This document shows, in pieces, positions 1 to 49,515 of a stretch of DNA of 49,515 nt. The first letter of the stretch is position 1. The number at the start of each line of letters is the position of its first letter. The position numbers and the translations under genes are program-made. This DNA comes from Niabella drilacis (lineage in GTDB: Bacteria > Bacteroidota > Bacteroidia > Chitinophagales > Chitinophagaceae), in assembly GCF_900101395.1 (NCBI RefSeq), contig NZ_FMZO01000027.1:1-49515 (forward strand). The letters are read 5' to 3'. The notes under the pieces were generated by a model. That model was not told the DNA's origin. It searched no databases and was given only the letters and a program-made list of their open reading frames with translations.

Positions 1-184
1 GGAAGGCATGGCGGCCGACATTGTGATCTTTGACCCCGAAAAAGTACAGGACCTCGCTACTTTTGAAAAACCCCATGCCTACTCCACCGGGTTTGCCTAT
101 GTGCTGGTGAATGGGAAAGTTACCGTGGACCGGGGGCGGCATACGGGGGAAAGAAACGGAAAAACGCTTCGCAACGGCCTGTAA
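1..184 (+). CDS. C-terminal end of a D-aminoacylase-like amidohydrolase (partial)
   Basis: Reading from base 2, the window opens inside a gene whose last 60 codons encode a typical amidohydrolase tail: GMAADIVIFDPEKV, then HAYSTGF, VLVNGKV and a GKTLRNG ending. This matches the composite beta-sandwich end of N-acyl-D-amino-acid deacylases (D-aminoacylase family), which hydrolyse N-acylated D-amino acids with a metal centre. The catalytic part lies outside the window, so activity cannot be judged. The TAA stop (182-184) is the first base triplet of a 136-bp repeat that starts with three in-frame TAA codons, so the repeat itself supplies the stop. The protein end looks nearly full length for the family, but a few native residues may have been replaced. 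Confidence 0.75.
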   Translation, partial: EGMAADIVIFDPEKVQDLATFEKPHAYSTGFAYVLVNGKVTVDRGRHTGERNGKTLRNGL

Positions 185-317
185 TAATAAGCCGGCATCA
201 AAATTATTTCTTTTCTCGGTCAGTGAGGACACTGACCGTGGCGTGGGCCGTGGTTTGTGTCCTCACAAACCACTAGTAATTACGCATTTTAATAAAATTG
301 ATTCCGGTTCATTATAA
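182..317 (+). repeat. 136-bp REPIN-like repeat, copy 1 (perfect inverted copy at 26563-26698)
   Basis: These 136 bases are identical to the reverse complement of 26563-26698. The core holds two hairpins: arms 217-225/230-238 with loop AGGA, and arms 250-259/264-273 with loop TCCT. The two are versions of one palindrome, GGTnnGTGAGGACACnnACC, in opposite orientation and separated by 11 bases, which is the layout of a REPIN (paired REP sequences). GTGAGGACAC (223-232) is fully complementary to GTGTCCTCAC (257-266), so one long hairpin can also form. About 35-45 bases of non-palindromic sequence on each side belong to the repeat too, unlike a bare REP. Confidence 0.9.
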
Positions 318-355
318 GGCGGCTGTTATAAACCCATCGCACAACACCTAAAAAG

Positions 356-389
356 AAGAAGCCGTCCCTGTTGTAAGAGACGGCTTCTT
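356..389. terminator. Bidirectional intrinsic terminator
   Basis: An 11-bp perfect stem (356-366 with 379-389, AAGAAGCCGTC) has T-rich sequence on both sides. On the minus strand it lies 22 bases beyond the stop codon of the relic DUF4983 gene (412-487) and now also serves the secreted-protein gene 506-985. On the plus strand it can end transcription leaving the amidohydrolase gene. Confidence 0.8.
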
Positions 390-411
390 TCCTTTAATCC
401 TTTTCTTTATT

Positions 412-487
412 TTACCGGATAAATTCCTGGTCAAACTGGGACAACCATTCTTTGCCCTCCAGGCCCCATTCCGTTTTTACGGGAACC
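412..487 (-). pseudogene. Relic 3' end of a third AP-like/LamG/DUF4983 gene
   Basis: The 76 bases 412-487 match the last 25 codons and stop of the gene ending at 1524, with 6 mismatches (about 92% identity) and no gap. They translate to a tail containing KTEWGLEGKEWLS and ending in FIR. Homology stops abruptly at 487, and an unrelated small gene begins 18 bases further on. No start or body remains, so this is a dead fragment, probably left by deletion or recombination between paralogues. Its own terminator (356-389) is preserved. Confidence 0.8.
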
Positions 488-505
488 GGCCATCTATGGA
501 GTTTA

Positions 506-985
506 CTATTTCCTGGTCAGCGTCCCCACCCTAAAATTGCTCGAATTGTACCGGATGTAAATATGCGCTATATCATACCCGTCCACATAAACCGGAAAGT
601 TCAAATGGCCTGTTGCGTTTGGATGATAAGCAACTCCATATTGGTCAACAACTTTATAATCCCCGGTAGTTGGTCCTACAAAATAAAAGGTTTTCCAGCC
701 GGTAGTAGCATGGTAAACCTTTGTACTATCGTTAACGCCTGGATAAAAAGAGCCTACCGGGAAATCATGCTGCAGCGCCATATTATAGGCTGACGAGGTA
801 GTGGTTTCATTTACTACAACAGCAGTGAACGTGAGAAGAAGCTTGCTGTGGTTGCCTGACACCTGCTCAACTATACTATGGCAACTTCCCCATAAAGGTT
901 TTGGCCACCATACAGAGGCCGCGGTGGTTTTTGTGATAACAGTCAGACAAAAAAAAGCGGTAAAGAGCACAATACGTTTTTTCAT
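506..985 (-). CDS. Small secreted protein of unknown function
   Basis: This 159-residue protein starts at an ATG (985-983) followed by a clear Sec signal peptide: MKKR, a hydrophobic stretch to about residue 19, then a likely cut near TTAAS (residue 23). The mature part is rich in Tyr, Thr, Asn and Val, as in extracellular beta-sandwich proteins, and has two Cys, one before and one after the cut. I recognise no family. It stands alone between the repeat-rich gap on its right and the DUF4983 relic on its left, with the relic's terminator downstream. Its position directly against the relic suggests it arrived or was joined there in the rearrangement that destroyed that gene. Confidence 0.6.
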   Translation of the reverse strand: MKKRIVLFTAFFCLTVITKTTAASVWWPKPLWGSCHSIVEQVSGNHSKLLLTFTAVVVNETTTSSAYNMALQHDFPVGSFYPGVNDSTKVYHATTGWKTFYFVGPTTGDYKVVDQYGVAYHPNATGHLNFPVYVDGYDIAHIYIRYNSSNFRVGTLTRK

Positions 986-1124
986 GGCAATAAAATTTTA
1001 GTTTACAGGATAATACTTTATAAAGTTAACGAATATTCGTATGTATACTGCTTATTCAGGGCAAACGCATCTAAATTGGGCGAAAAGAGCACACCAGGAG
1101 CATTTTCAGGTACTGTAAGTGCCT

Positions 1125-1266
1125 CGTATTTATAGCAAGATATTAAAGGGAAAAGCCGGCTCCTGTAGGAGCCGCGTAAAATTTCGGGCCAAACAAACAC
1201 GCGGCTCCTACAGGGGCCGGGTTGATAAAACAGCAGATTACTATAAACACGCTGCTCCTCCGGAGC
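1125..1266. repeat. Composite palindromic repeat, copy 1
   Basis: From outside inwards this element has a conserved arm (CGTATTTATAG, 1125-1135; CTATAAACACG, 1241-1251) and, 20-22 bases inside each arm, a hairpin (1158-1173 and 1203-1218). The two hairpins are near-perfect inverted copies of each other, with one mismatch over 20 bases. A further hairpin, GCTCC/GGAGC, follows at 1254-1266. The same plan recurs at 26762-26886. Apart from this element and the terminator at 1468-1503, I see nothing else in the gap 986-1467. Confidence 0.75.
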
Positions 1267-1467
1267 TGAACAATGCTGAAATCAGATGCGTTTGCCCTGA
1301 CTACTTATTATTAATGCTATTTTCATGGTATATGCATGCCTGATAAGCGGTGTTTTTGCCCTGCAACAGCAGCAATCCACCGGTAACACGTGGGAGCAGC
1401 CCGGATGATTGAAACGAGCGCTGGAGTATGCTTTTGAATTGCCATCAGATCCGTATACCAACAACTA

Positions 1468-1503
1468 AAATGGCTGCAGAAATTATAGTTTCTGCAGCCA
1501 TTT
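1468..1503 (-). terminator. Terminator of the eleven-gene SusCD operon
   Basis: A perfect 15-bp stem (1468-1482 with 1489-1503) closes a 6-base loop, 20 bases after the stop codon of the last operon gene (1524). The minus strand continues with a short AT-rich tail. No comparable hairpin is seen in the intergenic gaps inside the operon, which supports a single transcript. Confidence 0.85.
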
Positions 1504-1523
1504 CTTGTATTCACTTCCTTTAT

Positions 1524-3290
1524 TTACCGGATAAATTCCCGGTCAAACTGGGATAACCATTCTTTACCCTCCAGACTCCATTCCGTTTTTACCGGAACCC
1601 TCAGCCAGTAAAAGATCTGGGCAGCCACATCCTGGGTACGAAGCAATAAGGGGGCCAGCTGCTGACCTGTAACAAAGGGCGCACAGGGACTGTCATCTAC
1701 CCAGCTCCAGGCATAATCGCCCTGGATCTTGAAATCATATCCAAGCGGCGCCTTATTCTTAAACACAGCACCCGCTCCTACACCATCGTTAGCCGGCCAG
1801 TAGCCGATGAGATTGTCCTTTTTCGGGTGTTGTGCCATATCTGCGATACACAGCCCGGCCTTGATCTCGGCTTCCGTAAGCGCTTCGTTATACATTTTGA
1901 TCTCGCTGAAATAGATCGGAATATCCACTGCCCCATTCGAAAACATATATCCCAGCCGAAGGGGTGCTGTTGAATTAAGGTTACCCTGTTCCGTAATTTC
2001 CATGGGAGCCGAAGAAAGGCCATCCGTAAAGGTCTGCATATACCGTTTGTCACCAACCATCTTCACAACCGTAGTAAGGGTGTGCCATTTGTTATCGGCA
2101 ATTTCAAGCGGCGAGTCTTCGGTCTCCTTCCATCCGTTGTTCAAAGGATTTCCTACCGCTCCGCGCCATTTCTTTTGCGCCATCATAATATACCAGCCCC
2201 GGTCTGTTTGAGCACCGTTAGGTGCCTGGGTACCGGCAAAGCGGGTATAACCATAGCCCTGGTTGGTGGGGATCTTTACCTTCATTTCAAAGGTAAAATT
2301 CTGCTTGTCTCCAAAACTATACAGCCCGTTATCGTTGGGAATGCTGGCATTTACCAATCCATTGCCCGATGTTCCTTTTAAAAGCACCCCGGTCCGCTTG
2401 CTGCTCTGGATCTCGTAACCGGTTAACTGTTCGTTATAATAAAGCGCGAACATATTCCGCTCTGCCTCGGTAGGGCCGCCATATTTATTGCCGGAACCGC
2501 CGTGATTGGAAACCACGATCACCAGCCAGTCTTCCTTCTTGTTGTATTCCGGCCGGGCCTTTAGGGCCGCCATGATCTCGCCTATATAACCATCGATTTT
2601 TGTAACGGCATCCTTATAACCGGGATCAGAAGCGGAAAAAGCGCCCTGCTTGCCCGCCTGGTTCAGCCCGCTGAACTCCAGTACCATCAGGTCCGGGTCC
2701 CCGTTCTTTAATTGCGCCACGGCAGAATCCTTCACCTGTTTATCATCCGCCGTTTGTATCTGCTTTTTAGAGTCCGCCAATAATGTACCCAGCCAGCTCT
2801 TCCAGGAGGATACCGTTACCGTGTTCAAAAGCCCCTTGGAGGAGGTTAACAGGTAGTTGAGGAAACTCGGGTAGGTCTTTATGTTTTTATGCTCATCCGT
2901 ACCCGAAGGGGGGGTATAAATAAAACTGCTGTCCCTGATCCCGTGCAGCTCATATGATACACCGGTTACCATCGATTTCCAGGTAGCCGCATCCGTTGTA
3001 GCCGTTTCGGAAATGCCATCAAAAGAATATTTACTGTGCTTCAGCAGTTCGGTAATTGCCGGCGGTTTAATGGCTTTAAACGCAGGTCCTACCCCACCAT
3101 CGATGCCGATGAGCAGCACTTTACGCCCTCCCCCCTGGGTGCTATCCCCTGTGGACAGGTCTTCAAAAACGGGAGGAGGATCCGCATATTTTGTACACGC
3201 CCCAACCGTGAGCGCCAGCATACCGGCAAAAAATAACCACTTTATATTTTGTTTCATAACGATCTTCATTTTACTTTTTGGTCTTTTCAT
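1524..3290 (-). CDS. Alkaline-phosphatase-like lipoprotein with LamG domain and DUF4983 tail (paralogue 2)
   Basis: This 588-residue lipoprotein has a lipobox ending at Cys32. Residues about 56-280 have the layout of the alkaline phosphatase/phosphodiesterase superfamily: IGIDGGVG with D64, a TxTxxxxW region (96-104) before VTG, a GYxxAVxxxD segment (D233) and a strand ending SNHG (261-264). Key metal ligands are changed: the usual DxxGH is N210-Q-A-G-K214 and SDHG is SNHG. A LamG jellyroll follows (about 310-470), then a DUF4983-like tail whose DVAAQIFYWL...W.LEG pattern resembles the C-terminal segment of active phosphodiesterases. It is the last gene of the operon, 20 bases after the M60-like gene. 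I infer a non-catalytic surface binding protein. ATG codons at 3290 and 3269 are both possible starts. Confidence 0.8.
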   Translation of the reverse strand: MKRPKSKMKIVMKQNIKWLFFAGMLALTVGACTKYADPPPVFEDLSTGDSTQGGGRKVLLIGIDGGVGPAFKAIKPPAITELLKHSKYSFDGISETATTDAATWKSMVTGVSYELHGIRDSSFIYTPPSGTDEHKNIKTYPSFLNYLLTSSKGLLNTVTVSSWKSWLGTLLADSKKQIQTADDKQVKDSAVAQLKNGDPDLMVLEFSGLNQAGKQGAFSASDPGYKDAVTKIDGYIGEIMAALKARPEYNKKEDWLVIVVSNHGGSGNKYGGPTEAERNMFALYYNEQLTGYEIQSSKRTGVLLKGTSGNGLVNASIPNDNGLYSFGDKQNFTFEMKVKIPTNQGYGYTRFAGTQAPNGAQTDRGWYIMMAQKKWRGAVGNPLNNGWKETEDSPLEIADNKWHTLTTVVKMVGDKRYMQTFTDGLSSAPMEITEQGNLNSTAPLRLGYMFSNGAVDIPIYFSEIKMYNEALTEAEIKAGLCIADMAQHPKKDNLIGYWPANDGVGAGAVFKNKAPLGYDFKIQGDYAWSWVDDSPCAPFVTGQQLAPLLLRTQDVAAQIFYWLRVPVKTEWSLEGKEWLSQFDREFIR

Positions 3291-3310
3291 TATTGCAGGC
3301 TCCCTTGTCC

Positions 3311-5347
3311 TCAGGGTTTTATTACATCCACTTCTGCCATAGAGCAGAAACCCTCGGCTGTTTGGTCGTAAGTATCTTGTATAGTTGGTACCGAAAGGCG
3401 AAGGTACCGGGCCGTAACAGTAGAGCTAAAGGCCAGAGTTTGCGGGGTATTATCCGTCGTAAGCGCGTAAGGACTACCCGAAGCCGTCGTCCAGTTTACC
3501 GCATCAATACTGGTTTCCAGCGTCAGGTTCTTGACCTTTCTAAATCCGCCGCTCGTCTGGCGCTGAACAAACTGGATACCGTTGATCTTCAGGCGGGAGC
3601 CAAAGTCGATGGTAATCCAATGCGGCACAGTGCCGATAGCAGCCTGCCATTGCGGGTGCCAGAAGGTATTTATGTTACCATCAATAATAGCGCTTGCCAA
3701 CCCATTGGGAGGCCCTTCTCCATTGGGTTCCTGGGAGCTAAAGGCCAGGATCGACCAGTTGGATTTGGCATAAAAATCCGGATCAAAGAAGTCATCGCCA
3801 CCGGTGCGGGTAATGGGGTTGTATTCCCATATTTTCTGGGTCATCAGCGGCAGGTCCTCCATTTTACCCAATGAAATATTGCTGATGGCAATACCCCAGC
3901 GCTGGAAAAAGATCTTCCAGTTCTGTTTGGTATAGTTACATAATGTTTCGTAGAAAAAGTCCTGCTTATCCTGGTCCGAGAGCGAGATCCGGTTGGCCCT
4001 CCGGGATTTTTTATACAATTCGGTTATAAAAGCCCATCCATCCTTTTGACCCGGGAATCCCCAGTTGGCCGGTATTTTATCGATGATCTGTACAAAGGGG
4101 GTCACCCTTGCAAATGGATCGTTCACGCGCTCGTCCGATCCGTTGAACAATTTAACCGAAATAGTACTGTCCTTTGCAAAAGCGATGGCCCGTTCCATGC
4201 TGGCAGCCAGCTTGTCATTTTTTGGGGGCCAGGCCAGGGGGTCATTCACTTCATTGCGGTGCGCTGCTTTAAAGGCAAACAGGAACCCGGTGGCCTCCGC
4301 CAGGCTGTTCCAGCTCCAGTAAAGGGGCTGCTGGTTGTTATGCCCTAACTGGTGATAGACACCCCAGGCCCCGCCTTTTTTCAGTGCATCCAGGTTGGTG
4401 AACTCATCAAACCATCCCTTGTCATTATACGTTACTACCGGATAACCGGAGTGCGCATACCCTCTTGCCGGCTGTATATCCTGCACCACCCGCCAGGGCA
4501 GCAGGGGCGCCTGGTCTCTTTCATCAACCGGGTTTTCCTCTAGCCCCTGCCATTTGTAAAAATCTTCCAGGATGGCATTATCCCAGGCGCTCATCAGTGC
4601 ATTGGGATCGGCAATAGGATACTGGAGGCAATACTCGCGGGGCACCACAAATACAATATTTTTGGAACGCAGCTCAATAAAAGGTACGCAGGAACCGGCA
4701 ATAGCGGCCTTCCAGTCTTCATTGGAAGTAACGCCCAGCACAAAATCCGGCGATTTTACCACGTTGCTGAATTTGATGGGTACAGGCTGTTCAACTGGCC
4801 GGGCCGGTATAATATAAATGGGGCCGCCATAAAGATTGCGTACATAATTGCGCCCCGGCGCCAACTGATTACGGGTTATAATTACGGGATCCCGCAGCGA
4901 GTTGGCGATAAAGGACAGGTCGTCCGTCCAGGCCCCTACCTGTACAGACAGGGAATATTCCGTGGAGGGAATGTCGATGATTACCAGTTCGCCGGGCGCC
5001 GCATACAAGCCGGTACTGAACTGTGGAACCGGGGGACGGCTGGTACGTAGAAATTCCGCCACATACTCATACTTCAGGTCCATGTTCAAACTCACTTCCA
5101 CCCGTGGCTCTTCCTTACAAACCAGCCCCGGAAATACCCGGGCTTTGTCGAACTTGCTGGCATCGATGGTGGCAATGGAAGTATCGATAGTAATAGAAGG
5201 TCCGTCTGCACCCTTATTTTGCGTGCCATCTTCGCTGATACCCGGGCTGCTCTTACGGCAGGAGATCATCAGGATCCCCGGCAGCACCAGGAACAGCATA
5301 TATTTCTTAAATATTTTCATGCGCTGCATCATATTCATTTTATTCAT
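3311..5347 (-). CDS. M60-like protein with altered HExxH (HQLGH) and F5/8C domain
   Basis: This 678-residue lipoprotein has its lipobox Cys at residue 30. The order is an N-terminal accessory region (about 60-190), an M60/enhancin-like peptidase domain (about 200-500) and an F5/8 type C (discoidin-like) carbohydrate-binding domain (about 525-678, with IDGNINTFWHPQW and WITIDFG). M60 enzymes use HExxH plus a downstream Glu and typically cut mucin-type glycoproteins. Here the motif reads H332-Q-L-G-H336 followed by NNQQ and E351: the zinc ligands are present, but the catalytic Glu is Gln (codon CAG, 4351-4349). I infer loss of normal proteolysis with retained glycoprotein binding. The start overlaps the stop of the preceding gene (TAATG), so translation is probably coupled. 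ATG at residue 10 is an alternative start. Confidence 0.85.
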   Translation of the reverse strand: MNKMNMMQRMKIFKKYMLFLVLPGILMISCRKSSPGISEDGTQNKGADGPSITIDTSIATIDASKFDKARVFPGLVCKEEPRVEVSLNMDLKYEYVAEFLRTSRPPVPQFSTGLYAAPGELVIIDIPSTEYSLSVQVGAWTDDLSFIANSLRDPVIITRNQLAPGRNYVRNLYGGPIYIIPARPVEQPVPIKFSNVVKSPDFVLGVTSNEDWKAAIAGSCVPFIELRSKNIVFVVPREYCLQYPIADPNALMSAWDNAILEDFYKWQGLEENPVDERDQAPLLPWRVVQDIQPARGYAHSGYPVVTYNDKGWFDEFTNLDALKKGGAWGVYHQLGHNNQQPLYWSWNSLAEATGFLFAFKAAHRNEVNDPLAWPPKNDKLAASMERAIAFAKDSTISVKLFNGSDERVNDPFARVTPFVQIIDKIPANWGFPGQKDGWAFITELYKKSRRANRISLSDQDKQDFFYETLCNYTKQNWKIFFQRWGIAISNISLGKMEDLPLMTQKIWEYNPITRTGGDDFFDPDFYAKSNWSILAFSSQEPNGEGPPNGLASAIIDGNINTFWHPQWQAAIGTVPHWITIDFGSRLKINGIQFVQRQTSGGFRKVKNLTLETSIDAVNWTTASGSPYALTTDNTPQTLAFSSTVTARYLRLSVPTIQDTYDQTAEGFCSMAEVDVIKP

Positions 5348-7098
5348 TATTGCAAATCATTAAAGGCCGGTATCCAGTAGCGCCCGTCCAGCTTCCAGCT
5401 ATCCGGCACCGCAATGCCCAGCCACTGGTATACCTGGAGCGATACATCGGCCGAATTGGGTACTGTTTTGTACACCGTAGGATCAACCTTGGGGCACACT
5501 TTATCTGTTACATCCACAAAATCGGTGGGACTGTAGGTACTTAATGTAAAGGGCTGTTTGTGCTTGCTGAGATCTGGCAGCAGCACCTTGTTGTCCTCTG
5601 TTATGGGGCTGGTGCCAGGCCAGAACCCGAGAAGATAGTCATTATAAGGATCATCCGCGGCAATTTCGGTCTTACAATAATTACCACTGATATAGCTTTC
5701 GGGCAGTGCAGTATTATAAAGCCGGATATCCGTTACGAGATAGTCGCCTAGATTTGTATTATTATCCGGTATCAGGTTACCCACGGTAAGCGGTTCCGGG
5801 CTGTTCAGGTTGCCCCAGTCCGTAATATTCCGGTTCGCCATGGATACGCCATCGTAAAGCACCCCGTCGGTGTAGGTGTACACGTTGCGGGCGGCGCCTT
5901 CCTGTTTGATTACGGCGGTTAAAGCATGCCATTTGCCATCGGAGATGGCATGGCCGCGGATCTGCCGGTTGCTGGTATTGGGCGTGGTACGCCCGAAGTT
6001 GATCTGCCAGTAATTGCCTTCGAGGAAAAATACCCATCCTGTTTTCCCCCCGGAAAAACCCTGCCGTTTTGATAAAAAAGCGGGGTACCCATAGCTTCCA
6101 TTAGGGATCCGCACTTTGCACTGTATGGTATAGCTGCCGGTGGTCCCCATATCGTACAAGCCGCCATCATTAAAGACCCGGGCTCTTTGATTTTTGTTTT
6201 GGGTACCATTGTACTGAGGCGCTTTACCTCCATAGGGCACCCCCCCCTCCGGTTTGCTGTACATTTTGCTTACAAAGCGGAGGTTAAAGGAAAAAAAGAA
6301 GGTATTGTGGCGTTTATCATTAAACGCATACCAGTAGCCGGATCCCGGGTCATAGGCGGTATTGCTGCCCTTGTTGGAAGTGATGATCACCATCCAGCTC
6401 TCTGTTTTGTAGGAGGCGCGCGCCTGCAGCGCTTCTAAAATTTCGCCGATGTATTGATCAGTGCTGAGCACAGCTGCTTTGTAGCCCGCATCGTCGGCCG
6501 TATAAGATCCGGCACGGCCAGCAGCATCCACATCGCCCAGCTGCACAAACATAAAGGCAGGGTTCTGGCTCTTAAGCTCGTTAATGGCCGCATTTTTTGT
6601 TTCGGCATCGGAGGCCAATGCCTTTTTTTCGGTGGCATCCTTTGCCACTCCGTCGGGGATCAGGGCTGAGCTGCTGAACGATACGGTGCGGGCAGCAGGA
6701 TTAAAGGCTTTGATCCGGGTAAAAAGACTGGGGTACTGCGCAAAATCATTGGTAGCAAAATCATTGCCGGTTACCTTATGCTTGGCACTGTTTACCCCTG
6801 TTAACAGGGTAGCCCAGCCCAGGGCATTGGTTTGCTCAATATTGTCGCTATTTGATAAACCATCCCATGTGTACATGGAAAAACTGGTAAGGTTGTTCAG
6901 GGTGGGCGGGTTAATGGCCTGCACTTCGCTTCCAACACCTCCATCCACTTCTATCACTAATACTTTGCGGGCAATCACCGCATCATCTTTGCCCGCTCCC
7001 CCATCCAGCGGATTGAGAAACGGCTTATTGCAGGCCACCATGGTGGTTCCTAACAGCAATAGCAAAGCGGCTACATTCCTGGTATAAAAAGTACGCAT
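5347..7098 (-). CDS. Alkaline-phosphatase-like lipoprotein with LamG domain and DUF4983 tail (paralogue 1)
   Basis: This 583-residue lipoprotein (Cys23) is a diverged paralogue of the gene at 1524-3290. The phosphatase-like core shows VIEVDGGVG (D52), a possible nucleophile T90 before W95 and LLTG, GDVDAAGRAG (189-197), D214, and a strand ending ITSNKG. The superfamily pattern would be DxxGH and SDHG; here H is R195 and DH is N242-K243, so at least three metal ligands are missing. A LamG jellyroll covers about 300-475. The C-terminus (VYQWLGIAVPDSWKLDG) resembles the end of an active phosphodiesterase domain, as if LamG had been inserted into the fold. It lies between the DUF5008-like and M60-like genes. 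I predict no hydrolase activity and a carbohydrate or protein ligand. Confidence 0.8.
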   Translation of the reverse strand: MRTFYTRNVAALLLLLGTTMVACNKPFLNPLDGGAGKDDAVIARKVLVIEVDGGVGSEVQAINPPTLNNLTSFSMYTWDGLSNSDNIEQTNALGWATLLTGVNSAKHKVTGNDFATNDFAQYPSLFTRIKAFNPAARTVSFSSSALIPDGVAKDATEKKALASDAETKNAAINELKSQNPAFMFVQLGDVDAAGRAGSYTADDAGYKAAVLSTDQYIGEILEALQARASYKTESWMVIITSNKGSNTAYDPGSGYWYAFNDKRHNTFFFSFNLRFVSKMYSKPEGGVPYGGKAPQYNGTQNKNQRARVFNDGGLYDMGTTGSYTIQCKVRIPNGSYGYPAFLSKRQGFSGGKTGWVFFLEGNYWQINFGRTTPNTSNRQIRGHAISDGKWHALTAVIKQEGAARNVYTYTDGVLYDGVSMANRNITDWGNLNSPEPLTVGNLIPDNNTNLGDYLVTDIRLYNTALPESYISGNYCKTEIAADDPYNDYLLGFWPGTSPITEDNKVLLPDLSKHKQPFTLSTYSPTDFVDVTDKVCPKVDPTVYKTVPNSADVSLQVYQWLGIAVPDSWKLDGRYWIPAFNDLQ

Positions 7099-7153
7099 CT
7101 TCCGTAATGATTTATGATATTCATTATTTTAATTTTCCTTACACCGGCAAGGG

Positions 7154-8812
7154 TTAGGGAGCAATCCTTATTTTTACGATATTCCCCACTTCTTTGTTAT
7201 CAAACCGGTTAAAATCCCCTACAATAAACAGCACTTTAGAGCCACTCACATCGGGGCGCTCCAGTATGGCGGAAATGCTGCCGCTGAACATTCCCATGGC
7301 ATTACAGCCGGGCGCCAGGGATCCATCGGCTTTCAGGATGGCTATCCCTTCCCTTACAATGCCATCGTATTTGGAGAACCCGCCGGAAATAATGACCCGC
7401 CCGTCTCTCAGCTGCCCGGCATAGGAGATGCCCGTACCGTCGATAGCTTTGAGCTGGAAGCCGGAATCCACACTGCCGTCCTCATTGATCATTACCACCC
7501 CGTTGGCCGGCTGGCCATTGTAATTTTTGAACCCACCGGTCAGTAACATTTTATGAGTGGTGCTATTGTAGGTGATCCGGCTAACAGCCCCATCGGCGCC
7601 AGCCTGGCCGGCATTAAAGCTTTCATCCACCAGCCCGGTAGCGGGATCGATCTTCGTAATATAATTCACCCTTTTTTTGTTAAACGTGGTAAAGCTGCCT
7701 ACTACGATAAAGCTTCCATCCGGCAGACGGATAGCGTCGGTGACAAACCCGTTACCCGCTTCATACCCTTTTTTCAGGATAGGATCATAGTTAAAGGAAG
7801 AATCAAATTCTCCGCCGTGTTTCATCTGCACCAGCTGGTCGGAAATTACATAATCGTACTGGTAGCTGTATCTGGTGGACCGCTCGTATAAAACACTGGC
7901 ATAGCGGTTAAAGTTGCCAAACGCAGTGTAGGTATACCGGCCCTCGTTTTCTTTATAAAACAGGTTGGTGACCCCGCTCAGGAAACCGCCTCCAAAGCTC
8001 TGAAGCTGTGCGTTGAAGATGGGCACCAGGGCCTTACTGTCTTCCGGGTGATTGTCCGGATCCGGATTTATAACATCTACGGAAGTACGCTCCAGCGCCC
8101 CGTTCCGGCCGGTAAAAATAACCAGACCGCCCAGGTTGTTGATGGTGTCGCACCTGGAAAAGGTACCGGCGATCAGGTATTTTCCGTCCGGAGTTTCTGC
8201 TACCGATGTTACCGGACCGTCAAAGCCTGTTTTGCCCAACTCAAACCGTTCATCCCCGGTTACAAAGTCGCCGTTGCCATCGATAACGGCTATACGGGAC
8301 ACCGCTGCATTGGCCGTAGCCGCATTCTTGTAATCCGTAAACTCCCCGTAAACCACCAGTGAATTATCGTATCCTCTTCTTGAAAAAATGCCTCTTATGG
8401 GCGCGTTCGACCGGTAGGCTCCCGGGTTAAAATTCGGGTCTATCGACACCTTCCCGGTTACAATAAAGGAAGGGCCAAAATAGTACTCGTTGTTGATCAG
8501 TATCGATGATCCGCCGGAGCTGGCGTTTTCCGGCACTTTTACATCAATGGCATCCTCCCTTACCGCCACCACTTCGGCTTCCATTTTGTTGATAAAAAAT
8601 TTGAACTGCCCTTTTTTCCCATCCAGACCTTTTACCGCAAAAGTGGTTACGATACCCGCACCCCCGCTGGCAGGTGAGGGCTTGTCGCCCAAAAACTTAA
8701 CCAGGGGCAAGGGCGAAGGCGGGTATACCTCAGTGGCCTTAACATCCTCCTTTTTACAGGAACCGAAAAAAAGCAATAAGGAAGCGAGAAAAAAACAAAT
8801 ATGTTTCATCAT
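7154..8812 (-). CDS. DUF5008-like lipoprotein with IPT/TIG and delta-60-type propeller repeats
   Basis: From the ATG at 8812 this is a 552-residue lipoprotein with FGSCKK as lipobox. After a short linker comes an IPT/TIG-like Ig fold (about 35-125), then a long series of repeats with patterns such as LPDGSFIVVGSF, DGRVIISGGFSKYDG and NEDGSVDSGF, which are typical of delta-60/NHL-like beta-propellers. I assign DUF5008 from memory of similar SusCD loci, not from a search. It probably sits on the outside of the outer membrane as an extra binding subunit for the second SusC/SusD pair. An in-frame GTG at 8836 overlaps the preceding stop, but the ATG pair at 8812/8809 sits just before the signal peptide and is preferred. 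Confidence 0.75.
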   Translation of the reverse strand: MMKHICFFLASLLLFFGSCKKEDVKATEVYPPSPLPLVKFLGDKPSPASGGAGIVTTFAVKGLDGKKGQFKFFINKMEAEVVAVREDAIDVKVPENASSGGSSILINNEYYFGPSFIVTGKVSIDPNFNPGAYRSNAPIRGIFSRRGYDNSLVVYGEFTDYKNAATANAAVSRIAVIDGNGDFVTGDERFELGKTGFDGPVTSVAETPDGKYLIAGTFSRCDTINNLGGLVIFTGRNGALERTSVDVINPDPDNHPEDSKALVPIFNAQLQSFGGGFLSGVTNLFYKENEGRYTYTAFGNFNRYASVLYERSTRYSYQYDYVISDQLVQMKHGGEFDSSFNYDPILKKGYEAGNGFVTDAIRLPDGSFIVVGSFTTFNKKRVNYITKIDPATGLVDESFNAGQAGADGAVSRITYNSTTHKMLLTGGFKNYNGQPANGVVMINEDGSVDSGFQLKAIDGTGISYAGQLRDGRVIISGGFSKYDGIVREGIAILKADGSLAPGCNAMGMFSGSISAILERPDVSGSKVLFIVGDFNRFDNKEVGNIVKIRIAP

Positions 8813-8835
8813 GTCAATTCTATTTTTAATAAACA

Positions 8836-9606
8836 CTATTCGATCCCGGCATTGACCGCATCCAGGTAAAAATTAAAAGGATCAAAGCCAAAAAAAGCAA
8901 GATTATAAACCACCAGATCGTCGCTATTATTATCGTTATAAGCATCCGATGCATAACTGCTCAAGGCATGTACGTAGCCGTTTGTTGGCTTAATATTGAC
9001 CGAAGCTACATCCACCTTTCTCCAGCTGAAATAATCGCGTGCGGCTGCTTCTGAGGGAATGTAGGCCAGCTGCAGGTAACGGTAGCCTGCATATTTTACG
9101 CCGCCGGCACTCATTTGGATCACCCCGGCATTCATCAGCTGCCCGTCGTAAGAGGAGTATACCTGACCGGAAAAGGCAGAAAGATTCTGCGGGTCCAGTT
9201 GGGGGTAATCGTTCATTGATTTGGCTCCTTTAAACAGGTACCGGCAGAGGTATTTTTTCCAAACGGCCGGTTTGATCTGCTCCATACGGGTTACCGGGGG
9301 CTTCCCCTGGAATCCGAGGATACCGTTCACTGTCTCCAGGGTGGCTCGCACCGTAGAGTCCATGGGCGCATAAAAAGTGATGGTTTCCGTATTGAATACA
9401 TTTTCCATCCCAGCCATCTTTATGATCTTTATGGTGGAATCGAAATAATGCGGCCTCGACCGGAGATACTCCAGCACGGTACCATTGAACTCCGGGGACA
9501 GGGTGCCCGTATCCCTGTAATAGTCTTTTTTACAACTGCCGCCCAATACCAGCAACGCTGCCAGTACCAAATAATAACGGGTCAATATATTACGCATCTC
9601 AATCAT
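8836..9606 (-). CDS. FAS1 (fasciclin)-domain lipoprotein, second module
   Basis: This 256-residue lipoprotein (lipobox GGSCKK) carries one fasciclin domain: the helix YLRSRPHYFDSTIKII, then the FAS1 H1 signature ETITFYAPMDST, then a segment matching the middle of the domain. FAS1 domains mediate adhesion and protein or glycan contacts. It follows the second SusD by 28 bases, and a similar protein (15483-16205) follows the first SusD, so each receptor pair has its own FAS1 partner. I infer that it forms part of the surface complex rather than being an enzyme. The ATG codons at 9606 and 9597 are both possible; the second lies closer to the signal peptide. Confidence 0.75.
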   Translation of the reverse strand: MIEMRNILTRYYLVLAALLVLGGSCKKDYYRDTGTLSPEFNGTVLEYLRSRPHYFDSTIKIIKMAGMENVFNTETITFYAPMDSTVRATLETVNGILGFQGKPPVTRMEQIKPAVWKKYLCRYLFKGAKSMNDYPQLDPQNLSAFSGQVYSSYDGQLMNAGVIQMSAGGVKYAGYRYLQLAYIPSEAAARDYFSWRKVDVASVNIKPTNGYVHALSSYASDAYNDNNSDDLVVYNLAFFGFDPFNFYLDAVNAGIE

Positions 9607-9634
9607 TTCATGGTTTTTATAAAATACCTTATCC

Positions 9635-11176
9635 TTAGTTGAGCCAGTACTGGTTTAAGACAATATCCGGGTTATTGTTTCTTGCGGCGGGATCAATGGG
9701 CCAGGTCCAGGCGCCCGCCTTAAACTGCTCCACGGAGCAATGGAAACCATAGCGGTACTGCAGGTTGGTGATCCGTTTGGTACGCACCACATCATACCAG
9801 TACTGCGCCTCGCCCATAAACTCGCGGCAGCGTTCATAAAAGATATTGTCCAGCAGCGTCTCTTCTCCATCATCCAGGAAGGGCGTTGCACCGGCGCGGG
9901 CCCTTACCTCGTTCACCAGCCGGAGGGCCTTGCCCCGGTCGCCCAGGTGCGTAAGGGCTTCTGCCTGCAAAAGGTTTACATCCGGCAGGCGAAACACGAT
10001 CTGGTTATCATCCGGGTTCACATCCTCCGCGTTTTCGTTGGCAAATACGTTTGCATATTTAAGCATAATGAATTTACCGGTGCCGCTGTACATGGTAGCG
10101 GGGTTAAACCAGGCCGTCTTGCGCAGGTCCGGCTTATCCTGGGGATAGAGCTCATACATAAAGTCGGGGATGTAGTAAATATAGCTTTCCGTAATACCCG
10201 CCCGCTTATAGGGCGCATACAGCACATTATCCGAAAAAGCGCTCCAGCCAAAGGACTCCCCGTAGTTCACATTCTGGGGTATTTCAAAAAGTCCCTCCCG
10301 GCTGCGGCCTTTAAAGATCTCCTTGGTACGGGTCAGCGGCAGCAGTTCATAAGCCTGCTTGCCCCCCTCGTTCCAGAGCTCATCGCCCAGCGCGTCTACC
10401 TTTTTATAATAAGTCTCCTGGTTGGTTTCGTCAAAAGCAGCCAGCCACATATTGATGTGCATCTGCAGTACAATGGCAGACCCCCGCATGGCCCTTACCG
10501 CCAGCAGGGCCGGGTTATCATAGGTCCAGGGCAGGCCCTTGCGGTATTGGTCCAGGTCGGCCGAGCAGCTTTTCAGGACTTCGGCCATCGGCGCCCGCCT
10601 CAGGCTGCCGTTAAAATAGGGTTCTGTGTAATAGGGTACATCGCCATAGATCCGTATCATAAAAAAGTAGCAGAGGTTGCGCATAAAGGCCGCCTCGCCC
10701 AGGTACCGGGCTTTGTCTGCATCCGACATAGAGGGGTCATCAATACCCGGGATCCGGTCAATAGCAATATTGGCCGATGCGATGGTCTTAAAAAAACGGT
10801 CCCACTGGGTAAAGCGATTGGTATTCCAAAAGTCAACACTGTAATTTACAACTGCTTTGATGTTATTGCTGGTCAGGTACCCGAAATATTCCCTTCCGCC
10901 GCCGGGGTGCACCAGGGGAGCGCCCCTCAGGTCGCCCGTCCAGCACAGGAACGGAAATTCGCCGGCACCGGAAGGCGCTGTCATATCCGGGCGGAACACG
11001 GCCTCGCGGAACAGCTCATACAACCCGTTGGTATACCGCTCCACATCCGATTTATTGCGCCAGAAATTGTTACCGGAAAGATCGCTGGGCGGGTTCAGGC
11101 TCAGGAATTTCTTGCAGCCTAGGTTGCCCAGCAGCACCCACCCGATCAAAATAATATATAAGGCTTTTTTCATCAT
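9635..11176 (-). CDS. SusD/RagB-family surface lipoprotein, second module
   Basis: This is a nutrient-binding lid for the neighbouring SusC transporter. The signal peptide ends in the lipobox LGNLGCKKF. Hallmarks are the N-terminal SusD-like region (NFWRNKSDVERYTNGLYELF), the TPR-like core with YLGEAAFMRNLCYFFMIR and YGDVPYYTEP, and the C-terminal segment RCREFMGEAQYWYDVVRTK ending NQYWLN. At about 512 residues it has the normal family length. The reading frame is open back to 11311 inside susC, but the paired ATGs at 11176 and 11173 precede the signal peptide and lie 10 bases after the SusC stop, so they are the real start. Confidence 0.92.
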   Translation of the reverse strand: MMKKALYIILIGWVLLGNLGCKKFLSLNPPSDLSGNNFWRNKSDVERYTNGLYELFREAVFRPDMTAPSGAGEFPFLCWTGDLRGAPLVHPGGGREYFGYLTSNNIKAVVNYSVDFWNTNRFTQWDRFFKTIASANIAIDRIPGIDDPSMSDADKARYLGEAAFMRNLCYFFMIRIYGDVPYYTEPYFNGSLRRAPMAEVLKSCSADLDQYRKGLPWTYDNPALLAVRAMRGSAIVLQMHINMWLAAFDETNQETYYKKVDALGDELWNEGGKQAYELLPLTRTKEIFKGRSREGLFEIPQNVNYGESFGWSAFSDNVLYAPYKRAGITESYIYYIPDFMYELYPQDKPDLRKTAWFNPATMYSGTGKFIMLKYANVFANENAEDVNPDDNQIVFRLPDVNLLQAEALTHLGDRGKALRLVNEVRARAGATPFLDDGEETLLDNIFYERCREFMGEAQYWYDVVRTKRITNLQYRYGFHCSVEQFKAGAWTWPIDPAARNNNPDIVLNQYWLN

Positions 11177-11186
11177 CGCACTGTTT

Positions 11187-14100
11187 TTAAAATTGAACAT
11201 TAATACCCGCCGCATAACTACGCGCAGAGGGATATCCACCGGAAACATCCCTTCCCAGCGAGGTAACATTTTCCGGGTTGGGTCCGCTGTATTTGGAGAA
11301 GGTATACACATTATTGGCCGTTAACGTAACCCGGAGCTGCGAAATCCCAAAACGTTGTGTAAAGTTACGATCCACCATGTACCCCAATACAATGGAGCCT
11401 ATTTTCAGATAAGAACCATCTTCCATAAACAGGGTCTGGTTGGTACGGAAGGGGTCCAGGGTACCCGCCCTGCGAAAATCAAAGGGATTCGGGTATTTGG
11501 CGCCTTCAGTGCCCACGGACCGGTCCGCATTCAGGGGTTTCCAGTAATTATACTGGTCAATCGGTGTGAGCGAACCGCCGCCGCTTACATCAAAATAAAG
11601 AGGCCGGGTGTATCGCTGAAGATCAGAAGCGGTTACGGTATTCAAAAGATCCCGTTTATACACATAGGCCATATTAATGCTTAAGGAAAGCGACCGGTTC
11701 AGCATAAATTCATTTAAAAGACCGCCAAAGAACAGGGGCTCGGGGTTGCCGATGGGCTGCAGGTCTTTTTCGTCAATGATATAATCCCCGTTCACATCCG
11801 TCCACCGGGGATCACCCGCCTGGAAATAGAACCCGGACCCGATACCCAGTTGCTGGCGTTTACCGGTGGCGGGATTTACAGGAACATCGGCCGTGCTGGC
11901 ATACACTCCCTGGGTATAGTACAGCAGGTTGGATATAGGATTGCGGCCCAGGCGTTTAATAACGGGAACGGACCCACTTATCCCCTGCAATAACTCCCTG
12001 CTCCCATCCGGAAGACGGGTCAGTGTGCCCTTATTATAGTTACCCGTTAACCGTACCGTCCACTGCAACGGCCTTTCCGGCTTAAAGATCCGGAAGGTAA
12101 AGGTCCAGTCAATACCCTGATTTACCAGGCTACCGGTATTGGTTGCCTTACGCGAAAAGCCATTGGTATTGTTCAGGTCAATATCAATGATCTGGTTATC
12201 GTTGGAACGGTAGTACGGCTCTAAACTCACTTCCACCCGGTTCTGGAACAACCCCAGTTCGAGCGCCCCGGTAATATCTGAGCCAATTTCGGGCAGAAAT
12301 TCAGGACTGGGGATATTTCCAAAGTCAATGGTAACTGTGGGGTCATTGTTATACCGGGGTCCGTAAATGTACTTTCCATACACATTAAAAATGTTCCCGC
12401 TGGGCCGTATATTCCGTCCCCATCCCATCCTGATGCCCCCATAGCTGAGCCAGGAAACATTTTTAAACCAGCTTTCCTTGCCAAAGTTCCAGCGGCCGCT
12501 TACAGTAGGGCTTTGGGTATAGCCCCGGGAAGGGCCGTTGATGGAAGTTCCGTCAAGCCGGTAACCAAAGTTCAGGACATATTTTGACATATAGTTGTAC
12601 TCTACGGTTCCGCCATAGCCATGTTGCCGGCTGTCTGTCATGTTGGTGGTTCCCCCTTTGGAGTTTCCCCCATTGGCGCCAATGGGGCCCTCGACCTGGT
12701 CATCCGGAGTTTGCGAAAGGAAAATGGTATTGGCCTTTGCCCCGGAACTTGATACTTCATTAAACATATAGGCACTTACCATGTGTGCTTTTTCCTCACC
12801 ACCAAATGACTTTACATAGCTGAGCATTGTACGGTTGGTTAAGGAATAGTTACGATCGTTATAATTCTCCGCCCTGGAAGAACCATTATTCAGAAACGAT
12901 GGGGTAAACCGGTCCGAGGTTCCGGAGTTGAATCCATAGCCCAGGTCATTCTGCAGCTGGAGTCCCTGCAGCAGCTGGTACCGGATAACCAGGTTGGAAA
13001 GGATATTCGACGTTTTATTATGATCCCGGATACTCTCCGAGCTCAGCACACTGTTGTTGTCTGAAAAAAGTGTGGGCGGCGGCAACAGCGATGAGGCGTT
13101 GGCCCCGGAAGCCACCCCTGTCTGAAACAGGCCTACGCCGCTTCCGTTCTGCTTGGTGCCCAGGCCTCCCTGCAGGCTGGCGATCATCTTGAATTTTTCG
13201 GTTGGCTCATAGGTCACATTCATATTGATATTGTACCGCGTAAAGCCGGTATTGCGGATGATCCCGTTCTCCTTATAATAGTTCAGGTTGGTTTTATAGC
13301 TGAATACCCTGTCCCCTCCGTAAATGGAAATATTATGCGTTTGGTTAAAGGTGTTGCCGTAAAAATATTTCTGCCAGTTGGTAGAGTTATTATAATAGGG
13401 GTTCAGGCTATCCGTTAAATACGGGATCAGATTGATCTCCTGCCGCGACCGCTCCGGCGAGGCGGTATCATAATCCATGATGGTACGCAGACGGATGGCT
13501 CTTTCCTCCGCGCCACCCAGCACCTGCCGCAACCTGGGCGGGGTGTTCATAAAGAAATTCGCAGAATAGCCTACTACCGGCACTTTGGAGCGCCCTCTTT
13601 TGGTAGTGATGATGATCACCCCGTAGGTAGCTTTGGCACCATACTGGGAGGTGGCCGTGGCATCCTTCAAAAACTCGAACGACTCAATATCTTCCGGCGG
13701 TATCAGGGATACAGGATTGATACCCGTAGACCCGGTCTGGTAGCCATACTGGTAGCCGGAGTTCACATCTACCTGCACCCCATCGATCACGAACAGCGGG
13801 GACGTAGGCGTTAACATACCGTCTGAAGACACGCCGATGCTGGAACTACCCCGGATATTGATGGTACCCATGGCGCCCGGGGAACCGGTATTGTTCTGGA
13901 TATTTACACCGGCCACACGCCCCTGCAGCAGCGACATTACGTTACCGGCGGGTATATCCTGGATCTCCTTACCGCTGATGGTAACACTGGAGCCCGTTGC
14001 CAGCTCCCTTTTGGTTTGCCGCAGCCCCTGCACCACTACCTGGTTCATCGGGTTATCCTTGGTCTTCATCACCACCCGCATGCTGTCTACCACATTGCCC

Positions 14101-14411
14101 GCTTTCAGGGTCACTGTTTCAAAACCAATGGAGGAAAATATAAGATTCGTGCCAATGGGTACACTTACGGTAAACCGTCCTATAGAGTCCGTTTGCCCCA
14201 AATGGTTCAGGGCGGTTTCCTTCCCCCTCGATACCGTTACCCCCGACATGGGTGTTTGAGAATCGGCATCGATCACCGTTCCGCTAACCTTTACCGTGCC
14301 CTGCGCCGATGCGCGTTCTGTTTGAAAAGCGAACAGCAGTAATACAAGGCTTATGTGCACTATGGCTCTCATATCGTATAGTTTATTAATGCTCATCAAC
14401 ATCCTGTGCAT
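11187..14411 (-). CDS. SusC/RagA-family TonB-dependent transporter, second module (with carboxypeptidase-like N-terminal domain)
   Basis: This is a 1074-residue outer-membrane TonB-dependent transporter. After a signal peptide ending near ERASAQ come a CarboxypepD_reg-like domain (VSGTVIDADSQTPMSGVTV, about 40-120), the plug with the SusC signature (VMSLLQGRVAGVNIQ, NIRGSSSIG, PLFVIDGVQVD, DATATSQYGAKATYGVIIITTK) and a 22-stranded barrel ending in an aromatic strand. It imports the ligand captured by the downstream SusD. Unlike the first SusC of the operon it keeps the N-terminal extension. It follows the DUF5007-like gene by 9 bases. The first ATG (14411) gives a long leader; the ATG at 14372 (MRAIVHIS) would give a more ordinary signal peptide. 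Confidence 0.93.
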   Translation of the reverse strand: MHRMLMSINKLYDMRAIVHISLVLLLFAFQTERASAQGTVKVSGTVIDADSQTPMSGVTVSRGKETALNHLGQTDSIGRFTVSVPIGTNLIFSSIGFETVTLKAGNVVDSMRVVMKTKDNPMNQVVVQGLRQTKRELATGSSVTISGKEIQDIPAGNVMSLLQGRVAGVNIQNNTGSPGAMGTINIRGSSSIGVSSDGMLTPTSPLFVIDGVQVDVNSGYQYGYQTGSTGINPVSLIPPEDIESFEFLKDATATSQYGAKATYGVIIITTKRGRSKVPVVGYSANFFMNTPPRLRQVLGGAEERAIRLRTIMDYDTASPERSRQEINLIPYLTDSLNPYYNNSTNWQKYFYGNTFNQTHNISIYGGDRVFSYKTNLNYYKENGIIRNTGFTRYNINMNVTYEPTEKFKMIASLQGGLGTKQNGSGVGLFQTGVASGANASSLLPPPTLFSDNNSVLSSESIRDHNKTSNILSNLVIRYQLLQGLQLQNDLGYGFNSGTSDRFTPSFLNNGSSRAENYNDRNYSLTNRTMLSYVKSFGGEEKAHMVSAYMFNEVSSSGAKANTIFLSQTPDDQVEGPIGANGGNSKGGTTNMTDSRQHGYGGTVEYNYMSKYVLNFGYRLDGTSINGPSRGYTQSPTVSGRWNFGKESWFKNVSWLSYGGIRMGWGRNIRPSGNIFNVYGKYIYGPRYNNDPTVTIDFGNIPSPEFLPEIGSDITGALELGLFQNRVEVSLEPYYRSNDNQIIDIDLNNTNGFSRKATNTGSLVNQGIDWTFTFRIFKPERPLQWTVRLTGNYNKGTLTRLPDGSRELLQGISGSVPVIKRLGRNPISNLLYYTQGVYASTADVPVNPATGKRQQLGIGSGFYFQAGDPRWTDVNGDYIIDEKDLQPIGNPEPLFFGGLLNEFMLNRSLSLSINMAYVYKRDLLNTVTASDLQRYTRPLYFDVSGGGSLTPIDQYNYWKPLNADRSVGTEGAKYPNPFDFRRAGTLDPFRTNQTLFMEDGSYLKIGSIVLGYMVDRNFTQRFGISQLRVTLTANNVYTFSKYSGPNPENVTSLGRDVSGGYPSARSYAAGINVQF

Positions 14412-14420
14412 ATCCTGAAA

Positions 14421-15470
14421 TTAATCGTTGTCAAATTTTGGATTATCCGTTATAAACGCAAATACGATCTCCCAGTTGCCGGGCTCATAAATAGCAAAGT
14501 CGAGCGCCAGCAAACCGTTGTCTGCAAAACCGCCAAAACCGAGGCGGTCAAAGGTGAACCATACACTTGCCCGGTCGCCATTCGTATTGGTATACCTGGT
14601 AGGTAAAGTAATAGCAGGCAGCGGATAGGCTACATCATAAGTAACCTCGGTGGCCGTTTTACGCATATTAAACCCATGCACCAGGTGCGCCCAGTCTGTA
14701 GTAGCAAAACGGGCCGGGTCTATGGGATTGAAAAGGGTATCCAGGAACCGGAAGGTGAGCGTATTGCCCGAAAGCCCGGGCCGGTCTACCTTACGGATAT
14801 AGACCTGGATATCAAAAGGGCCCAGGTACCGGCCCTTGGTCGTGCCTTTTATCCTGATTCCGCTGGGAAATACCCCGTTGGACACCGGCTGCCCGGTAAT
14901 AGCATCCCGGTTGGAGGGCTCAAAGGGCCGCTCGTAAAAAGGCTGCAACTTCAGATCCCTGAAGTACTTCCGACCGCCGGAGTTGGATAGCTCTACATCA
15001 AACCGGTACCCCGAGTCGGGCTGGGGTTTGATCAGCGCCGCCCGCGACTCCGACCACATGGTGACGGTTCCGCTATGTTCCCCGATATCAAAGAGCGGCC
15101 GGTACTGGATCTCTCTTTTTGCTTCGATCTCGGCCACTGATTTTTCGTTACCATCGTAAGCCGCCTTCCATACTTTTACCGGGAAGATGTCGGTTAATTC
15201 GGGTGCGGGCAGGCCATTCCAGCGCCGCGGGTTTACGATCTTGAACGTAGCCGGGAACGTAGTGGTTCCTTTAAAAAAGTTATCCTGGAAAAAAGTGGTC
15301 CGCCCCAAAACCGGCTGGAACACAGTGGTGGTAAACCGGCTGTTGTCCCCTACATTCTCTCTCTCCTTTGGCAGGTTCTTGCTGCACGACACTGCCAAAA
15401 GCACTAATGCAGCCAGGCCCGTCCAATATGCGAATGTTAATCTCTTGTACATATATCTTTCTTGTGTCAT
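14421..15470 (-). CDS. DUF5007-like lipoprotein
   Basis: This is a lipoprotein of about 349 residues with the lipobox AVSCSK. The mature part begins with a pattern (FQPVLGRTTFFQDNFFKGTTTFPATFKI) that I associate from memory with DUF5007, a Bacteroidota family found in SusCD loci; its function is unknown. The rest alternates beta strands and loops (YRFDVELSNSGG, GPFDIQVYIRKVD, WEIVFAFITDNP), suggesting Ig-like or jellyroll domains. It is the fourth gene of the first module, where the second module has a DUF5008-like gene, so the two modules differ in this subunit. ATG at 15470 or 15452 may be the start; the second is nearer the signal peptide. Confidence 0.7.
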   Translation of the reverse strand: MTQERYMYKRLTFAYWTGLAALVLLAVSCSKNLPKERENVGDNSRFTTTVFQPVLGRTTFFQDNFFKGTTTFPATFKIVNPRRWNGLPAPELTDIFPVKVWKAAYDGNEKSVAEIEAKREIQYRPLFDIGEHSGTVTMWSESRAALIKPQPDSGYRFDVELSNSGGRKYFRDLKLQPFYERPFEPSNRDAITGQPVSNGVFPSGIRIKGTTKGRYLGPFDIQVYIRKVDRPGLSGNTLTFRFLDTLFNPIDPARFATTDWAHLVHGFNMRKTATEVTYDVAYPLPAITLPTRYTNTNGDRASVWFTFDRLGFGGFADNGLLALDFAIYEPGNWEIVFAFITDNPKFDND

Positions 15471-15482
15471 GATGATTGCTGG

Positions 15483-16205
15483 TTATTGAATTATCGGGTC
15501 TCTCCGGTTCATCGCCCTTACAAAATCGGATCCGAAACCAAAATCATGGCCCGGCGGCAGCAGGTTGATCACCGCGTTCTTTGCCTCTATATCTACCACC
15601 ATGGTGTTTACACGGGTCCAGTAACGGGTAAAGATCTTCTTGGTGCTGTCTGAACCGGGGTAGCTGAAAATAACGGAGAGCGGCCCTCCGCCCACATAGC
15701 CCGAAGCATCAGAATACCCCAGCTGCAGCTGCATATCAAAGTTGTATTTCATCGTGGGCAGGAAAACACCATCGGTGGTATGGCGCAGGTCTGCAGAATG
15801 ATGCTTGTCTTTCACAAAATAGCGGCATAAAAAAGTATCCAGCACAACAGGGTCCATACTGGCAATGGAAACGGGCGGCATCTGGGGCACCGAATCTCTC
15901 CGGGCTATATTGATGTTGCCGATGGCCAGCGAAAAGCTCCGGTTGTTGACCGCAAACAGGGTAAGCTCCCTGGTTTTAAGCGTATCGCTAAGGCCGTTGA
16001 TCCGGCTGATGGCCAGCAGCATGGAATCATAGAGGCCGGGCTGCGATTGCAGGTATTCATAAGCCGTGCCGGCAAACTTACCCGCTGTGGGCTTATCATC
16101 ACGGTAACGGTTATCTGTTTTTGTACAGCCGGCATACCCCAGTGCCAGCAACAGCAGCCAGGCGGCTCTTTTTCGCCTCAAAAATGTATACAGCAGATCC
16201 TTCAT
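15483..16205 (-). CDS. FAS1 (fasciclin)-domain lipoprotein, first module
   Basis: This 240-residue lipoprotein (lipobox GYAGCTK, Cys27) contains one fasciclin domain with AYEYLQSQPGLYDSMLLAI and the FAS1 signature LTLFAVNNRSF. It is a paralogue of the protein at 8836-9606, which follows the other SusD. It lies 14 bases after SusD1 and 12 bases before the DUF5007-like gene. I see no catalytic motif. The likely role is structural or adhesive at the cell surface, perhaps linking SusD to the other lipoproteins. Confidence 0.75.
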   Translation of the reverse strand: MKDLLYTFLRRKRAAWLLLLALGYAGCTKTDNRYRDDKPTAGKFAGTAYEYLQSQPGLYDSMLLAISRINGLSDTLKTRELTLFAVNNRSFSLAIGNINIARRDSVPQMPPVSIASMDPVVLDTFLCRYFVKDKHHSADLRHTTDGVFLPTMKYNFDMQLQLGYSDASGYVGGGPLSVIFSYPGSDSTKKIFTRYWTRVNTMVVDIEAKNAVINLLPPGHDFGFGSDFVRAMNRRDPIIQ

Positions 16206-16219
16206 TGTCTTACAATTTT

Positions 16220-17770
16220 TTATTTCCAGTAGGTATTTTGTTTCAGCTCGGGGTTCCGGGTCAGCACATCCTGGGCAACAGGCCAGTAGATACCGTCATT
16301 ATCCAGGAGCTTGTTAAATTCCGGATCATTCCTGCGGATGCGATTGTAGCGTACAATATCGTACCAGCGCCAGCCTTCTCCCATCAGCTCCCGGCGGCGT
16401 TCGTCAAAAATATCCTTCAGCACATCCCCATTCTCCGAAAGCGAAACGGCTTTCAGGTTACGGTTACTTCTTAATGAGTTTAAAATAGTAAGCGCCTTCC
16501 CGTCGTCGCCGATGGCAGCATAGGCTTCTGCCCTCAGCAGCCGCAGCTCTTCCAGGCGGGTAAAAATGATGGAAGAGTTAAACACCGCGTAGCTTCCGGT
16601 ACCCGTACCACCGTCCAGCACCCTTATCTTTTTGAAAACCGGGATCTCCGCATTGTAGTTTTCAAAATAAGTGGTGTACAACAAAGGGGGAGTATAGCGG
16701 TTATCATAACCAAAACGGTCGTCATTACCGGCGGCGGATGGGAACAGTTCAGCGATCACATCCTTGGGCACATAAATATCCGGCAGCTGTTTCGACATGG
16801 CAAAATTCACTGTATTAGCCAGTGCCAGTTGCTCAATATGGCCGGTGATCGTGGTTTCCTTCTGGTTCTTCGGGAACCGGAACCCCAGCAACTGCCGGTA
16901 ATTATCCGTTGCATCTCCCGAAAAAAGCCCGGAAGGCGATGTAATAAAGGCCACCGAACTGGCGGAAACATTGCTCTTTGAAAAATTATTCTCAATAAAG
17001 TCGGTATAGATCACCACCTCTGTATACTGTCCCTTCCAGGCGGCAATATGGGCCAGCAGGGCATAAGCTGCCAGGCGGGTAACCGGGGCGTTGAGCCAGG
17101 TGCCTTGGCCATAGCCATAATAGTTGGGCGGAAATTTTTGTTCCGGGTCCGATCCTGAATAAAGATAAGGCAGGTTATCTGCTGCAGCGATCAGCTCCTG
17201 TTCCGCAAAGGAAAGAATTTTGTTTTTGTCGGTACGGGGCAGGGCTTCAAAATTACCGCCATCACCGGAGGAGGTCGTGAATGGCACATCACCCCAGATG
17301 CGTACCATGTAAAAGTAGGCAAAGGCGCGCAGGGCCCGGGCCTGTGCAATATCCAGCTTATAATAAGCTTCGGTATACCGCTTGTCTGCCATGCATCCCT
17401 CAACCCGCTCAATAAAAACATTAGCGGCATTGATCACTGCATAAAACCGGCGCCAGTTGGCCACTTTTTCCAGCAAGGGATAGGCGGCTGTCAACTCCCC
17501 GTCTACCACTGCTTTCAGATCCTGGCGGGATACCGATCTGAAATCCCCGGCCCTCAGCTCACCCCACATCCAGTGCGCATTATTATCGGCCAGCGCTGCC
17601 CGAAACAGGCCATAGATCCCGATAAGGCCACTTCTTGCATTCTCAAAACTTTGCCAGGAGCCCTCCTCATCAGCGATGCGCGACGATTTTTTGTCGAGGA
17701 TCTTATTACAGGAAAACAGGAGGCTGCCAAAAAGCACTGCAGTAAAAACAAATTTCAGCTTATATAACAT
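16220..17770 (-). CDS. SusD/RagB-family surface lipoprotein, first module
   Basis: This 516-residue lipoprotein has a lipobox ending in Cys21 (LLFSCNK). It shows the SusD pattern: SWQSFENARSGLIGIYGLF near the N-terminus, the TPR core with ARALRAFAYFYMVR and WGDVPFTT, the ERRRELMGEGWRWYDIVRYNR segment and the C-terminal TRNPELKQNTYWK. It should bind ligand over the SusC encoded 19 bases upstream. Its sequence is clearly different from the second SusD, so the two modules probably recognise different ligands or different parts of one ligand. Confidence 0.92.
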   Translation of the reverse strand: MLYKLKFVFTAVLFGSLLFSCNKILDKKSSRIADEEGSWQSFENARSGLIGIYGLFRAALADNNAHWMWGELRAGDFRSVSRQDLKAVVDGELTAAYPLLEKVANWRRFYAVINAANVFIERVEGCMADKRYTEAYYKLDIAQARALRAFAYFYMVRIWGDVPFTTSSGDGGNFEALPRTDKNKILSFAEQELIAAADNLPYLYSGSDPEQKFPPNYYGYGQGTWLNAPVTRLAAYALLAHIAAWKGQYTEVVIYTDFIENNFSKSNVSASSVAFITSPSGLFSGDATDNYRQLLGFRFPKNQKETTITGHIEQLALANTVNFAMSKQLPDIYVPKDVIAELFPSAAGNDDRFGYDNRYTPPLLYTTYFENYNAEIPVFKKIRVLDGGTGTGSYAVFNSSIIFTRLEELRLLRAEAYAAIGDDGKALTILNSLRSNRNLKAVSLSENGDVLKDIFDERRRELMGEGWRWYDIVRYNRIRRNDPEFNKLLDNDGIYWPVAQDVLTRNPELKQNTYWK

Positions 17771-17789
17771 TCCGATGTTTTTAATCTAT

Positions 17790-20747
17790 TTAAAAATTTA
17801 ACCTGAACCCAACGATCACAGAACGGGGCATCCGCAGTCCAAAGCCGGTATAGACACCATTGTAATCTGCCAGCTCCGGATCATCACCCTTGAATTTTGT
17901 AACAGTGAGCAGGTTGGTTCCGGTAATATAAACCAGGCTTTGCCTGAATTTTTCAAAGAACTTTGAAGGGTTCTTTGCTTTTGAAAAATCATACCCCAGC
18001 GAAACCGTACGGAGCTTGAGGAATGATGCGTTATCCAGGAACAGGTCCTGGTCGGCCCGGTAGGGCAACACAGAACTCCAGGGATTATACTGGGGATAAC
18101 CGGAAAGATCCATCTTCTTTTCCCAGAAGGTTATTTCCTTAACAGAGTTGATATCATTGTTGGCTTCCACGTTCACAAAATCCAGCCGGTTGGCCGCATA
18201 CTGGTTCAGGACATTACGCCCGCCCACATAGTAGAACTGGAAATCCAGGTTGAAGGCCCCATAGGTCAGCGTACTTCCAAAACCACCGGAAAGTTTTGGC
18301 ATATAATTACCAGCCAGCACTTTATCCTTCTCATCGATCACATAGTCATTGTTCTGATCGGTCCAGCGCGGGTCACCCGCCTTCAGTGCCATGCCCCGGT
18401 AGCTCAGGGGCTTGTTGGTATTGGGATTCAGCGGCACTTCGTTATCGCTGGCATAGATCCCGTTGTTTTCAAACATCCAGAAGGCATCTACCGGTTTTCC
18501 TGTTTCCAGCTTGCTGGTGCCCAGCACCAGCTCCTGCAAACCATCCGGCAGCGCCGTTACCTCGTTCCGGTTATAATTTAAGTTGGCATTGAACACCCAT
18601 CCCAGCTTTCCGGCTCTTTCTTCCAGGATGCTGGCGTTTACCGAAAGATCCAGTCCTTTATTATTCACCACCAGACCCGGCTTATACACCCCGGTATATC
18701 CCCATTCGGAGGCTACCGGTATCGGCAGTAATGTTTGTTTGTCATCCCGGTTATACACGGCAACACCGGCCTGTATCCTGTTGTCCAGCAGGCCTGCGTT
18801 CAACCCCACCATCAGCTTGTCGTTATAGGCCCAGGGCATACCGTACCCCACCCATCCGGAGGTATAGGGTCTTGTAAGCCCCGGTATGCCTACATAGGAG
18901 CCCATGGCCGGCTCACCGCTCCAGCCCATATCCACCCGGTAAATGGCCCCCCCGGAAAAGCGGTCGTCTGAAAGCAATTTGCCCAGCCGGCCCCAGGAGG
19001 CATTCATCTTTAAAGCACTCAGCGTTTTACCCGGTGTAAGCAGGTGTTCTGTAATATTCCATTCCAATGCCCCGCTATAGCTGGTAAACCAGCGGCTGTC
19101 CGGCTGCATAAAGGAAGAGCCATCGCGTCTTACGATCGCATTAAAGCTGAGCGCATCCCCCATTTTCCATATTGCATTCCCAAAAAAGGATACCAGCGCC
19201 GATTCCATACGGGCGGGATAATATTTAACCTGGAAGCCCTTGGGAATCAGGTAGTCCGAAGCACTGGGATCCCCATTTACCATATTGATCTTGATAAAAT
19301 CATTGGGACCGTTAAAACCGGAAGCATACTCATATTTATTAACGTCGGATGTAACACTTTGACCACCCTTGATGGTGAGGGATTGTTTGGGAGAAAAATC
19401 AAAAGTATAGCCCAGGGTATTGGAAAGCAATATCCGCTGGTTATAGCCAAAATAAGCGGATACAAAATTGTTTCCCTCCAGCAGGGTGGTGGGCCAAAAA
19501 GCATCCCGCATGTTTTCGTTATAATCAAAAGCCAGGCGCCCGTCGTAATTCACTTTGCCGATATTGGCCGATAAGGCCAGGTAACCCTGTATGCTGTTGG
19601 AGATATTATCGTCCACCACTTTGCCAAACTCACCCAGGTAAGAACCATAAACGGATTTATTGGGGGTAAGCGGGTTGGTCAGGTCTGGGATATAGCCCTG
19701 TTCGGCAATGCGATCCCGGATATTGCGGTTACGCTCCCGCGCCAACCGGGTAAAATTGATCATACTGGAAACCATCAGCCATTTTACCGGGGCCACATTG
19801 ATAAAGAAGGAGCCCGCATAGCGCGATAATGAAGTGTTGTCGACATCCGACGCATTCTTCATAGCACTTCCAAAGAACCGGAAATTGGCCCTTTCAACCC
19901 CGCCGGACAGGCTGAAATCTGCTGCATATACCGGTGTATTCTTGTAATAAAGATCCGTCCAGTCTGAAGGGCCATAGTAGTTGGCGTTAGTGGAGTCTCT
20001 TAAAAAAGCGGGGTATCTCAGGCGATCGTTAAGCGTGGCGTACCGGTCATAAAAAGGCGTCCGGAACTGGTTCTCGTAGTTGGCGTTCAGCGGCGTTACT
20101 TTCTCAGCCGGCACCACCCCGGTATACGCGTTTACGCTGAACGTGCTTTTCCCGGGACGCGCATTTTCTGTAGTGATCCAGATGGCGCCATTAGCCGCCA
20201 TCGGGCCCAGGAAGCCCAGGGAGGCCGGGTCTTTAATGACTTCTATCGACTTGATATTGTCAGCATTCAGGATCGAATAAAGGTTGGTAGCAGGCCCTAT
20301 CCGGTTAATATCAAATTTCTGTACCTCATACGCAAAGGGATTTTCCCTTATGAGGGGAATACCGTTTATAAAAACGGCTGCCTGCTGCTCAAACAGGTCT
20401 TTTTTATTCAGCAAGGGTGCCCCGATACCGTGTACAAAGATATTCTGCTCTGTACCCGGCTCGCCACTGGGCTCCTGCACATACACACCGGCTACATTGC
20501 CTTTCAGCATTTGCTGCACCGACACATACGGCTGCTTCTGAATAAATTTAAGGGGTACTTTATTGACAGAGATGTCTGCAGAATCGGCATCAGCAGCAGC
20601 AAGCGTTATACCTGCCGTTGCCTTCAGCTTTACGCTATCCCCGGCAGTAGCCGTTGAGTCCTCCTGTGCAAACACAACACAGCAAGCCATCAGCAATACC
20701 GCCAGTAACGATCCCCTTCTCAAATTACCTATAAACCCGATCCTCAT
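17790..20747 (-). CDS. SusC/RagA-family TonB-dependent transporter, first module (no carboxypeptidase-like domain)
   Basis: This is the 985-residue TonB-dependent outer-membrane transporter encoded by the first gene of the operon. The signal peptide ends near VVFAQ. Only about 45 residues of Thr/Ala/Asp-rich linker separate it from the plug (VQQMLKGNVAGVYVQEPSGEPG, VFINGIPLI, IEVIKDPASLGFLGPMAANGAIWITT), so the CarboxypepD_reg-like extension of ordinary SusC proteins is absent. The plug signature is also unusual, with GIGAPLL where GxxS is common. The barrel ends MPRSVIVGFRLNF. The ATG (20747) has no Shine-Dalgarno, as is normal for this phylum. The 5' region has three LacI-type dyads. Confidence 0.92.
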   Translation of the reverse strand: MRIGFIGNLRRGSLLAVLLMACCVVFAQEDSTATAGDSVKLKATAGITLAAADADSADISVNKVPLKFIQKQPYVSVQQMLKGNVAGVYVQEPSGEPGTEQNIFVHGIGAPLLNKKDLFEQQAAVFINGIPLIRENPFAYEVQKFDINRIGPATNLYSILNADNIKSIEVIKDPASLGFLGPMAANGAIWITTENARPGKSTFSVNAYTGVVPAEKVTPLNANYENQFRTPFYDRYATLNDRLRYPAFLRDSTNANYYGPSDWTDLYYKNTPVYAADFSLSGGVERANFRFFGSAMKNASDVDNTSLSRYAGSFFINVAPVKWLMVSSMINFTRLARERNRNIRDRIAEQGYIPDLTNPLTPNKSVYGSYLGEFGKVVDDNISNSIQGYLALSANIGKVNYDGRLAFDYNENMRDAFWPTTLLEGNNFVSAYFGYNQRILLSNTLGYTFDFSPKQSLTIKGGQSVTSDVNKYEYASGFNGPNDFIKINMVNGDPSASDYLIPKGFQVKYYPARMESALVSFFGNAIWKMGDALSFNAIVRRDGSSFMQPDSRWFTSYSGALEWNITEHLLTPGKTLSALKMNASWGRLGKLLSDDRFSGGAIYRVDMGWSGEPAMGSYVGIPGLTRPYTSGWVGYGMPWAYNDKLMVGLNAGLLDNRIQAGVAVYNRDDKQTLLPIPVASEWGYTGVYKPGLVVNNKGLDLSVNASILEERAGKLGWVFNANLNYNRNEVTALPDGLQELVLGTSKLETGKPVDAFWMFENNGIYASDNEVPLNPNTNKPLSYRGMALKAGDPRWTDQNNDYVIDEKDKVLAGNYMPKLSGGFGSTLTYGAFNLDFQFYYVGGRNVLNQYAANRLDFVNVEANNDINSVKEITFWEKKMDLSGYPQYNPWSSVLPYRADQDLFLDNASFLKLRTVSLGYDFSKAKNPSKFFEKFRQSLVYITGTNLLTVTKFKGDDPELADYNGVYTGFGLRMPRSVIVGFRLNF

Positions 20748-20853
20748 ATGTTATGTATAATTTGGTTATAAACAATATACACCCGCCTATTGCTGCACTC
20801 CATTTGTACAATGACAACGGACACAACAAGAGTAATAAAAAACGTCTCCTTTC

Positions 20854-20889
20854 GCCTGTCAGAATGTAATCGATTACACTCCGTCAGGC
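20854..20889. promoter_or_regulatory. 36-base dyad centred on a perfect TGTAATCGATTACA palindrome (LacI-type operator or leader hairpin)
   Basis: The 14-bp palindrome at 20865-20878 is perfect, and the symmetry extends about the same centre to GCCTG/CAGGC at 20854-20858 and 20885-20889, pairing 15 of 18 positions. It lies 107 bases upstream of the first susC start. The inner palindrome with central CG is typical of LacI-family operators. The long dyad could also form an RNA hairpin in the leader; a TTTTTT run follows about 12 bases after it on the minus strand, so attenuation is an alternative. Confidence 0.6.
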
Positions 20890-21051
20890 CCCCTCAAACA
20901 TGAAGCATCTTCACGGAATAAGAAAACTTTGTAGCTGTGGCAAACAACCTGTACATTCTCTTCTTAGCTATGTTTGATTTAATAAATTGTGTTTTGCACA
21001 ATTACCCGACTAAGATAGGGGCAATTTTGAATTAAAAATATTTTTTTTTGA

Positions 21052-21107
21052 TGCAACCGTTTGCACAAATCATTTTTCTTTAAGAAAATTTTATGCAACC
21101 GGTTGTA
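21052..21107. promoter_or_regulatory. Pair of LacI-type operators, 42 bp centre to centre
   Basis: TGCAACCGTTTGCA (21052-21065) and TGCAACCGGTTGTA (21094-21107) each deviate by one base from the perfect palindrome TGCAACCGGTTGCA, a LacI/GalR-type operator form. Their centres are 42 bp apart, almost exactly four helical turns, so two dimers would bind the same face of the DNA. They lie 305-360 bases upstream of the first susC. No LacI-family gene is present in the window. I found no convincing TTTG/TAnnTTTG promoter in the 550-base region 20748-21297, so the start of transcription is unknown. Confidence 0.6.
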
Positions 21108-21297
21108 TAAGTGTTAAATCTGACAAAAAATTGATGTGGAAAATTTTTTTTTAACACTTTGAATACTTCTCATTAATTAAAACCCCCTATTGAAAATTGC
21201 TGTTCATTAAACAAGAACAGATGACAAAAGTAGCGTATGCGGGACCCCTCCGATAGCCGGATTTTAACAGATCGTGAGCGCAATTTAACAGGTTCAA

Positions 21298-21885
21298 TTA
21301 TTTCTTTATGGGCTCCTTCAGCATTTTGCTCAGGAACTCGGGCGTAATGCCAATATAAGAAGCTACATATTTTTGGGGGAGACAGGTAATGAGTGAAGGG
21401 TATTGGCGACAGAAGCTGGTATAGCGCTGTTTTGCCGTAAGACTCAGGGAGTCGATCAGCCGGTGCTGGTGGGTGGCAATGGACCGCTCGGAAAGGATGC
21501 GGAAAAAACGATCGAGAAAGGCAATCTCTTTATACAGGCGCTGCAGATCGCCGATATTGATCAATATAACCTGGCTATCGTCTACCGCATCAATATTTAG
21601 GGAAGCAGGTGTTTGCTCCAGCGAACTGCGCATATCGCTGATCCACCATCCGGGCGGGGCAAACTGCAGGATGTGCTCAAAACCATTTTCATCCACTGAA
21701 TAACTTCTTAAACATCCCTCTACCACAAATACAAGGTGGCGCTGCACTTCTCCTTCCTGGAGAAAGAACTGTTTCTTCTTTACCTGTTTTACCAGGCAAA
21801 CTTCCGCCAGCTTTTCTTCCTCCGCCGGCGTCAGCGCTACATGCTTCTTGATATTTTCCAACAGGAACTGCGTTTCCATGTTCAT
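21298..21885 (-). CDS. Crp/Fnr-family transcriptional regulator
   Basis: This 195-residue protein has an N-terminal cyclic-nucleotide-binding fold (about 20-125: KKKQFFLQEGEVQRHLVFVVEGCLRSY, then the hydrophobic PPGWW segment) and a C-terminal helix-turn-helix (YVASYIGITPEFLSKMLKE). It belongs to the short Crp-like regulators common in Bacteroidota, in which the canonical cAMP-binding residues are poorly conserved, so its signal is unknown. It lies downstream of the fused E1 gene, with an inverted repeat between them, and upstream of the SusCD operon on the same strand. The intergenic LacI-type dyads do not resemble Crp sites, so a direct link to the operon is uncertain. Confidence 0.85.
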   Translation of the reverse strand: MNMETQFLLENIKKHVALTPAEEEKLAEVCLVKQVKKKQFFLQEGEVQRHLVFVVEGCLRSYSVDENGFEHILQFAPPGWWISDMRSSLEQTPASLNIDAVDDSQVILINIGDLQRLYKEIAFLDRFFRILSERSIATHQHRLIDSLSLTAKQRYTSFCRQYPSLITCLPQKYVASYIGITPEFLSKMLKEPIKK

Positions 21886-21904
21886 AATTTTTTTATTTTA
21901 TTGA

Positions 21905-22017
21905 GTAAGAAGTTGTTAGTGAAAAGTCGTTGGTGAAATGTTGTGAGTGAGCAGTGACGCATTCATCCTATTAACCATTCACTTCTCACTATCAACATCT
22001 CACCATTAACTTCTTAC
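21905..22017. repeat. Imperfect inverted repeat after the E1 gene
   Basis: GTAAGAAGTT (21905-21914) is the exact inverse of AACTTCTTAC (22008-22017), and both arms continue as degenerate copies of GTTAGTGAAAAGT-like words. The structure begins 3 bases beyond the E1 stop codon. It could act as a transcription barrier or protect the 3' end of the mRNA. The slipped, low-complexity arms suggest growth by replication slippage. Confidence 0.5.
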
Positions 22018-22019
22018 CC

Positions 22020-24005
22020 TTAATAACCCATCAGCTCCTCAATCGATTGCCCCAGCCGCTGTTTTGCCAGGAAGTTTTTTTCCAGTTCTTTATTAAAAGG
22101 GACCGGCGTATCCAGTGAGGCACATCTCAGAACCGGTGCATCCAGCATGGGGAAGCAATGTTCACCAATCCACGCGGCAATTTCCGCACCTACACCAGCA
22201 GTAAGCGTATCCTCATGCAGGACCAGTACTCTCCCGGTTCTTTTTACGGAGGTACGGATCGCTTCATAGTCCAGTGGCAGCAGGCTCCGCAGGTCCAGTA
22301 TTTCAATGGATATTTCGGGGTGTGCCGCGGCAAAGTCCTCTGCCCAGATAACACCCATCCCGTAGGTGATCACCGCAATATCCTGTCCCCTGCGCACCTG
22401 CCGGGCTTTGCCGATCTCAACCACATAGGGCTTATCGGGTACCCGCCCGCTGATGCTCCGGTACAGGGCCTTATGTTCAAAGAACAATACCGGGTTTGGA
22501 TCTTCGATCGCCGCCATCAGCAACCCTTTTGCATCCGCCGGCGTGGAGGGATACACGACTTTCAGCCCCGGTGTATGCATAAACCAGGCTTCATTGCTCT
22601 GGCTGTGAAAGGGGCCCGCACCCACACCTGCACCGGTGGGCATACGTATGACCACATTGGCAGCCTGCGCCCAGCGGTAGTGGATCTTTGCAAGGTTATT
22701 TACAACCTGGTTAAAGCCCATTGATACAAAATCGGCAAACTGCATTTCTACCACAGCCTTCTTTCCCTCCAGGCACAGTCCTAATGCAGCCCCCACAACA
22801 GCGCTTTCGCATATGGGCGTGTTCCGGATCCTTTGTTTTCCAAAAATAGTGACCAATCCCTCCGTCACTTTAAAAGCCCCTCCGTATTCCGCAATGTCCT
22901 GGCCCATCACCACCAGGTCCTTATCCTTTTCCAGGCTTTGAACAAGCCCTTCTCTGATCGCTTCTACAAACCGCCGCTCCGTTGCGGGCATGCCCACGGT
23001 ATCTGTTGGCAAACCGGTAATACCCGGTGCGGCATAAACGGACTGCAGCTCTTCCGCGGCGTCGATCATCAGCAGGCTTCCCTGTTCTGCCTTTGCCAGC
23101 TCTTCGTCGATTTGCTGTTTCAATAGTTGCCGGGTTGCCTGCAAGATATCTTCCGTGATGATTTTCTTGTTTAAAAGCAGTTGTTCATACTGCAGCACCG
23201 GATCCTTTTGTGCCCATAATGCCAGAAGCTCTTCGGGCACATACCGGGTACCGCTGGCTTCTTCATGTCCGCGCATCCGGAAAGTCATACACTCCACCAG
23301 GTAGGGTTTGCGGTAGCGGATGCAGTATTCGCGCACGCCCTTTATTGTATCATAAACAGCAAGCAGGTCATTTCCATCAATGGTTACGCCTTCGATCCCA
23401 TACCCGCGGGCCTTATCGGCTATGGAGATACAACGGTACTGTTCCTGTACAGGGGTACTTAATGCATACCCGTTGTTTTCTACCAGGAAGATCACCGGCA
23501 GGTCCCAAACGGCAGCCAGGTTCAGCGCCTCATGAAAATCCCCCTCGCTGGTGCCGCCTTCCCCGCTGAATGCCAGCACCACCCGGGGCACTTCCTTCAG
23601 CCGGTAAGCCAATGCCACACCATCGGCCACCGCCAGCTGCGGCCCCAGGTGGGAGATCATGCCACAGATATAATGCTCCGGGCTTCCAAAATGAAAACTC
23701 CGCTCCCGGCCTTTTGAATAGCCCCCCTGCATCCCCTGCCATTGCATATACAGCCGGCTCAGAGGCAAATTGCGCGCTGTAAATACGCCAAGATTCCGGT
23801 GCAGGGGCATGATCCACTCATTGGGCTCCAACGCCAGGGTTGCCCCTACGGCGATCGCTTCCTGGCCAATGCCGCTGAACCATTTACTGATCTTTCCCTG
23901 CCGGAGCAGGATGAGCATTTTCTCCTCGATCAGCCGCGGGTACAGCAGGTGCCGGTACATTTCTGTTAACTGATCCGGGCCAAGGCCCTTCAGATCCATT
24001 GTCAT
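22020..24005 (-). CDS. Fused E1 alpha/beta 2-oxoacid (branched-chain) dehydrogenase
   Basis: This is a 661-residue single-chain E1 enzyme that decarboxylates 2-oxoacids with thiamine diphosphate and passes the acyl group to a lipoyl E2. Residues 1-315 are the alpha part, with the thiamine diphosphate motif GEGGTSEGDFHEAL followed by VENNGYALSTP. Residues 335-661 are the beta part (DLVVMGQDIAEYGG, AVVEMQFADFVSMGFNQ, MPTGAGVGAGPFHSQS, LHEDTLTAGVG). Such fused E1 proteins are usual in Bacteroidota, where they serve branched-chain oxoacid oxidation and supply primers for iso-branched fatty acids. No E2 or E3 gene is adjacent. ATG codons at 24005 and 23999 are both possible starts. Confidence 0.92.
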   Translation of the reverse strand: MTMDLKGLGPDQLTEMYRHLLYPRLIEEKMLILLRQGKISKWFSGIGQEAIAVGATLALEPNEWIMPLHRNLGVFTARNLPLSRLYMQWQGMQGGYSKGRERSFHFGSPEHYICGMISHLGPQLAVADGVALAYRLKEVPRVVLAFSGEGGTSEGDFHEALNLAAVWDLPVIFLVENNGYALSTPVQEQYRCISIADKARGYGIEGVTIDGNDLLAVYDTIKGVREYCIRYRKPYLVECMTFRMRGHEEASGTRYVPEELLALWAQKDPVLQYEQLLLNKKIITEDILQATRQLLKQQIDEELAKAEQGSLLMIDAAEELQSVYAAPGITGLPTDTVGMPATERRFVEAIREGLVQSLEKDKDLVVMGQDIAEYGGAFKVTEGLVTIFGKQRIRNTPICESAVVGAALGLCLEGKKAVVEMQFADFVSMGFNQVVNNLAKIHYRWAQAANVVIRMPTGAGVGAGPFHSQSNEAWFMHTPGLKVVYPSTPADAKGLLMAAIEDPNPVLFFEHKALYRSISGRVPDKPYVVEIGKARQVRRGQDIAVITYGMGVIWAEDFAAAHPEISIEILDLRSLLPLDYEAIRTSVKRTGRVLVLHEDTLTAGVGAEIAAWIGEHCFPMLDAPVLRCASLDTPVPFNKELEKNFLAKQRLGQSIEELMGY

Positions 24006-24058
24006 ACCACAAACCTAATGAATCGTTTTCATTTTTTTGTTAGAAGGCACTGAGGTGT

Positions 24059-24120
24059 TGAAACACTGATTTTTTTATTTTCATTTCATGGCACCCATAG
24101 CAACGCTGGACCAGAAGCCT
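24059..24120. repeat. Dispersed AT-rich repeat, copy 1
   Basis: This segment matches 37277-37340 in the same orientation at roughly 70-75%, sharing TGAAACACTGA, a T-rich run with ATTCTCATT-like sequence, CCATAGCAA and GGACCAG-like words. Shorter related words (GAGGCACTGAAGC; GCCGCAGAGACGCTGAAAA) follow at 24150-24215 and occur again near 31695. It looks like a decayed interspersed element. Together with a promoter at its right end, it fills the gap 24006-24327. Confidence 0.5.
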
Positions 24121-24284
24121 AAAGTCATCTGTACTTGTGACAAACATAGGAGAGGCACTGAAGCACTCCGTTTTCTTTGACGAAAGCCGCAGAGACGCTG
24201 AAAACTTCTGCTTTCTGTGTTTTCAGTGGCAAATGCAGTTCAAAAAAATCAGGCTCAAAAGAAACAAATACGCCGATTTATTTT

Positions 24285-24292
24285 TAGGTTTG
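24285..24292 (+). promoter_or_regulatory. Bacteroidota -7 box (TAGGTTTG)
   Basis: TAGGTTTG matches the TAnnTTTG consensus of the Bacteroidota primary sigma factor and lies 36 bases before the lipoprotein start at 24328, giving a leader of about 30 bases. No clear -33 TTTG is present. Confidence 0.5.
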
Positions 24293-24327
24293 CTCTTATT
24301 AACCATGAATCATTAAACAGAGCTAAA

Positions 24328-24978
24328 ATGAAAACAATGTTCCTGATGGCCTTTATTGGCCTTACCCTTTTTTCCTGTTCCAAAAAAGATAAAGTAGATA
24401 GTAGCGGCGCTCCGCATATAACAGCAATCCCCGGTTTTGGAGACAACCAGGGCGCCATACCAGGCACTGCATTTTCCCTGCCCCAGGGCATTCAGCTCCA
24501 GGGCAGCATTACGGGTGAAAATATGTCTCCGGTTTGTAAAACAGCCGGCTTTGGTACCCTGGTGGATGTGTACCTGGTCCTTAAAAACACCACTGCGGCT
24601 GCAATCAGGGTTACATTTCCTGCGGGGCTTACGCTGCTATCGGCCAGCACTGAGGACCAAAACGGCATTGTGGCGCAAAATTATGAAATAAGCATTGCCG
24701 CAGGCATTGCCTGTACCGTAAAACTGGGAGCTTATTGCATCAATTCGTCCCGGCACCCGGCCGGCTCTACATCGCGCTACACCTGGGGCCCCGTATGCAA
24801 TGCCCCGGCAATTGTATATTTATTAAACCTGCTGAAGGATAAAGACCTTGATAAAGATAATGACGACGGTGTGCAGCCTTCCGTATGGATGGTCAGCGCC
24901 GATAATACAGACCCGCAATCATCCAAACAAACCTGGAACATCGTTAGGGAATTTATAGCGGGGATTCCCAATAAGTAA
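24328..24978 (+). CDS. Lipoprotein of unknown function
   Basis: The ATG at 24328 starts a 216-residue protein with a typical lipoprotein signal (LTLFSCSKK, Cys18). The frame is open upstream to 24217, but that extension lacks a signal and runs into repeat sequence. The mature part has an Ig-like beta pattern (VDVYLVLKNTTAAAIRVTFPAGLTLLSA), a region with several Cys (CKTAGFG, GIACTVKLGAYC, GPVC), and an acidic loop DKDLDKDNDDG that could bind calcium. I do not recognise the family. It is a single-gene unit with its own -7 box. Confidence 0.75.
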   Translation: MKTMFLMAFIGLTLFSCSKKDKVDSSGAPHITAIPGFGDNQGAIPGTAFSLPQGIQLQGSITGENMSPVCKTAGFGTLVDVYLVLKNTTAAAIRVTFPAGLTLLSASTEDQNGIVAQNYEISIAAGIACTVKLGAYCINSSRHPAGSTSRYTWGPVCNAPAIVYLLNLLKDKDLDKDNDDGVQPSVWMVSADNTDPQSSKQTWNIVREFIAGIPNK

Positions 24979-25315
24979 GCAGGCATACAACAAGTGCCGG
25001 CAATCTTGTTAACGTTCAGGTTTGCCGTGTTTTTGTTCCTATGAACAAATGGGCCCTATTTGTATTCATTTTAACCGGAGCGATTGCTTCCATCACGGGT
25101 GCAGGAAAGCAATAACCGGCAGCAGGTACTTTGTTGTAAAAAACAAAGTGTAAAAAAATACTATTACACCCGGGACCGTTTCAGGATCAACCATTGTACA
25201 ATCACTTATCCGTTGCATTCCCCATGGCCAGGGTATTATATCATTGACGGAAACGCCGGAAAACCTGAATTTCCCCCATTGAACACCCGGCCACTATCGA
25301 AGTGAGATCCTGCTG

Positions 25316-25345
25316 TTTGTTTATGAAGCAAAAACTCTATTTTTA
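25316..25345 (+). promoter_or_regulatory. Candidate promoter of the DUF4421 gene
   Basis: TTTG (25316-25319), an 18-base spacer and TATTTTTA (25338-25345, one mismatch to TAnnTTTG) form a Bacteroidota-type promoter. Transcription would begin near 25352, about 25 bases before the GTG start, which supports that start. Between 24979 and this site I see only a 24-codon hydrophobic open frame (25041-25115), which I do not call a gene. Confidence 0.45.
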
Positions 25346-25377
25346 CGAAGAAGCAATCACCGATTAAACCCTGGATC

Positions 25378-26451
25378 GTGCCCATCAAGAAAGTCATAGC
25401 CGTTCTGTTGTTTTTTAGCCTGGGCCTCATGGCTCCTGCACAGGAAATGGATGCAGGCATAAAACAGGATACCGGCTACTACCGGCGATACAATCATAAA
25501 CTGACCCTGGGGCCCCTCCTGGTAAAAAAGAACAGCGTTTATTCCATCCGCTCTATAGACGAGGCATTTCCTTTGCGGTACTCCACCAATAATCCTACAC
25601 GGCTGGGACTCTCCATTGGTTACGACTGGCTTTCTGTAAGCGGTTCTGTAGGATTGGGCACCCTTGATCCCGATTATAAAAAAGAAAAAGGAAAAACAAA
25701 AGCTGCCAATTTCCAGATGTCGATAACCGGTAAATCTGTGCTGGGCGACCTTCATTTCCAGGTGAATAAAGGATTCTATTTAAGAGGACAACAGGACCCT
25801 GATTTTGCCTCCGGTACTTATTACGTACGGCCCGATATCAAAACACAGATCTTTGGAGCCACGATCAGGAAAATATTGAACGGGGACCGGTTCTCTATAA
25901 AGGCCCCGTTTGTATACGATAGCTGGCAGCAACGATCGTCCGGTACCTTTATGATCGGCGGCGAGTTTATTTACGGAAACGCAAAGGGCGACAGTGCCTT
26001 TGTGCCGGCAAATCTTTCATCCTTATTCCCCAATGCCTCTGTAAATTATATGCGTTATATTATGTTTGGCCCCACCGCGGGTTATGCGCATACTTTTGTA
26101 GTTAAAAAACATTTATTCGTAACAGGCCTTGTATCAGTTAACGGCGATGCAGCACAAACTCTTGAAAAAATGACCACGGGGGAACAACGTACCCGCTGGT
26201 ATTTTAGTCCCAACCTGAGCCTGAGAGGGGCCGTTGGATACAATACTGAAAAATGGGAGCTGGTAGGCTCCGTGATCTCCAACCGGTTCTTTATCGGCTC
26301 CAATATACAGGCTGCTAATTACCAAAATTATTCCGACCAGTTCCGGGTGGCATACCTGCGGCGTATCAATGCCGGAAAAACCATCCCCGCAGTCATCAAC
26401 TGGGGGCGCAGGGCGATCAATACGCTGGGATTTGGATGGCTGCTGGATTAA
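25378..26451 (+). CDS. DUF4421-family outer-membrane or secreted protein, GTG start
   Basis: This 357-residue protein has a Sec signal (VIAVLLFFSLGLMAPAQ). The body has many amphipathic beta strands of outer-membrane barrel type (LGLSIGYDWLSVSGSVGLG, TFMIGGEFIYG, FSPNLSLRGAVGY) and matches my memory of DUF4421, a Bacteroidota family of unknown function. The start must be the GTG at 25378: the frame is closed by TGA at 25324 and there is no ATG, TTG or other GTG between. It converges with the M16 gene across a repeat-rich gap. Confidence 0.8.
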   Translation: MPIKKVIAVLLFFSLGLMAPAQEMDAGIKQDTGYYRRYNHKLTLGPLLVKKNSVYSIRSIDEAFPLRYSTNNPTRLGLSIGYDWLSVSGSVGLGTLDPDYKKEKGKTKAANFQMSITGKSVLGDLHFQVNKGFYLRGQQDPDFASGTYYVRPDIKTQIFGATIRKILNGDRFSIKAPFVYDSWQQRSSGTFMIGGEFIYGNAKGDSAFVPANLSSLFPNASVNYMRYIMFGPTAGYAHTFVVKKHLFVTGLVSVNGDAAQTLEKMTTGEQRTRWYFSPNLSLRGAVGYNTEKWELVGSVISNRFFIGSNIQAANYQNYSDQFRVAYLRRINAGKTIPAVINWGRRAINTLGFGWLLD

Positions 26452-26562
26452 GAAGTTTCAGGTTTAAGGTTTCACGTTCAAAGTTGTGGCGAACCTAAAA
26501 CTTTATCCCGAAGTTTCGCATGCGCGGCAGGTTAAGGAACATAATCTTAAAGATCAATCCTG

Positions 26563-26698
26563 TTATAATGAACCGGAATCAATTTTATTAAAATGCGTAA
26601 TTACTAGTGGTTTGTGAGGACACAAACCACGGCCCACGCCACGGTCAGTGTCCTCACTGACCGAGAAAAGAAATAATTTTGATGCCGGCTTATTATTA
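26563..26698 (-). repeat. 136-bp REPIN-like repeat, copy 2
   Basis: This is the exact reverse complement of 182-317 over all 136 bases, with clear divergence at both boundaries. The two hairpins and complementary loops are the same. Here it sits between two convergent 3' ends, whereas copy 1 abuts a stop codon, so both lie beyond coding regions. Perfect identity argues for recent copying or ongoing gene conversion. Confidence 0.9.
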
Positions 26699-26761
26699 GA
26701 TGAAGAACGGCTGCAGAAATTTCTACCGTCAATCCCGGGATTGGTGCTCCGGATGGAGGAT

Positions 26762-26886
26762 CGTGTTTATAGCAATGTTTCATTATTGGGATCAGGCTCC
26801 GTAGGATGCCGCGTAACACGGGGGTATCCTACGGAGCCGGTTGCTTTATGGTCACTGTTCTATAAACACGCGGTGCCCATGGCACC
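26762..26886. repeat. Composite palindromic repeat, copy 2
   Basis: CGTGTTTATAG (26762-26772) and CTATAAACACG (26860-26870) form a perfect 11-bp inverted pair. Inside, 26795-26838 is a long hairpin with arms GGCTCCGTAGGAT and ATCCTACGGAGCC; outside lies the hairpin GGTGCC/GGCACC (26872-26886). Spacing and arms match the element at 1125-1266, while the hairpin stems differ by compensating changes. A perfect palindrome CAATCCCGGGATTG (26730-26743) lies just outside on the left. Confidence 0.75.
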
Positions 26887-26993
26887 CAGATTCTTATATA
26901 CCCCTTTTATCCCTTTAATCTTAAACCGGTTTTATGAATCCTGTTAAAGTTTGCTTGACGCACATGCGAAGTTTCGGGACTCAAACCGGGAAC

Positions 26994-28268
26994 CTAAACC
27001 ACCGTCAGCTCATAAAACGCCTCCGGGTGCAGGTATTTATTGGCCATCTCCTGCAGATCGGCGGCCGTAATGGTTTTTATATTTTGTATCGAACGTTCAA
27101 AGAAGGCATTGTCCAGGTCGTTCAGCACAATGTTCTTCCAGCGTCCAATGATATGAAAAGGCCCGTCCAGGTCGCCCAGGATCGATCCCATCATAAAATT
27201 CTTAACCAGCAGGAGCTCTTCCGCGTCAACCGGCTCTTCCCTCAGGATGGCCATTTCCCGGTATACTTCTGCTATGGCGGCGGCGCTTACCTCCCGGCCG
27301 GCTTCTGTTGATATCATCCAGCCGTTATCATAACGGTTATTCAGCAGGTAACTATGAATGCCATAGGTATACCCCTTTTCTTCCCGGACATTGGCCATCA
27401 GCCGGCTTCCGAAATACCCTCCAAATACCACGTTCAACACCTGGCATTTTAAAAAATCGGGGTGATGCCGATTAAAAAAAGGCCGGGCGATCCGTATAGA
27501 GCCCTGGTTATTTTTGTCGTCATTGATCACTTCATATTTTTTTTGCGCTGCGGGATCAATACTGAAATTCCGGTTTTTTACAGCAGCGTTGGGCAGGTCG
27601 CCAAAACAGGCATCCAGCAGCTGATCAATATGCTCCGGCAACCTTCCGGCAATAAAGATTTTCAGGCTTCCGTTCCGGTAATAGGTTTCATAAAACGACA
27701 ACAGATCTTCACGGGTCAACCGGTCAAAATCTTCATGGCGGCTAAATCGGCCATAGGGATGCATTTCGCCAAACAGGTATACATCAATCAGCCGACCGGC
27801 CACAAAGCTGCTCTTTTTCAGGTTCACATCCAGCTTTTGTTTCATATTCTGCACGGCAATTTCCATCTCCTTTTGCGGCATGGTGCTTCCGGCAATGATC
27901 TCTTTTACCGCAGGTAACAATTCTTTGATGTGCTTTGTAAGACAGTGCAGGCTGATCGTTGCGGTTTCCGCATAGCAGTTCCGGTTCAGGTAGGCCCCGT
28001 AATAATCAAAATACTCATTGATCTCATACGCGCTTTTAGACCCGGTTCCGTTCTTTAGCAAATGGTTGGTTACCGCGGCCTGCAGGTTCTTTTCTTCCTG
28101 CCAGTTCCCGGCATCAAACACCCATTCGATCTGCAGCACATCTTCTGTTCCTGCGTCAATAGCATATACTTTTACGCCGTTTTTCAGCGTATATTTCTGG
28201 TACGGTTGTAACTGTAGATTGAAATTCACGGCATCCACAAAGGGAGGCGCCACGGTTCTGTCCGGCAT
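26994..28268 (-). CDS. M16B (insulinase-like) protein lacking the zinc motif
   Basis: This 424-residue protein has the two-domain M16B layout: N-terminal half with LKNGVKVYAI and FDAGNWQEEKN, C-terminal half with NVREEKGYTYGIHSYL (the conserved R/Y motif) and GSRLMANVREE. The inverzincin motif HxxEH is absent; the place is occupied by AAVTNHLLKNGTG (about residues 64-76), and the downstream Glu is not evident either. Such members act as the inactive half of heterodimeric M16 peptidases. The usual active partner is not adjacent here: the neighbours are a small membrane protein and repeats. There is no signal peptide, so it is probably cytoplasmic. Confidence 0.85.
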   Translation of the reverse strand: MPDRTVAPPFVDAVNFNLQLQPYQKYTLKNGVKVYAIDAGTEDVLQIEWVFDAGNWQEEKNLQAAVTNHLLKNGTGSKSAYEINEYFDYYGAYLNRNCYAETATISLHCLTKHIKELLPAVKEIIAGSTMPQKEMEIAVQNMKQKLDVNLKKSSFVAGRLIDVYLFGEMHPYGRFSRHEDFDRLTREDLLSFYETYYRNGSLKIFIAGRLPEHIDQLLDACFGDLPNAAVKNRNFSIDPAAQKKYEVINDDKNNQGSIRIARPFFNRHHPDFLKCQVLNVVFGGYFGSRLMANVREEKGYTYGIHSYLLNNRYDNGWMISTEAGREVSAAAIAEVYREMAILREEPVDAEELLLVKNFMMGSILGDLDGPFHIIGRWKNIVLNDLDNAFFERSIQNIKTITAADLQEMANKYLHPEAFYELTVV

Positions 28269-28334
28269 TGTATCTCTTGTTTAGACCGCAAATATACGGT
28301 TGAAGCTTCTGAAATACGGATGATGAGGAAGGGT

Positions 28335-28796
28335 TTACCGGAGGGCCTTCCGGTACCAGCCAATGAGCAGGTTGGCGATAAAGACCAGCTGCACTGCAAT
28401 AAGCCCAGCAATGCTGCCAACCAGGACGGCATTAGCATTCCTGAAAAAAGATACCGGCTCCTCACCCGGTTCCGCCATATACCGGCGGGGCAGATGTGAT
28501 AAGCCGTTGGGATGCCTGTATCCATACCACAAAATAAACAAAAGGATTACCAGGGTGGCCAGCGTGTGAAACCAGGTCAGCTTATTTGAAAAAAGGATCC
28601 TGTGGGTTGCCATATAAATGAGCCATAATAAAAAGAGAAAAAAAGCGGCAAATCCCAAAATATGCGCCTGCGCCATAACAAACATGGTATCATACAGGTG
28701 AATATCGATCCATTCCCTGTTGCTGGTAAAAAGCCCGGTAACAAATAATACAACAGCGGTCACCAGCAAAAATACGTAGGGCATTCTCTTAAGCAT
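28335..28796 (-). CDS. Small membrane protein with four predicted helices
   Basis: From the ATG at 28796 this is a 153-residue protein (the frame is open to 28841). It has four likely transmembrane segments: about 6-24, 44-68, 78-97 and 120-148. The segment HLYDTMFVMAQAHILGF resembles helix segments of cytochrome c oxidase subunit I (DTxxVxAHxH), but only one possible haem ligand is present, so it may be a relative without metal or a chance likeness. The function is unknown. It is transcribed towards the M16 gene (66 bases apart), and RicT lies upstream. Confidence 0.65.
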   Translation of the reverse strand: MLKRMPYVFLLVTAVVLFVTGLFTSNREWIDIHLYDTMFVMAQAHILGFAAFFLFLLWLIYMATHRILFSNKLTWFHTLATLVILLFILWYGYRHPNGLSHLPRRYMAEPGEEPVSFFRNANAVLVGSIAGLIAVQLVFIANLLIGWYRKALR

Positions 28797-28912
28797 GTAT
28801 CGATCCTTTATCCGGCAAATATAACGAGATAAAAGGACCAAAGCCCCTGTCTGTGAGAGGGAATCCGGTACCGGTGCTCAACCCGGAAAACACAGCCGGT
28901 CTTCAAAAAAAC

Positions 28913-30232
28913 CTACGCGTCCGTTTTGCCCTGCTTTTTTCCTTCTGGTTGCTTATGCCGGTTGGGCTTATGCCTGGATTGCTGCGGGCGCCCGCCTTCT
29001 GCCTTTTTTTGCTGGGGCTGGGAAGATGGCTGCTTTGCGGGTTGCTGCCTGGGAGCCTGGGCCTGTTTCTGACCCGTAGCCTGCGAACGTTGCTGCTGCT
29101 GTTGATTTTTCTTTTGCTGGCGCTTTTTTTTGTCGGCCCGCTCCAGGCTGCGCAGGCTGATCTGGCCCACCACATCCACAAACTCCGGCTCCACCTCCAC
29201 CGGCTTTGAACTGGTTACTTCCACCGGCTCCAGTTCTTCGGGGATCACGTTCTGGCGGTTCAGCGATTTTATCTTACGCACCCTTTCAATGGTCAGCGGG
29301 TACTGTTTATTACTGTCTGGCAGGGCATACCACATCAGGTTTTTGAAGATATCCTTTTTGATCAGGTAAGCATTACCCTTGGCCACCTGGATCTGGTCAC
29401 AGTCGTTCGGGAATCCCTGAAGCGCATCCAGGTAAGTGTCCAGTTCATAGTTCAGGCAGCATTTCAGACGACCGCACTGGCCACTTAATTTGGTTTGGTT
29501 GATGGAAAGGTTCTGATAACGGGCTACCGTGGTATTCACAGATTTGAAATCGGTTAACCAGGTGGAACAGCACAATTCTCTTCCGCAGCTTCCAATACCG
29601 CCCACTTTCCCCGCCTCCTGGCGGGCACCGATCTGGCGCATTTCTACCTTTACCTTAAATTCCTGGGCATACACTTTGATGAGCTCCCTGAAATCCACAC
29701 GACCGTCAGCAATATAGAAAAAGGTCGCTTTCCGCCCATCTGCCTGCATCTCTACCTGGCTGATCTTCATGTTGAGATTCAGCTGCTTGGCAATTGCCCT
29801 ACTCCGGATCACCGCTTCCGGCTCCCGGTCCTTATTGATCCTGCGCTGGTCCAGATCCCTGTCTGTTGCCGTCCGCAGCACTTTCTTCATTTCGGGGTTT
29901 TCTTCTTTGACTCCATACTTTTTCATCTGGAGCCGCACAATTTCGCCTGTAAGAGAAACTTCTCCCACATCAAAACCGCTTACGCCTTCCACGGTCACAA
30001 GATCCCCTTTCTCAAATAATTGTAATGTTGTATTCCGGTAAAAATCCTTCCTCGTTCCTTTGCTGAAGCTTATTTCCACCACGTTGCACTGATCTTCGGT
30101 GTTTGCCATGGGAAGGTTGCGTAGCCAATCATAGGTATTCATCCTGTTACAACCACCTGTACTGCAACCACCATTACTTTTACATCCATTCGGTTTTCCA
30201 CCAGTGGCGGTACCGCAATTTGAACAACCCAT
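28913..30232 (-). CDS. ricT: RicT/PSP1-domain regulatory iron-sulfur protein
   Basis: This 439-residue protein has a central PSP1/RicT domain (about 45-290) with the conserved Cys motifs CGRELCCSTW and CGRLKCC, which bind an Fe-S cluster in the Bacillus RicAFT complex that regulates RNase Y-dependent RNA processing. Two features are added in this lineage: a Cys/Gly-rich N-terminus (six Cys in about 28 residues) and a basic, Gln/Lys-rich disordered tail from about residue 350. It lies between DNA polymerase III delta' (upstream, same strand) and the small membrane protein. Neighbouring ricT and holB genes are common in bacteria. Confidence 0.9.
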   Translation of the reverse strand: MGCSNCGTATGGKPNGCKSNGGCSTGGCNRMNTYDWLRNLPMANTEDQCNVVEISFSKGTRKDFYRNTTLQLFEKGDLVTVEGVSGFDVGEVSLTGEIVRLQMKKYGVKEENPEMKKVLRTATDRDLDQRRINKDREPEAVIRSRAIAKQLNLNMKISQVEMQADGRKATFFYIADGRVDFRELIKVYAQEFKVKVEMRQIGARQEAGKVGGIGSCGRELCCSTWLTDFKSVNTTVARYQNLSINQTKLSGQCGRLKCCLNYELDTYLDALQGFPNDCDQIQVAKGNAYLIKKDIFKNLMWYALPDSNKQYPLTIERVRKIKSLNRQNVIPEELEPVEVTSSKPVEVEPEFVDVVGQISLRSLERADKKKRQQKKNQQQQQRSQATGQKQAQAPRQQPAKQPSSQPQQKKAEGGRPQQSRHKPNRHKQPEGKKQGKTDA

Positions 30233-30457
30233 TCTGAATTTTTTATAGGGAGGGTGGCAGCGTGCTATGAACTTTTGATGTAATATTATTATACCAGGCC
30301 AAACAATATATTGGTCTTAATTGCAATAATAACCGGAAAGTCGACCGGTTATGATATATCTGGCTAATAAACGGCAAAAATCAAATTCACAAAACGCACA
30401 AAAACTTCAACACCCCATTTGTTTTTAAAAAATCAATTCCTCTCCTTACCAAACACC

Positions 30458-31669
30458 TCATTCATTCAAAAATACGATTTTGTCTTTAATGATATGATAA
30501 ATTTTAATGGTAAGGGCCATAAACAGCATTTTACTATTAGCGTTCCGTTCTATATAATAAGCAGCATTATCCAGCTCCGTAATAATCGCTTCCTGCTGCT
30601 CCATACCCGTGATCTTGTTAAAACGGCCCGCAAAATCCCGGTCTTTCTCCGGATATCCTTCGCCGGCGTTCTCCAATACCTGCATTTTTAGCGCCAGTTG
30701 CAGCAGATGATTGAAATACTGTAAAAATTGCTTCTGCTTTTCCCGGCCCAGTTTACTGACCTCATCCACCCACTTTGACTGGGCTATGGGCCCTGTTTTC
30801 ATAATGGCGTTCAGCCAGTCGCGCAACAGCTCCTGCCAGTCTTCATCTGCATGCTGCACCATTTGCAGGGCAGTATGATAGTTTCCCTGGCTTACAGCGG
30901 CAATCCGGGCGGCTGTTTCCTGTGTTGTATGATTGTTTTCCGTCAGGGCCATCTCAATATCCCTGTCTTCAAGCAGCGGCACTTTTATCAGCTGTACACG
31001 GCTGAGGATGGTTGCCAGTATCTGGCTTTCATTTTCAGCCACAAATAAAAATACCGTGTTGGGGGGCGGTTCTTCAATCAGTTTCAAAAGCTTGTTACCC
31101 TCGTTGCCCAGGTACTCGGGAAGCCACATGATCAACACCTTATATTCGCTCTCAAAGCTTTTTAGATTTAATTTTTTTATGATATCATTACATTCCTGTG
31201 CGGTGATATTTCCCTGTTTATTCTCTGCGCCAATAAACTGCAGCCAGTCGTAGGCATTACCATATGGGTATCCCCTTAAAAACTCCCGCCATTCTGTAAT
31301 ATAATCAGTGCTAATGGGCGGAGTTCCGGATTTTTTGGTAACCACCGGGTAGCTGAAGTGTATATCCGGATGGGCAAAAGCTGCTGCCTTTACACAGGAT
31401 GGACAGGTACCGCAGGAATCAGCTTCCCCGCTTACTTCCGGCACCGGGGCCGGCGTCAGGTCGCCAAACAGTGAAGCGCCCTGCTGCGGAGGATTTTTGG
31501 GGGAAGCCCTTTCACAAACAATATACTGGGCAAATGCCAGGGCCAGCGACAGGGCACCACTGCCTTCTTTGCCTAAAAATAAAATGGCGTGTGCCAGCCG
31601 GTTCTCCTTCATCAGTTCGGGGAGTTCCTTTTTCAGCGTATGCTGACCAATAACCTGCTTAAACTGCAT
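30458..31669 (-). CDS. holB: DNA polymerase III delta' subunit
   Basis: This 403-residue AAA+ clamp-loader subunit starts at the ATG 31669 (MQFKQVIGQHTLKKEL); the frame is open upstream but the added residues do not fit the family. It shows VIGQHTLKKEL, AHAILFLGKEGSGALSLALAFAQYI (a P-loop without the usual Lys), a zinc-binding group with CGTCPSC, KLLKLIEEPPPNTVFLFVAEN and the SRVQLIKVPLL sensor-type segment. It works with tau/gamma and delta to load the sliding clamp. Lack of a functional P-loop is normal for delta'. The C-terminal collar domain is complete. Confidence 0.92.
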   Translation of the reverse strand: MQFKQVIGQHTLKKELPELMKENRLAHAILFLGKEGSGALSLALAFAQYIVCERASPKNPPQQGASLFGDLTPAPVPEVSGEADSCGTCPSCVKAAAFAHPDIHFSYPVVTKKSGTPPISTDYITEWREFLRGYPYGNAYDWLQFIGAENKQGNITAQECNDIIKKLNLKSFESEYKVLIMWLPEYLGNEGNKLLKLIEEPPPNTVFLFVAENESQILATILSRVQLIKVPLLEDRDIEMALTENNHTTQETAARIAAVSQGNYHTALQMVQHADEDWQELLRDWLNAIMKTGPIAQSKWVDEVSKLGREKQKQFLQYFNHLLQLALKMQVLENAGEGYPEKDRDFAGRFNKITGMEQQEAIITELDNAAYYIERNANSKMLFMALTIKIYHIIKDKIVFLNE

Positions 31670-31846
31670 GCGGCAAATGTAGGAAGATAATACCACTGAG
31701 GCACTGAAGCTCAGAATTTTCAATATTCCCCGTATGGAGTGTCCGGTAGAATACATGTGCAAGCAGGTGGTTATGGCTCAAAAACCAATTCCTACTGTTT
31801 ATATATAGTAGTAAATACGAACTTTGCACCTTGAATTTTTCTGAAT

Positions 31847-33259
31847 ATGAAAATAGAACAGATCTACACCGGATGCCTGGCCCAGGGTGCTTATTACATA
31901 TCCTCCCGGGGTGAGGCGGCCATTATTGACCCCCTGCGGGAAGTTCAGCCTTATATTGACAGGGCCGCAAAAGATGGGGTTACCATCCGGTATATATTTG
32001 AAACGCATTTTCATGCCGATTTTGTGAGCGGACATATTGACCTTGCCGCAAAAACCGGCGCACAGATCGTGCTGGGCCCCACAGATGCCCACCTGGGCTA
32101 TAACGCCCACATAGCCAGGGACGGGGAAACATTTAAGATCGGCAACGCCACCATAAAAGTGCTGCACACCCCCGGGCATACCCTGGAAAGTGCCGTTTAT
32201 TTGCTAATAGACGAAACCGGGAAAGAAACCGCCATTTTTACGGGGGACACCTTATTTATAGGAGACGTGGGCCGGCCGGATCTGGCCCAAAAAATAGCCG
32301 GGGATCTTACCAAAGAAAAGCTGGCCGGGTTGCTGTTCGATTCGCTGCGCAATAAGATCATGCCCCTGCCCGATGCGCTGATCGTTTACCCGGCACACGG
32401 CGCGGGGAGTGCCTGTGGCAAAAATATGAGCCGCGAAACCACGGATACCCTGGGGCATCAGAAAAAAGTGAACTATGCCCTGGCCCCTGAACTGACCAAA
32501 GAGCAATTCATTACAGCGGTTACCGACGGGCTGACAGAGCCCCCCCAGTATTTTCCCCAAAATGTAAAAATGAATATTGAGGGATATGATAGTGTGGATG
32601 AAGTGCTGGAACGGGGTAATCATGCGCTGGACCCCGATGCATTTGAAGACGCGGCCAACCATACCGGCGCCATTATGCTGGATACCCGTACACCACAGGA
32701 CTTTGCAAAATCCTTTATACCTAACTCGATCAATATCGGGATCGATGGCAGCTTTGCTGTTTGGGTAGGCACCCTGATCCCGGACCTTAAGCAGGAGATC
32801 CTGATCATTGCCGACGAAGGCCGTGAAGAAGAAGTGGTAACCCGGCTGGCGCGCGTGGGTTACGATTACAGCATTGGCTACCTCAAGGGTGGTATTGACG
32901 CCTGGGAAAAGGCCGGTAAGGAAACGGATCATATTGAAAGCATTTCCCCCGATCAGCTGGCCGCCATTAGCCAGCCTCATATCCTGGACGTACGCAAGGA
33001 GAGCGAGTACCAGGCCGAGCATATTGAAGGAGCTGAAAATATACCGCTGGACTATATCAATCATCATATTGCAGCCATCGACCGGAACCAGCCTGTTTAC
33101 GTGCACTGCGCCGGCGGTTACCGTTCCATGATCTTTTCCTCTATTTTAAAAGCCCGTGGGTTTCACAATGTGATCGATGTACAGGGGGGATTTAAAGCCA
33201 TTAAGGATTCCGGCAGGTTTAACATTACCGACTTTGTGTGCTCCACCACCAAAAAATAG
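31847..33259 (+). CDS. Metallo-beta-lactamase fold/double rhodanese protein (persulfide dioxygenase-like)
   Basis: This 470-residue cytoplasmic protein has an MBL domain (1-250) with THFHADFVSGH (53-63), HTPGHTLES and FTGDTLFIGDVGRPDL. That set matches ETHE1-like persulfide dioxygenases, which oxidise glutathione persulfide to sulfite with Fe(II). Two rhodanese domains follow. The first (about 265-365) has IIADEGREEE where the active-site Cys loop should be and is probably inactive. The second (about 370-465) has VHCAGGYRS with a proper Cys. The likely job is sulfide detoxification or sulfur transfer. It is a single-gene unit reading away from holB. Confidence 0.88.
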   Translation: MKIEQIYTGCLAQGAYYISSRGEAAIIDPLREVQPYIDRAAKDGVTIRYIFETHFHADFVSGHIDLAAKTGAQIVLGPTDAHLGYNAHIARDGETFKIGNATIKVLHTPGHTLESAVYLLIDETGKETAIFTGDTLFIGDVGRPDLAQKIAGDLTKEKLAGLLFDSLRNKIMPLPDALIVYPAHGAGSACGKNMSRETTDTLGHQKKVNYALAPELTKEQFITAVTDGLTEPPQYFPQNVKMNIEGYDSVDEVLERGNHALDPDAFEDAANHTGAIMLDTRTPQDFAKSFIPNSINIGIDGSFAVWVGTLIPDLKQEILIIADEGREEEVVTRLARVGYDYSIGYLKGGIDAWEKAGKETDHIESISPDQLAAISQPHILDVRKESEYQAEHIEGAENIPLDYINHHIAAIDRNQPVYVHCAGGYRSMIFSSILKARGFHNVIDVQGGFKAIKDSGRFNITDFVCSTTKK

Positions 33260-33280
33260 ATTGTTAGCCTGCCATACTTT

Positions 33281-33445
33281 AAGAGCCTGTTTAAAATTCA
33301 TTCAGTGGCTTTATTATGGCTGTTTTGGGCTGCAACTGCGTTAAATTTTTCGCCATAGTGGCCTACCATGCCTGCAAAATTTTCCTTGTTTCGCTCCAAA
33401 ATAGCTTCATAATAAATTCCATCAATAAAATTTAAACAGGCTCTA
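33281..33445. repeat. MITE-like element with AGAGCCTGTTTAAA terminal inverted repeats
   Basis: A 165-base unit is bounded by AGAGCCTGTTTAAA (33282-33295) and its exact inverse (33431-33444). The interior on the minus strand keeps an open frame of about 48 codons ending inside the element, which may be the remnant of a transposase fragment or have no meaning. It fills most of the gap 33260-33612 between the MBL gene and the ABC exporter; the rest of that gap shows nothing I can name. Confidence 0.65.
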
Positions 33446-33612
33446 AGATACCCCGTTACAAATGACTTCAGCGATTTTGAAATAGTATCCGTAAAAAACA
33501 TGACCGGCACCCCCTGAGGAATGACGAAACATTAAGCCCCCCTTAACTACCCTTCATTTCTTAATGAGTCAATATCAACCGTACATGATTCTCAATCGAT
33601 CGGTTTTACTTT

Positions 33613-35394
33613 CTAACTTGCCCTTTTGTGCTGCAGGAGCATGTCCATAGCGTGCTCAAGGGTTCCCGCAGGGATCAGCTCACCGGCATTGACAAAGAAA
33701 ATTTCGTCGGCATTTTCGATCGTATTCAACCGGTGCGCAATGATGATCTTCGTGGTGGTTGCGGGCAGCCTGTCCAGGATCCCGTCCAAAAGCTTTTCCG
33801 TTACCGTATCGATATTGGCTGTTGCCTCATCCAGGATCACGATCTGCGGTTTACGCAATACAGCTCTTATAAATGCAATCAACTGTTTCTGGCCGAGACT
33901 GACAGAATCCGCCGAAGCCGTCAGCCGGGTTTCCAAACCGGCATCAAAACGGGCAAGCAGGTCGCCCAGCCCCGCATCGCTGATCACCTGCAGTAGCTGC
34001 CCGTCGCTCAGCCGGTGCAGTGTTTTATTGCCATACAGGATGTTTTCCCGTAGTGTTCCTGTAAATAAGAAGGGTTCCTGTAAAATAAACCCGATCGCGT
34101 TGGTACGCTCTTCTGCTGTATAGGTACGGATATCACTTCCGTTCAACAGTACTGTTCCCTCTACGGGATCATACAACCTTGCGATCAGGGCTGCCGTCGT
34201 GCTCTTTCCCCCGCCTGTAGGCCCTACCAGCGCATAGGTCTTACCGCTTTGCATTTCAAAACTGATGTCGTGCAACACTTTCTTGCCTCCGGGATAATGA
34301 AAAGATACATGCTGAAATGCCATTACCGCTTCAGGAGCCCCTGCGATTGCACCCGGTTTGCCTGCTATGGGCAGGTTCGATTGCCGGGAGAGGATCACCG
34401 AGATGCGGTCCCAGGCAGCCAGCGCCGTCTGGAAGCTGGCCCACAATGCTGCCAGTTCGCGCAGCGGACGGTAAAAGAATTGCACATAACTCATAAAGCT
34501 GATCAGCAAACCAAGCGTGAACTGCCCGTTCAGGATCAGGTAGATCCCAAAGCCCAGCACGATCAATTGAGCCAGGTTGGAGAAAAATCCAAATACCGGG
34601 GTAAACAGGTTATTGGCAATACCTGCTGTAACGGCGGTTTTATAGTTTGCATCATTTGCTTGTGCAAAACGATCCCTGAAATAGTCGCGCCGGTTAAACG
34701 CTATAATGGTTTTAAAATTTTGCAACCCCTCCTGTATATTGGCACTCAGCCCCCCGTTGGCTTTAAGACTGATCGCGTTCTTTTTCTTCACCCAGGGAGA
34801 AACCAGCAGCACAAACAACAGGATAAAAACAGCAGGTACCAGGGACGCTGCCCCCAGTTTCCAATGGATCGACAGCACAAAGACAGCCACGCCGATCATG
34901 GAAAAGATGCTATCCATGAACCGCATCAGCGACTGCGAGAAGAACTGGTTCACAGTATCAGTATCATTATTGATCCTTGAGATCAGGTCTCCGGAGCGGT
35001 TACTGTTAAAAAATGCGACCGGCAATTGCTGCAGTTTATCAAATACCTCGTTTCGCAGCAGGTACAACATGCGCTGTCCTACCCCACCCATCAGTTTAGC
35101 CTGCAGGTATTCTGTGCCGGCCCATACAATATAAATACCCAGCAGCAGGGCACTGTACTGCATCAGGGGGCCATATTGCTTTTTAAGAATAAAATGATCC
35201 ACAATATAGCCGATCAGGTAAGGGGTAAGCATGGTGATGCCGGCGTTCAGCACCATAACAAAAAAGGCCACCAGGAGGTTTCTTTTTTCACCCTTCATAA
35301 ACCGGAACATCTTGCGCAATGCAGCGCCTGCAGAACTTTTCTGTTCCCGGTCGAGGTTATAATCCGTTTGATGATTCCCGCTTTCTTCCTGCAT
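33613..35394 (-). CDS. ABC exporter half-transporter, subunit with degenerate signature motif
   Basis: This 593-residue fused permease-ATPase has six transmembrane helices (about 30-320) and an ATPase domain (about 350-585). Walker A is GPTGGGKST, Walker B is IVILDEATANID and the switch His is present (IIAHRLNTI), but the signature is SLGQKQ instead of LSGGQ. Its partner gene lies 5 bases upstream and has the opposite defect, so the two should form a heterodimer with one good and one poor ATP site. The substrate (lipid, peptide or drug) cannot be told from sequence. Confidence 0.9.
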   Translation of the reverse strand: MQEESGNHQTDYNLDREQKSSAGAALRKMFRFMKGEKRNLLVAFFVMVLNAGITMLTPYLIGYIVDHFILKKQYGPLMQYSALLLGIYIVWAGTEYLQAKLMGGVGQRMLYLLRNEVFDKLQQLPVAFFNSNRSGDLISRINNDTDTVNQFFSQSLMRFMDSIFSMIGVAVFVLSIHWKLGAASLVPAVFILLFVLLVSPWVKKKNAISLKANGGLSANIQEGLQNFKTIIAFNRRDYFRDRFAQANDANYKTAVTAGIANNLFTPVFGFFSNLAQLIVLGFGIYLILNGQFTLGLLISFMSYVQFFYRPLRELAALWASFQTALAAWDRISVILSRQSNLPIAGKPGAIAGAPEAVMAFQHVSFHYPGGKKVLHDISFEMQSGKTYALVGPTGGGKSTTAALIARLYDPVEGTVLLNGSDIRTYTAEERTNAIGFILQEPFLFTGTLRENILYGNKTLHRLSDGQLLQVISDAGLGDLLARFDAGLETRLTASADSVSLGQKQLIAFIRAVLRKPQIVILDEATANIDTVTEKLLDGILDRLPATTTKIIIAHRLNTIENADEIFFVNAGELIPAGTLEHAMDMLLQHKRAS

Positions 35395-35399
35395 TCTGT

Positions 35400-37151
35400 T
35401 TAAGCTTCAGTGGTTTGATAATTGTTCAGACTCTGCTGGCTCTGCAGGATCTGGTTATATTCCGGGTTGGAGCGCAACAGTTGCTCATGGGTGCCTCTGG
35501 CGATCAGTTCGCCTTCCATCAGCAAAATGATCTGCTCGTAATCCTTTACCGGGTCCAGGTTCTGGGTAATAGAAACGATGGTGATGCCCGGGTAATTTTC
35601 CGCAACATTTTTCCAGATCCGCTGCTCGGTATTCCGGTCTACCCGCGCCGTAAATTCATCCAGCAACAGGATCCGGGGGTTACCTGCCAGGGCCCTGGCC
35701 AGCATGATCCGTTGTTTTTGCCCTCCGGACAAACTGAGGCCCCGTTCAGACACCTCGGTATCCAATCCCCCGGGAAGACTGTCGACAAAATCGGACAGTT
35801 CTGCCGTACGCACAGCCTTTTGCAGCGCTGCTTCCGAAACATCCGCGTTGAAGGCGATGTTTTCCCGGAGGCTCATATTAAAAATAATGGCATCCTGGAA
35901 CACCAGCCCTATCTGCCGCAGCAGTACTTCCTGGTTATAGGTTTGTATAGGTACCCCATCATAACAGATCGTTCCCTGCTGAGGGTTGATCAATGTGGTT
36001 AAGGCATAAAACAACTGCGTTTTGCCGGCGGCAGTGGGACCAATAATAGCGGTACGGGAGCCCGCTTTTATACTAAAGGAAACATGATCCAACGCTTTTT
36101 TTTCACCAAACATTACTGTGAGGTCCTTCACTTCAATAGCACCTTCCAGCTGTTTCTCAAAACTGCCGCCCTCTTCGGTATCCGGGGCATTCAGTACTTC
36201 ATGAATGCGGCTATACGAGGCGGAAGCCCGCGCTATCAGGTTACTCATAAACCCGATCAGCAAAATGGGAAAGATCAAAATAGCGATATAACTGTTAAAA
36301 GCGGCAAATTCTCCCATGGTCATGGATCCCGTAATAGCATAGTGCCCGCCTATTGCCACAACTGCCAGCACCGCAAGGTTGGCCGTAAATACGATGATAG
36401 GGATCAGCGTTGCGAACAATTTCAGAATCGACAGCCCCAGGTTCTTTGCCTCACCGCTGGCTTCCATAAATTTATTGTACTCCAGGAACTGTGCGTTGAG
36501 TACCCGGATGAGAGCTGCCCCCAGGATCGATTCATTAATGGTCTTATTGAGTTTGTCGATCACCTCCTGTGATCGTTTGAACAGTGTTTTTATTTTTTTG
36601 AACACAAAAACAAACGCCAGTGCGATGATGGGGATCACCCCAAGCACGATCAGCCCCAGCCGCCAGTTGATGCTCAGCAGCAGGGCAGCCGTGCCCAGGA
36701 TCAGTACCACCGACGATATAATATTGACGATCGCCTGCGAAACAAAGGTCTTCACTGCGTTTACATCCGAAGTGATATTGGTCAGCAATTTATTAGGGCT
36801 TGTATCCTGTATAAAAGCATGCGTTTGCCGGGAAATTTTATCCGCAAGCTGTTTCCTCAGATCCCGGGCAACCCTTTCCGATGCATAGGTTTGCACCAAA
36901 CTCTGAAAATAGGTAAGCAACAGGATCAGCACCGATACAGCCAGGAAATAGACCACCAGCCGCTGCATGTGGAACCGGCTCTGCGAAAAATCATCGATAG
37001 CCGACTGTATGAGTTTCGGCACAACCAGGCTTAGCCCGTTACTGAATAACGCAAGGACCAGTAATAAACTGATAAGTCCCCTGTAGGGCCTGAGCATGCG
37101 GAACATGCTTGGCTTTGCTGCCTTACCGATATTTGTTGTTTGTTCTGTCAT
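35400..37151 (-). CDS. ABC exporter half-transporter, subunit with altered switch His
   Basis: From the ATG at 37151 (a GTG at 37157 is less likely) this is a 583-residue exporter with an N-terminal membrane domain (about 25-315) and an ATPase domain (about 335-570). Walker A is GPTAAGKTQ, the signature is the canonical LSGGQKQR, Walker B is ILLLDEFTARVD, but the switch His is Gln (SITQNLDP). It pairs with the gene that begins 5 bases downstream. The retained signature completes the catalytic site formed with the partner's Walker motifs, while its own site is degenerate. Confidence 0.9.
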   Translation of the reverse strand: MTEQTTNIGKAAKPSMFRMLRPYRGLISLLLVLALFSNGLSLVVPKLIQSAIDDFSQSRFHMQRLVVYFLAVSVLILLLTYFQSLVQTYASERVARDLRKQLADKISRQTHAFIQDTSPNKLLTNITSDVNAVKTFVSQAIVNIISSVVLILGTAALLLSINWRLGLIVLGVIPIIALAFVFVFKKIKTLFKRSQEVIDKLNKTINESILGAALIRVLNAQFLEYNKFMEASGEAKNLGLSILKLFATLIPIIVFTANLAVLAVVAIGGHYAITGSMTMGEFAAFNSYIAILIFPILLIGFMSNLIARASASYSRIHEVLNAPDTEEGGSFEKQLEGAIEVKDLTVMFGEKKALDHVSFSIKAGSRTAIIGPTAAGKTQLFYALTTLINPQQGTICYDGVPIQTYNQEVLLRQIGLVFQDAIIFNMSLRENIAFNADVSEAALQKAVRTAELSDFVDSLPGGLDTEVSERGLSLSGGQKQRIMLARALAGNPRILLLDEFTARVDRNTEQRIWKNVAENYPGITIVSITQNLDPVKDYEQIILLMEGELIARGTHEQLLRSNPEYNQILQSQQSLNNYQTTEA

Positions 37152-37276
37152 ATACACTTTACAGGGGCAATTCAGCAGAATTGATGCTGCTTTTATTGAT
37201 AACGAATGGCACGCTTCTTTACTTTAAACCTTAACCCCGCAGGATTGCGAAATTAGAGATAAAGCCACAGAGATTC

Positions 37277-37340
37277 TGAAACACTGAGTTTTTTTATTCT
37301 CATTCTCCGGCAGCCATAGCAATGGTGGATCAGGAACACC
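37277..37340. repeat. Dispersed AT-rich repeat, copy 2
   Basis: This is related to 24059-24120 at roughly 70-75%, in the same orientation, and again lies upstream of a minus-strand gene. A 7-bp-stem hairpin GTTCCGACCGTTCGGAAC follows at 37410-37427. Together they account for most of the gap 37152-37463, in which no gene is seen. Confidence 0.5.
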
Positions 37341-37463
37341 TGCTTTTTGATATGCCCTCCCTCAACCGGCAGCCGGGAGGTTTTAATTCGGAAAAGTAAA
37401 GTATGCTGTGTTCCGACCGTTCGGAACGGTGCTTCAGTCGTAAACCGGCAATGAGGTCAGGGA

Positions 37464-38483
37464 TCAGTTACGGATCTCCCTTCTCATAAAGCGCTGATAC
37501 GCCAGGGCAAAACACAGCAAGGTTGCAGCCAGTAAGCCACACAACTGCGGCCATACGATCAATAGGCTCTCCCGCAGCGAAAGCGGTGTAGGAATAGCTC
37601 CTGACATCTGTTCCATCGACAGGGGCCCCAGGCTTCTTACCGAAGGCATCAGCAAAGTAGTCGTCCCATCTGCATAAAGCTGGCTGGGCACCAACCTCAG
37701 AAAGGTCATGATGGTGTTATTATAACCGGTTACTTCATCCGGCGAAAGCAGGGCAGGATCCGGCAAAACGGCTTTGATCACCAGGCTCATGATCATCTGG
37801 TAAAAGACAGTAAAAAATAACCAGATCCCGATAGCGGTGAGTGCCGAGGTGGCCGCCTGCTTAAACACAACCGAAAGCAGGATAGAAAGGTTCAGCCAGA
37901 ACCCCACATAAACAATCGTCAGCACAATAAAACACAGGATGCGCAAAAACTCCTGAGGCTCTATACGCACCCCGGTAATAATAAGCCCGCCCCCGATCAT
38001 CAGCAACCCAAGCGATAAGAAAAGCACGCTGATCACAATGAGCGCACCTGTGAACTTTGCCAGCAACAGGTTATCCCGGTACACTGGTTGCGCCAGTAAG
38101 CGGATCAGTGTACCATTATTCTGCTCGGCATTGACCGCATCAAACCCCAGGCCAATGCCCAGCAGCGGCCCCAGGAAACCAACAAAGATGTGAAAAGGCG
38201 GCAAGCTGTTATCGGTGATGGTCAGTAACTTCAGGTATAAGAACAGGCTGTCAGGATCCTCGGCATTCCCAACGGCTTTGGAGATATTGGACAAGGATAC
38301 ATACATAGACCCCAAAAAAGTAAGCAGCATCAGGACCAGTAAAATAATGAACCGCCAACTGCGTATATGATCCGCTACTTCTTTGCGGACCATCACTGAA
38401 AACGGCCGGTCGCCCACCTTCGTACTCCTGCTACTTACGTTTCCTGAAAAAAGACCTTTGAAATAAACCGCTGGATTTTTCAC
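37464..38483 (-). CDS. ABC-2-type permease of a NEW3-associated transporter
   Basis: This integral membrane protein of up to 339 residues has about six helices (near 47-67, 105-125, 150-175, 185-210, 220-245 and 310-330) and the typical ABC-2 permease pattern, with NAEQNNGTLIRLLAQPVYRDNLLLAKF after the second helix. The first possible start (GTG 38483) overlaps the ATPase gene by 53 bases; GTG 38417 and ATG 38393 (MVRKEVADHIRSW) are alternatives, the last giving no overlap. It forms an operon with the ATPase and the NEW3 protein. The layout resembles NosFY- and Gld-like export systems, but the substrate is unknown. Confidence 0.85.
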   Translation of the reverse strand: MKNPAVYFKGLFSGNVSSRSTKVGDRPFSVMVRKEVADHIRSWRFIILLVLMLLTFLGSMYVSLSNISKAVGNAEDPDSLFLYLKLLTITDNSLPPFHIFVGFLGPLLGIGLGFDAVNAEQNNGTLIRLLAQPVYRDNLLLAKFTGALIVISVLFLSLGLLMIGGGLIITGVRIEPQEFLRILCFIVLTIVYVGFWLNLSILLSVVFKQAATSALTAIGIWLFFTVFYQMIMSLVIKAVLPDPALLSPDEVTGYNNTIMTFLRLVPSQLYADGTTTLLMPSVRSLGPLSMEQMSGAIPTPLSLRESLLIVWPQLCGLLAATLLCFALAYQRFMRREIRN

Positions 38484-39438
38484 TGGAACTATTCTCGTTT
38501 AAATTGGTTTCAAAATAACGTTCATAAATTTCATCTAGCCCATAGGAGCGCTGCTGCACGCCTGTAATATGCATTCCCTTTTGAACAAGGAAGCGTACCA
38601 GGTCCGGGGTGCATCCTGTACTGCCCGATATCTGCAATAAATGATCATTTACCAGCACCTTCTTTACGGTTTCGATAGCCAACAGATCCGTTTCCAATGT
38701 TGGAGGAACCGGGTTTTGTACAGTCACTTCAACTACAAAAGGCTCGCGGGCAAACAGGTTGCCAGCCAGGGTGTCAATATTTCCTTCCGCTAACAGCTTT
38801 CCTCCTACAAAGATCCCCACACGGTCGCATACCTGTTGTACCTGGTGCAGGTGATGTGAGGAGAGCAGTACGGTAAGCCCTTGCTGCCTGCTCAGCTGTT
38901 TGATTAGCGCCAGGAAATCCTTTACCCCACTGGGGTCAATCCCCAGCGTAGGCTCATCCAGGATGATCACTTCCGGCTGTTTAATAAGCACATCTGCCAG
39001 GCCCAGCCGCTGTTTCATCCCACGCGAAAATGTGGCCGTCCGCTTATTCATGGCACCCGAAAGTCCTACCTCTTCCAGCATTTCCCGTGCCCGTTCTTTT
39101 ACCTCAGCTTCAGCAATACCATTCAGCCGGCCTACATACACGAGGTTTTCCAACGCAGTCATATTGTTGTAGAAACCGATATTATCCGGCATATAACCAA
39201 CCTTTTGCTTAACCGGTATGGGGTTTTTGGTAGCATTGAAACCGCAAACCGTGGCCACGCCTGAAGTGGGTTCGGTAAGCCCCAGCAACATCAGGATCGT
39301 GGTAGATTTGCCGGCCCCGTTGGGTCCCAGCAGCCCAAAGATCTCTCCTTTATTAATGGTAAGATCCAGGTCATCCACGGCTCTTAATGAACGGTAACAT
39401 TTCGTTAACCCCTTCAGTTCAATGATCGGAGCTTCCAT
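38431..39438 (-). CDS. ABC transporter ATPase of a NEW3-associated transporter
   Basis: This 335-residue cytoplasmic ATPase has Walker A GPNGAGKSTT, signature FSRGMKQRLGLADVL, Walker B VIILDEPTLGIDP and switch SSHHLHQV. The signature is the SRGM(K/Q)QR form seen in ABC-2 multidrug and NosF-like ATPases. The C-terminal 110 residues form a regulatory domain. It starts 2 bases after the NEW3 gene ends and energises the permease encoded downstream. Confidence 0.92.
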   Translation of the reverse strand: MEAPIIELKGLTKCYRSLRAVDDLDLTINKGEIFGLLGPNGAGKSTTILMLLGLTEPTSGVATVCGFNATKNPIPVKQKVGYMPDNIGFYNNMTALENLVYVGRLNGIAEAEVKERAREMLEEVGLSGAMNKRTATFSRGMKQRLGLADVLIKQPEVIILDEPTLGIDPSGVKDFLALIKQLSRQQGLTVLLSSHHLHQVQQVCDRVGIFVGGKLLAEGNIDTLAGNLFAREPFVVEVTVQNPVPPTLETDLLAIETVKKVLVNDHLLQISGSTGCTPDLVRFLVQKGMHITGVQQRSYGLDEIYERYFETNLNENSSSEKSSGLFQRSFFRKRK

Positions 39439-39440
39439 GA

Positions 39441-40307
39441 TTATCGTCTTCCATATTTACGGATCAGATAATAAATGATACCGATCGCCAGAAGGATCAC
39501 CAGCAATCCGATCCAACCTGATAACAGCGAGGTTTTTACTGTCATACGGAATGCCGCACTGGAATTAGCGTTTGGATTTTTAACACTGAAGTTGGTTACA
39601 TAATCTCCTGCAATAGTTTTCCCGGGTACCTTCAGGGTTGCTGTTACGTCGAGGGTCTTCCCCGGTTCCAGCTGGTTGATCTTTGAAGGCTCAAAAGAAG
39701 CATCCCATTGTGAAGGCGCCTGTGCAGAAAGCTCCAGGTTATCCAGCGCAATAGTACCGGTGTTGCGTACAACAAGATGCAGCTGTGTATTGCTGCCCTC
39801 GGTTACTTCATCGCTCAGTCTTCCTGTTGGGGTACTCAGCTCCACGGCATAGGCCCCTTTTACTACGGCTTCAATAGTTAAAGCAGCGGTATCCATTCCG
39901 GAAATCGCTTTTAAAGGGATACTGTACTTACCAGGCCGGGCAACAGGCGAGGGATTTACCTCTATGGAAATGTCCTGCGTTTTGTTTGAATCCAGGCGGA
40001 ACGATGCAACCTGGCTGCCTTCCACTTTAAAGGCCACGCTCCAGCCGATGGGTGCATCCGACCTTAATTCATAGATCCGGGCCTGCCGGGCGCCATTATG
40101 CAGGGTGGCATTATACCGGAAGGTTTCATTAACTGCAGCTTCCAGGTTCATTAACCGGGCCGTAAAGGCTGAACCGGTCCCTCCTCCGGATTGGGAAAAC
40201 GAAGATCCCGGATAAAAAACAATTGCTGATAAAAACAGCAGGCAGCGGAATACCTTTCTCTTTCCGCCCCGAAACGAAAGTAGACTTTGTTGTGCTAACA
40301 TATACAT
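39441..40307 (-). CDS. Secreted, membrane-anchored protein with two NEW3/Ig-like domains
   Basis: From the ATG at 40307 this is a 288-residue protein: signal peptide (FLSAIVFYPGSSFSQ), two NEW3-type Ig-like domains (about 45-140 and 150-250, the second with RNTGTIALDNLELSAQAPSQW and LEPGKTLDVTATLKVP), and a C-terminal transmembrane helix followed by KYGRR. NEW3 domains are found next to glycosidases and in ABC-linked export loci. It is the first gene of the three-gene unit. The frame is open to a TTG at 40349, but that lies inside the -7 box of the predicted promoter and so cannot be the start. Confidence 0.85.
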   Translation of the reverse strand: MYMLAQQSLLSFRGGKRKVFRCLLFLSAIVFYPGSSFSQSGGGTGSAFTARLMNLEAAVNETFRYNATLHNGARQARIYELRSDAPIGWSVAFKVEGSQVASFRLDSNKTQDISIEVNPSPVARPGKYSIPLKAISGMDTAALTIEAVVKGAYAVELSTPTGRLSDEVTEGSNTQLHLVVRNTGTIALDNLELSAQAPSQWDASFEPSKINQLEPGKTLDVTATLKVPGKTIAGDYVTNFSVKNPNANSSAAFRMTVKTSLLSGWIGLLVILLAIGIIYYLIRKYGRR

Positions 40308-40346
40308 TAATAAATAATAAAATTCATTAATAAAATAATAGCGCCT

Positions 40347-40376
40347 CAAATATGGGAATACCTTTTTGAGTGCAAA
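40347..40376 (-). promoter_or_regulatory. Promoter of the NEW3-ABC operon
   Basis: Read on the minus strand, TTTG (40376-40373), an 18-base spacer and CATATTTG (40354-40347, one mismatch to TAnnTTTG) form a good Bacteroidota promoter. Transcription would begin near 40340, about 33 bases before the ATG at 40307. Confidence 0.55.
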
Positions 40377-40772
40377 CGTTGATTGTTCTTGAGTAAAAGG
40401 TGGACTAAAATTATAAAAAGATTGGTTTCCACAAAAAAAAATGGATGAACGGTAAGTTCGCGCTTACAACTGGTCTGTTCCCGCCGGTATTATATCAACC
40501 CTACATGCACCTGTTTGCCGGAAGGGTAAGCCGGCCTTAAGTAATTTTATTCTATTGGCTTTTCACATGCGCGCTACATCGCTACGCGGGTACGATATAG
40601 TTGATGCGCTTTTGTAAAACTTCGCCGGCCAGCTTTGTACTCGGGTTGCAGAGCTTCGGCGTTGTGCTATGTACATGCAACATAGCCTGATCAAATTCCT
40701 GGTAATAAATATTCCGATAAGATCGGACCCTTCTTCTACATTCCGAAGGCAGATGCCTTCCCAGATGAATAC
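40377..40772. other. Intergenic region without a supported gene
   Basis: These 396 bases lie between the EamA gene and the NEW3-ABC promoter. A small minus-strand open frame (40776-40582, 64 codons) overlaps the EamA stop and has no signal, motif or promoter. A hairpin GCTATGT/ACATAGC is present at about 40667-40687. The sequence may be a decayed repeat, but I have no second copy in the window to prove it. Confidence 0.4.
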
Positions 40773-41672
40773 TCAACGCTTGTCACCGGCCCTGCGCCTG
40801 TCGGACTGGCTGAGCGCCAGCCCTGCCAATACCAGTATTACTCCAAGAATAGTAAAGATGCTTACAGGATCCCGTACCCAAAGCGCTGCAATGATAATTC
40901 CGAATACCGGCGAAATAAACAGCCACATTCCTGCCTTAACAGCATCCTGTTTCAGCAGATCCAGCCAAAGCAGCACGGCCCCTATGGAAACCGGTATTGC
41001 CAGCCAAAGCGTACCACCCCAAAACGCCCAGGTATAATGGTTGGCAGGTGCTTTATAGGTAACCAGGGCTACCGGCAGCATCAACAGCCCCCCAAAAAAA
41101 GTTTGCCAGCCGTTGATCACAAACAGGTGCATTTGTCCCCAGCTCCTTGAAGAAAAATACATGGTTCCGATAGAGTAAGAAAGCATACTGGCCAGCAGCA
41201 GTACAAGGCCCCATGGCGTAACCGAGGCTCCGCCCAGCAAGGGCCAGGCCACTACCAAAATACCCAGGAGGCAGATACAAATAGCCAGGATAATGCGCAG
41301 CGGTAAGGGTTTTTTTAGAAAGAAAACGGATATAAAACTAATGAATACGGGGCTCACAGCCACTGTCAGGGCCCCGATGCTGGCGGTTACCTGCTGCATG
41401 GCAAATACATACAGACCCAGGTAAACGGTGATGTTCAGCATACCATAAATAACCAGGGGCTTCCATTCTCTTTTTTGTGGCAACGGTTTGCGAAGCACCA
41501 GGTGTGCTATTATAAGCATAATGAGAGAAGCCACGCCAAAACGTGTTACAGCAATCACGAGCGGTTGGGCAACGTTCAATGCAACTTTTGTTGCTGTTGA
41601 AGCAGATGACCACAATACGGCAAATACCAGCCCTGCCAGTATCCATTTTAACCCGTTATGTTTTTTTTGCAT
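40773..41672 (-). CDS. EamA/DMT-family transporter
   Basis: From the ATG at 41672 (a GTG at 41678 is possible) this is a 299-residue inner-membrane protein with ten predicted helices in two EamA repeats: the first from about residue 8 (ILAGLVFAVLWSSASTATKVAL) to about 145, the second from about 150 to 290. EamA proteins export amino acids, metabolites or drugs by proton exchange; the substrate cannot be predicted. It is transcribed alone. The strong hairpin at 41766-41805 separates it from the dead nuclease gene upstream. Confidence 0.88.
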   Translation of the reverse strand: MQKKHNGLKWILAGLVFAVLWSSASTATKVALNVAQPLVIAVTRFGVASLIMLIIAHLVLRKPLPQKREWKPLVIYGMLNITVYLGLYVFAMQQVTASIGALTVAVSPVFISFISVFFLKKPLPLRIILAICICLLGILVVAWPLLGGASVTPWGLVLLLASMLSYSIGTMYFSSRSWGQMHLFVINGWQTFFGGLLMLPVALVTYKAPANHYTWAFWGGTLWLAIPVSIGAVLLWLDLLKQDAVKAGMWLFISPVFGIIIAALWVRDPVSIFTILGVILVLAGLALSQSDRRRAGDKR

Positions 41673-41765
41673 GTTCACCTAAAGAATCCGGCAAAAATAC
41701 GGGGTTAGCGGAATAATGACGGCATTGCATTTTTCAGGCACTATGAATAACTATAGCTCCATAAT

Positions 41766-41805
41766 AAAAAGGACGGTCACTAAACAGATAGTGACCGTCC
41801 TTTTT
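41766..41805 (-). terminator. Strong intrinsic terminator
   Basis: A perfect 17-bp stem (41766-41782 with 41789-41805) closes the loop AACAGA and ends in a T run on both strands. It lies 16 bases beyond the stop codon of the minus-strand Rpn pseudogene and still insulates the EamA gene from it. Confidence 0.9.
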
Positions 41806-41821
41806 CGCTATTTCGAAAATC

Positions 41822-42707
41822 TTATTTGCCCTTCTCTAAAGACGCCCGGATCTTTTTTACAAAGTCAAGCGATACTTCAGCAGCATTTATGACCTGCTCA
41901 TCCGTAAAGCCAAATTTGCTGATCAGGTTCGTAACAACTTCTGCCTTCCCTTTAGCCTTTCCTTCTGTTATTCCAATTTCCTCGGCGGTCTTTAACACTG
42001 CGTACCCGGTCCATCTATCCAAAACATCTTTTTGATATAACATAAATTCCCTCGCTTTTAAGTTAGCTACCTTTGCCATTTCAAACAGTTCTTGAAAAAC
42101 TTCTCCTTATAAAGTCACCGGAATTTCTTCTAATTTCCCCATATCGCGCAGCGCATACAATCAACGCTCCAGGTCCGTTTTTATATCCTTTTCCTCAAGC
42201 TTAAAGTTCGGTAATGCTAAAAATATGAACTCCAATTTATTATAAAATACGGTACCATCGTCTTACCCTATGCAGGTATTTTCGGGGCTGGGAACGGTTA
42301 AAATTAAAGTCTGCCAGCCCAATAAAGTATACTTCCTCCAATTCAAGATCCCAATGTTTATAGCCCTTCGGCCCTTACTCATGCAGCCTGCTTGCAGTAT
42401 AAAAGATAGCCCGGTCTATAAACCGTTTCTGAATGGTCCGTTGTACTTCAATGATAAAGATCTCCCCATCTGCCCCCGTGCAGGTAACATCAAAAATGGC
42501 CTTACGGTAATGCCGTGCAGGACCATTATTTTCCTGTTGATTATAGACCAGGTCGCATATTACCTTACAGCCTTTGAACAACTCGTTCAGGAAAGCGTTC
42601 AGCAACTCTTTCTGAGTTGAGCCGAATATTCTTTTAACGCCAAAATCAGTTAGCAGGTCAATATACCAACCTGTCGGAGGAGCCTCCGTTTCTTTCATAG
42701 CAGCCAT
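41822..42707 (-). pseudogene. Broken Rpn/PD-(D/E)XK nuclease-family transposase gene
   Basis: The N-terminal part (42707-42375) encodes an intact PD-(D/E)XK beginning: WYIDLLTDFGVKRIFG, then FDVTCTGADGEIFIIEVQR with the catalytic D, E and Q, ending SRLHE. The reading frame then meets TAA (42375-42377) where the family has Gln, continues as HWDLELEEVYFIGLADFNF, shifts frame near 42250, resumes as DDGTVFYNKLEFIFLALPNF, and meets TGA (42161-42163) in place of Trp and TAA (42107-42109) before the C-terminal part (42079-41822, MLYQKDVLDRW to the end). Rpn proteins promote RecA-independent recombination. Three nonsense changes and one frameshift make this a clear pseudogene of a full-length family member. 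Confidence 0.9.
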
Positions 42708-42808
42708 GCTTAAGGATACAAATTTTCAAAATAAGAAATCCCTTTTTTACAGGTCCGGCATGCCGTCAGCGTTTTACTATATTTACAGTACCTTAAAATC
42801 ATCATTTA

Positions 42809-43369
42809 ATGAGCACAGAAAAAGAAAAAATGCTTTCCGGTGCACGCTATACACCTGCAGACCCGGAGCTGCGGGCCATGAGCACCCTTGCGCACCGGCG
42901 CTGCCAGGAATATAACCGGTACGATGCAGCGGAATATGAAGCAAAAGCTTCCCTCCTCAAGCAACTGATCCCGCACCAGGGAAAAGATCTATACATTGAA
43001 GCTCCTTTCTTTTGTGACTATGGGGTAAACATTGCCATCGGCGATCACGTCTTCTTTAACTTTAATTGCACCATCCTGGATACCATGCGGGTGACCATCG
43101 GCCATCATTGTATGTTTGGTCCCGGTGTACAGATCTATACGCCCCTGCATCCGATGAAAGCGGCCGAACGGAACACAGGACTGGAGTACGCCCAAGAGGT
43201 CACAATCGGCGATAACGTTTGGGTAGGCGGTAATGTTACAATATTACCCGGGGTACATATTGGCAACAATTGTGTTATTGGCGCAGGAAGCGTGGTCACA
43301 AAGGATGTGCCACCCGATAGTTTTGCCGCAGGTAATCCCGCAAGGGTCATCAGAACAATTCAACAATAA
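42809..43369 (+). CDS. maa: Sugar O-acetyltransferase (maltose/galactoside acetyltransferase-like)
   Basis: This 186-residue left-handed beta-helix enzyme transfers acetyl from acetyl-CoA to sugars. It has the N-terminal Mac domain (KEKMLSGARYTPADPEL), the hexapeptide repeats (IAIGDHVFFNFNCTILD, VTIGDNVWVGGNVTILPGVHIG, NCVIGAGSVVTKDVP) and the catalytic His of YTPLHP (about residue 112). Length and motifs are complete. The symbol is by family likeness; the true acceptor is unknown. The PhnA-like gene follows 30 bases downstream and may be co-transcribed. Confidence 0.9.
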   Translation: MSTEKEKMLSGARYTPADPELRAMSTLAHRRCQEYNRYDAAEYEAKASLLKQLIPHQGKDLYIEAPFFCDYGVNIAIGDHVFFNFNCTILDTMRVTIGHHCMFGPGVQIYTPLHPMKAAERNTGLEYAQEVTIGDNVWVGGNVTILPGVHIGNNCVIGAGSVVTKDVPPDSFAAGNPARVIRTIQQ

Positions 43370-43399
43370 ACCCTACATTTGCCGGCAAAAATTGAAGCA

Positions 43400-43978
43400 A
43401 TGGCAAATGACTCCACAGAAAGAAGCAAGAATGGCTGCGAACTTTGTAAGAGCACTACAGGTATAAGAGCCTATGAAGTAGCCCCCAAAGCGCAAAACAG
43501 CGCCGACCAAACGATCTTCATCTGCAGCAAATGCGAAGCGCAGATCGAAAAAAGGGAAGAGCTGGATGCTGCGCACTGGCAATGTCTTTCGGAATCGATG
43601 TGGAGCGAAGTTCCCGCCGTACAGGTAACGGCCTGGCGGATGCTGAACCGGTTGCGGAATGAGAGCTGGGCGGCAGATAACCTGGACATGCTTTACCTGG
43701 ATGATGAAACGCTGGCCTGGGCAAAGGCCACCGGGGATCATGAAGACGATGGCACCGTTGACCTCCATAAGGACAGCAACGGGAACATATTGCAGAACGG
43801 GGATACCGTAGTACTTACCAAAAGCCTTGATGTAAAAGGCTCTACCCTGAATGCCAAAATGGGCACCGTTGTAAAAAATATACGGCTCGTAGAAAACAAC
43901 ACCGAACAGATCGAAGGAAGAATTGAAGGACAAACCATCGTGATCCTTACCAAATACCTGCGCAAACAAGGAAGTTAG
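43400..43978 (+). CDS. PhnA-domain zinc-ribbon protein
   Basis: From the ATG at 43400 this is a 192-residue protein with an N-terminal zinc ribbon (CELC and CSKC, about 20 residues apart in sequence space) and a C-terminal PhnA-type SH3-like domain (VDLHKDSNGNILQNGDTVVLTKSLDVKGST). It belongs to the family misnamed alkylphosphonate utilisation protein PhnA; in E. coli the homologue YjdM is not required for phosphonate use, so the role is unknown. The frame begins at a TTG (43379) only 7 codons earlier, which is less likely. Confidence 0.85.
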   Translation: MANDSTERSKNGCELCKSTTGIRAYEVAPKAQNSADQTIFICSKCEAQIEKREELDAAHWQCLSESMWSEVPAVQVTAWRMLNRLRNESWAADNLDMLYLDDETLAWAKATGDHEDDGTVDLHKDSNGNILQNGDTVVLTKSLDVKGSTLNAKMGTVVKNIRLVENNTEQIEGRIEGQTIVILTKYLRKQGS

Positions 43979-44139
43979 AACTCTAAAATACCCCACTTAA
44001 AATATTAAATTTTAAAGTATTTAAGGCGCTGACGGTACAGTTCCGGGAACCGTCGTCTAATCATGTAAAACCAGTTCCATTGCTGCATTTTACATTTAAA
44101 ATTTCACAGTTGATACTCCCCACCAGGGACGGCGGCCGG

Positions 44140-46182
44140 TTAACGAATGCTTCCTTTTATACGCACATCATCGATACTAAACGTGCCCCCCGCAGATTCG
44201 CTGTTGAAGCCATAAAAACGGACGGTCACCGGCTCCGTCAGCTCCATAAATGCGGTACCCATTATCACTGCGCATCCTGTATTATCGGTGGTTGAAGCAT
44301 CGCTTACCCGGAAGGTATTTTCATCTGCTACCTGCACATTTTTATTCCCCGGATCCACGGCAACGGGGAGGTTCTGCTTAAACCGGTCCCTGCCGGAGCG
44401 CACCACTACCTGCCGCACGCCGGTACCAGAGCGCCGTAAGGTGAAGCTTATTTGAAAAAGATTCAGGAATGCTCCGGGCGAAGGTCCGATCGTTACCTCA
44501 TAATACCTGCCGTCATCAACAGCGCCACTCAACACATCCGATCCATTGATGGCACCCGTGGGCCATCCACTGAACGAAAAGCGCCCGCCGGCAGTAGCAT
44601 GATCACCTACTCCAACCGCCTTGAAAGGTGCAATAACCAGGTTAGGGATCTCCTGCAATGGCGTTGGGTCCGTAGCTCCTGTTTTGTCAGATACTCCTGT
44701 AAAACTGAACAAAGCCGTAAACGGCACAGCAGGCACAAACCCGGTAACATCATCCGTATTCCGCAAATAAAACTGCGTGTTACCATTATTACTCCCTGCA
44801 AATCCTGTCCAGGACTGCGGTCCGGGAGGAAGAAGGGCGGATGCGAAAACAGCTGCCTCCTGCGTATATAGCCTTATAACATCGCTGGCATCCTGAAGCG
44901 CATGGATCCCTGAAAAAAAGCCAGGTTCAGCAGTTGCCTGAAAAATGGTGATCAGTGTTGATTCCGGGTTCCTGGCATCACCCAGGGGCAATTCCAGTGC
45001 CGTATTCAGCTCCTGTATTGTTCGAACGACCGGCACAATGGTACGTCCTGTTGCTGCAGGTGCCGGCTGTTCGAAGTTTTTATTCATCTTTAGCTGCAAT
45101 ACGCCCCCGTAGTTGACCAGAGAGTCTGCATCGCTGAGATTTAAAACAACAGAATCCCCGGTATGATAGGTGACGGCGCTTCCAATATTTATCATTAGCC
45201 CGCTGCTGCCGCTTTGCAACACCACCCATCCAAAGGGGATATTCCCGGATCCCGCATCCGAGATCACTGTGCCCCCCACGGCATAACGATCCAGGGCAAT
45301 GGATTCTTCTTTATATCGTTGCCTCAATGCAGCGATTGTTATGGGTATTGCCGGCCCCTGTCCGCACCGGGGCTGCAGGAATTGTACATCCCCTGTATCC
45401 CGTATAAAAAGCTGCTGCGTCTTATTAAAAATGCTGTAAATACCTGTAATGGTCCCGTTTCCACCAGGTATTTTTAATGCAGCAAAACTGGCATAACTAC
45501 TGTTCCGTAAAACGAGGGATTGTTGTCCGCAATCGCGGAGGGTAAAATTCACTGCACTTACCTCCTTTCCGGGATCTGCATAGGTTTGGGAGGTATCCCG
45601 GACTGCAAACTGGAAGTCCTCCAGTTGCACCAGCATGCTTTGTAAAGGATCCTTTATATTGGTTGAAAGATCTGCCGGTGTGATCAGTCTGGGCACTACG
45701 GTATTGCCAAAAGAGCCTTTGACAATGAACTGGTCGAACTGCACAACCGGTATGCGTCCAAGATTCAGGTATTCCCCATCGCGCACAGAATCCAGGCCCA
45801 GCTGGATCGTTCCCCCATAATCGCCCAGCATCATTCCTTTTAGCCTTACAAAAACCCGGCGGCCAACCGGATACAAGGTATATACGCTATTTCCATCCAG
45901 CAACACGGGGATTGCAGCGGTTGCATCCTGTATCACGATCTGCTTATAAAAATTACCGGAGCGGTCATTGGCGGTTACCACACCTGCAATCGTTATATCA
46001 TCATAGATCTTTTGAAAAATGCCATATCCCTGGTAGCGCTCCTTCAAAGCCGCGATGGTCATATTGACCGGTACTTCCGGATCCATATTTACCAGGGGGG
46101 TGTCAAATGTTTTATTACAGGAAATGATCAGCACTGCAGCGCGGACCAGGATTATGCGGAGGAAGGAATAGTATGTTTTCAT
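44140..46182 (-). CDS. Lipoprotein with two DUF5689 domains and a C-terminal jellyroll-like domain
   Basis: From the ATG at 46182 this is a 680-residue lipoprotein (lipobox LIISCNK; the open frame extends to 46347 but without a signal). DUF5689 domains, which look like OB folds, occupy about 30-230 (NMTIAALKERYQGYG ... FYKQIVIQDATAAIPVLL) and about 255-390 (PITIAALRQRYKEES). The C-terminal 150 residues form a beta-sandwich ending GGTFSIDDVRIKG. DUF5689 proteins often accompany TonB-dependent receptors in Bacteroidota; one starts 46 bases upstream and should be its partner. I infer a surface binding protein; the ligand is unknown. Confidence 0.8.
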   Translation of the reverse strand: MKTYYSFLRIILVRAAVLIISCNKTFDTPLVNMDPEVPVNMTIAALKERYQGYGIFQKIYDDITIAGVVTANDRSGNFYKQIVIQDATAAIPVLLDGNSVYTLYPVGRRVFVRLKGMMLGDYGGTIQLGLDSVRDGEYLNLGRIPVVQFDQFIVKGSFGNTVVPRLITPADLSTNIKDPLQSMLVQLEDFQFAVRDTSQTYADPGKEVSAVNFTLRDCGQQSLVLRNSSYASFAALKIPGGNGTITGIYSIFNKTQQLFIRDTGDVQFLQPRCGQGPAIPITIAALRQRYKEESIALDRYAVGGTVISDAGSGNIPFGWVVLQSGSSGLMINIGSAVTYHTGDSVVLNLSDADSLVNYGGVLQLKMNKNFEQPAPAATGRTIVPVVRTIQELNTALELPLGDARNPESTLITIFQATAEPGFFSGIHALQDASDVIRLYTQEAAVFASALLPPGPQSWTGFAGSNNGNTQFYLRNTDDVTGFVPAVPFTALFSFTGVSDKTGATDPTPLQEIPNLVIAPFKAVGVGDHATAGGRFSFSGWPTGAINGSDVLSGAVDDGRYYEVTIGPSPGAFLNLFQISFTLRRSGTGVRQVVVRSGRDRFKQNLPVAVDPGNKNVQVADENTFRVSDASTTDNTGCAVIMGTAFMELTEPVTVRFYGFNSESAGGTFSIDDVRIKGSIR

Positions 46183-46228
46183 AAAAATGTTTTTATTTTT
46201 TGCGACAATACGGGTTAGCGGCCCTGGT

Positions 46229-48823
46229 TTATTTAAACCGGAACATAATGCTTGCATAATAATTGAGCCCATATGCATAATAGTACTTGGGGGGGAACCG
46301 GCTGGTATCCTTGTCTTCCATATCAAACCGCAACTGTTCAAAACCACCGGAGCGGATTTTTGTATTATTCAAAAGATTATTCACCCCGATACTGAGCACC
46401 AGGTACATGGGCTTTTTATGAATATTGAAGGACCGGGGCAGGCGTTTTGACCAACCGGCAAAAAGATCCAGTGTGAACTGTGCGGGGAATTTCTCCTGTA
46501 CGGTCATTTGATCGATCAGCTCCTGAATGCCGGGCGAAGCGGGATCTGCATCGCCAATAGCAGCAATTGTCCTCCGGATCGGATTGATGCTGAGCCAGGC
46601 GTTATCGAAATAATTCCCCGTAAGGCTGATAAACCAATATTGTGGCGACCGGTAAAAAAAACCCGCGCTGTAGGCATCTTGCGGAGTAGAAGGCACCCGG
46701 AAATTCTTCAGATAGACCAGCTGCTCTGCCAGCACTACCGCACTATTATCTGCAGTAACAACCGCATTGGGGCGGCTATCATAATAATACCTGCCCGTTG
46801 ATACCGCCCCGTTAAAACTCAATGCTGGGCCCAGCCTGATCTCTGCCCCCAGCTCTCCACCAAAGTACACTGTATTGATCCCGCTCAATGCATAATTCAC
46901 AAAATTCCTGTATTGATCATGATAGAACGTCATTACATCATAAGCATCTTTTATCCGGGTATAATACCCCGTAAGTCCTATTTTCAACCGGGGGCCGTTT
47001 AATTTATATCCAGCCTCCGCCAGCCAGGTCTTTTCGCTTTTAAGCAGATCCTCCTGCATTGTATTCCGGGTCCTTGGTGAAACAAATACATTGTCAAATA
47101 AGGGTGGCGTTCGAAAAAATCCGCTGTTCAAAAAGAAGTAATTCCGGCCATTCAATTTGTAGGTTCCTCCCAGCTTCAAACCAGGGCTGATAAACCGCTG
47201 GTGAACAGAAGGTCCGTAGGAGTTCTCAGGAAAAAGACCATTCCGGTTCAGCCCGTACCGGTAGCATTGAGCCCCGGCGGCGCTGGCTCCAAAAAACAGA
47301 TCAACCCGGCTCCAGGTAATAGCCAGCTGTACCCAGGCCATCAGGCGGCTCATGATCATCTGGTAATGATAGCCATATTGTTCCCCTGCTTTTTTAAGCT
47401 GATCCGGATGATCCAGGTCATTCTGTGCAGAGCCGGGATCATTGGGAAAATCCCGTTCCGCAAACTGGTTCACATTCAGCCAGAAATCGCCATCCAGCAG
47501 GTCTTTCACTTCCTGGTACTGCCGGTTCTCCTGGAACTGATAACTGAGGCCAGCAGCCAATCCTATCTCGTTAGAAAGTTTTGTATTGTATACAGAGCTG
47601 CCAAGATACCGGCGCAGATCAGTTACCCGGTTGGCTATGATATAAAGCGACCGTTTGCCAACAACATCATTCCCGGGAACTCCTGCGGCATTGCGGATGG
47701 TCACCCGGTTTGCCCGATTCACTTCGTACAGACGGTCCCAATTTACCTGCAGCAGGCCGGGGGTACCGGATAATAATGCCCGCAAGGATTCGGCAGCAGC
47801 GGGCTGCGTTGAGGCGTAATAACCAGGCAGGTAACGGTAATAGTCGGGGCGCGGGTCCGGCGCATTGTACCAGTCAAATCCAGAAAGTTTTCTTTTTCCA
47901 GAGACGTAAGCCAGCGTGGTCATCCAGCTTGTTTTAGTATTGGGCCTGTGCTCGTACACGACCATAAAAACAGGCTGGAACGTGGTTGTTACCGCAGCAT
48001 TCCGTTGCTTTCCGTTTTGATAACCCCAAGAAGGATTGTAAAAACGGGTACCCGCCAGGTCCATCGCCTCCTGCACGCTTGCCGCTTGTCTTCCGCTTTC
48101 TGTAGGCGCACCAAAAACAATGGCAGAAAAAACATTCCGGGAATTCGTCCTCTTATCAACCGCGGCATAATAGCTGAGGCTCCGGTAAAAAGTGCCCGGT
48201 ACATATCCCTCTTTGGCATACCGGGTACTGAGCATATAACTATAAGCCCAGCCTTTTCGATTAAAACCGGAACCATGTGTCAGTAAAAAACGATGCCGGT
48301 AGTTCCTGTTCGAGGCAGCATATCCTGCCTGTGTCTGGGGCCATTGAGCACCTGCCCGCATATCAATATTGGTATTGAGCCCTGGTTTGCCCGGGGTAAA
48401 ATCGGCGGCTTCTAACCCATAGGCATTTTGCCGGACACGCATTATATTGGTAAGCCCGGACCACAGGGCAAAAGAAGGAACACCATTATCCAGACCGGTA
48501 AAATCCGCACCATTCAGATAAACAGCGTCTCCGTTACTATAGCCGCGGAGTCGGAAGCGCATTGGCGAAAAGTTGAAAGCAGCTGCAGCCAGGAAAGGAT
48601 TTCTGCCAGCCGCAAGTACCGATGAAACTGTAGTACTGCTGGCTTCGTCCGGATCTGCTTCATCCAGACTGATCACAGGCAGTTGTTCTGCAACTTCAAC
48701 TTTCAGCGCGCTGATGAGCGAATCGGTTTGCGGAATGGTATCTCGGGCGGTTAAAAACGAAGGGGACTGCGCATTCCCGAACAGGTACACGAACGCAAGC
48801 GTTAGGGTGATGGTGGTTTTCAT
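46229..48823 (-). CDS. TonB-dependent outer-membrane receptor, diverged
   Basis: From the ATG at 48823 this is an 864-residue protein with a signal peptide (LTLAFVYLFGNAQ). A short N-terminal region is followed by a diverged plug (SSVLAAGRNPFLAAAAFNFSP, FRLRGYSNGDAVYLNGADF) and a long barrel rich in aromatic strands, ending YYAYGLNYYASIMFRFK. It lacks the CarboxypepD_reg-like domain and classic SusC signatures, so it is not a SusC. The open frame extends upstream into the tandem array (to 49027), but that part is repeat sequence. TAAATATA at 48850-48857 (a TATATTTA -7 box on the minus strand) is a possible promoter. It is co-transcribed with the DUF5689 lipoprotein. Confidence 0.85.
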   Translation of the reverse strand: MKTTITLTLAFVYLFGNAQSPSFLTARDTIPQTDSLISALKVEVAEQLPVISLDEADPDEASSTTVSSVLAAGRNPFLAAAAFNFSPMRFRLRGYSNGDAVYLNGADFTGLDNGVPSFALWSGLTNIMRVRQNAYGLEAADFTPGKPGLNTNIDMRAGAQWPQTQAGYAASNRNYRHRFLLTHGSGFNRKGWAYSYMLSTRYAKEGYVPGTFYRSLSYYAAVDKRTNSRNVFSAIVFGAPTESGRQAASVQEAMDLAGTRFYNPSWGYQNGKQRNAAVTTTFQPVFMVVYEHRPNTKTSWMTTLAYVSGKRKLSGFDWYNAPDPRPDYYRYLPGYYASTQPAAAESLRALLSGTPGLLQVNWDRLYEVNRANRVTIRNAAGVPGNDVVGKRSLYIIANRVTDLRRYLGSSVYNTKLSNEIGLAAGLSYQFQENRQYQEVKDLLDGDFWLNVNQFAERDFPNDPGSAQNDLDHPDQLKKAGEQYGYHYQMIMSRLMAWVQLAITWSRVDLFFGASAAGAQCYRYGLNRNGLFPENSYGPSVHQRFISPGLKLGGTYKLNGRNYFFLNSGFFRTPPLFDNVFVSPRTRNTMQEDLLKSEKTWLAEAGYKLNGPRLKIGLTGYYTRIKDAYDVMTFYHDQYRNFVNYALSGINTVYFGGELGAEIRLGPALSFNGAVSTGRYYYDSRPNAVVTADNSAVVLAEQLVYLKNFRVPSTPQDAYSAGFFYRSPQYWFISLTGNYFDNAWLSINPIRRTIAAIGDADPASPGIQELIDQMTVQEKFPAQFTLDLFAGWSKRLPRSFNIHKKPMYLVLSIGVNNLLNNTKIRSGGFEQLRFDMEDKDTSRFPPKYYYAYGLNYYASIMFRFK

Positions 48824-48944
48824 TTGTGATCGTTTTTGATAGGTTACTGTAAATATAGCAAAAACATTAAATATTAAAAACTTTTTATTTGAAAACATTT
48901 TCCAATCTTTGTATTGGGAACGGCGATAGACGCTCATACAAAGG

Positions 48945-49515
48945 CCACAGACGGATTTTAAAAAATCTGTGCACATCTGCGGAATCGGTGAGAGAAAGAA
49001 ACGAGGAACAACTATCGAAGACACCATCCCTCACGGATTACACGGATTTCCACAGAAAGACTTCAAAAATCTGTGTACACCTGCGGAATCGGTGAGAAAA
49101 AGAAACGAGGAACAACTATCGAAGACGCCATCCCTCACGGATTACGCGGATTTCCACAGACGGATTTTAAAAAATCTGTGCACATCTGCGGAATCGGTGA
49201 GAGAAAGAAACGAAGAACAATTATCGAAGACACCATCCCTCACGGATTACACGGATTTCCACAGAAGACTTCAAAAATCTGTGTACACCTGCGGATTCGG
49301 TGAGAAAAAGAAACGAGGAACAATTATCGAAGACGCCATCCCTCACGGATTACACGGATTTCCACAGAAGAGTTCCAAAAATCTGTGCACATCTGCGGAA
49401 TCAGTGAGAAAAAGAAACGAAGAACAACTATCGAAGACGCCATCCCTCACGGATTACGCGGATTTCCACAGACGGATTTTAAAAAATCTGTGCACATCTG
49501 CGGAATCGGTGAGAG
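48945..49515. repeat. Tandem array of ~104-bp palindromic units, cut by the window end
   Basis: The word CCATCCCTCACGG recurs at 49024, 49128, 49233, 49336 and 49440 (periods 104, 105, 103, 104). About 5.5 units are visible. Each unit is nearly self-complementary: CTCACGGATT at one end faces AATCGGTGAG at the other (one mismatch), and CACAGA faces TCTGTG in the middle with a GATTTT/AAAATC core. About 25 bases of spacer separate the palindromes. Two variants of the core (ACGGATTTTAAAA and AAGACTTCAAAA) partly alternate. The open frames crossing the array are products of the repeat, not genes. Confidence 0.9.

What the first reader, a model, noticed from the sequence alone, without database searches (positions are those of the whole stretch)
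1524..20747. Eleven-gene SusCD operon whose recognisable enzymes have all lost active-site residues
Seen: one co-directional block, gaps of 55 bases or less, ended by a single strong terminator; two SusC/SusD pairs, two FAS1 proteins, DUF5007-like and DUF5008-like proteins, two phosphatase-like/LamG proteins and one M60-like protein. Known: polysaccharide-utilisation loci normally contain active hydrolases, lyases or peptidases. Seen: there is no glycosidase or lyase, the M60 domain has HQLGH, and both phosphatase-like domains lack several metal ligands. Inference: a surface capture and uptake machine made of retired enzymes, perhaps for glycoprotein or peptidic glycan already cut by other enzymes.
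Basis: partly seen in the sequence, partly recalled or inferred. Interest (0 to 1): 0.78.

Follow-up and report, generated by a model that had tools for sequence, protein, structure and literature searches.

The report
Uptake operon built from dead enzymes
A nutrient-uptake operon shared by several genera of bacteria carries two proteins that look like phosphate-cutting enzymes but have lost the needed residues, and in this genome its one remaining cutting enzyme, a glycoprotein peptidase, also appears to have been switched off, leaving a machine that probably only grips and imports.

Summary
Eleven tightly packed genes (window 20747-1524, minus strand) in a Niabella-type genome encode two SusC/SusD pairs, two FAS1 lipoproteins, DUF5007, a DUF5008/DUF5122 protein, two AlkP-fold/LamG proteins (PDEa, PDEb) and an M60/CBM32 protein. 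All recognisable active sites are broken.

The interpretation needs splitting. This is not a lone degenerate locus: 19 of 35 fetched stretches hold all eleven genes in order, and 78 of 80 named DUF5007 loci hold the eight-gene core.

The AlkP proteins are old pseudo-enzymes: intact versus broken needs one change on the tree, before PDEa and PDEb split. The M60 is different: 69 of 75 distinct relatives that reach the motif keep HExGH. The window lost it by E333Q plus three changes, all near the active site.

The same end point recurs: 10 ten-gene operons of Niabella-type genomes have a broken M60, and the AlkP protein is broken too in the 9 that could be read. These M60s have dN/dS 0.03-0.07. 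The likely role is capture and import of O-glycoprotein or arabinogalactan-protein-like fragments. The substrate lead, B. thetaiotaomicron PUL BT0262-90, rests on annotation. A new variant of a known kind.

The parts
17790..20747 (-). SusC1, TonB-dependent transporter (985 aa, no carboxypeptidase-regulatory domain found)
   Evidence: Pfam Plug E 2e-13
16220..17770 (-). SusD1 lipoprotein (516 aa)
   Evidence: PDB 3hdx E 3.8e-138
15483..16205 (-). FAS1a lipoprotein (240 aa)
   Evidence: no Pfam hit itself; 21 of 30 aligned FAS1a/b members match Fasciclin
14421..15470 (-). DUF5007 lipoprotein (349 aa)
   Evidence: PF16398 E 4e-83
11187..14411 (-). SusC2 (1074 aa) with carboxypeptidase-regulatory-like N-terminal domain
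9635..11176 (-). SusD2 lipoprotein (513 aa from the ATG at 11176)
   Evidence: PDB 3iv0 E 3.4e-94
8836..9606 (-). FAS1b lipoprotein (256 aa)
   Evidence: as FAS1a
7154..8836 (-). DUF5008 + DUF5122 beta-propeller lipoprotein (560 aa)
5347..7098 (-). PDEa: AlkP-fold pseudo-phosphodiesterase + LamG-like + DUF4983-like lipoprotein (583 aa); N242-K243 replace Asp-His
3311..5347 (-). M60-like protein + CBM32-like domain, lipoprotein (678 aa); H332-Q333-L-G-H336, E351 kept, F355
4340..4354 (-). codons 332-336 of the M60 gene, HQLGH in place of HExGH
   Evidence: codons 332, 333, 336: CAC, CAG, CAT
1524..3290 (-). PDEb: AlkP-type pseudo-phosphodiesterase + LamG + DUF4983-like lipoprotein (588 aa)
1467..1504 (-). 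terminator-like hairpin, 16 pairs, at the end of the operon
21052..21107 (.). two CG-centred palindromes of the LacI/GalR operator type (type recalled) upstream of SusC1
   Evidence: similar sites upstream of SusC1 in 28 of 80 named loci

Best explanation
A double SusC/SusD outer-membrane uptake operon with an eight-gene core (SusC1-SusD1-FAS1a-DUF5007-SusC2-SusD2-FAS1b-DUF5008) and a surface 'tail' of PDEa, M60 and PDEb. Shown: the gene order, lipobox motifs, the shared loss of the AlkP metal site in PDEa and PDEb, the usual intactness of the M60, and its specific loss in the window. Inferred: the nine lipoproteins sit on SusC1/SusC2 and grip an O-glycosylated protein or proteoglycan (arabinogalactan-protein-like is the best lead). 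PDEa and PDEb serve as non-catalytic binding or scaffold subunits through their LamG domains and a re-made pocket (Asn-Lys where metal ligands were). The M60 normally cuts the glycopeptide backbone, and fragments enter through the TonB-driven SusCD pairs. In the window the M60 no longer cuts and probably contributes only its CBM32-like domain and scaffold, with cutting left to other peptidases. Four other M60 matches in this genome keep HExGH.
For: Gene order: 19 of 35 fetched stretches hold all 11 genes. The eight-gene core is complete and in order in 78 of 80 named loci, followed by PDEa+M60 in 76 of those 78. PDEb-like gene: in 29 of 29 genomes searched, reached through 30 of the 80 loci.

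Pseudo-PDE: of 91 distinct PDEa, 0 keep both D3 and H3, with N in 74 and K in 70 (the 92nd row there, L078 15590-16672, is an intact-looking AlkP enzyme and not a PDEa). 0 of 50 PDEb have Asp at D3. All six AlkP relatives fetched outside such operons and long enough to read kept DxxGH and DHG. One change on the tree, and PDEa/PDEb separate once. AlkP fold: PDEa model pLDDT 91, PDB matches to YejM and NPP enzymes at E about 1e-9.

M60: 69 of 75 distinct relatives keep HExGH. The window breaks 4 of 81 columns conserved in at least 95% of the others, all 4 among the 16 in residues 300-400 (E333Q, G350A, N355F, H377N; chance about 0.001). The equivalent Glu is the catalytic base in AM0627, where E326A binds glycopeptide and Zn but is inactive. 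Asn347, aligned with F355, contacts GalNAc and is critical (PMC9325726 passages; alignment).

Broken M60s stay under selection: dN/dS 0.031-0.072 in the 3 of 5 pairs that could be computed, against 0.028-0.049 for SusD2 in 5 of 5.

Glycan link: HTCS sensors beside L181, L189 and L190; CBM6 modules on FAS1a of L082; annotation match to BT0269-79 of the arabinogalactan PUL BT0262-90.
Against: The B. theta operon was matched by annotated product names and order only; I had no sequence. Active relatives keep the Trp and Asn that contact the GalNAc acetamide group in mucinases, which fits O-GalNAc glycoproteins better than GalNAc-free arabinogalactan (composition recalled). N355F suggests that the window M60 may not even bind the old ligand, so its 'binding only' role is a guess. 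Its end branch is long (0.55 against a median of 0.19), so it is evolving fast even though conserved columns outside the active-site zone hold. One contig-cut relative, L080, keeps D3 and H3 in PDEa (it lacks H2). The window genome's paralogous operon (L078) has an intact-looking AlkP enzyme after its pseudo-PDE. The full operon is not common: a strong M60 match is in 19 of 294 family genomes, window's own included. No binding or expression data.
Confidence: 0.6

Rival explanations
1. A decaying locus: the window operon is losing function and the M60 change is the first visible sign.
For: The M60 of the nearest relatives is intact; some M60s elsewhere are also broken; the window M60 has a long end branch (0.55).
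Against: All eleven genes are open without stops. Outside the active-site zone the window M60 breaks 0 of 65 conserved columns. Pseudo-PDEs are conserved across genera, and broken M60s of Niabella-type operons have dN/dS 0.03-0.07 where computable.
Confidence: 0.12
2. The GAG-to-CAG change is an assembly or sequencing error and the M60 is active.
For: A single base separates the Gln codon CAG from a Glu codon; reads are not available here.
Against: Three further substitutions at otherwise near-invariant positions of the same region (G350A, N355F, H377N) would all have to be errors, and no such column is broken in the rest of the protein.
Confidence: 0.05
3. The proteins are enzymes with altered chemistry: the M60 with Gln in place of Glu, or the AlkP proteins with one or no metal.
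For: E351 and both His ligands of the M60 remain, and PDEb keeps D1 in 45 of 50 and H3 in 40 of 50. The new residues of PDEa are themselves conserved (N 74, K 70 of 91), which could mean a new active site.
Against: Mutating the same Glu in AM0627 (E326A) gives a form its authors call inactive (PMC9325726 passages), and BcM60K E664A was crystallised with intact glycopeptide (PMC13355702 passages). AlkP hydrolysis without D2/H2 and D3 is not something I know of (recalled).
Confidence: 0.13
4. The operon imports something other than a glycoconjugate (peptide, metal complex, nucleotide or phosphonate-like anion), and the lysine-bearing PDEa pocket binds the anion.
For: No CAZyme in the operon; a conserved Lys at a former metal site; BT0269-75 and BT0277-79 are listed as lower at low iron in B. 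theta, with listed values of 0.007-0.071 and 0.033-0.18 (PMC10434189 table passage).
Against: CBM32-like domain on the M60, CBM6 on a FAS1a, HTCS regulators beside three relatives, and the arabinogalactan induction of BT0268.
Confidence: 0.1

Closest known systems
B. thetaiotaomicron PUL5 / BT0262-90, genes BT0268-BT0279 (arabinogalactan-inducible, HTCS BT0267)
   Same: Annotated products in order: SusD, hypothetical, DUF5007, SusD..., carbohydrate-binding protein, alkaline phosphatase family protein (PMC10434189 table passage); SusC BT0268 belongs to the arabinogalactan-responsive PUL (PMC5061871, PMC6874557, PMC3243724 passages)
   Different: No sequence comparison made here; one of BT0269-75 is annotated DUF5124 where the window has DUF5008; active-site state of the B. 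theta proteins unknown; no CAZyme or HTCS was seen among the window's eleven proteins or the two genes upstream of them (E1-type dehydrogenase, Crp/Fnr-type)
M60 O-glycopeptidases in SusCD loci (BT4244 in BT4240-50) and AM0627, BcM60 enzymes
   Same: M60 fold, residues H332, H336, E351 in the zinc-ligand places; lipoprotein with CBM32-like domain and neighbouring SusCD as in BT4244 (PMC11992087 passages)
   Different: Catalytic Glu replaced by Gln and GalNAc-contacting Asn replaced by Phe in the window
YejM/PbgA periplasmic domain and NPP family (AlkP superfamily)
   Same: Among the best structural matches of PDEa (Foldseek E about 1e-9, identity 10-19%, TM-score to the target 0.2-0.5); YejM is recalled to be a non-catalytic AlkP-fold protein
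   Different: PDEa/PDEb carry LamG and DUF4983-like domains, have a lipobox and sit in a SusCD operon
SusCD 'utilisomes' with surface glycan-binding lipoproteins (recalled)
   Same: Two SusC/SusD pairs plus many lipoproteins in one operon
   Different: Two pseudo-AlkP subunits as regular members, and no glycosidase

Membership tests
SusC/SusD uptake operon (PUL-like) | adjacent SusC (TonB-dependent) and SusD genes | tested here: met
   two pairs
SusC/SusD uptake operon (PUL-like) | co-located glycan-degrading enzyme | tested here: not met
   no CAZyme domain in the 11 proteins
SusC/SusD uptake operon (PUL-like) | glycan-responsive regulation | tested here: inconclusive
   no HTCS next to the window operon; HTCS beside L181, L189, L190 (3 of 10 neighbours scanned); LacI-type palindromes upstream
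Peptidase M60 | profile match and fold | tested here: met
   PF13402 E 2e-35, PF17291 E 1e-10; fold matches to M60 structures, with a model poor in its second half
Peptidase M60 | HExxH plus distal Glu | tested here: not met
   HQLGH; distal Glu E351 kept. A family member by descent, not predicted to be a peptidase
AlkP superfamily phosphodiesterase (PDEa, PDEb) | profile match and fold | tested here: met
   PF01663 above cut-off for both; PDEa model matches NPP/YejM; PDEb not modelled
AlkP superfamily phosphodiesterase (PDEa, PDEb) | metal ligands DxxGH, DHG, H and Ser/Thr nucleophile | tested here: not met
Fasciclin (FAS1) | PF02469 match | tested here: inconclusive
   not reached by the two window proteins; reached by 21 of 30 aligned FAS1a/b members
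B. theta BT0268-79 operon | homologous genes in the same order | tested here: inconclusive
   annotation match only; sequences not obtained. A PF16398 search in one other family hit 0 of 100 genomes and rang in no control

The most novel reading that the evidence does not exclude
An 'enzyme-free' class of uptake operon: an O-glycopeptidase operon in which hydrolase after hydrolase was retired and kept as a binding subunit. The AlkP site was lost before PDEa and PDEb diverged. The M60 was then lost at least four times, leaving multi-lipoprotein capture-and-import machines that are under strong purifying selection and depend on cutting done elsewhere or by neighbours.
Probability: 0.45. Interest if true: 0.7.

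Novelty: new variant of a known kind. Interest (0 to 1): 0.57.

Why it matters
Surface enzymes in SusCD operons are usually assumed from domain names to be active. Here two 'alkaline phosphatase family' proteins present in many genomes are very probably binding proteins, so annotation and substrate prediction from them would mislead. The repeated death of the M60, with purifying selection where I could measure it, gives a natural series (active, just-dead, long-dead) to test how a glycoprotease becomes a binding subunit. If the substrate is an arabinogalactan protein, it would point to proteolysis as part of its use, a step I did not see mentioned in the passages read.

Tried and rejected
Sequencing error alone: rejected because three more conserved positions changed in the same zone. 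Single degenerate locus: rejected by synteny. Bacteroidetes -7/-33 promoter pattern (recalled consensus): 1 match in the window at 26065, none upstream of the operon, 1.38 expected. PF16398 hit 5 of 395 phylum genomes, the window's own and two weak ones included, and 0 of 100 genomes of another family, so I could not place a Bacteroides homologue by sequence. Papers for PDB codes 3HDX/3IV0 gave no organism; my memory that both are B. theta SusD proteins is unverified. Two phmmer searches of the PDB for FAS1b and DUF5007 and one for PDEb found nothing. The literature was searched ten times: the DUFs; fasciclin + M60 + SusD; iron + fasciclin; BT02xx tags twice; arabinogalactan twice; the PDB codes; pseudoenzyme; M60 catalysis. 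No listed title or abstract start described this operon as enzyme-dead, but only passages of ten papers were seen and most subscription journals are missing. The M60 model is poor in its second half (mean pLDDT 71), so distances to the active site were not measured. The PDEb model was not made.
Full report
WHAT IS THERE. The window lies in a 6.1-Mb genome. A same-genus genome, G277, has contigs whose lengths match Niabella aurantiaca DSM 17617 (638,534 and 134,162 bases), and stretches of both are identical to its named loci, so the window is from Niabella or a close relative (Chitinophagaceae). Eleven minus-strand ORFs run from 20747 to 1524 with gaps of -1 to 55 bases, and a 16-pair hairpin follows at 1467-1504. 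Nine of the eleven, all but the two SusC proteins, carry a lipobox-like motif with a cysteine at residues 21-32 (the simple pattern also fits SusC1, which I discount). Pfam gives SusC, SusD, DUF5007, SusC, SusD, DUF5008+DUF5122, Phosphodiest, M60+F5/8C and Phosphodiest+LamG; DUF4983 in both AlkP proteins and LamG in PDEa are below the curated cut-offs. The two FAS1 proteins are recognised only through their relatives (21 of 30 members match Fasciclin).

A CONSERVED OPERON. BLAST of ORFs from 35 fetched stretches against the eleven proteins finds all eleven in the same order and strand in 19 (L058-L076, from 18 genomes). Of the other 16, two are ten-gene operons without PDEa (L077, L079), four hold the core plus a PDE without M60 (L078, L082-L084), one is a contig-cut operon (L080), and nine show no such operon (L081, L085-L092, the last four being other M60 places of the window's genome). 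A DUF5007 profile scan of named genomes found 173 relatives and kept the best 80. The eight-gene core is complete and in order in 78 (L132 and L168 end inside the operon), and PDEa+M60 follow in 76 of the 78; L201 and L202 lack PDEa. The named records include Pedobacter, Mucilaginibacter, Sphingobacterium, Niabella, Lacibacter, Paraflavitalea, Arachidicoccus, Chitinophaga and a Salegentibacter MAG. These loci were found by DUF5007, so they favour operons like this one. In an even sample of the family a strong M60 match was in 19 of 294 genomes and a PDE match in 28 of 294, the window's genome included. A PDEb-like gene is in 29 of 29 genomes reached through 30 of the 80 loci (not each was checked to lie in the operon). 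The two genes upstream of the window operon (661 and 195 aa) are 87% and 88% identical to the two upstream of L145 in N. aurantiaca, and 84% and 84% to those upstream of L148 in N. pedocola. These operons are therefore positional orthologues.

THE PHOSPHATASE-LIKE PROTEINS ARE OLD PSEUDO-ENZYMES. One search counts 92 distinct PDEa rows. One of them (L078 15590-16672) is an intact-looking AlkP enzyme and not a PDEa. In the other 91, the Asp-His of the DHG motif is Asn in 74 and Lys in 70, and none keeps both. In 50 PDEb, D3 is Asp in 0, D2 Asp in 1, H2 His in 1, H4 His in 2 (19 with an alignment gap there) and H3 His in 40. Two rows (L067 PDEa, L220 PDEb) have a DHG elsewhere, in the LamG part. 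The six AlkP relatives fetched outside such operons and long enough to read (three in L081, one of them cut by the stretch end, and L085, L086, L087) all keep DxxGH and DHG. The fragment L088 does not, and its context is unknown. L080, not in the counts, keeps D3 and H3 but not H2, so the loss was stepwise in places. On a 55-row tree, intact versus broken (L080 labelled broken) needs one change and PDEa versus PDEb one change; it was rooted on only four intact rows. The PDEa model (pLDDT 91) has an AlkP-type half; solved matches include YejM and NPP enzymes at E about 1e-9 with modest TM-scores. A lysine where a metal ligand stood is conserved and suggests a re-made pocket; this is inference.

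THE M60 IS NORMALLY ALIVE, AND WAS SWITCHED OFF HERE. Of 91 distinct M60s, window included, 11 stretches end before the motif, 4 end within it after HE, 69 have HExGH and 7 are broken: the window, L077, L079, L190, L192, L201, L202. The later-fetched L093-L115 and L233-L241 are not in this count. One search shows the M60 motif in 23 such genus loci: the nine best-scoring places outside the window (L015-L017, L093-L098) and the fragment L099 all read HExGH, while many lower-scoring paralogues are broken. The four other M60 matches of the window's genome read HExGH. I then asked whether the window protein is simply drifting. Among 28 orthologues (window included), it departs from columns shared by at least 95% of the others at 4 of 81 positions. 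All four lie in residues 300-400, a zone written into the script beforehand, which holds 16 of the 81 columns: E333Q, G350A, N355F, H377N. Random placement gives this with p about 0.001. The 27 others depart at 0-2 positions in that zone. The window's end branch in the M60 tree is long (0.55 against a median of 0.19), so it evolves fast at variable sites. In AM0627 the equivalent Glu326 is the catalytic base, an E326A form was crystallised with Zn and glycopeptide, and Asn347, which aligns with F355, contacts the GalNAc and is critical (PMC9325726, passages only; alignment). So the window M60 has probably lost cutting and part of its old sugar recognition, while 65 of 65 conserved columns outside the zone are kept.

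THE SAME END POINT ELSEWHERE. Broken M60s need at least four changes on a 54-row tree: the window; L100/L102; L190 with L192 (a doubtful long-branch join); and a nine-row clade from Niabella-type genomes. I fetched the surroundings of eight more broken ones. Seven (L233-L239) are ten-gene operons with the core, M60-like and a PDEb-like gene without any DHG; L240 is an eleven-gene operon with all three tail proteins broken. L241, fetched as a check, is an eleven-gene operon whose M60 (L093) is intact. With L077, L079 and L202 this makes 10 distinct ten-gene operons with a broken M60 (L239 is the same place as L201). In 9 of them the AlkP protein also lacks DHG; L202 is cut before the site. In the three of five M60 pairs where dS could be computed, dN/dS was 0.031, 0.069 and 0.072, against 0.028-0.049 for SusD2 in five of five and 0.047-0.053 for PDEb in two of five. 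Several dS values are near or above saturation; L237/L238 at dS 0.39 is the sound one. Broken M60s are therefore kept by selection in that clade; for the window itself no close enough relative was found to measure it.

WHAT IT MAY TAKE UP. HTCS sensor-regulators stand upstream in L181, L189 and L190 (3 of 10 neighbours scanned). ORFs of HTCS size (1200 aa or more) lie upstream in 12 of 80 loci. A CG-centred palindrome of the LacI/GalR type lies within 600 bases upstream of SusC1 in 28 of 80 loci (up to two mismatches; 30 sites in 49.5 kb against 22 in 1296 kb elsewhere, about 36-fold), and an HTCS-size ORF accompanies it in only 1 of the 28. The loci are related, so these are not independent counts. 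The window has two such sites. FAS1a of L082 carries CBM6 modules. In B. thetaiotaomicron, BT0269-75 and BT0277-79 carry product names in the same order as this operon (PMC10434189 table passage). BT0268 is the SusC of the arabinogalactan PUL, whose HTCS is BT0267 (PMC6874557 and PMC5061871, passages). PUL BT0262-90 has arabinogalactan as primary substrate (PMC3243724 Table 2 passage). This is the best lead, but homology was not tested by sequence. SusD1 and SusD2 match PDB 3hdx and 3iv0 strongly; I recall these as B. theta proteins but could not verify it. Against arabinogalactan: active relatives keep the Trp and Asn that read a GalNAc acetamide in mucinases.

VERDICT. The 'retired enzyme' idea holds for the two AlkP proteins in the operon relatives counted (L080 only in part), and for the M60 only in the window and some side lineages. 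It is a new variant of a known kind (SusCD uptake operons), with a well-supported evolutionary story and an inferred function.

Noticed in passing
window 21052-21065 and 21094-21107; upstream of SusC1 in 28 of 80 named loci: Palindromes TGCAAMCGKTTGCA (LacI/GalR, PurR-like type, recalled) in front of the operon, enriched about 36-fold over the rest of the loci; an HTCS-size upstream ORF accompanies 1 of the 28 but 11 of the other 52. Suggests two alternative control systems for one operon.
   Followed up: partly
window about 20865-20878, minus strand: A third palindrome, TGTAATCGATTACA, between those sites and SusC1.
   Followed up: no
L078 (window genome C16:252500-272499): A paralogous core-8 operon in the same genome whose tail is a pseudo-PDE followed by an intact-looking AlkP enzyme (15590-16672, PDHG).
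   Followed up: partly
L082 4998-6608 (and longer FAS1a in L077-L079, L083, L084): FAS1a variants of 347-544 aa; in L082 it carries two CBM6 stretches.
   Followed up: partly
L128 (Niabella ginsengisoli): Several operon genes are split into two or three ORFs; a PDE match there also has an in-frame stop. Assembly frameshifts or real decay, not decided.
   Followed up: no
window 21298-21885: Crp/Fnr-type protein (cNMP-binding domain) co-directional and about 550 bases upstream of the operon, conserved there in N. aurantiaca and N. pedocola.
   Followed up: partly
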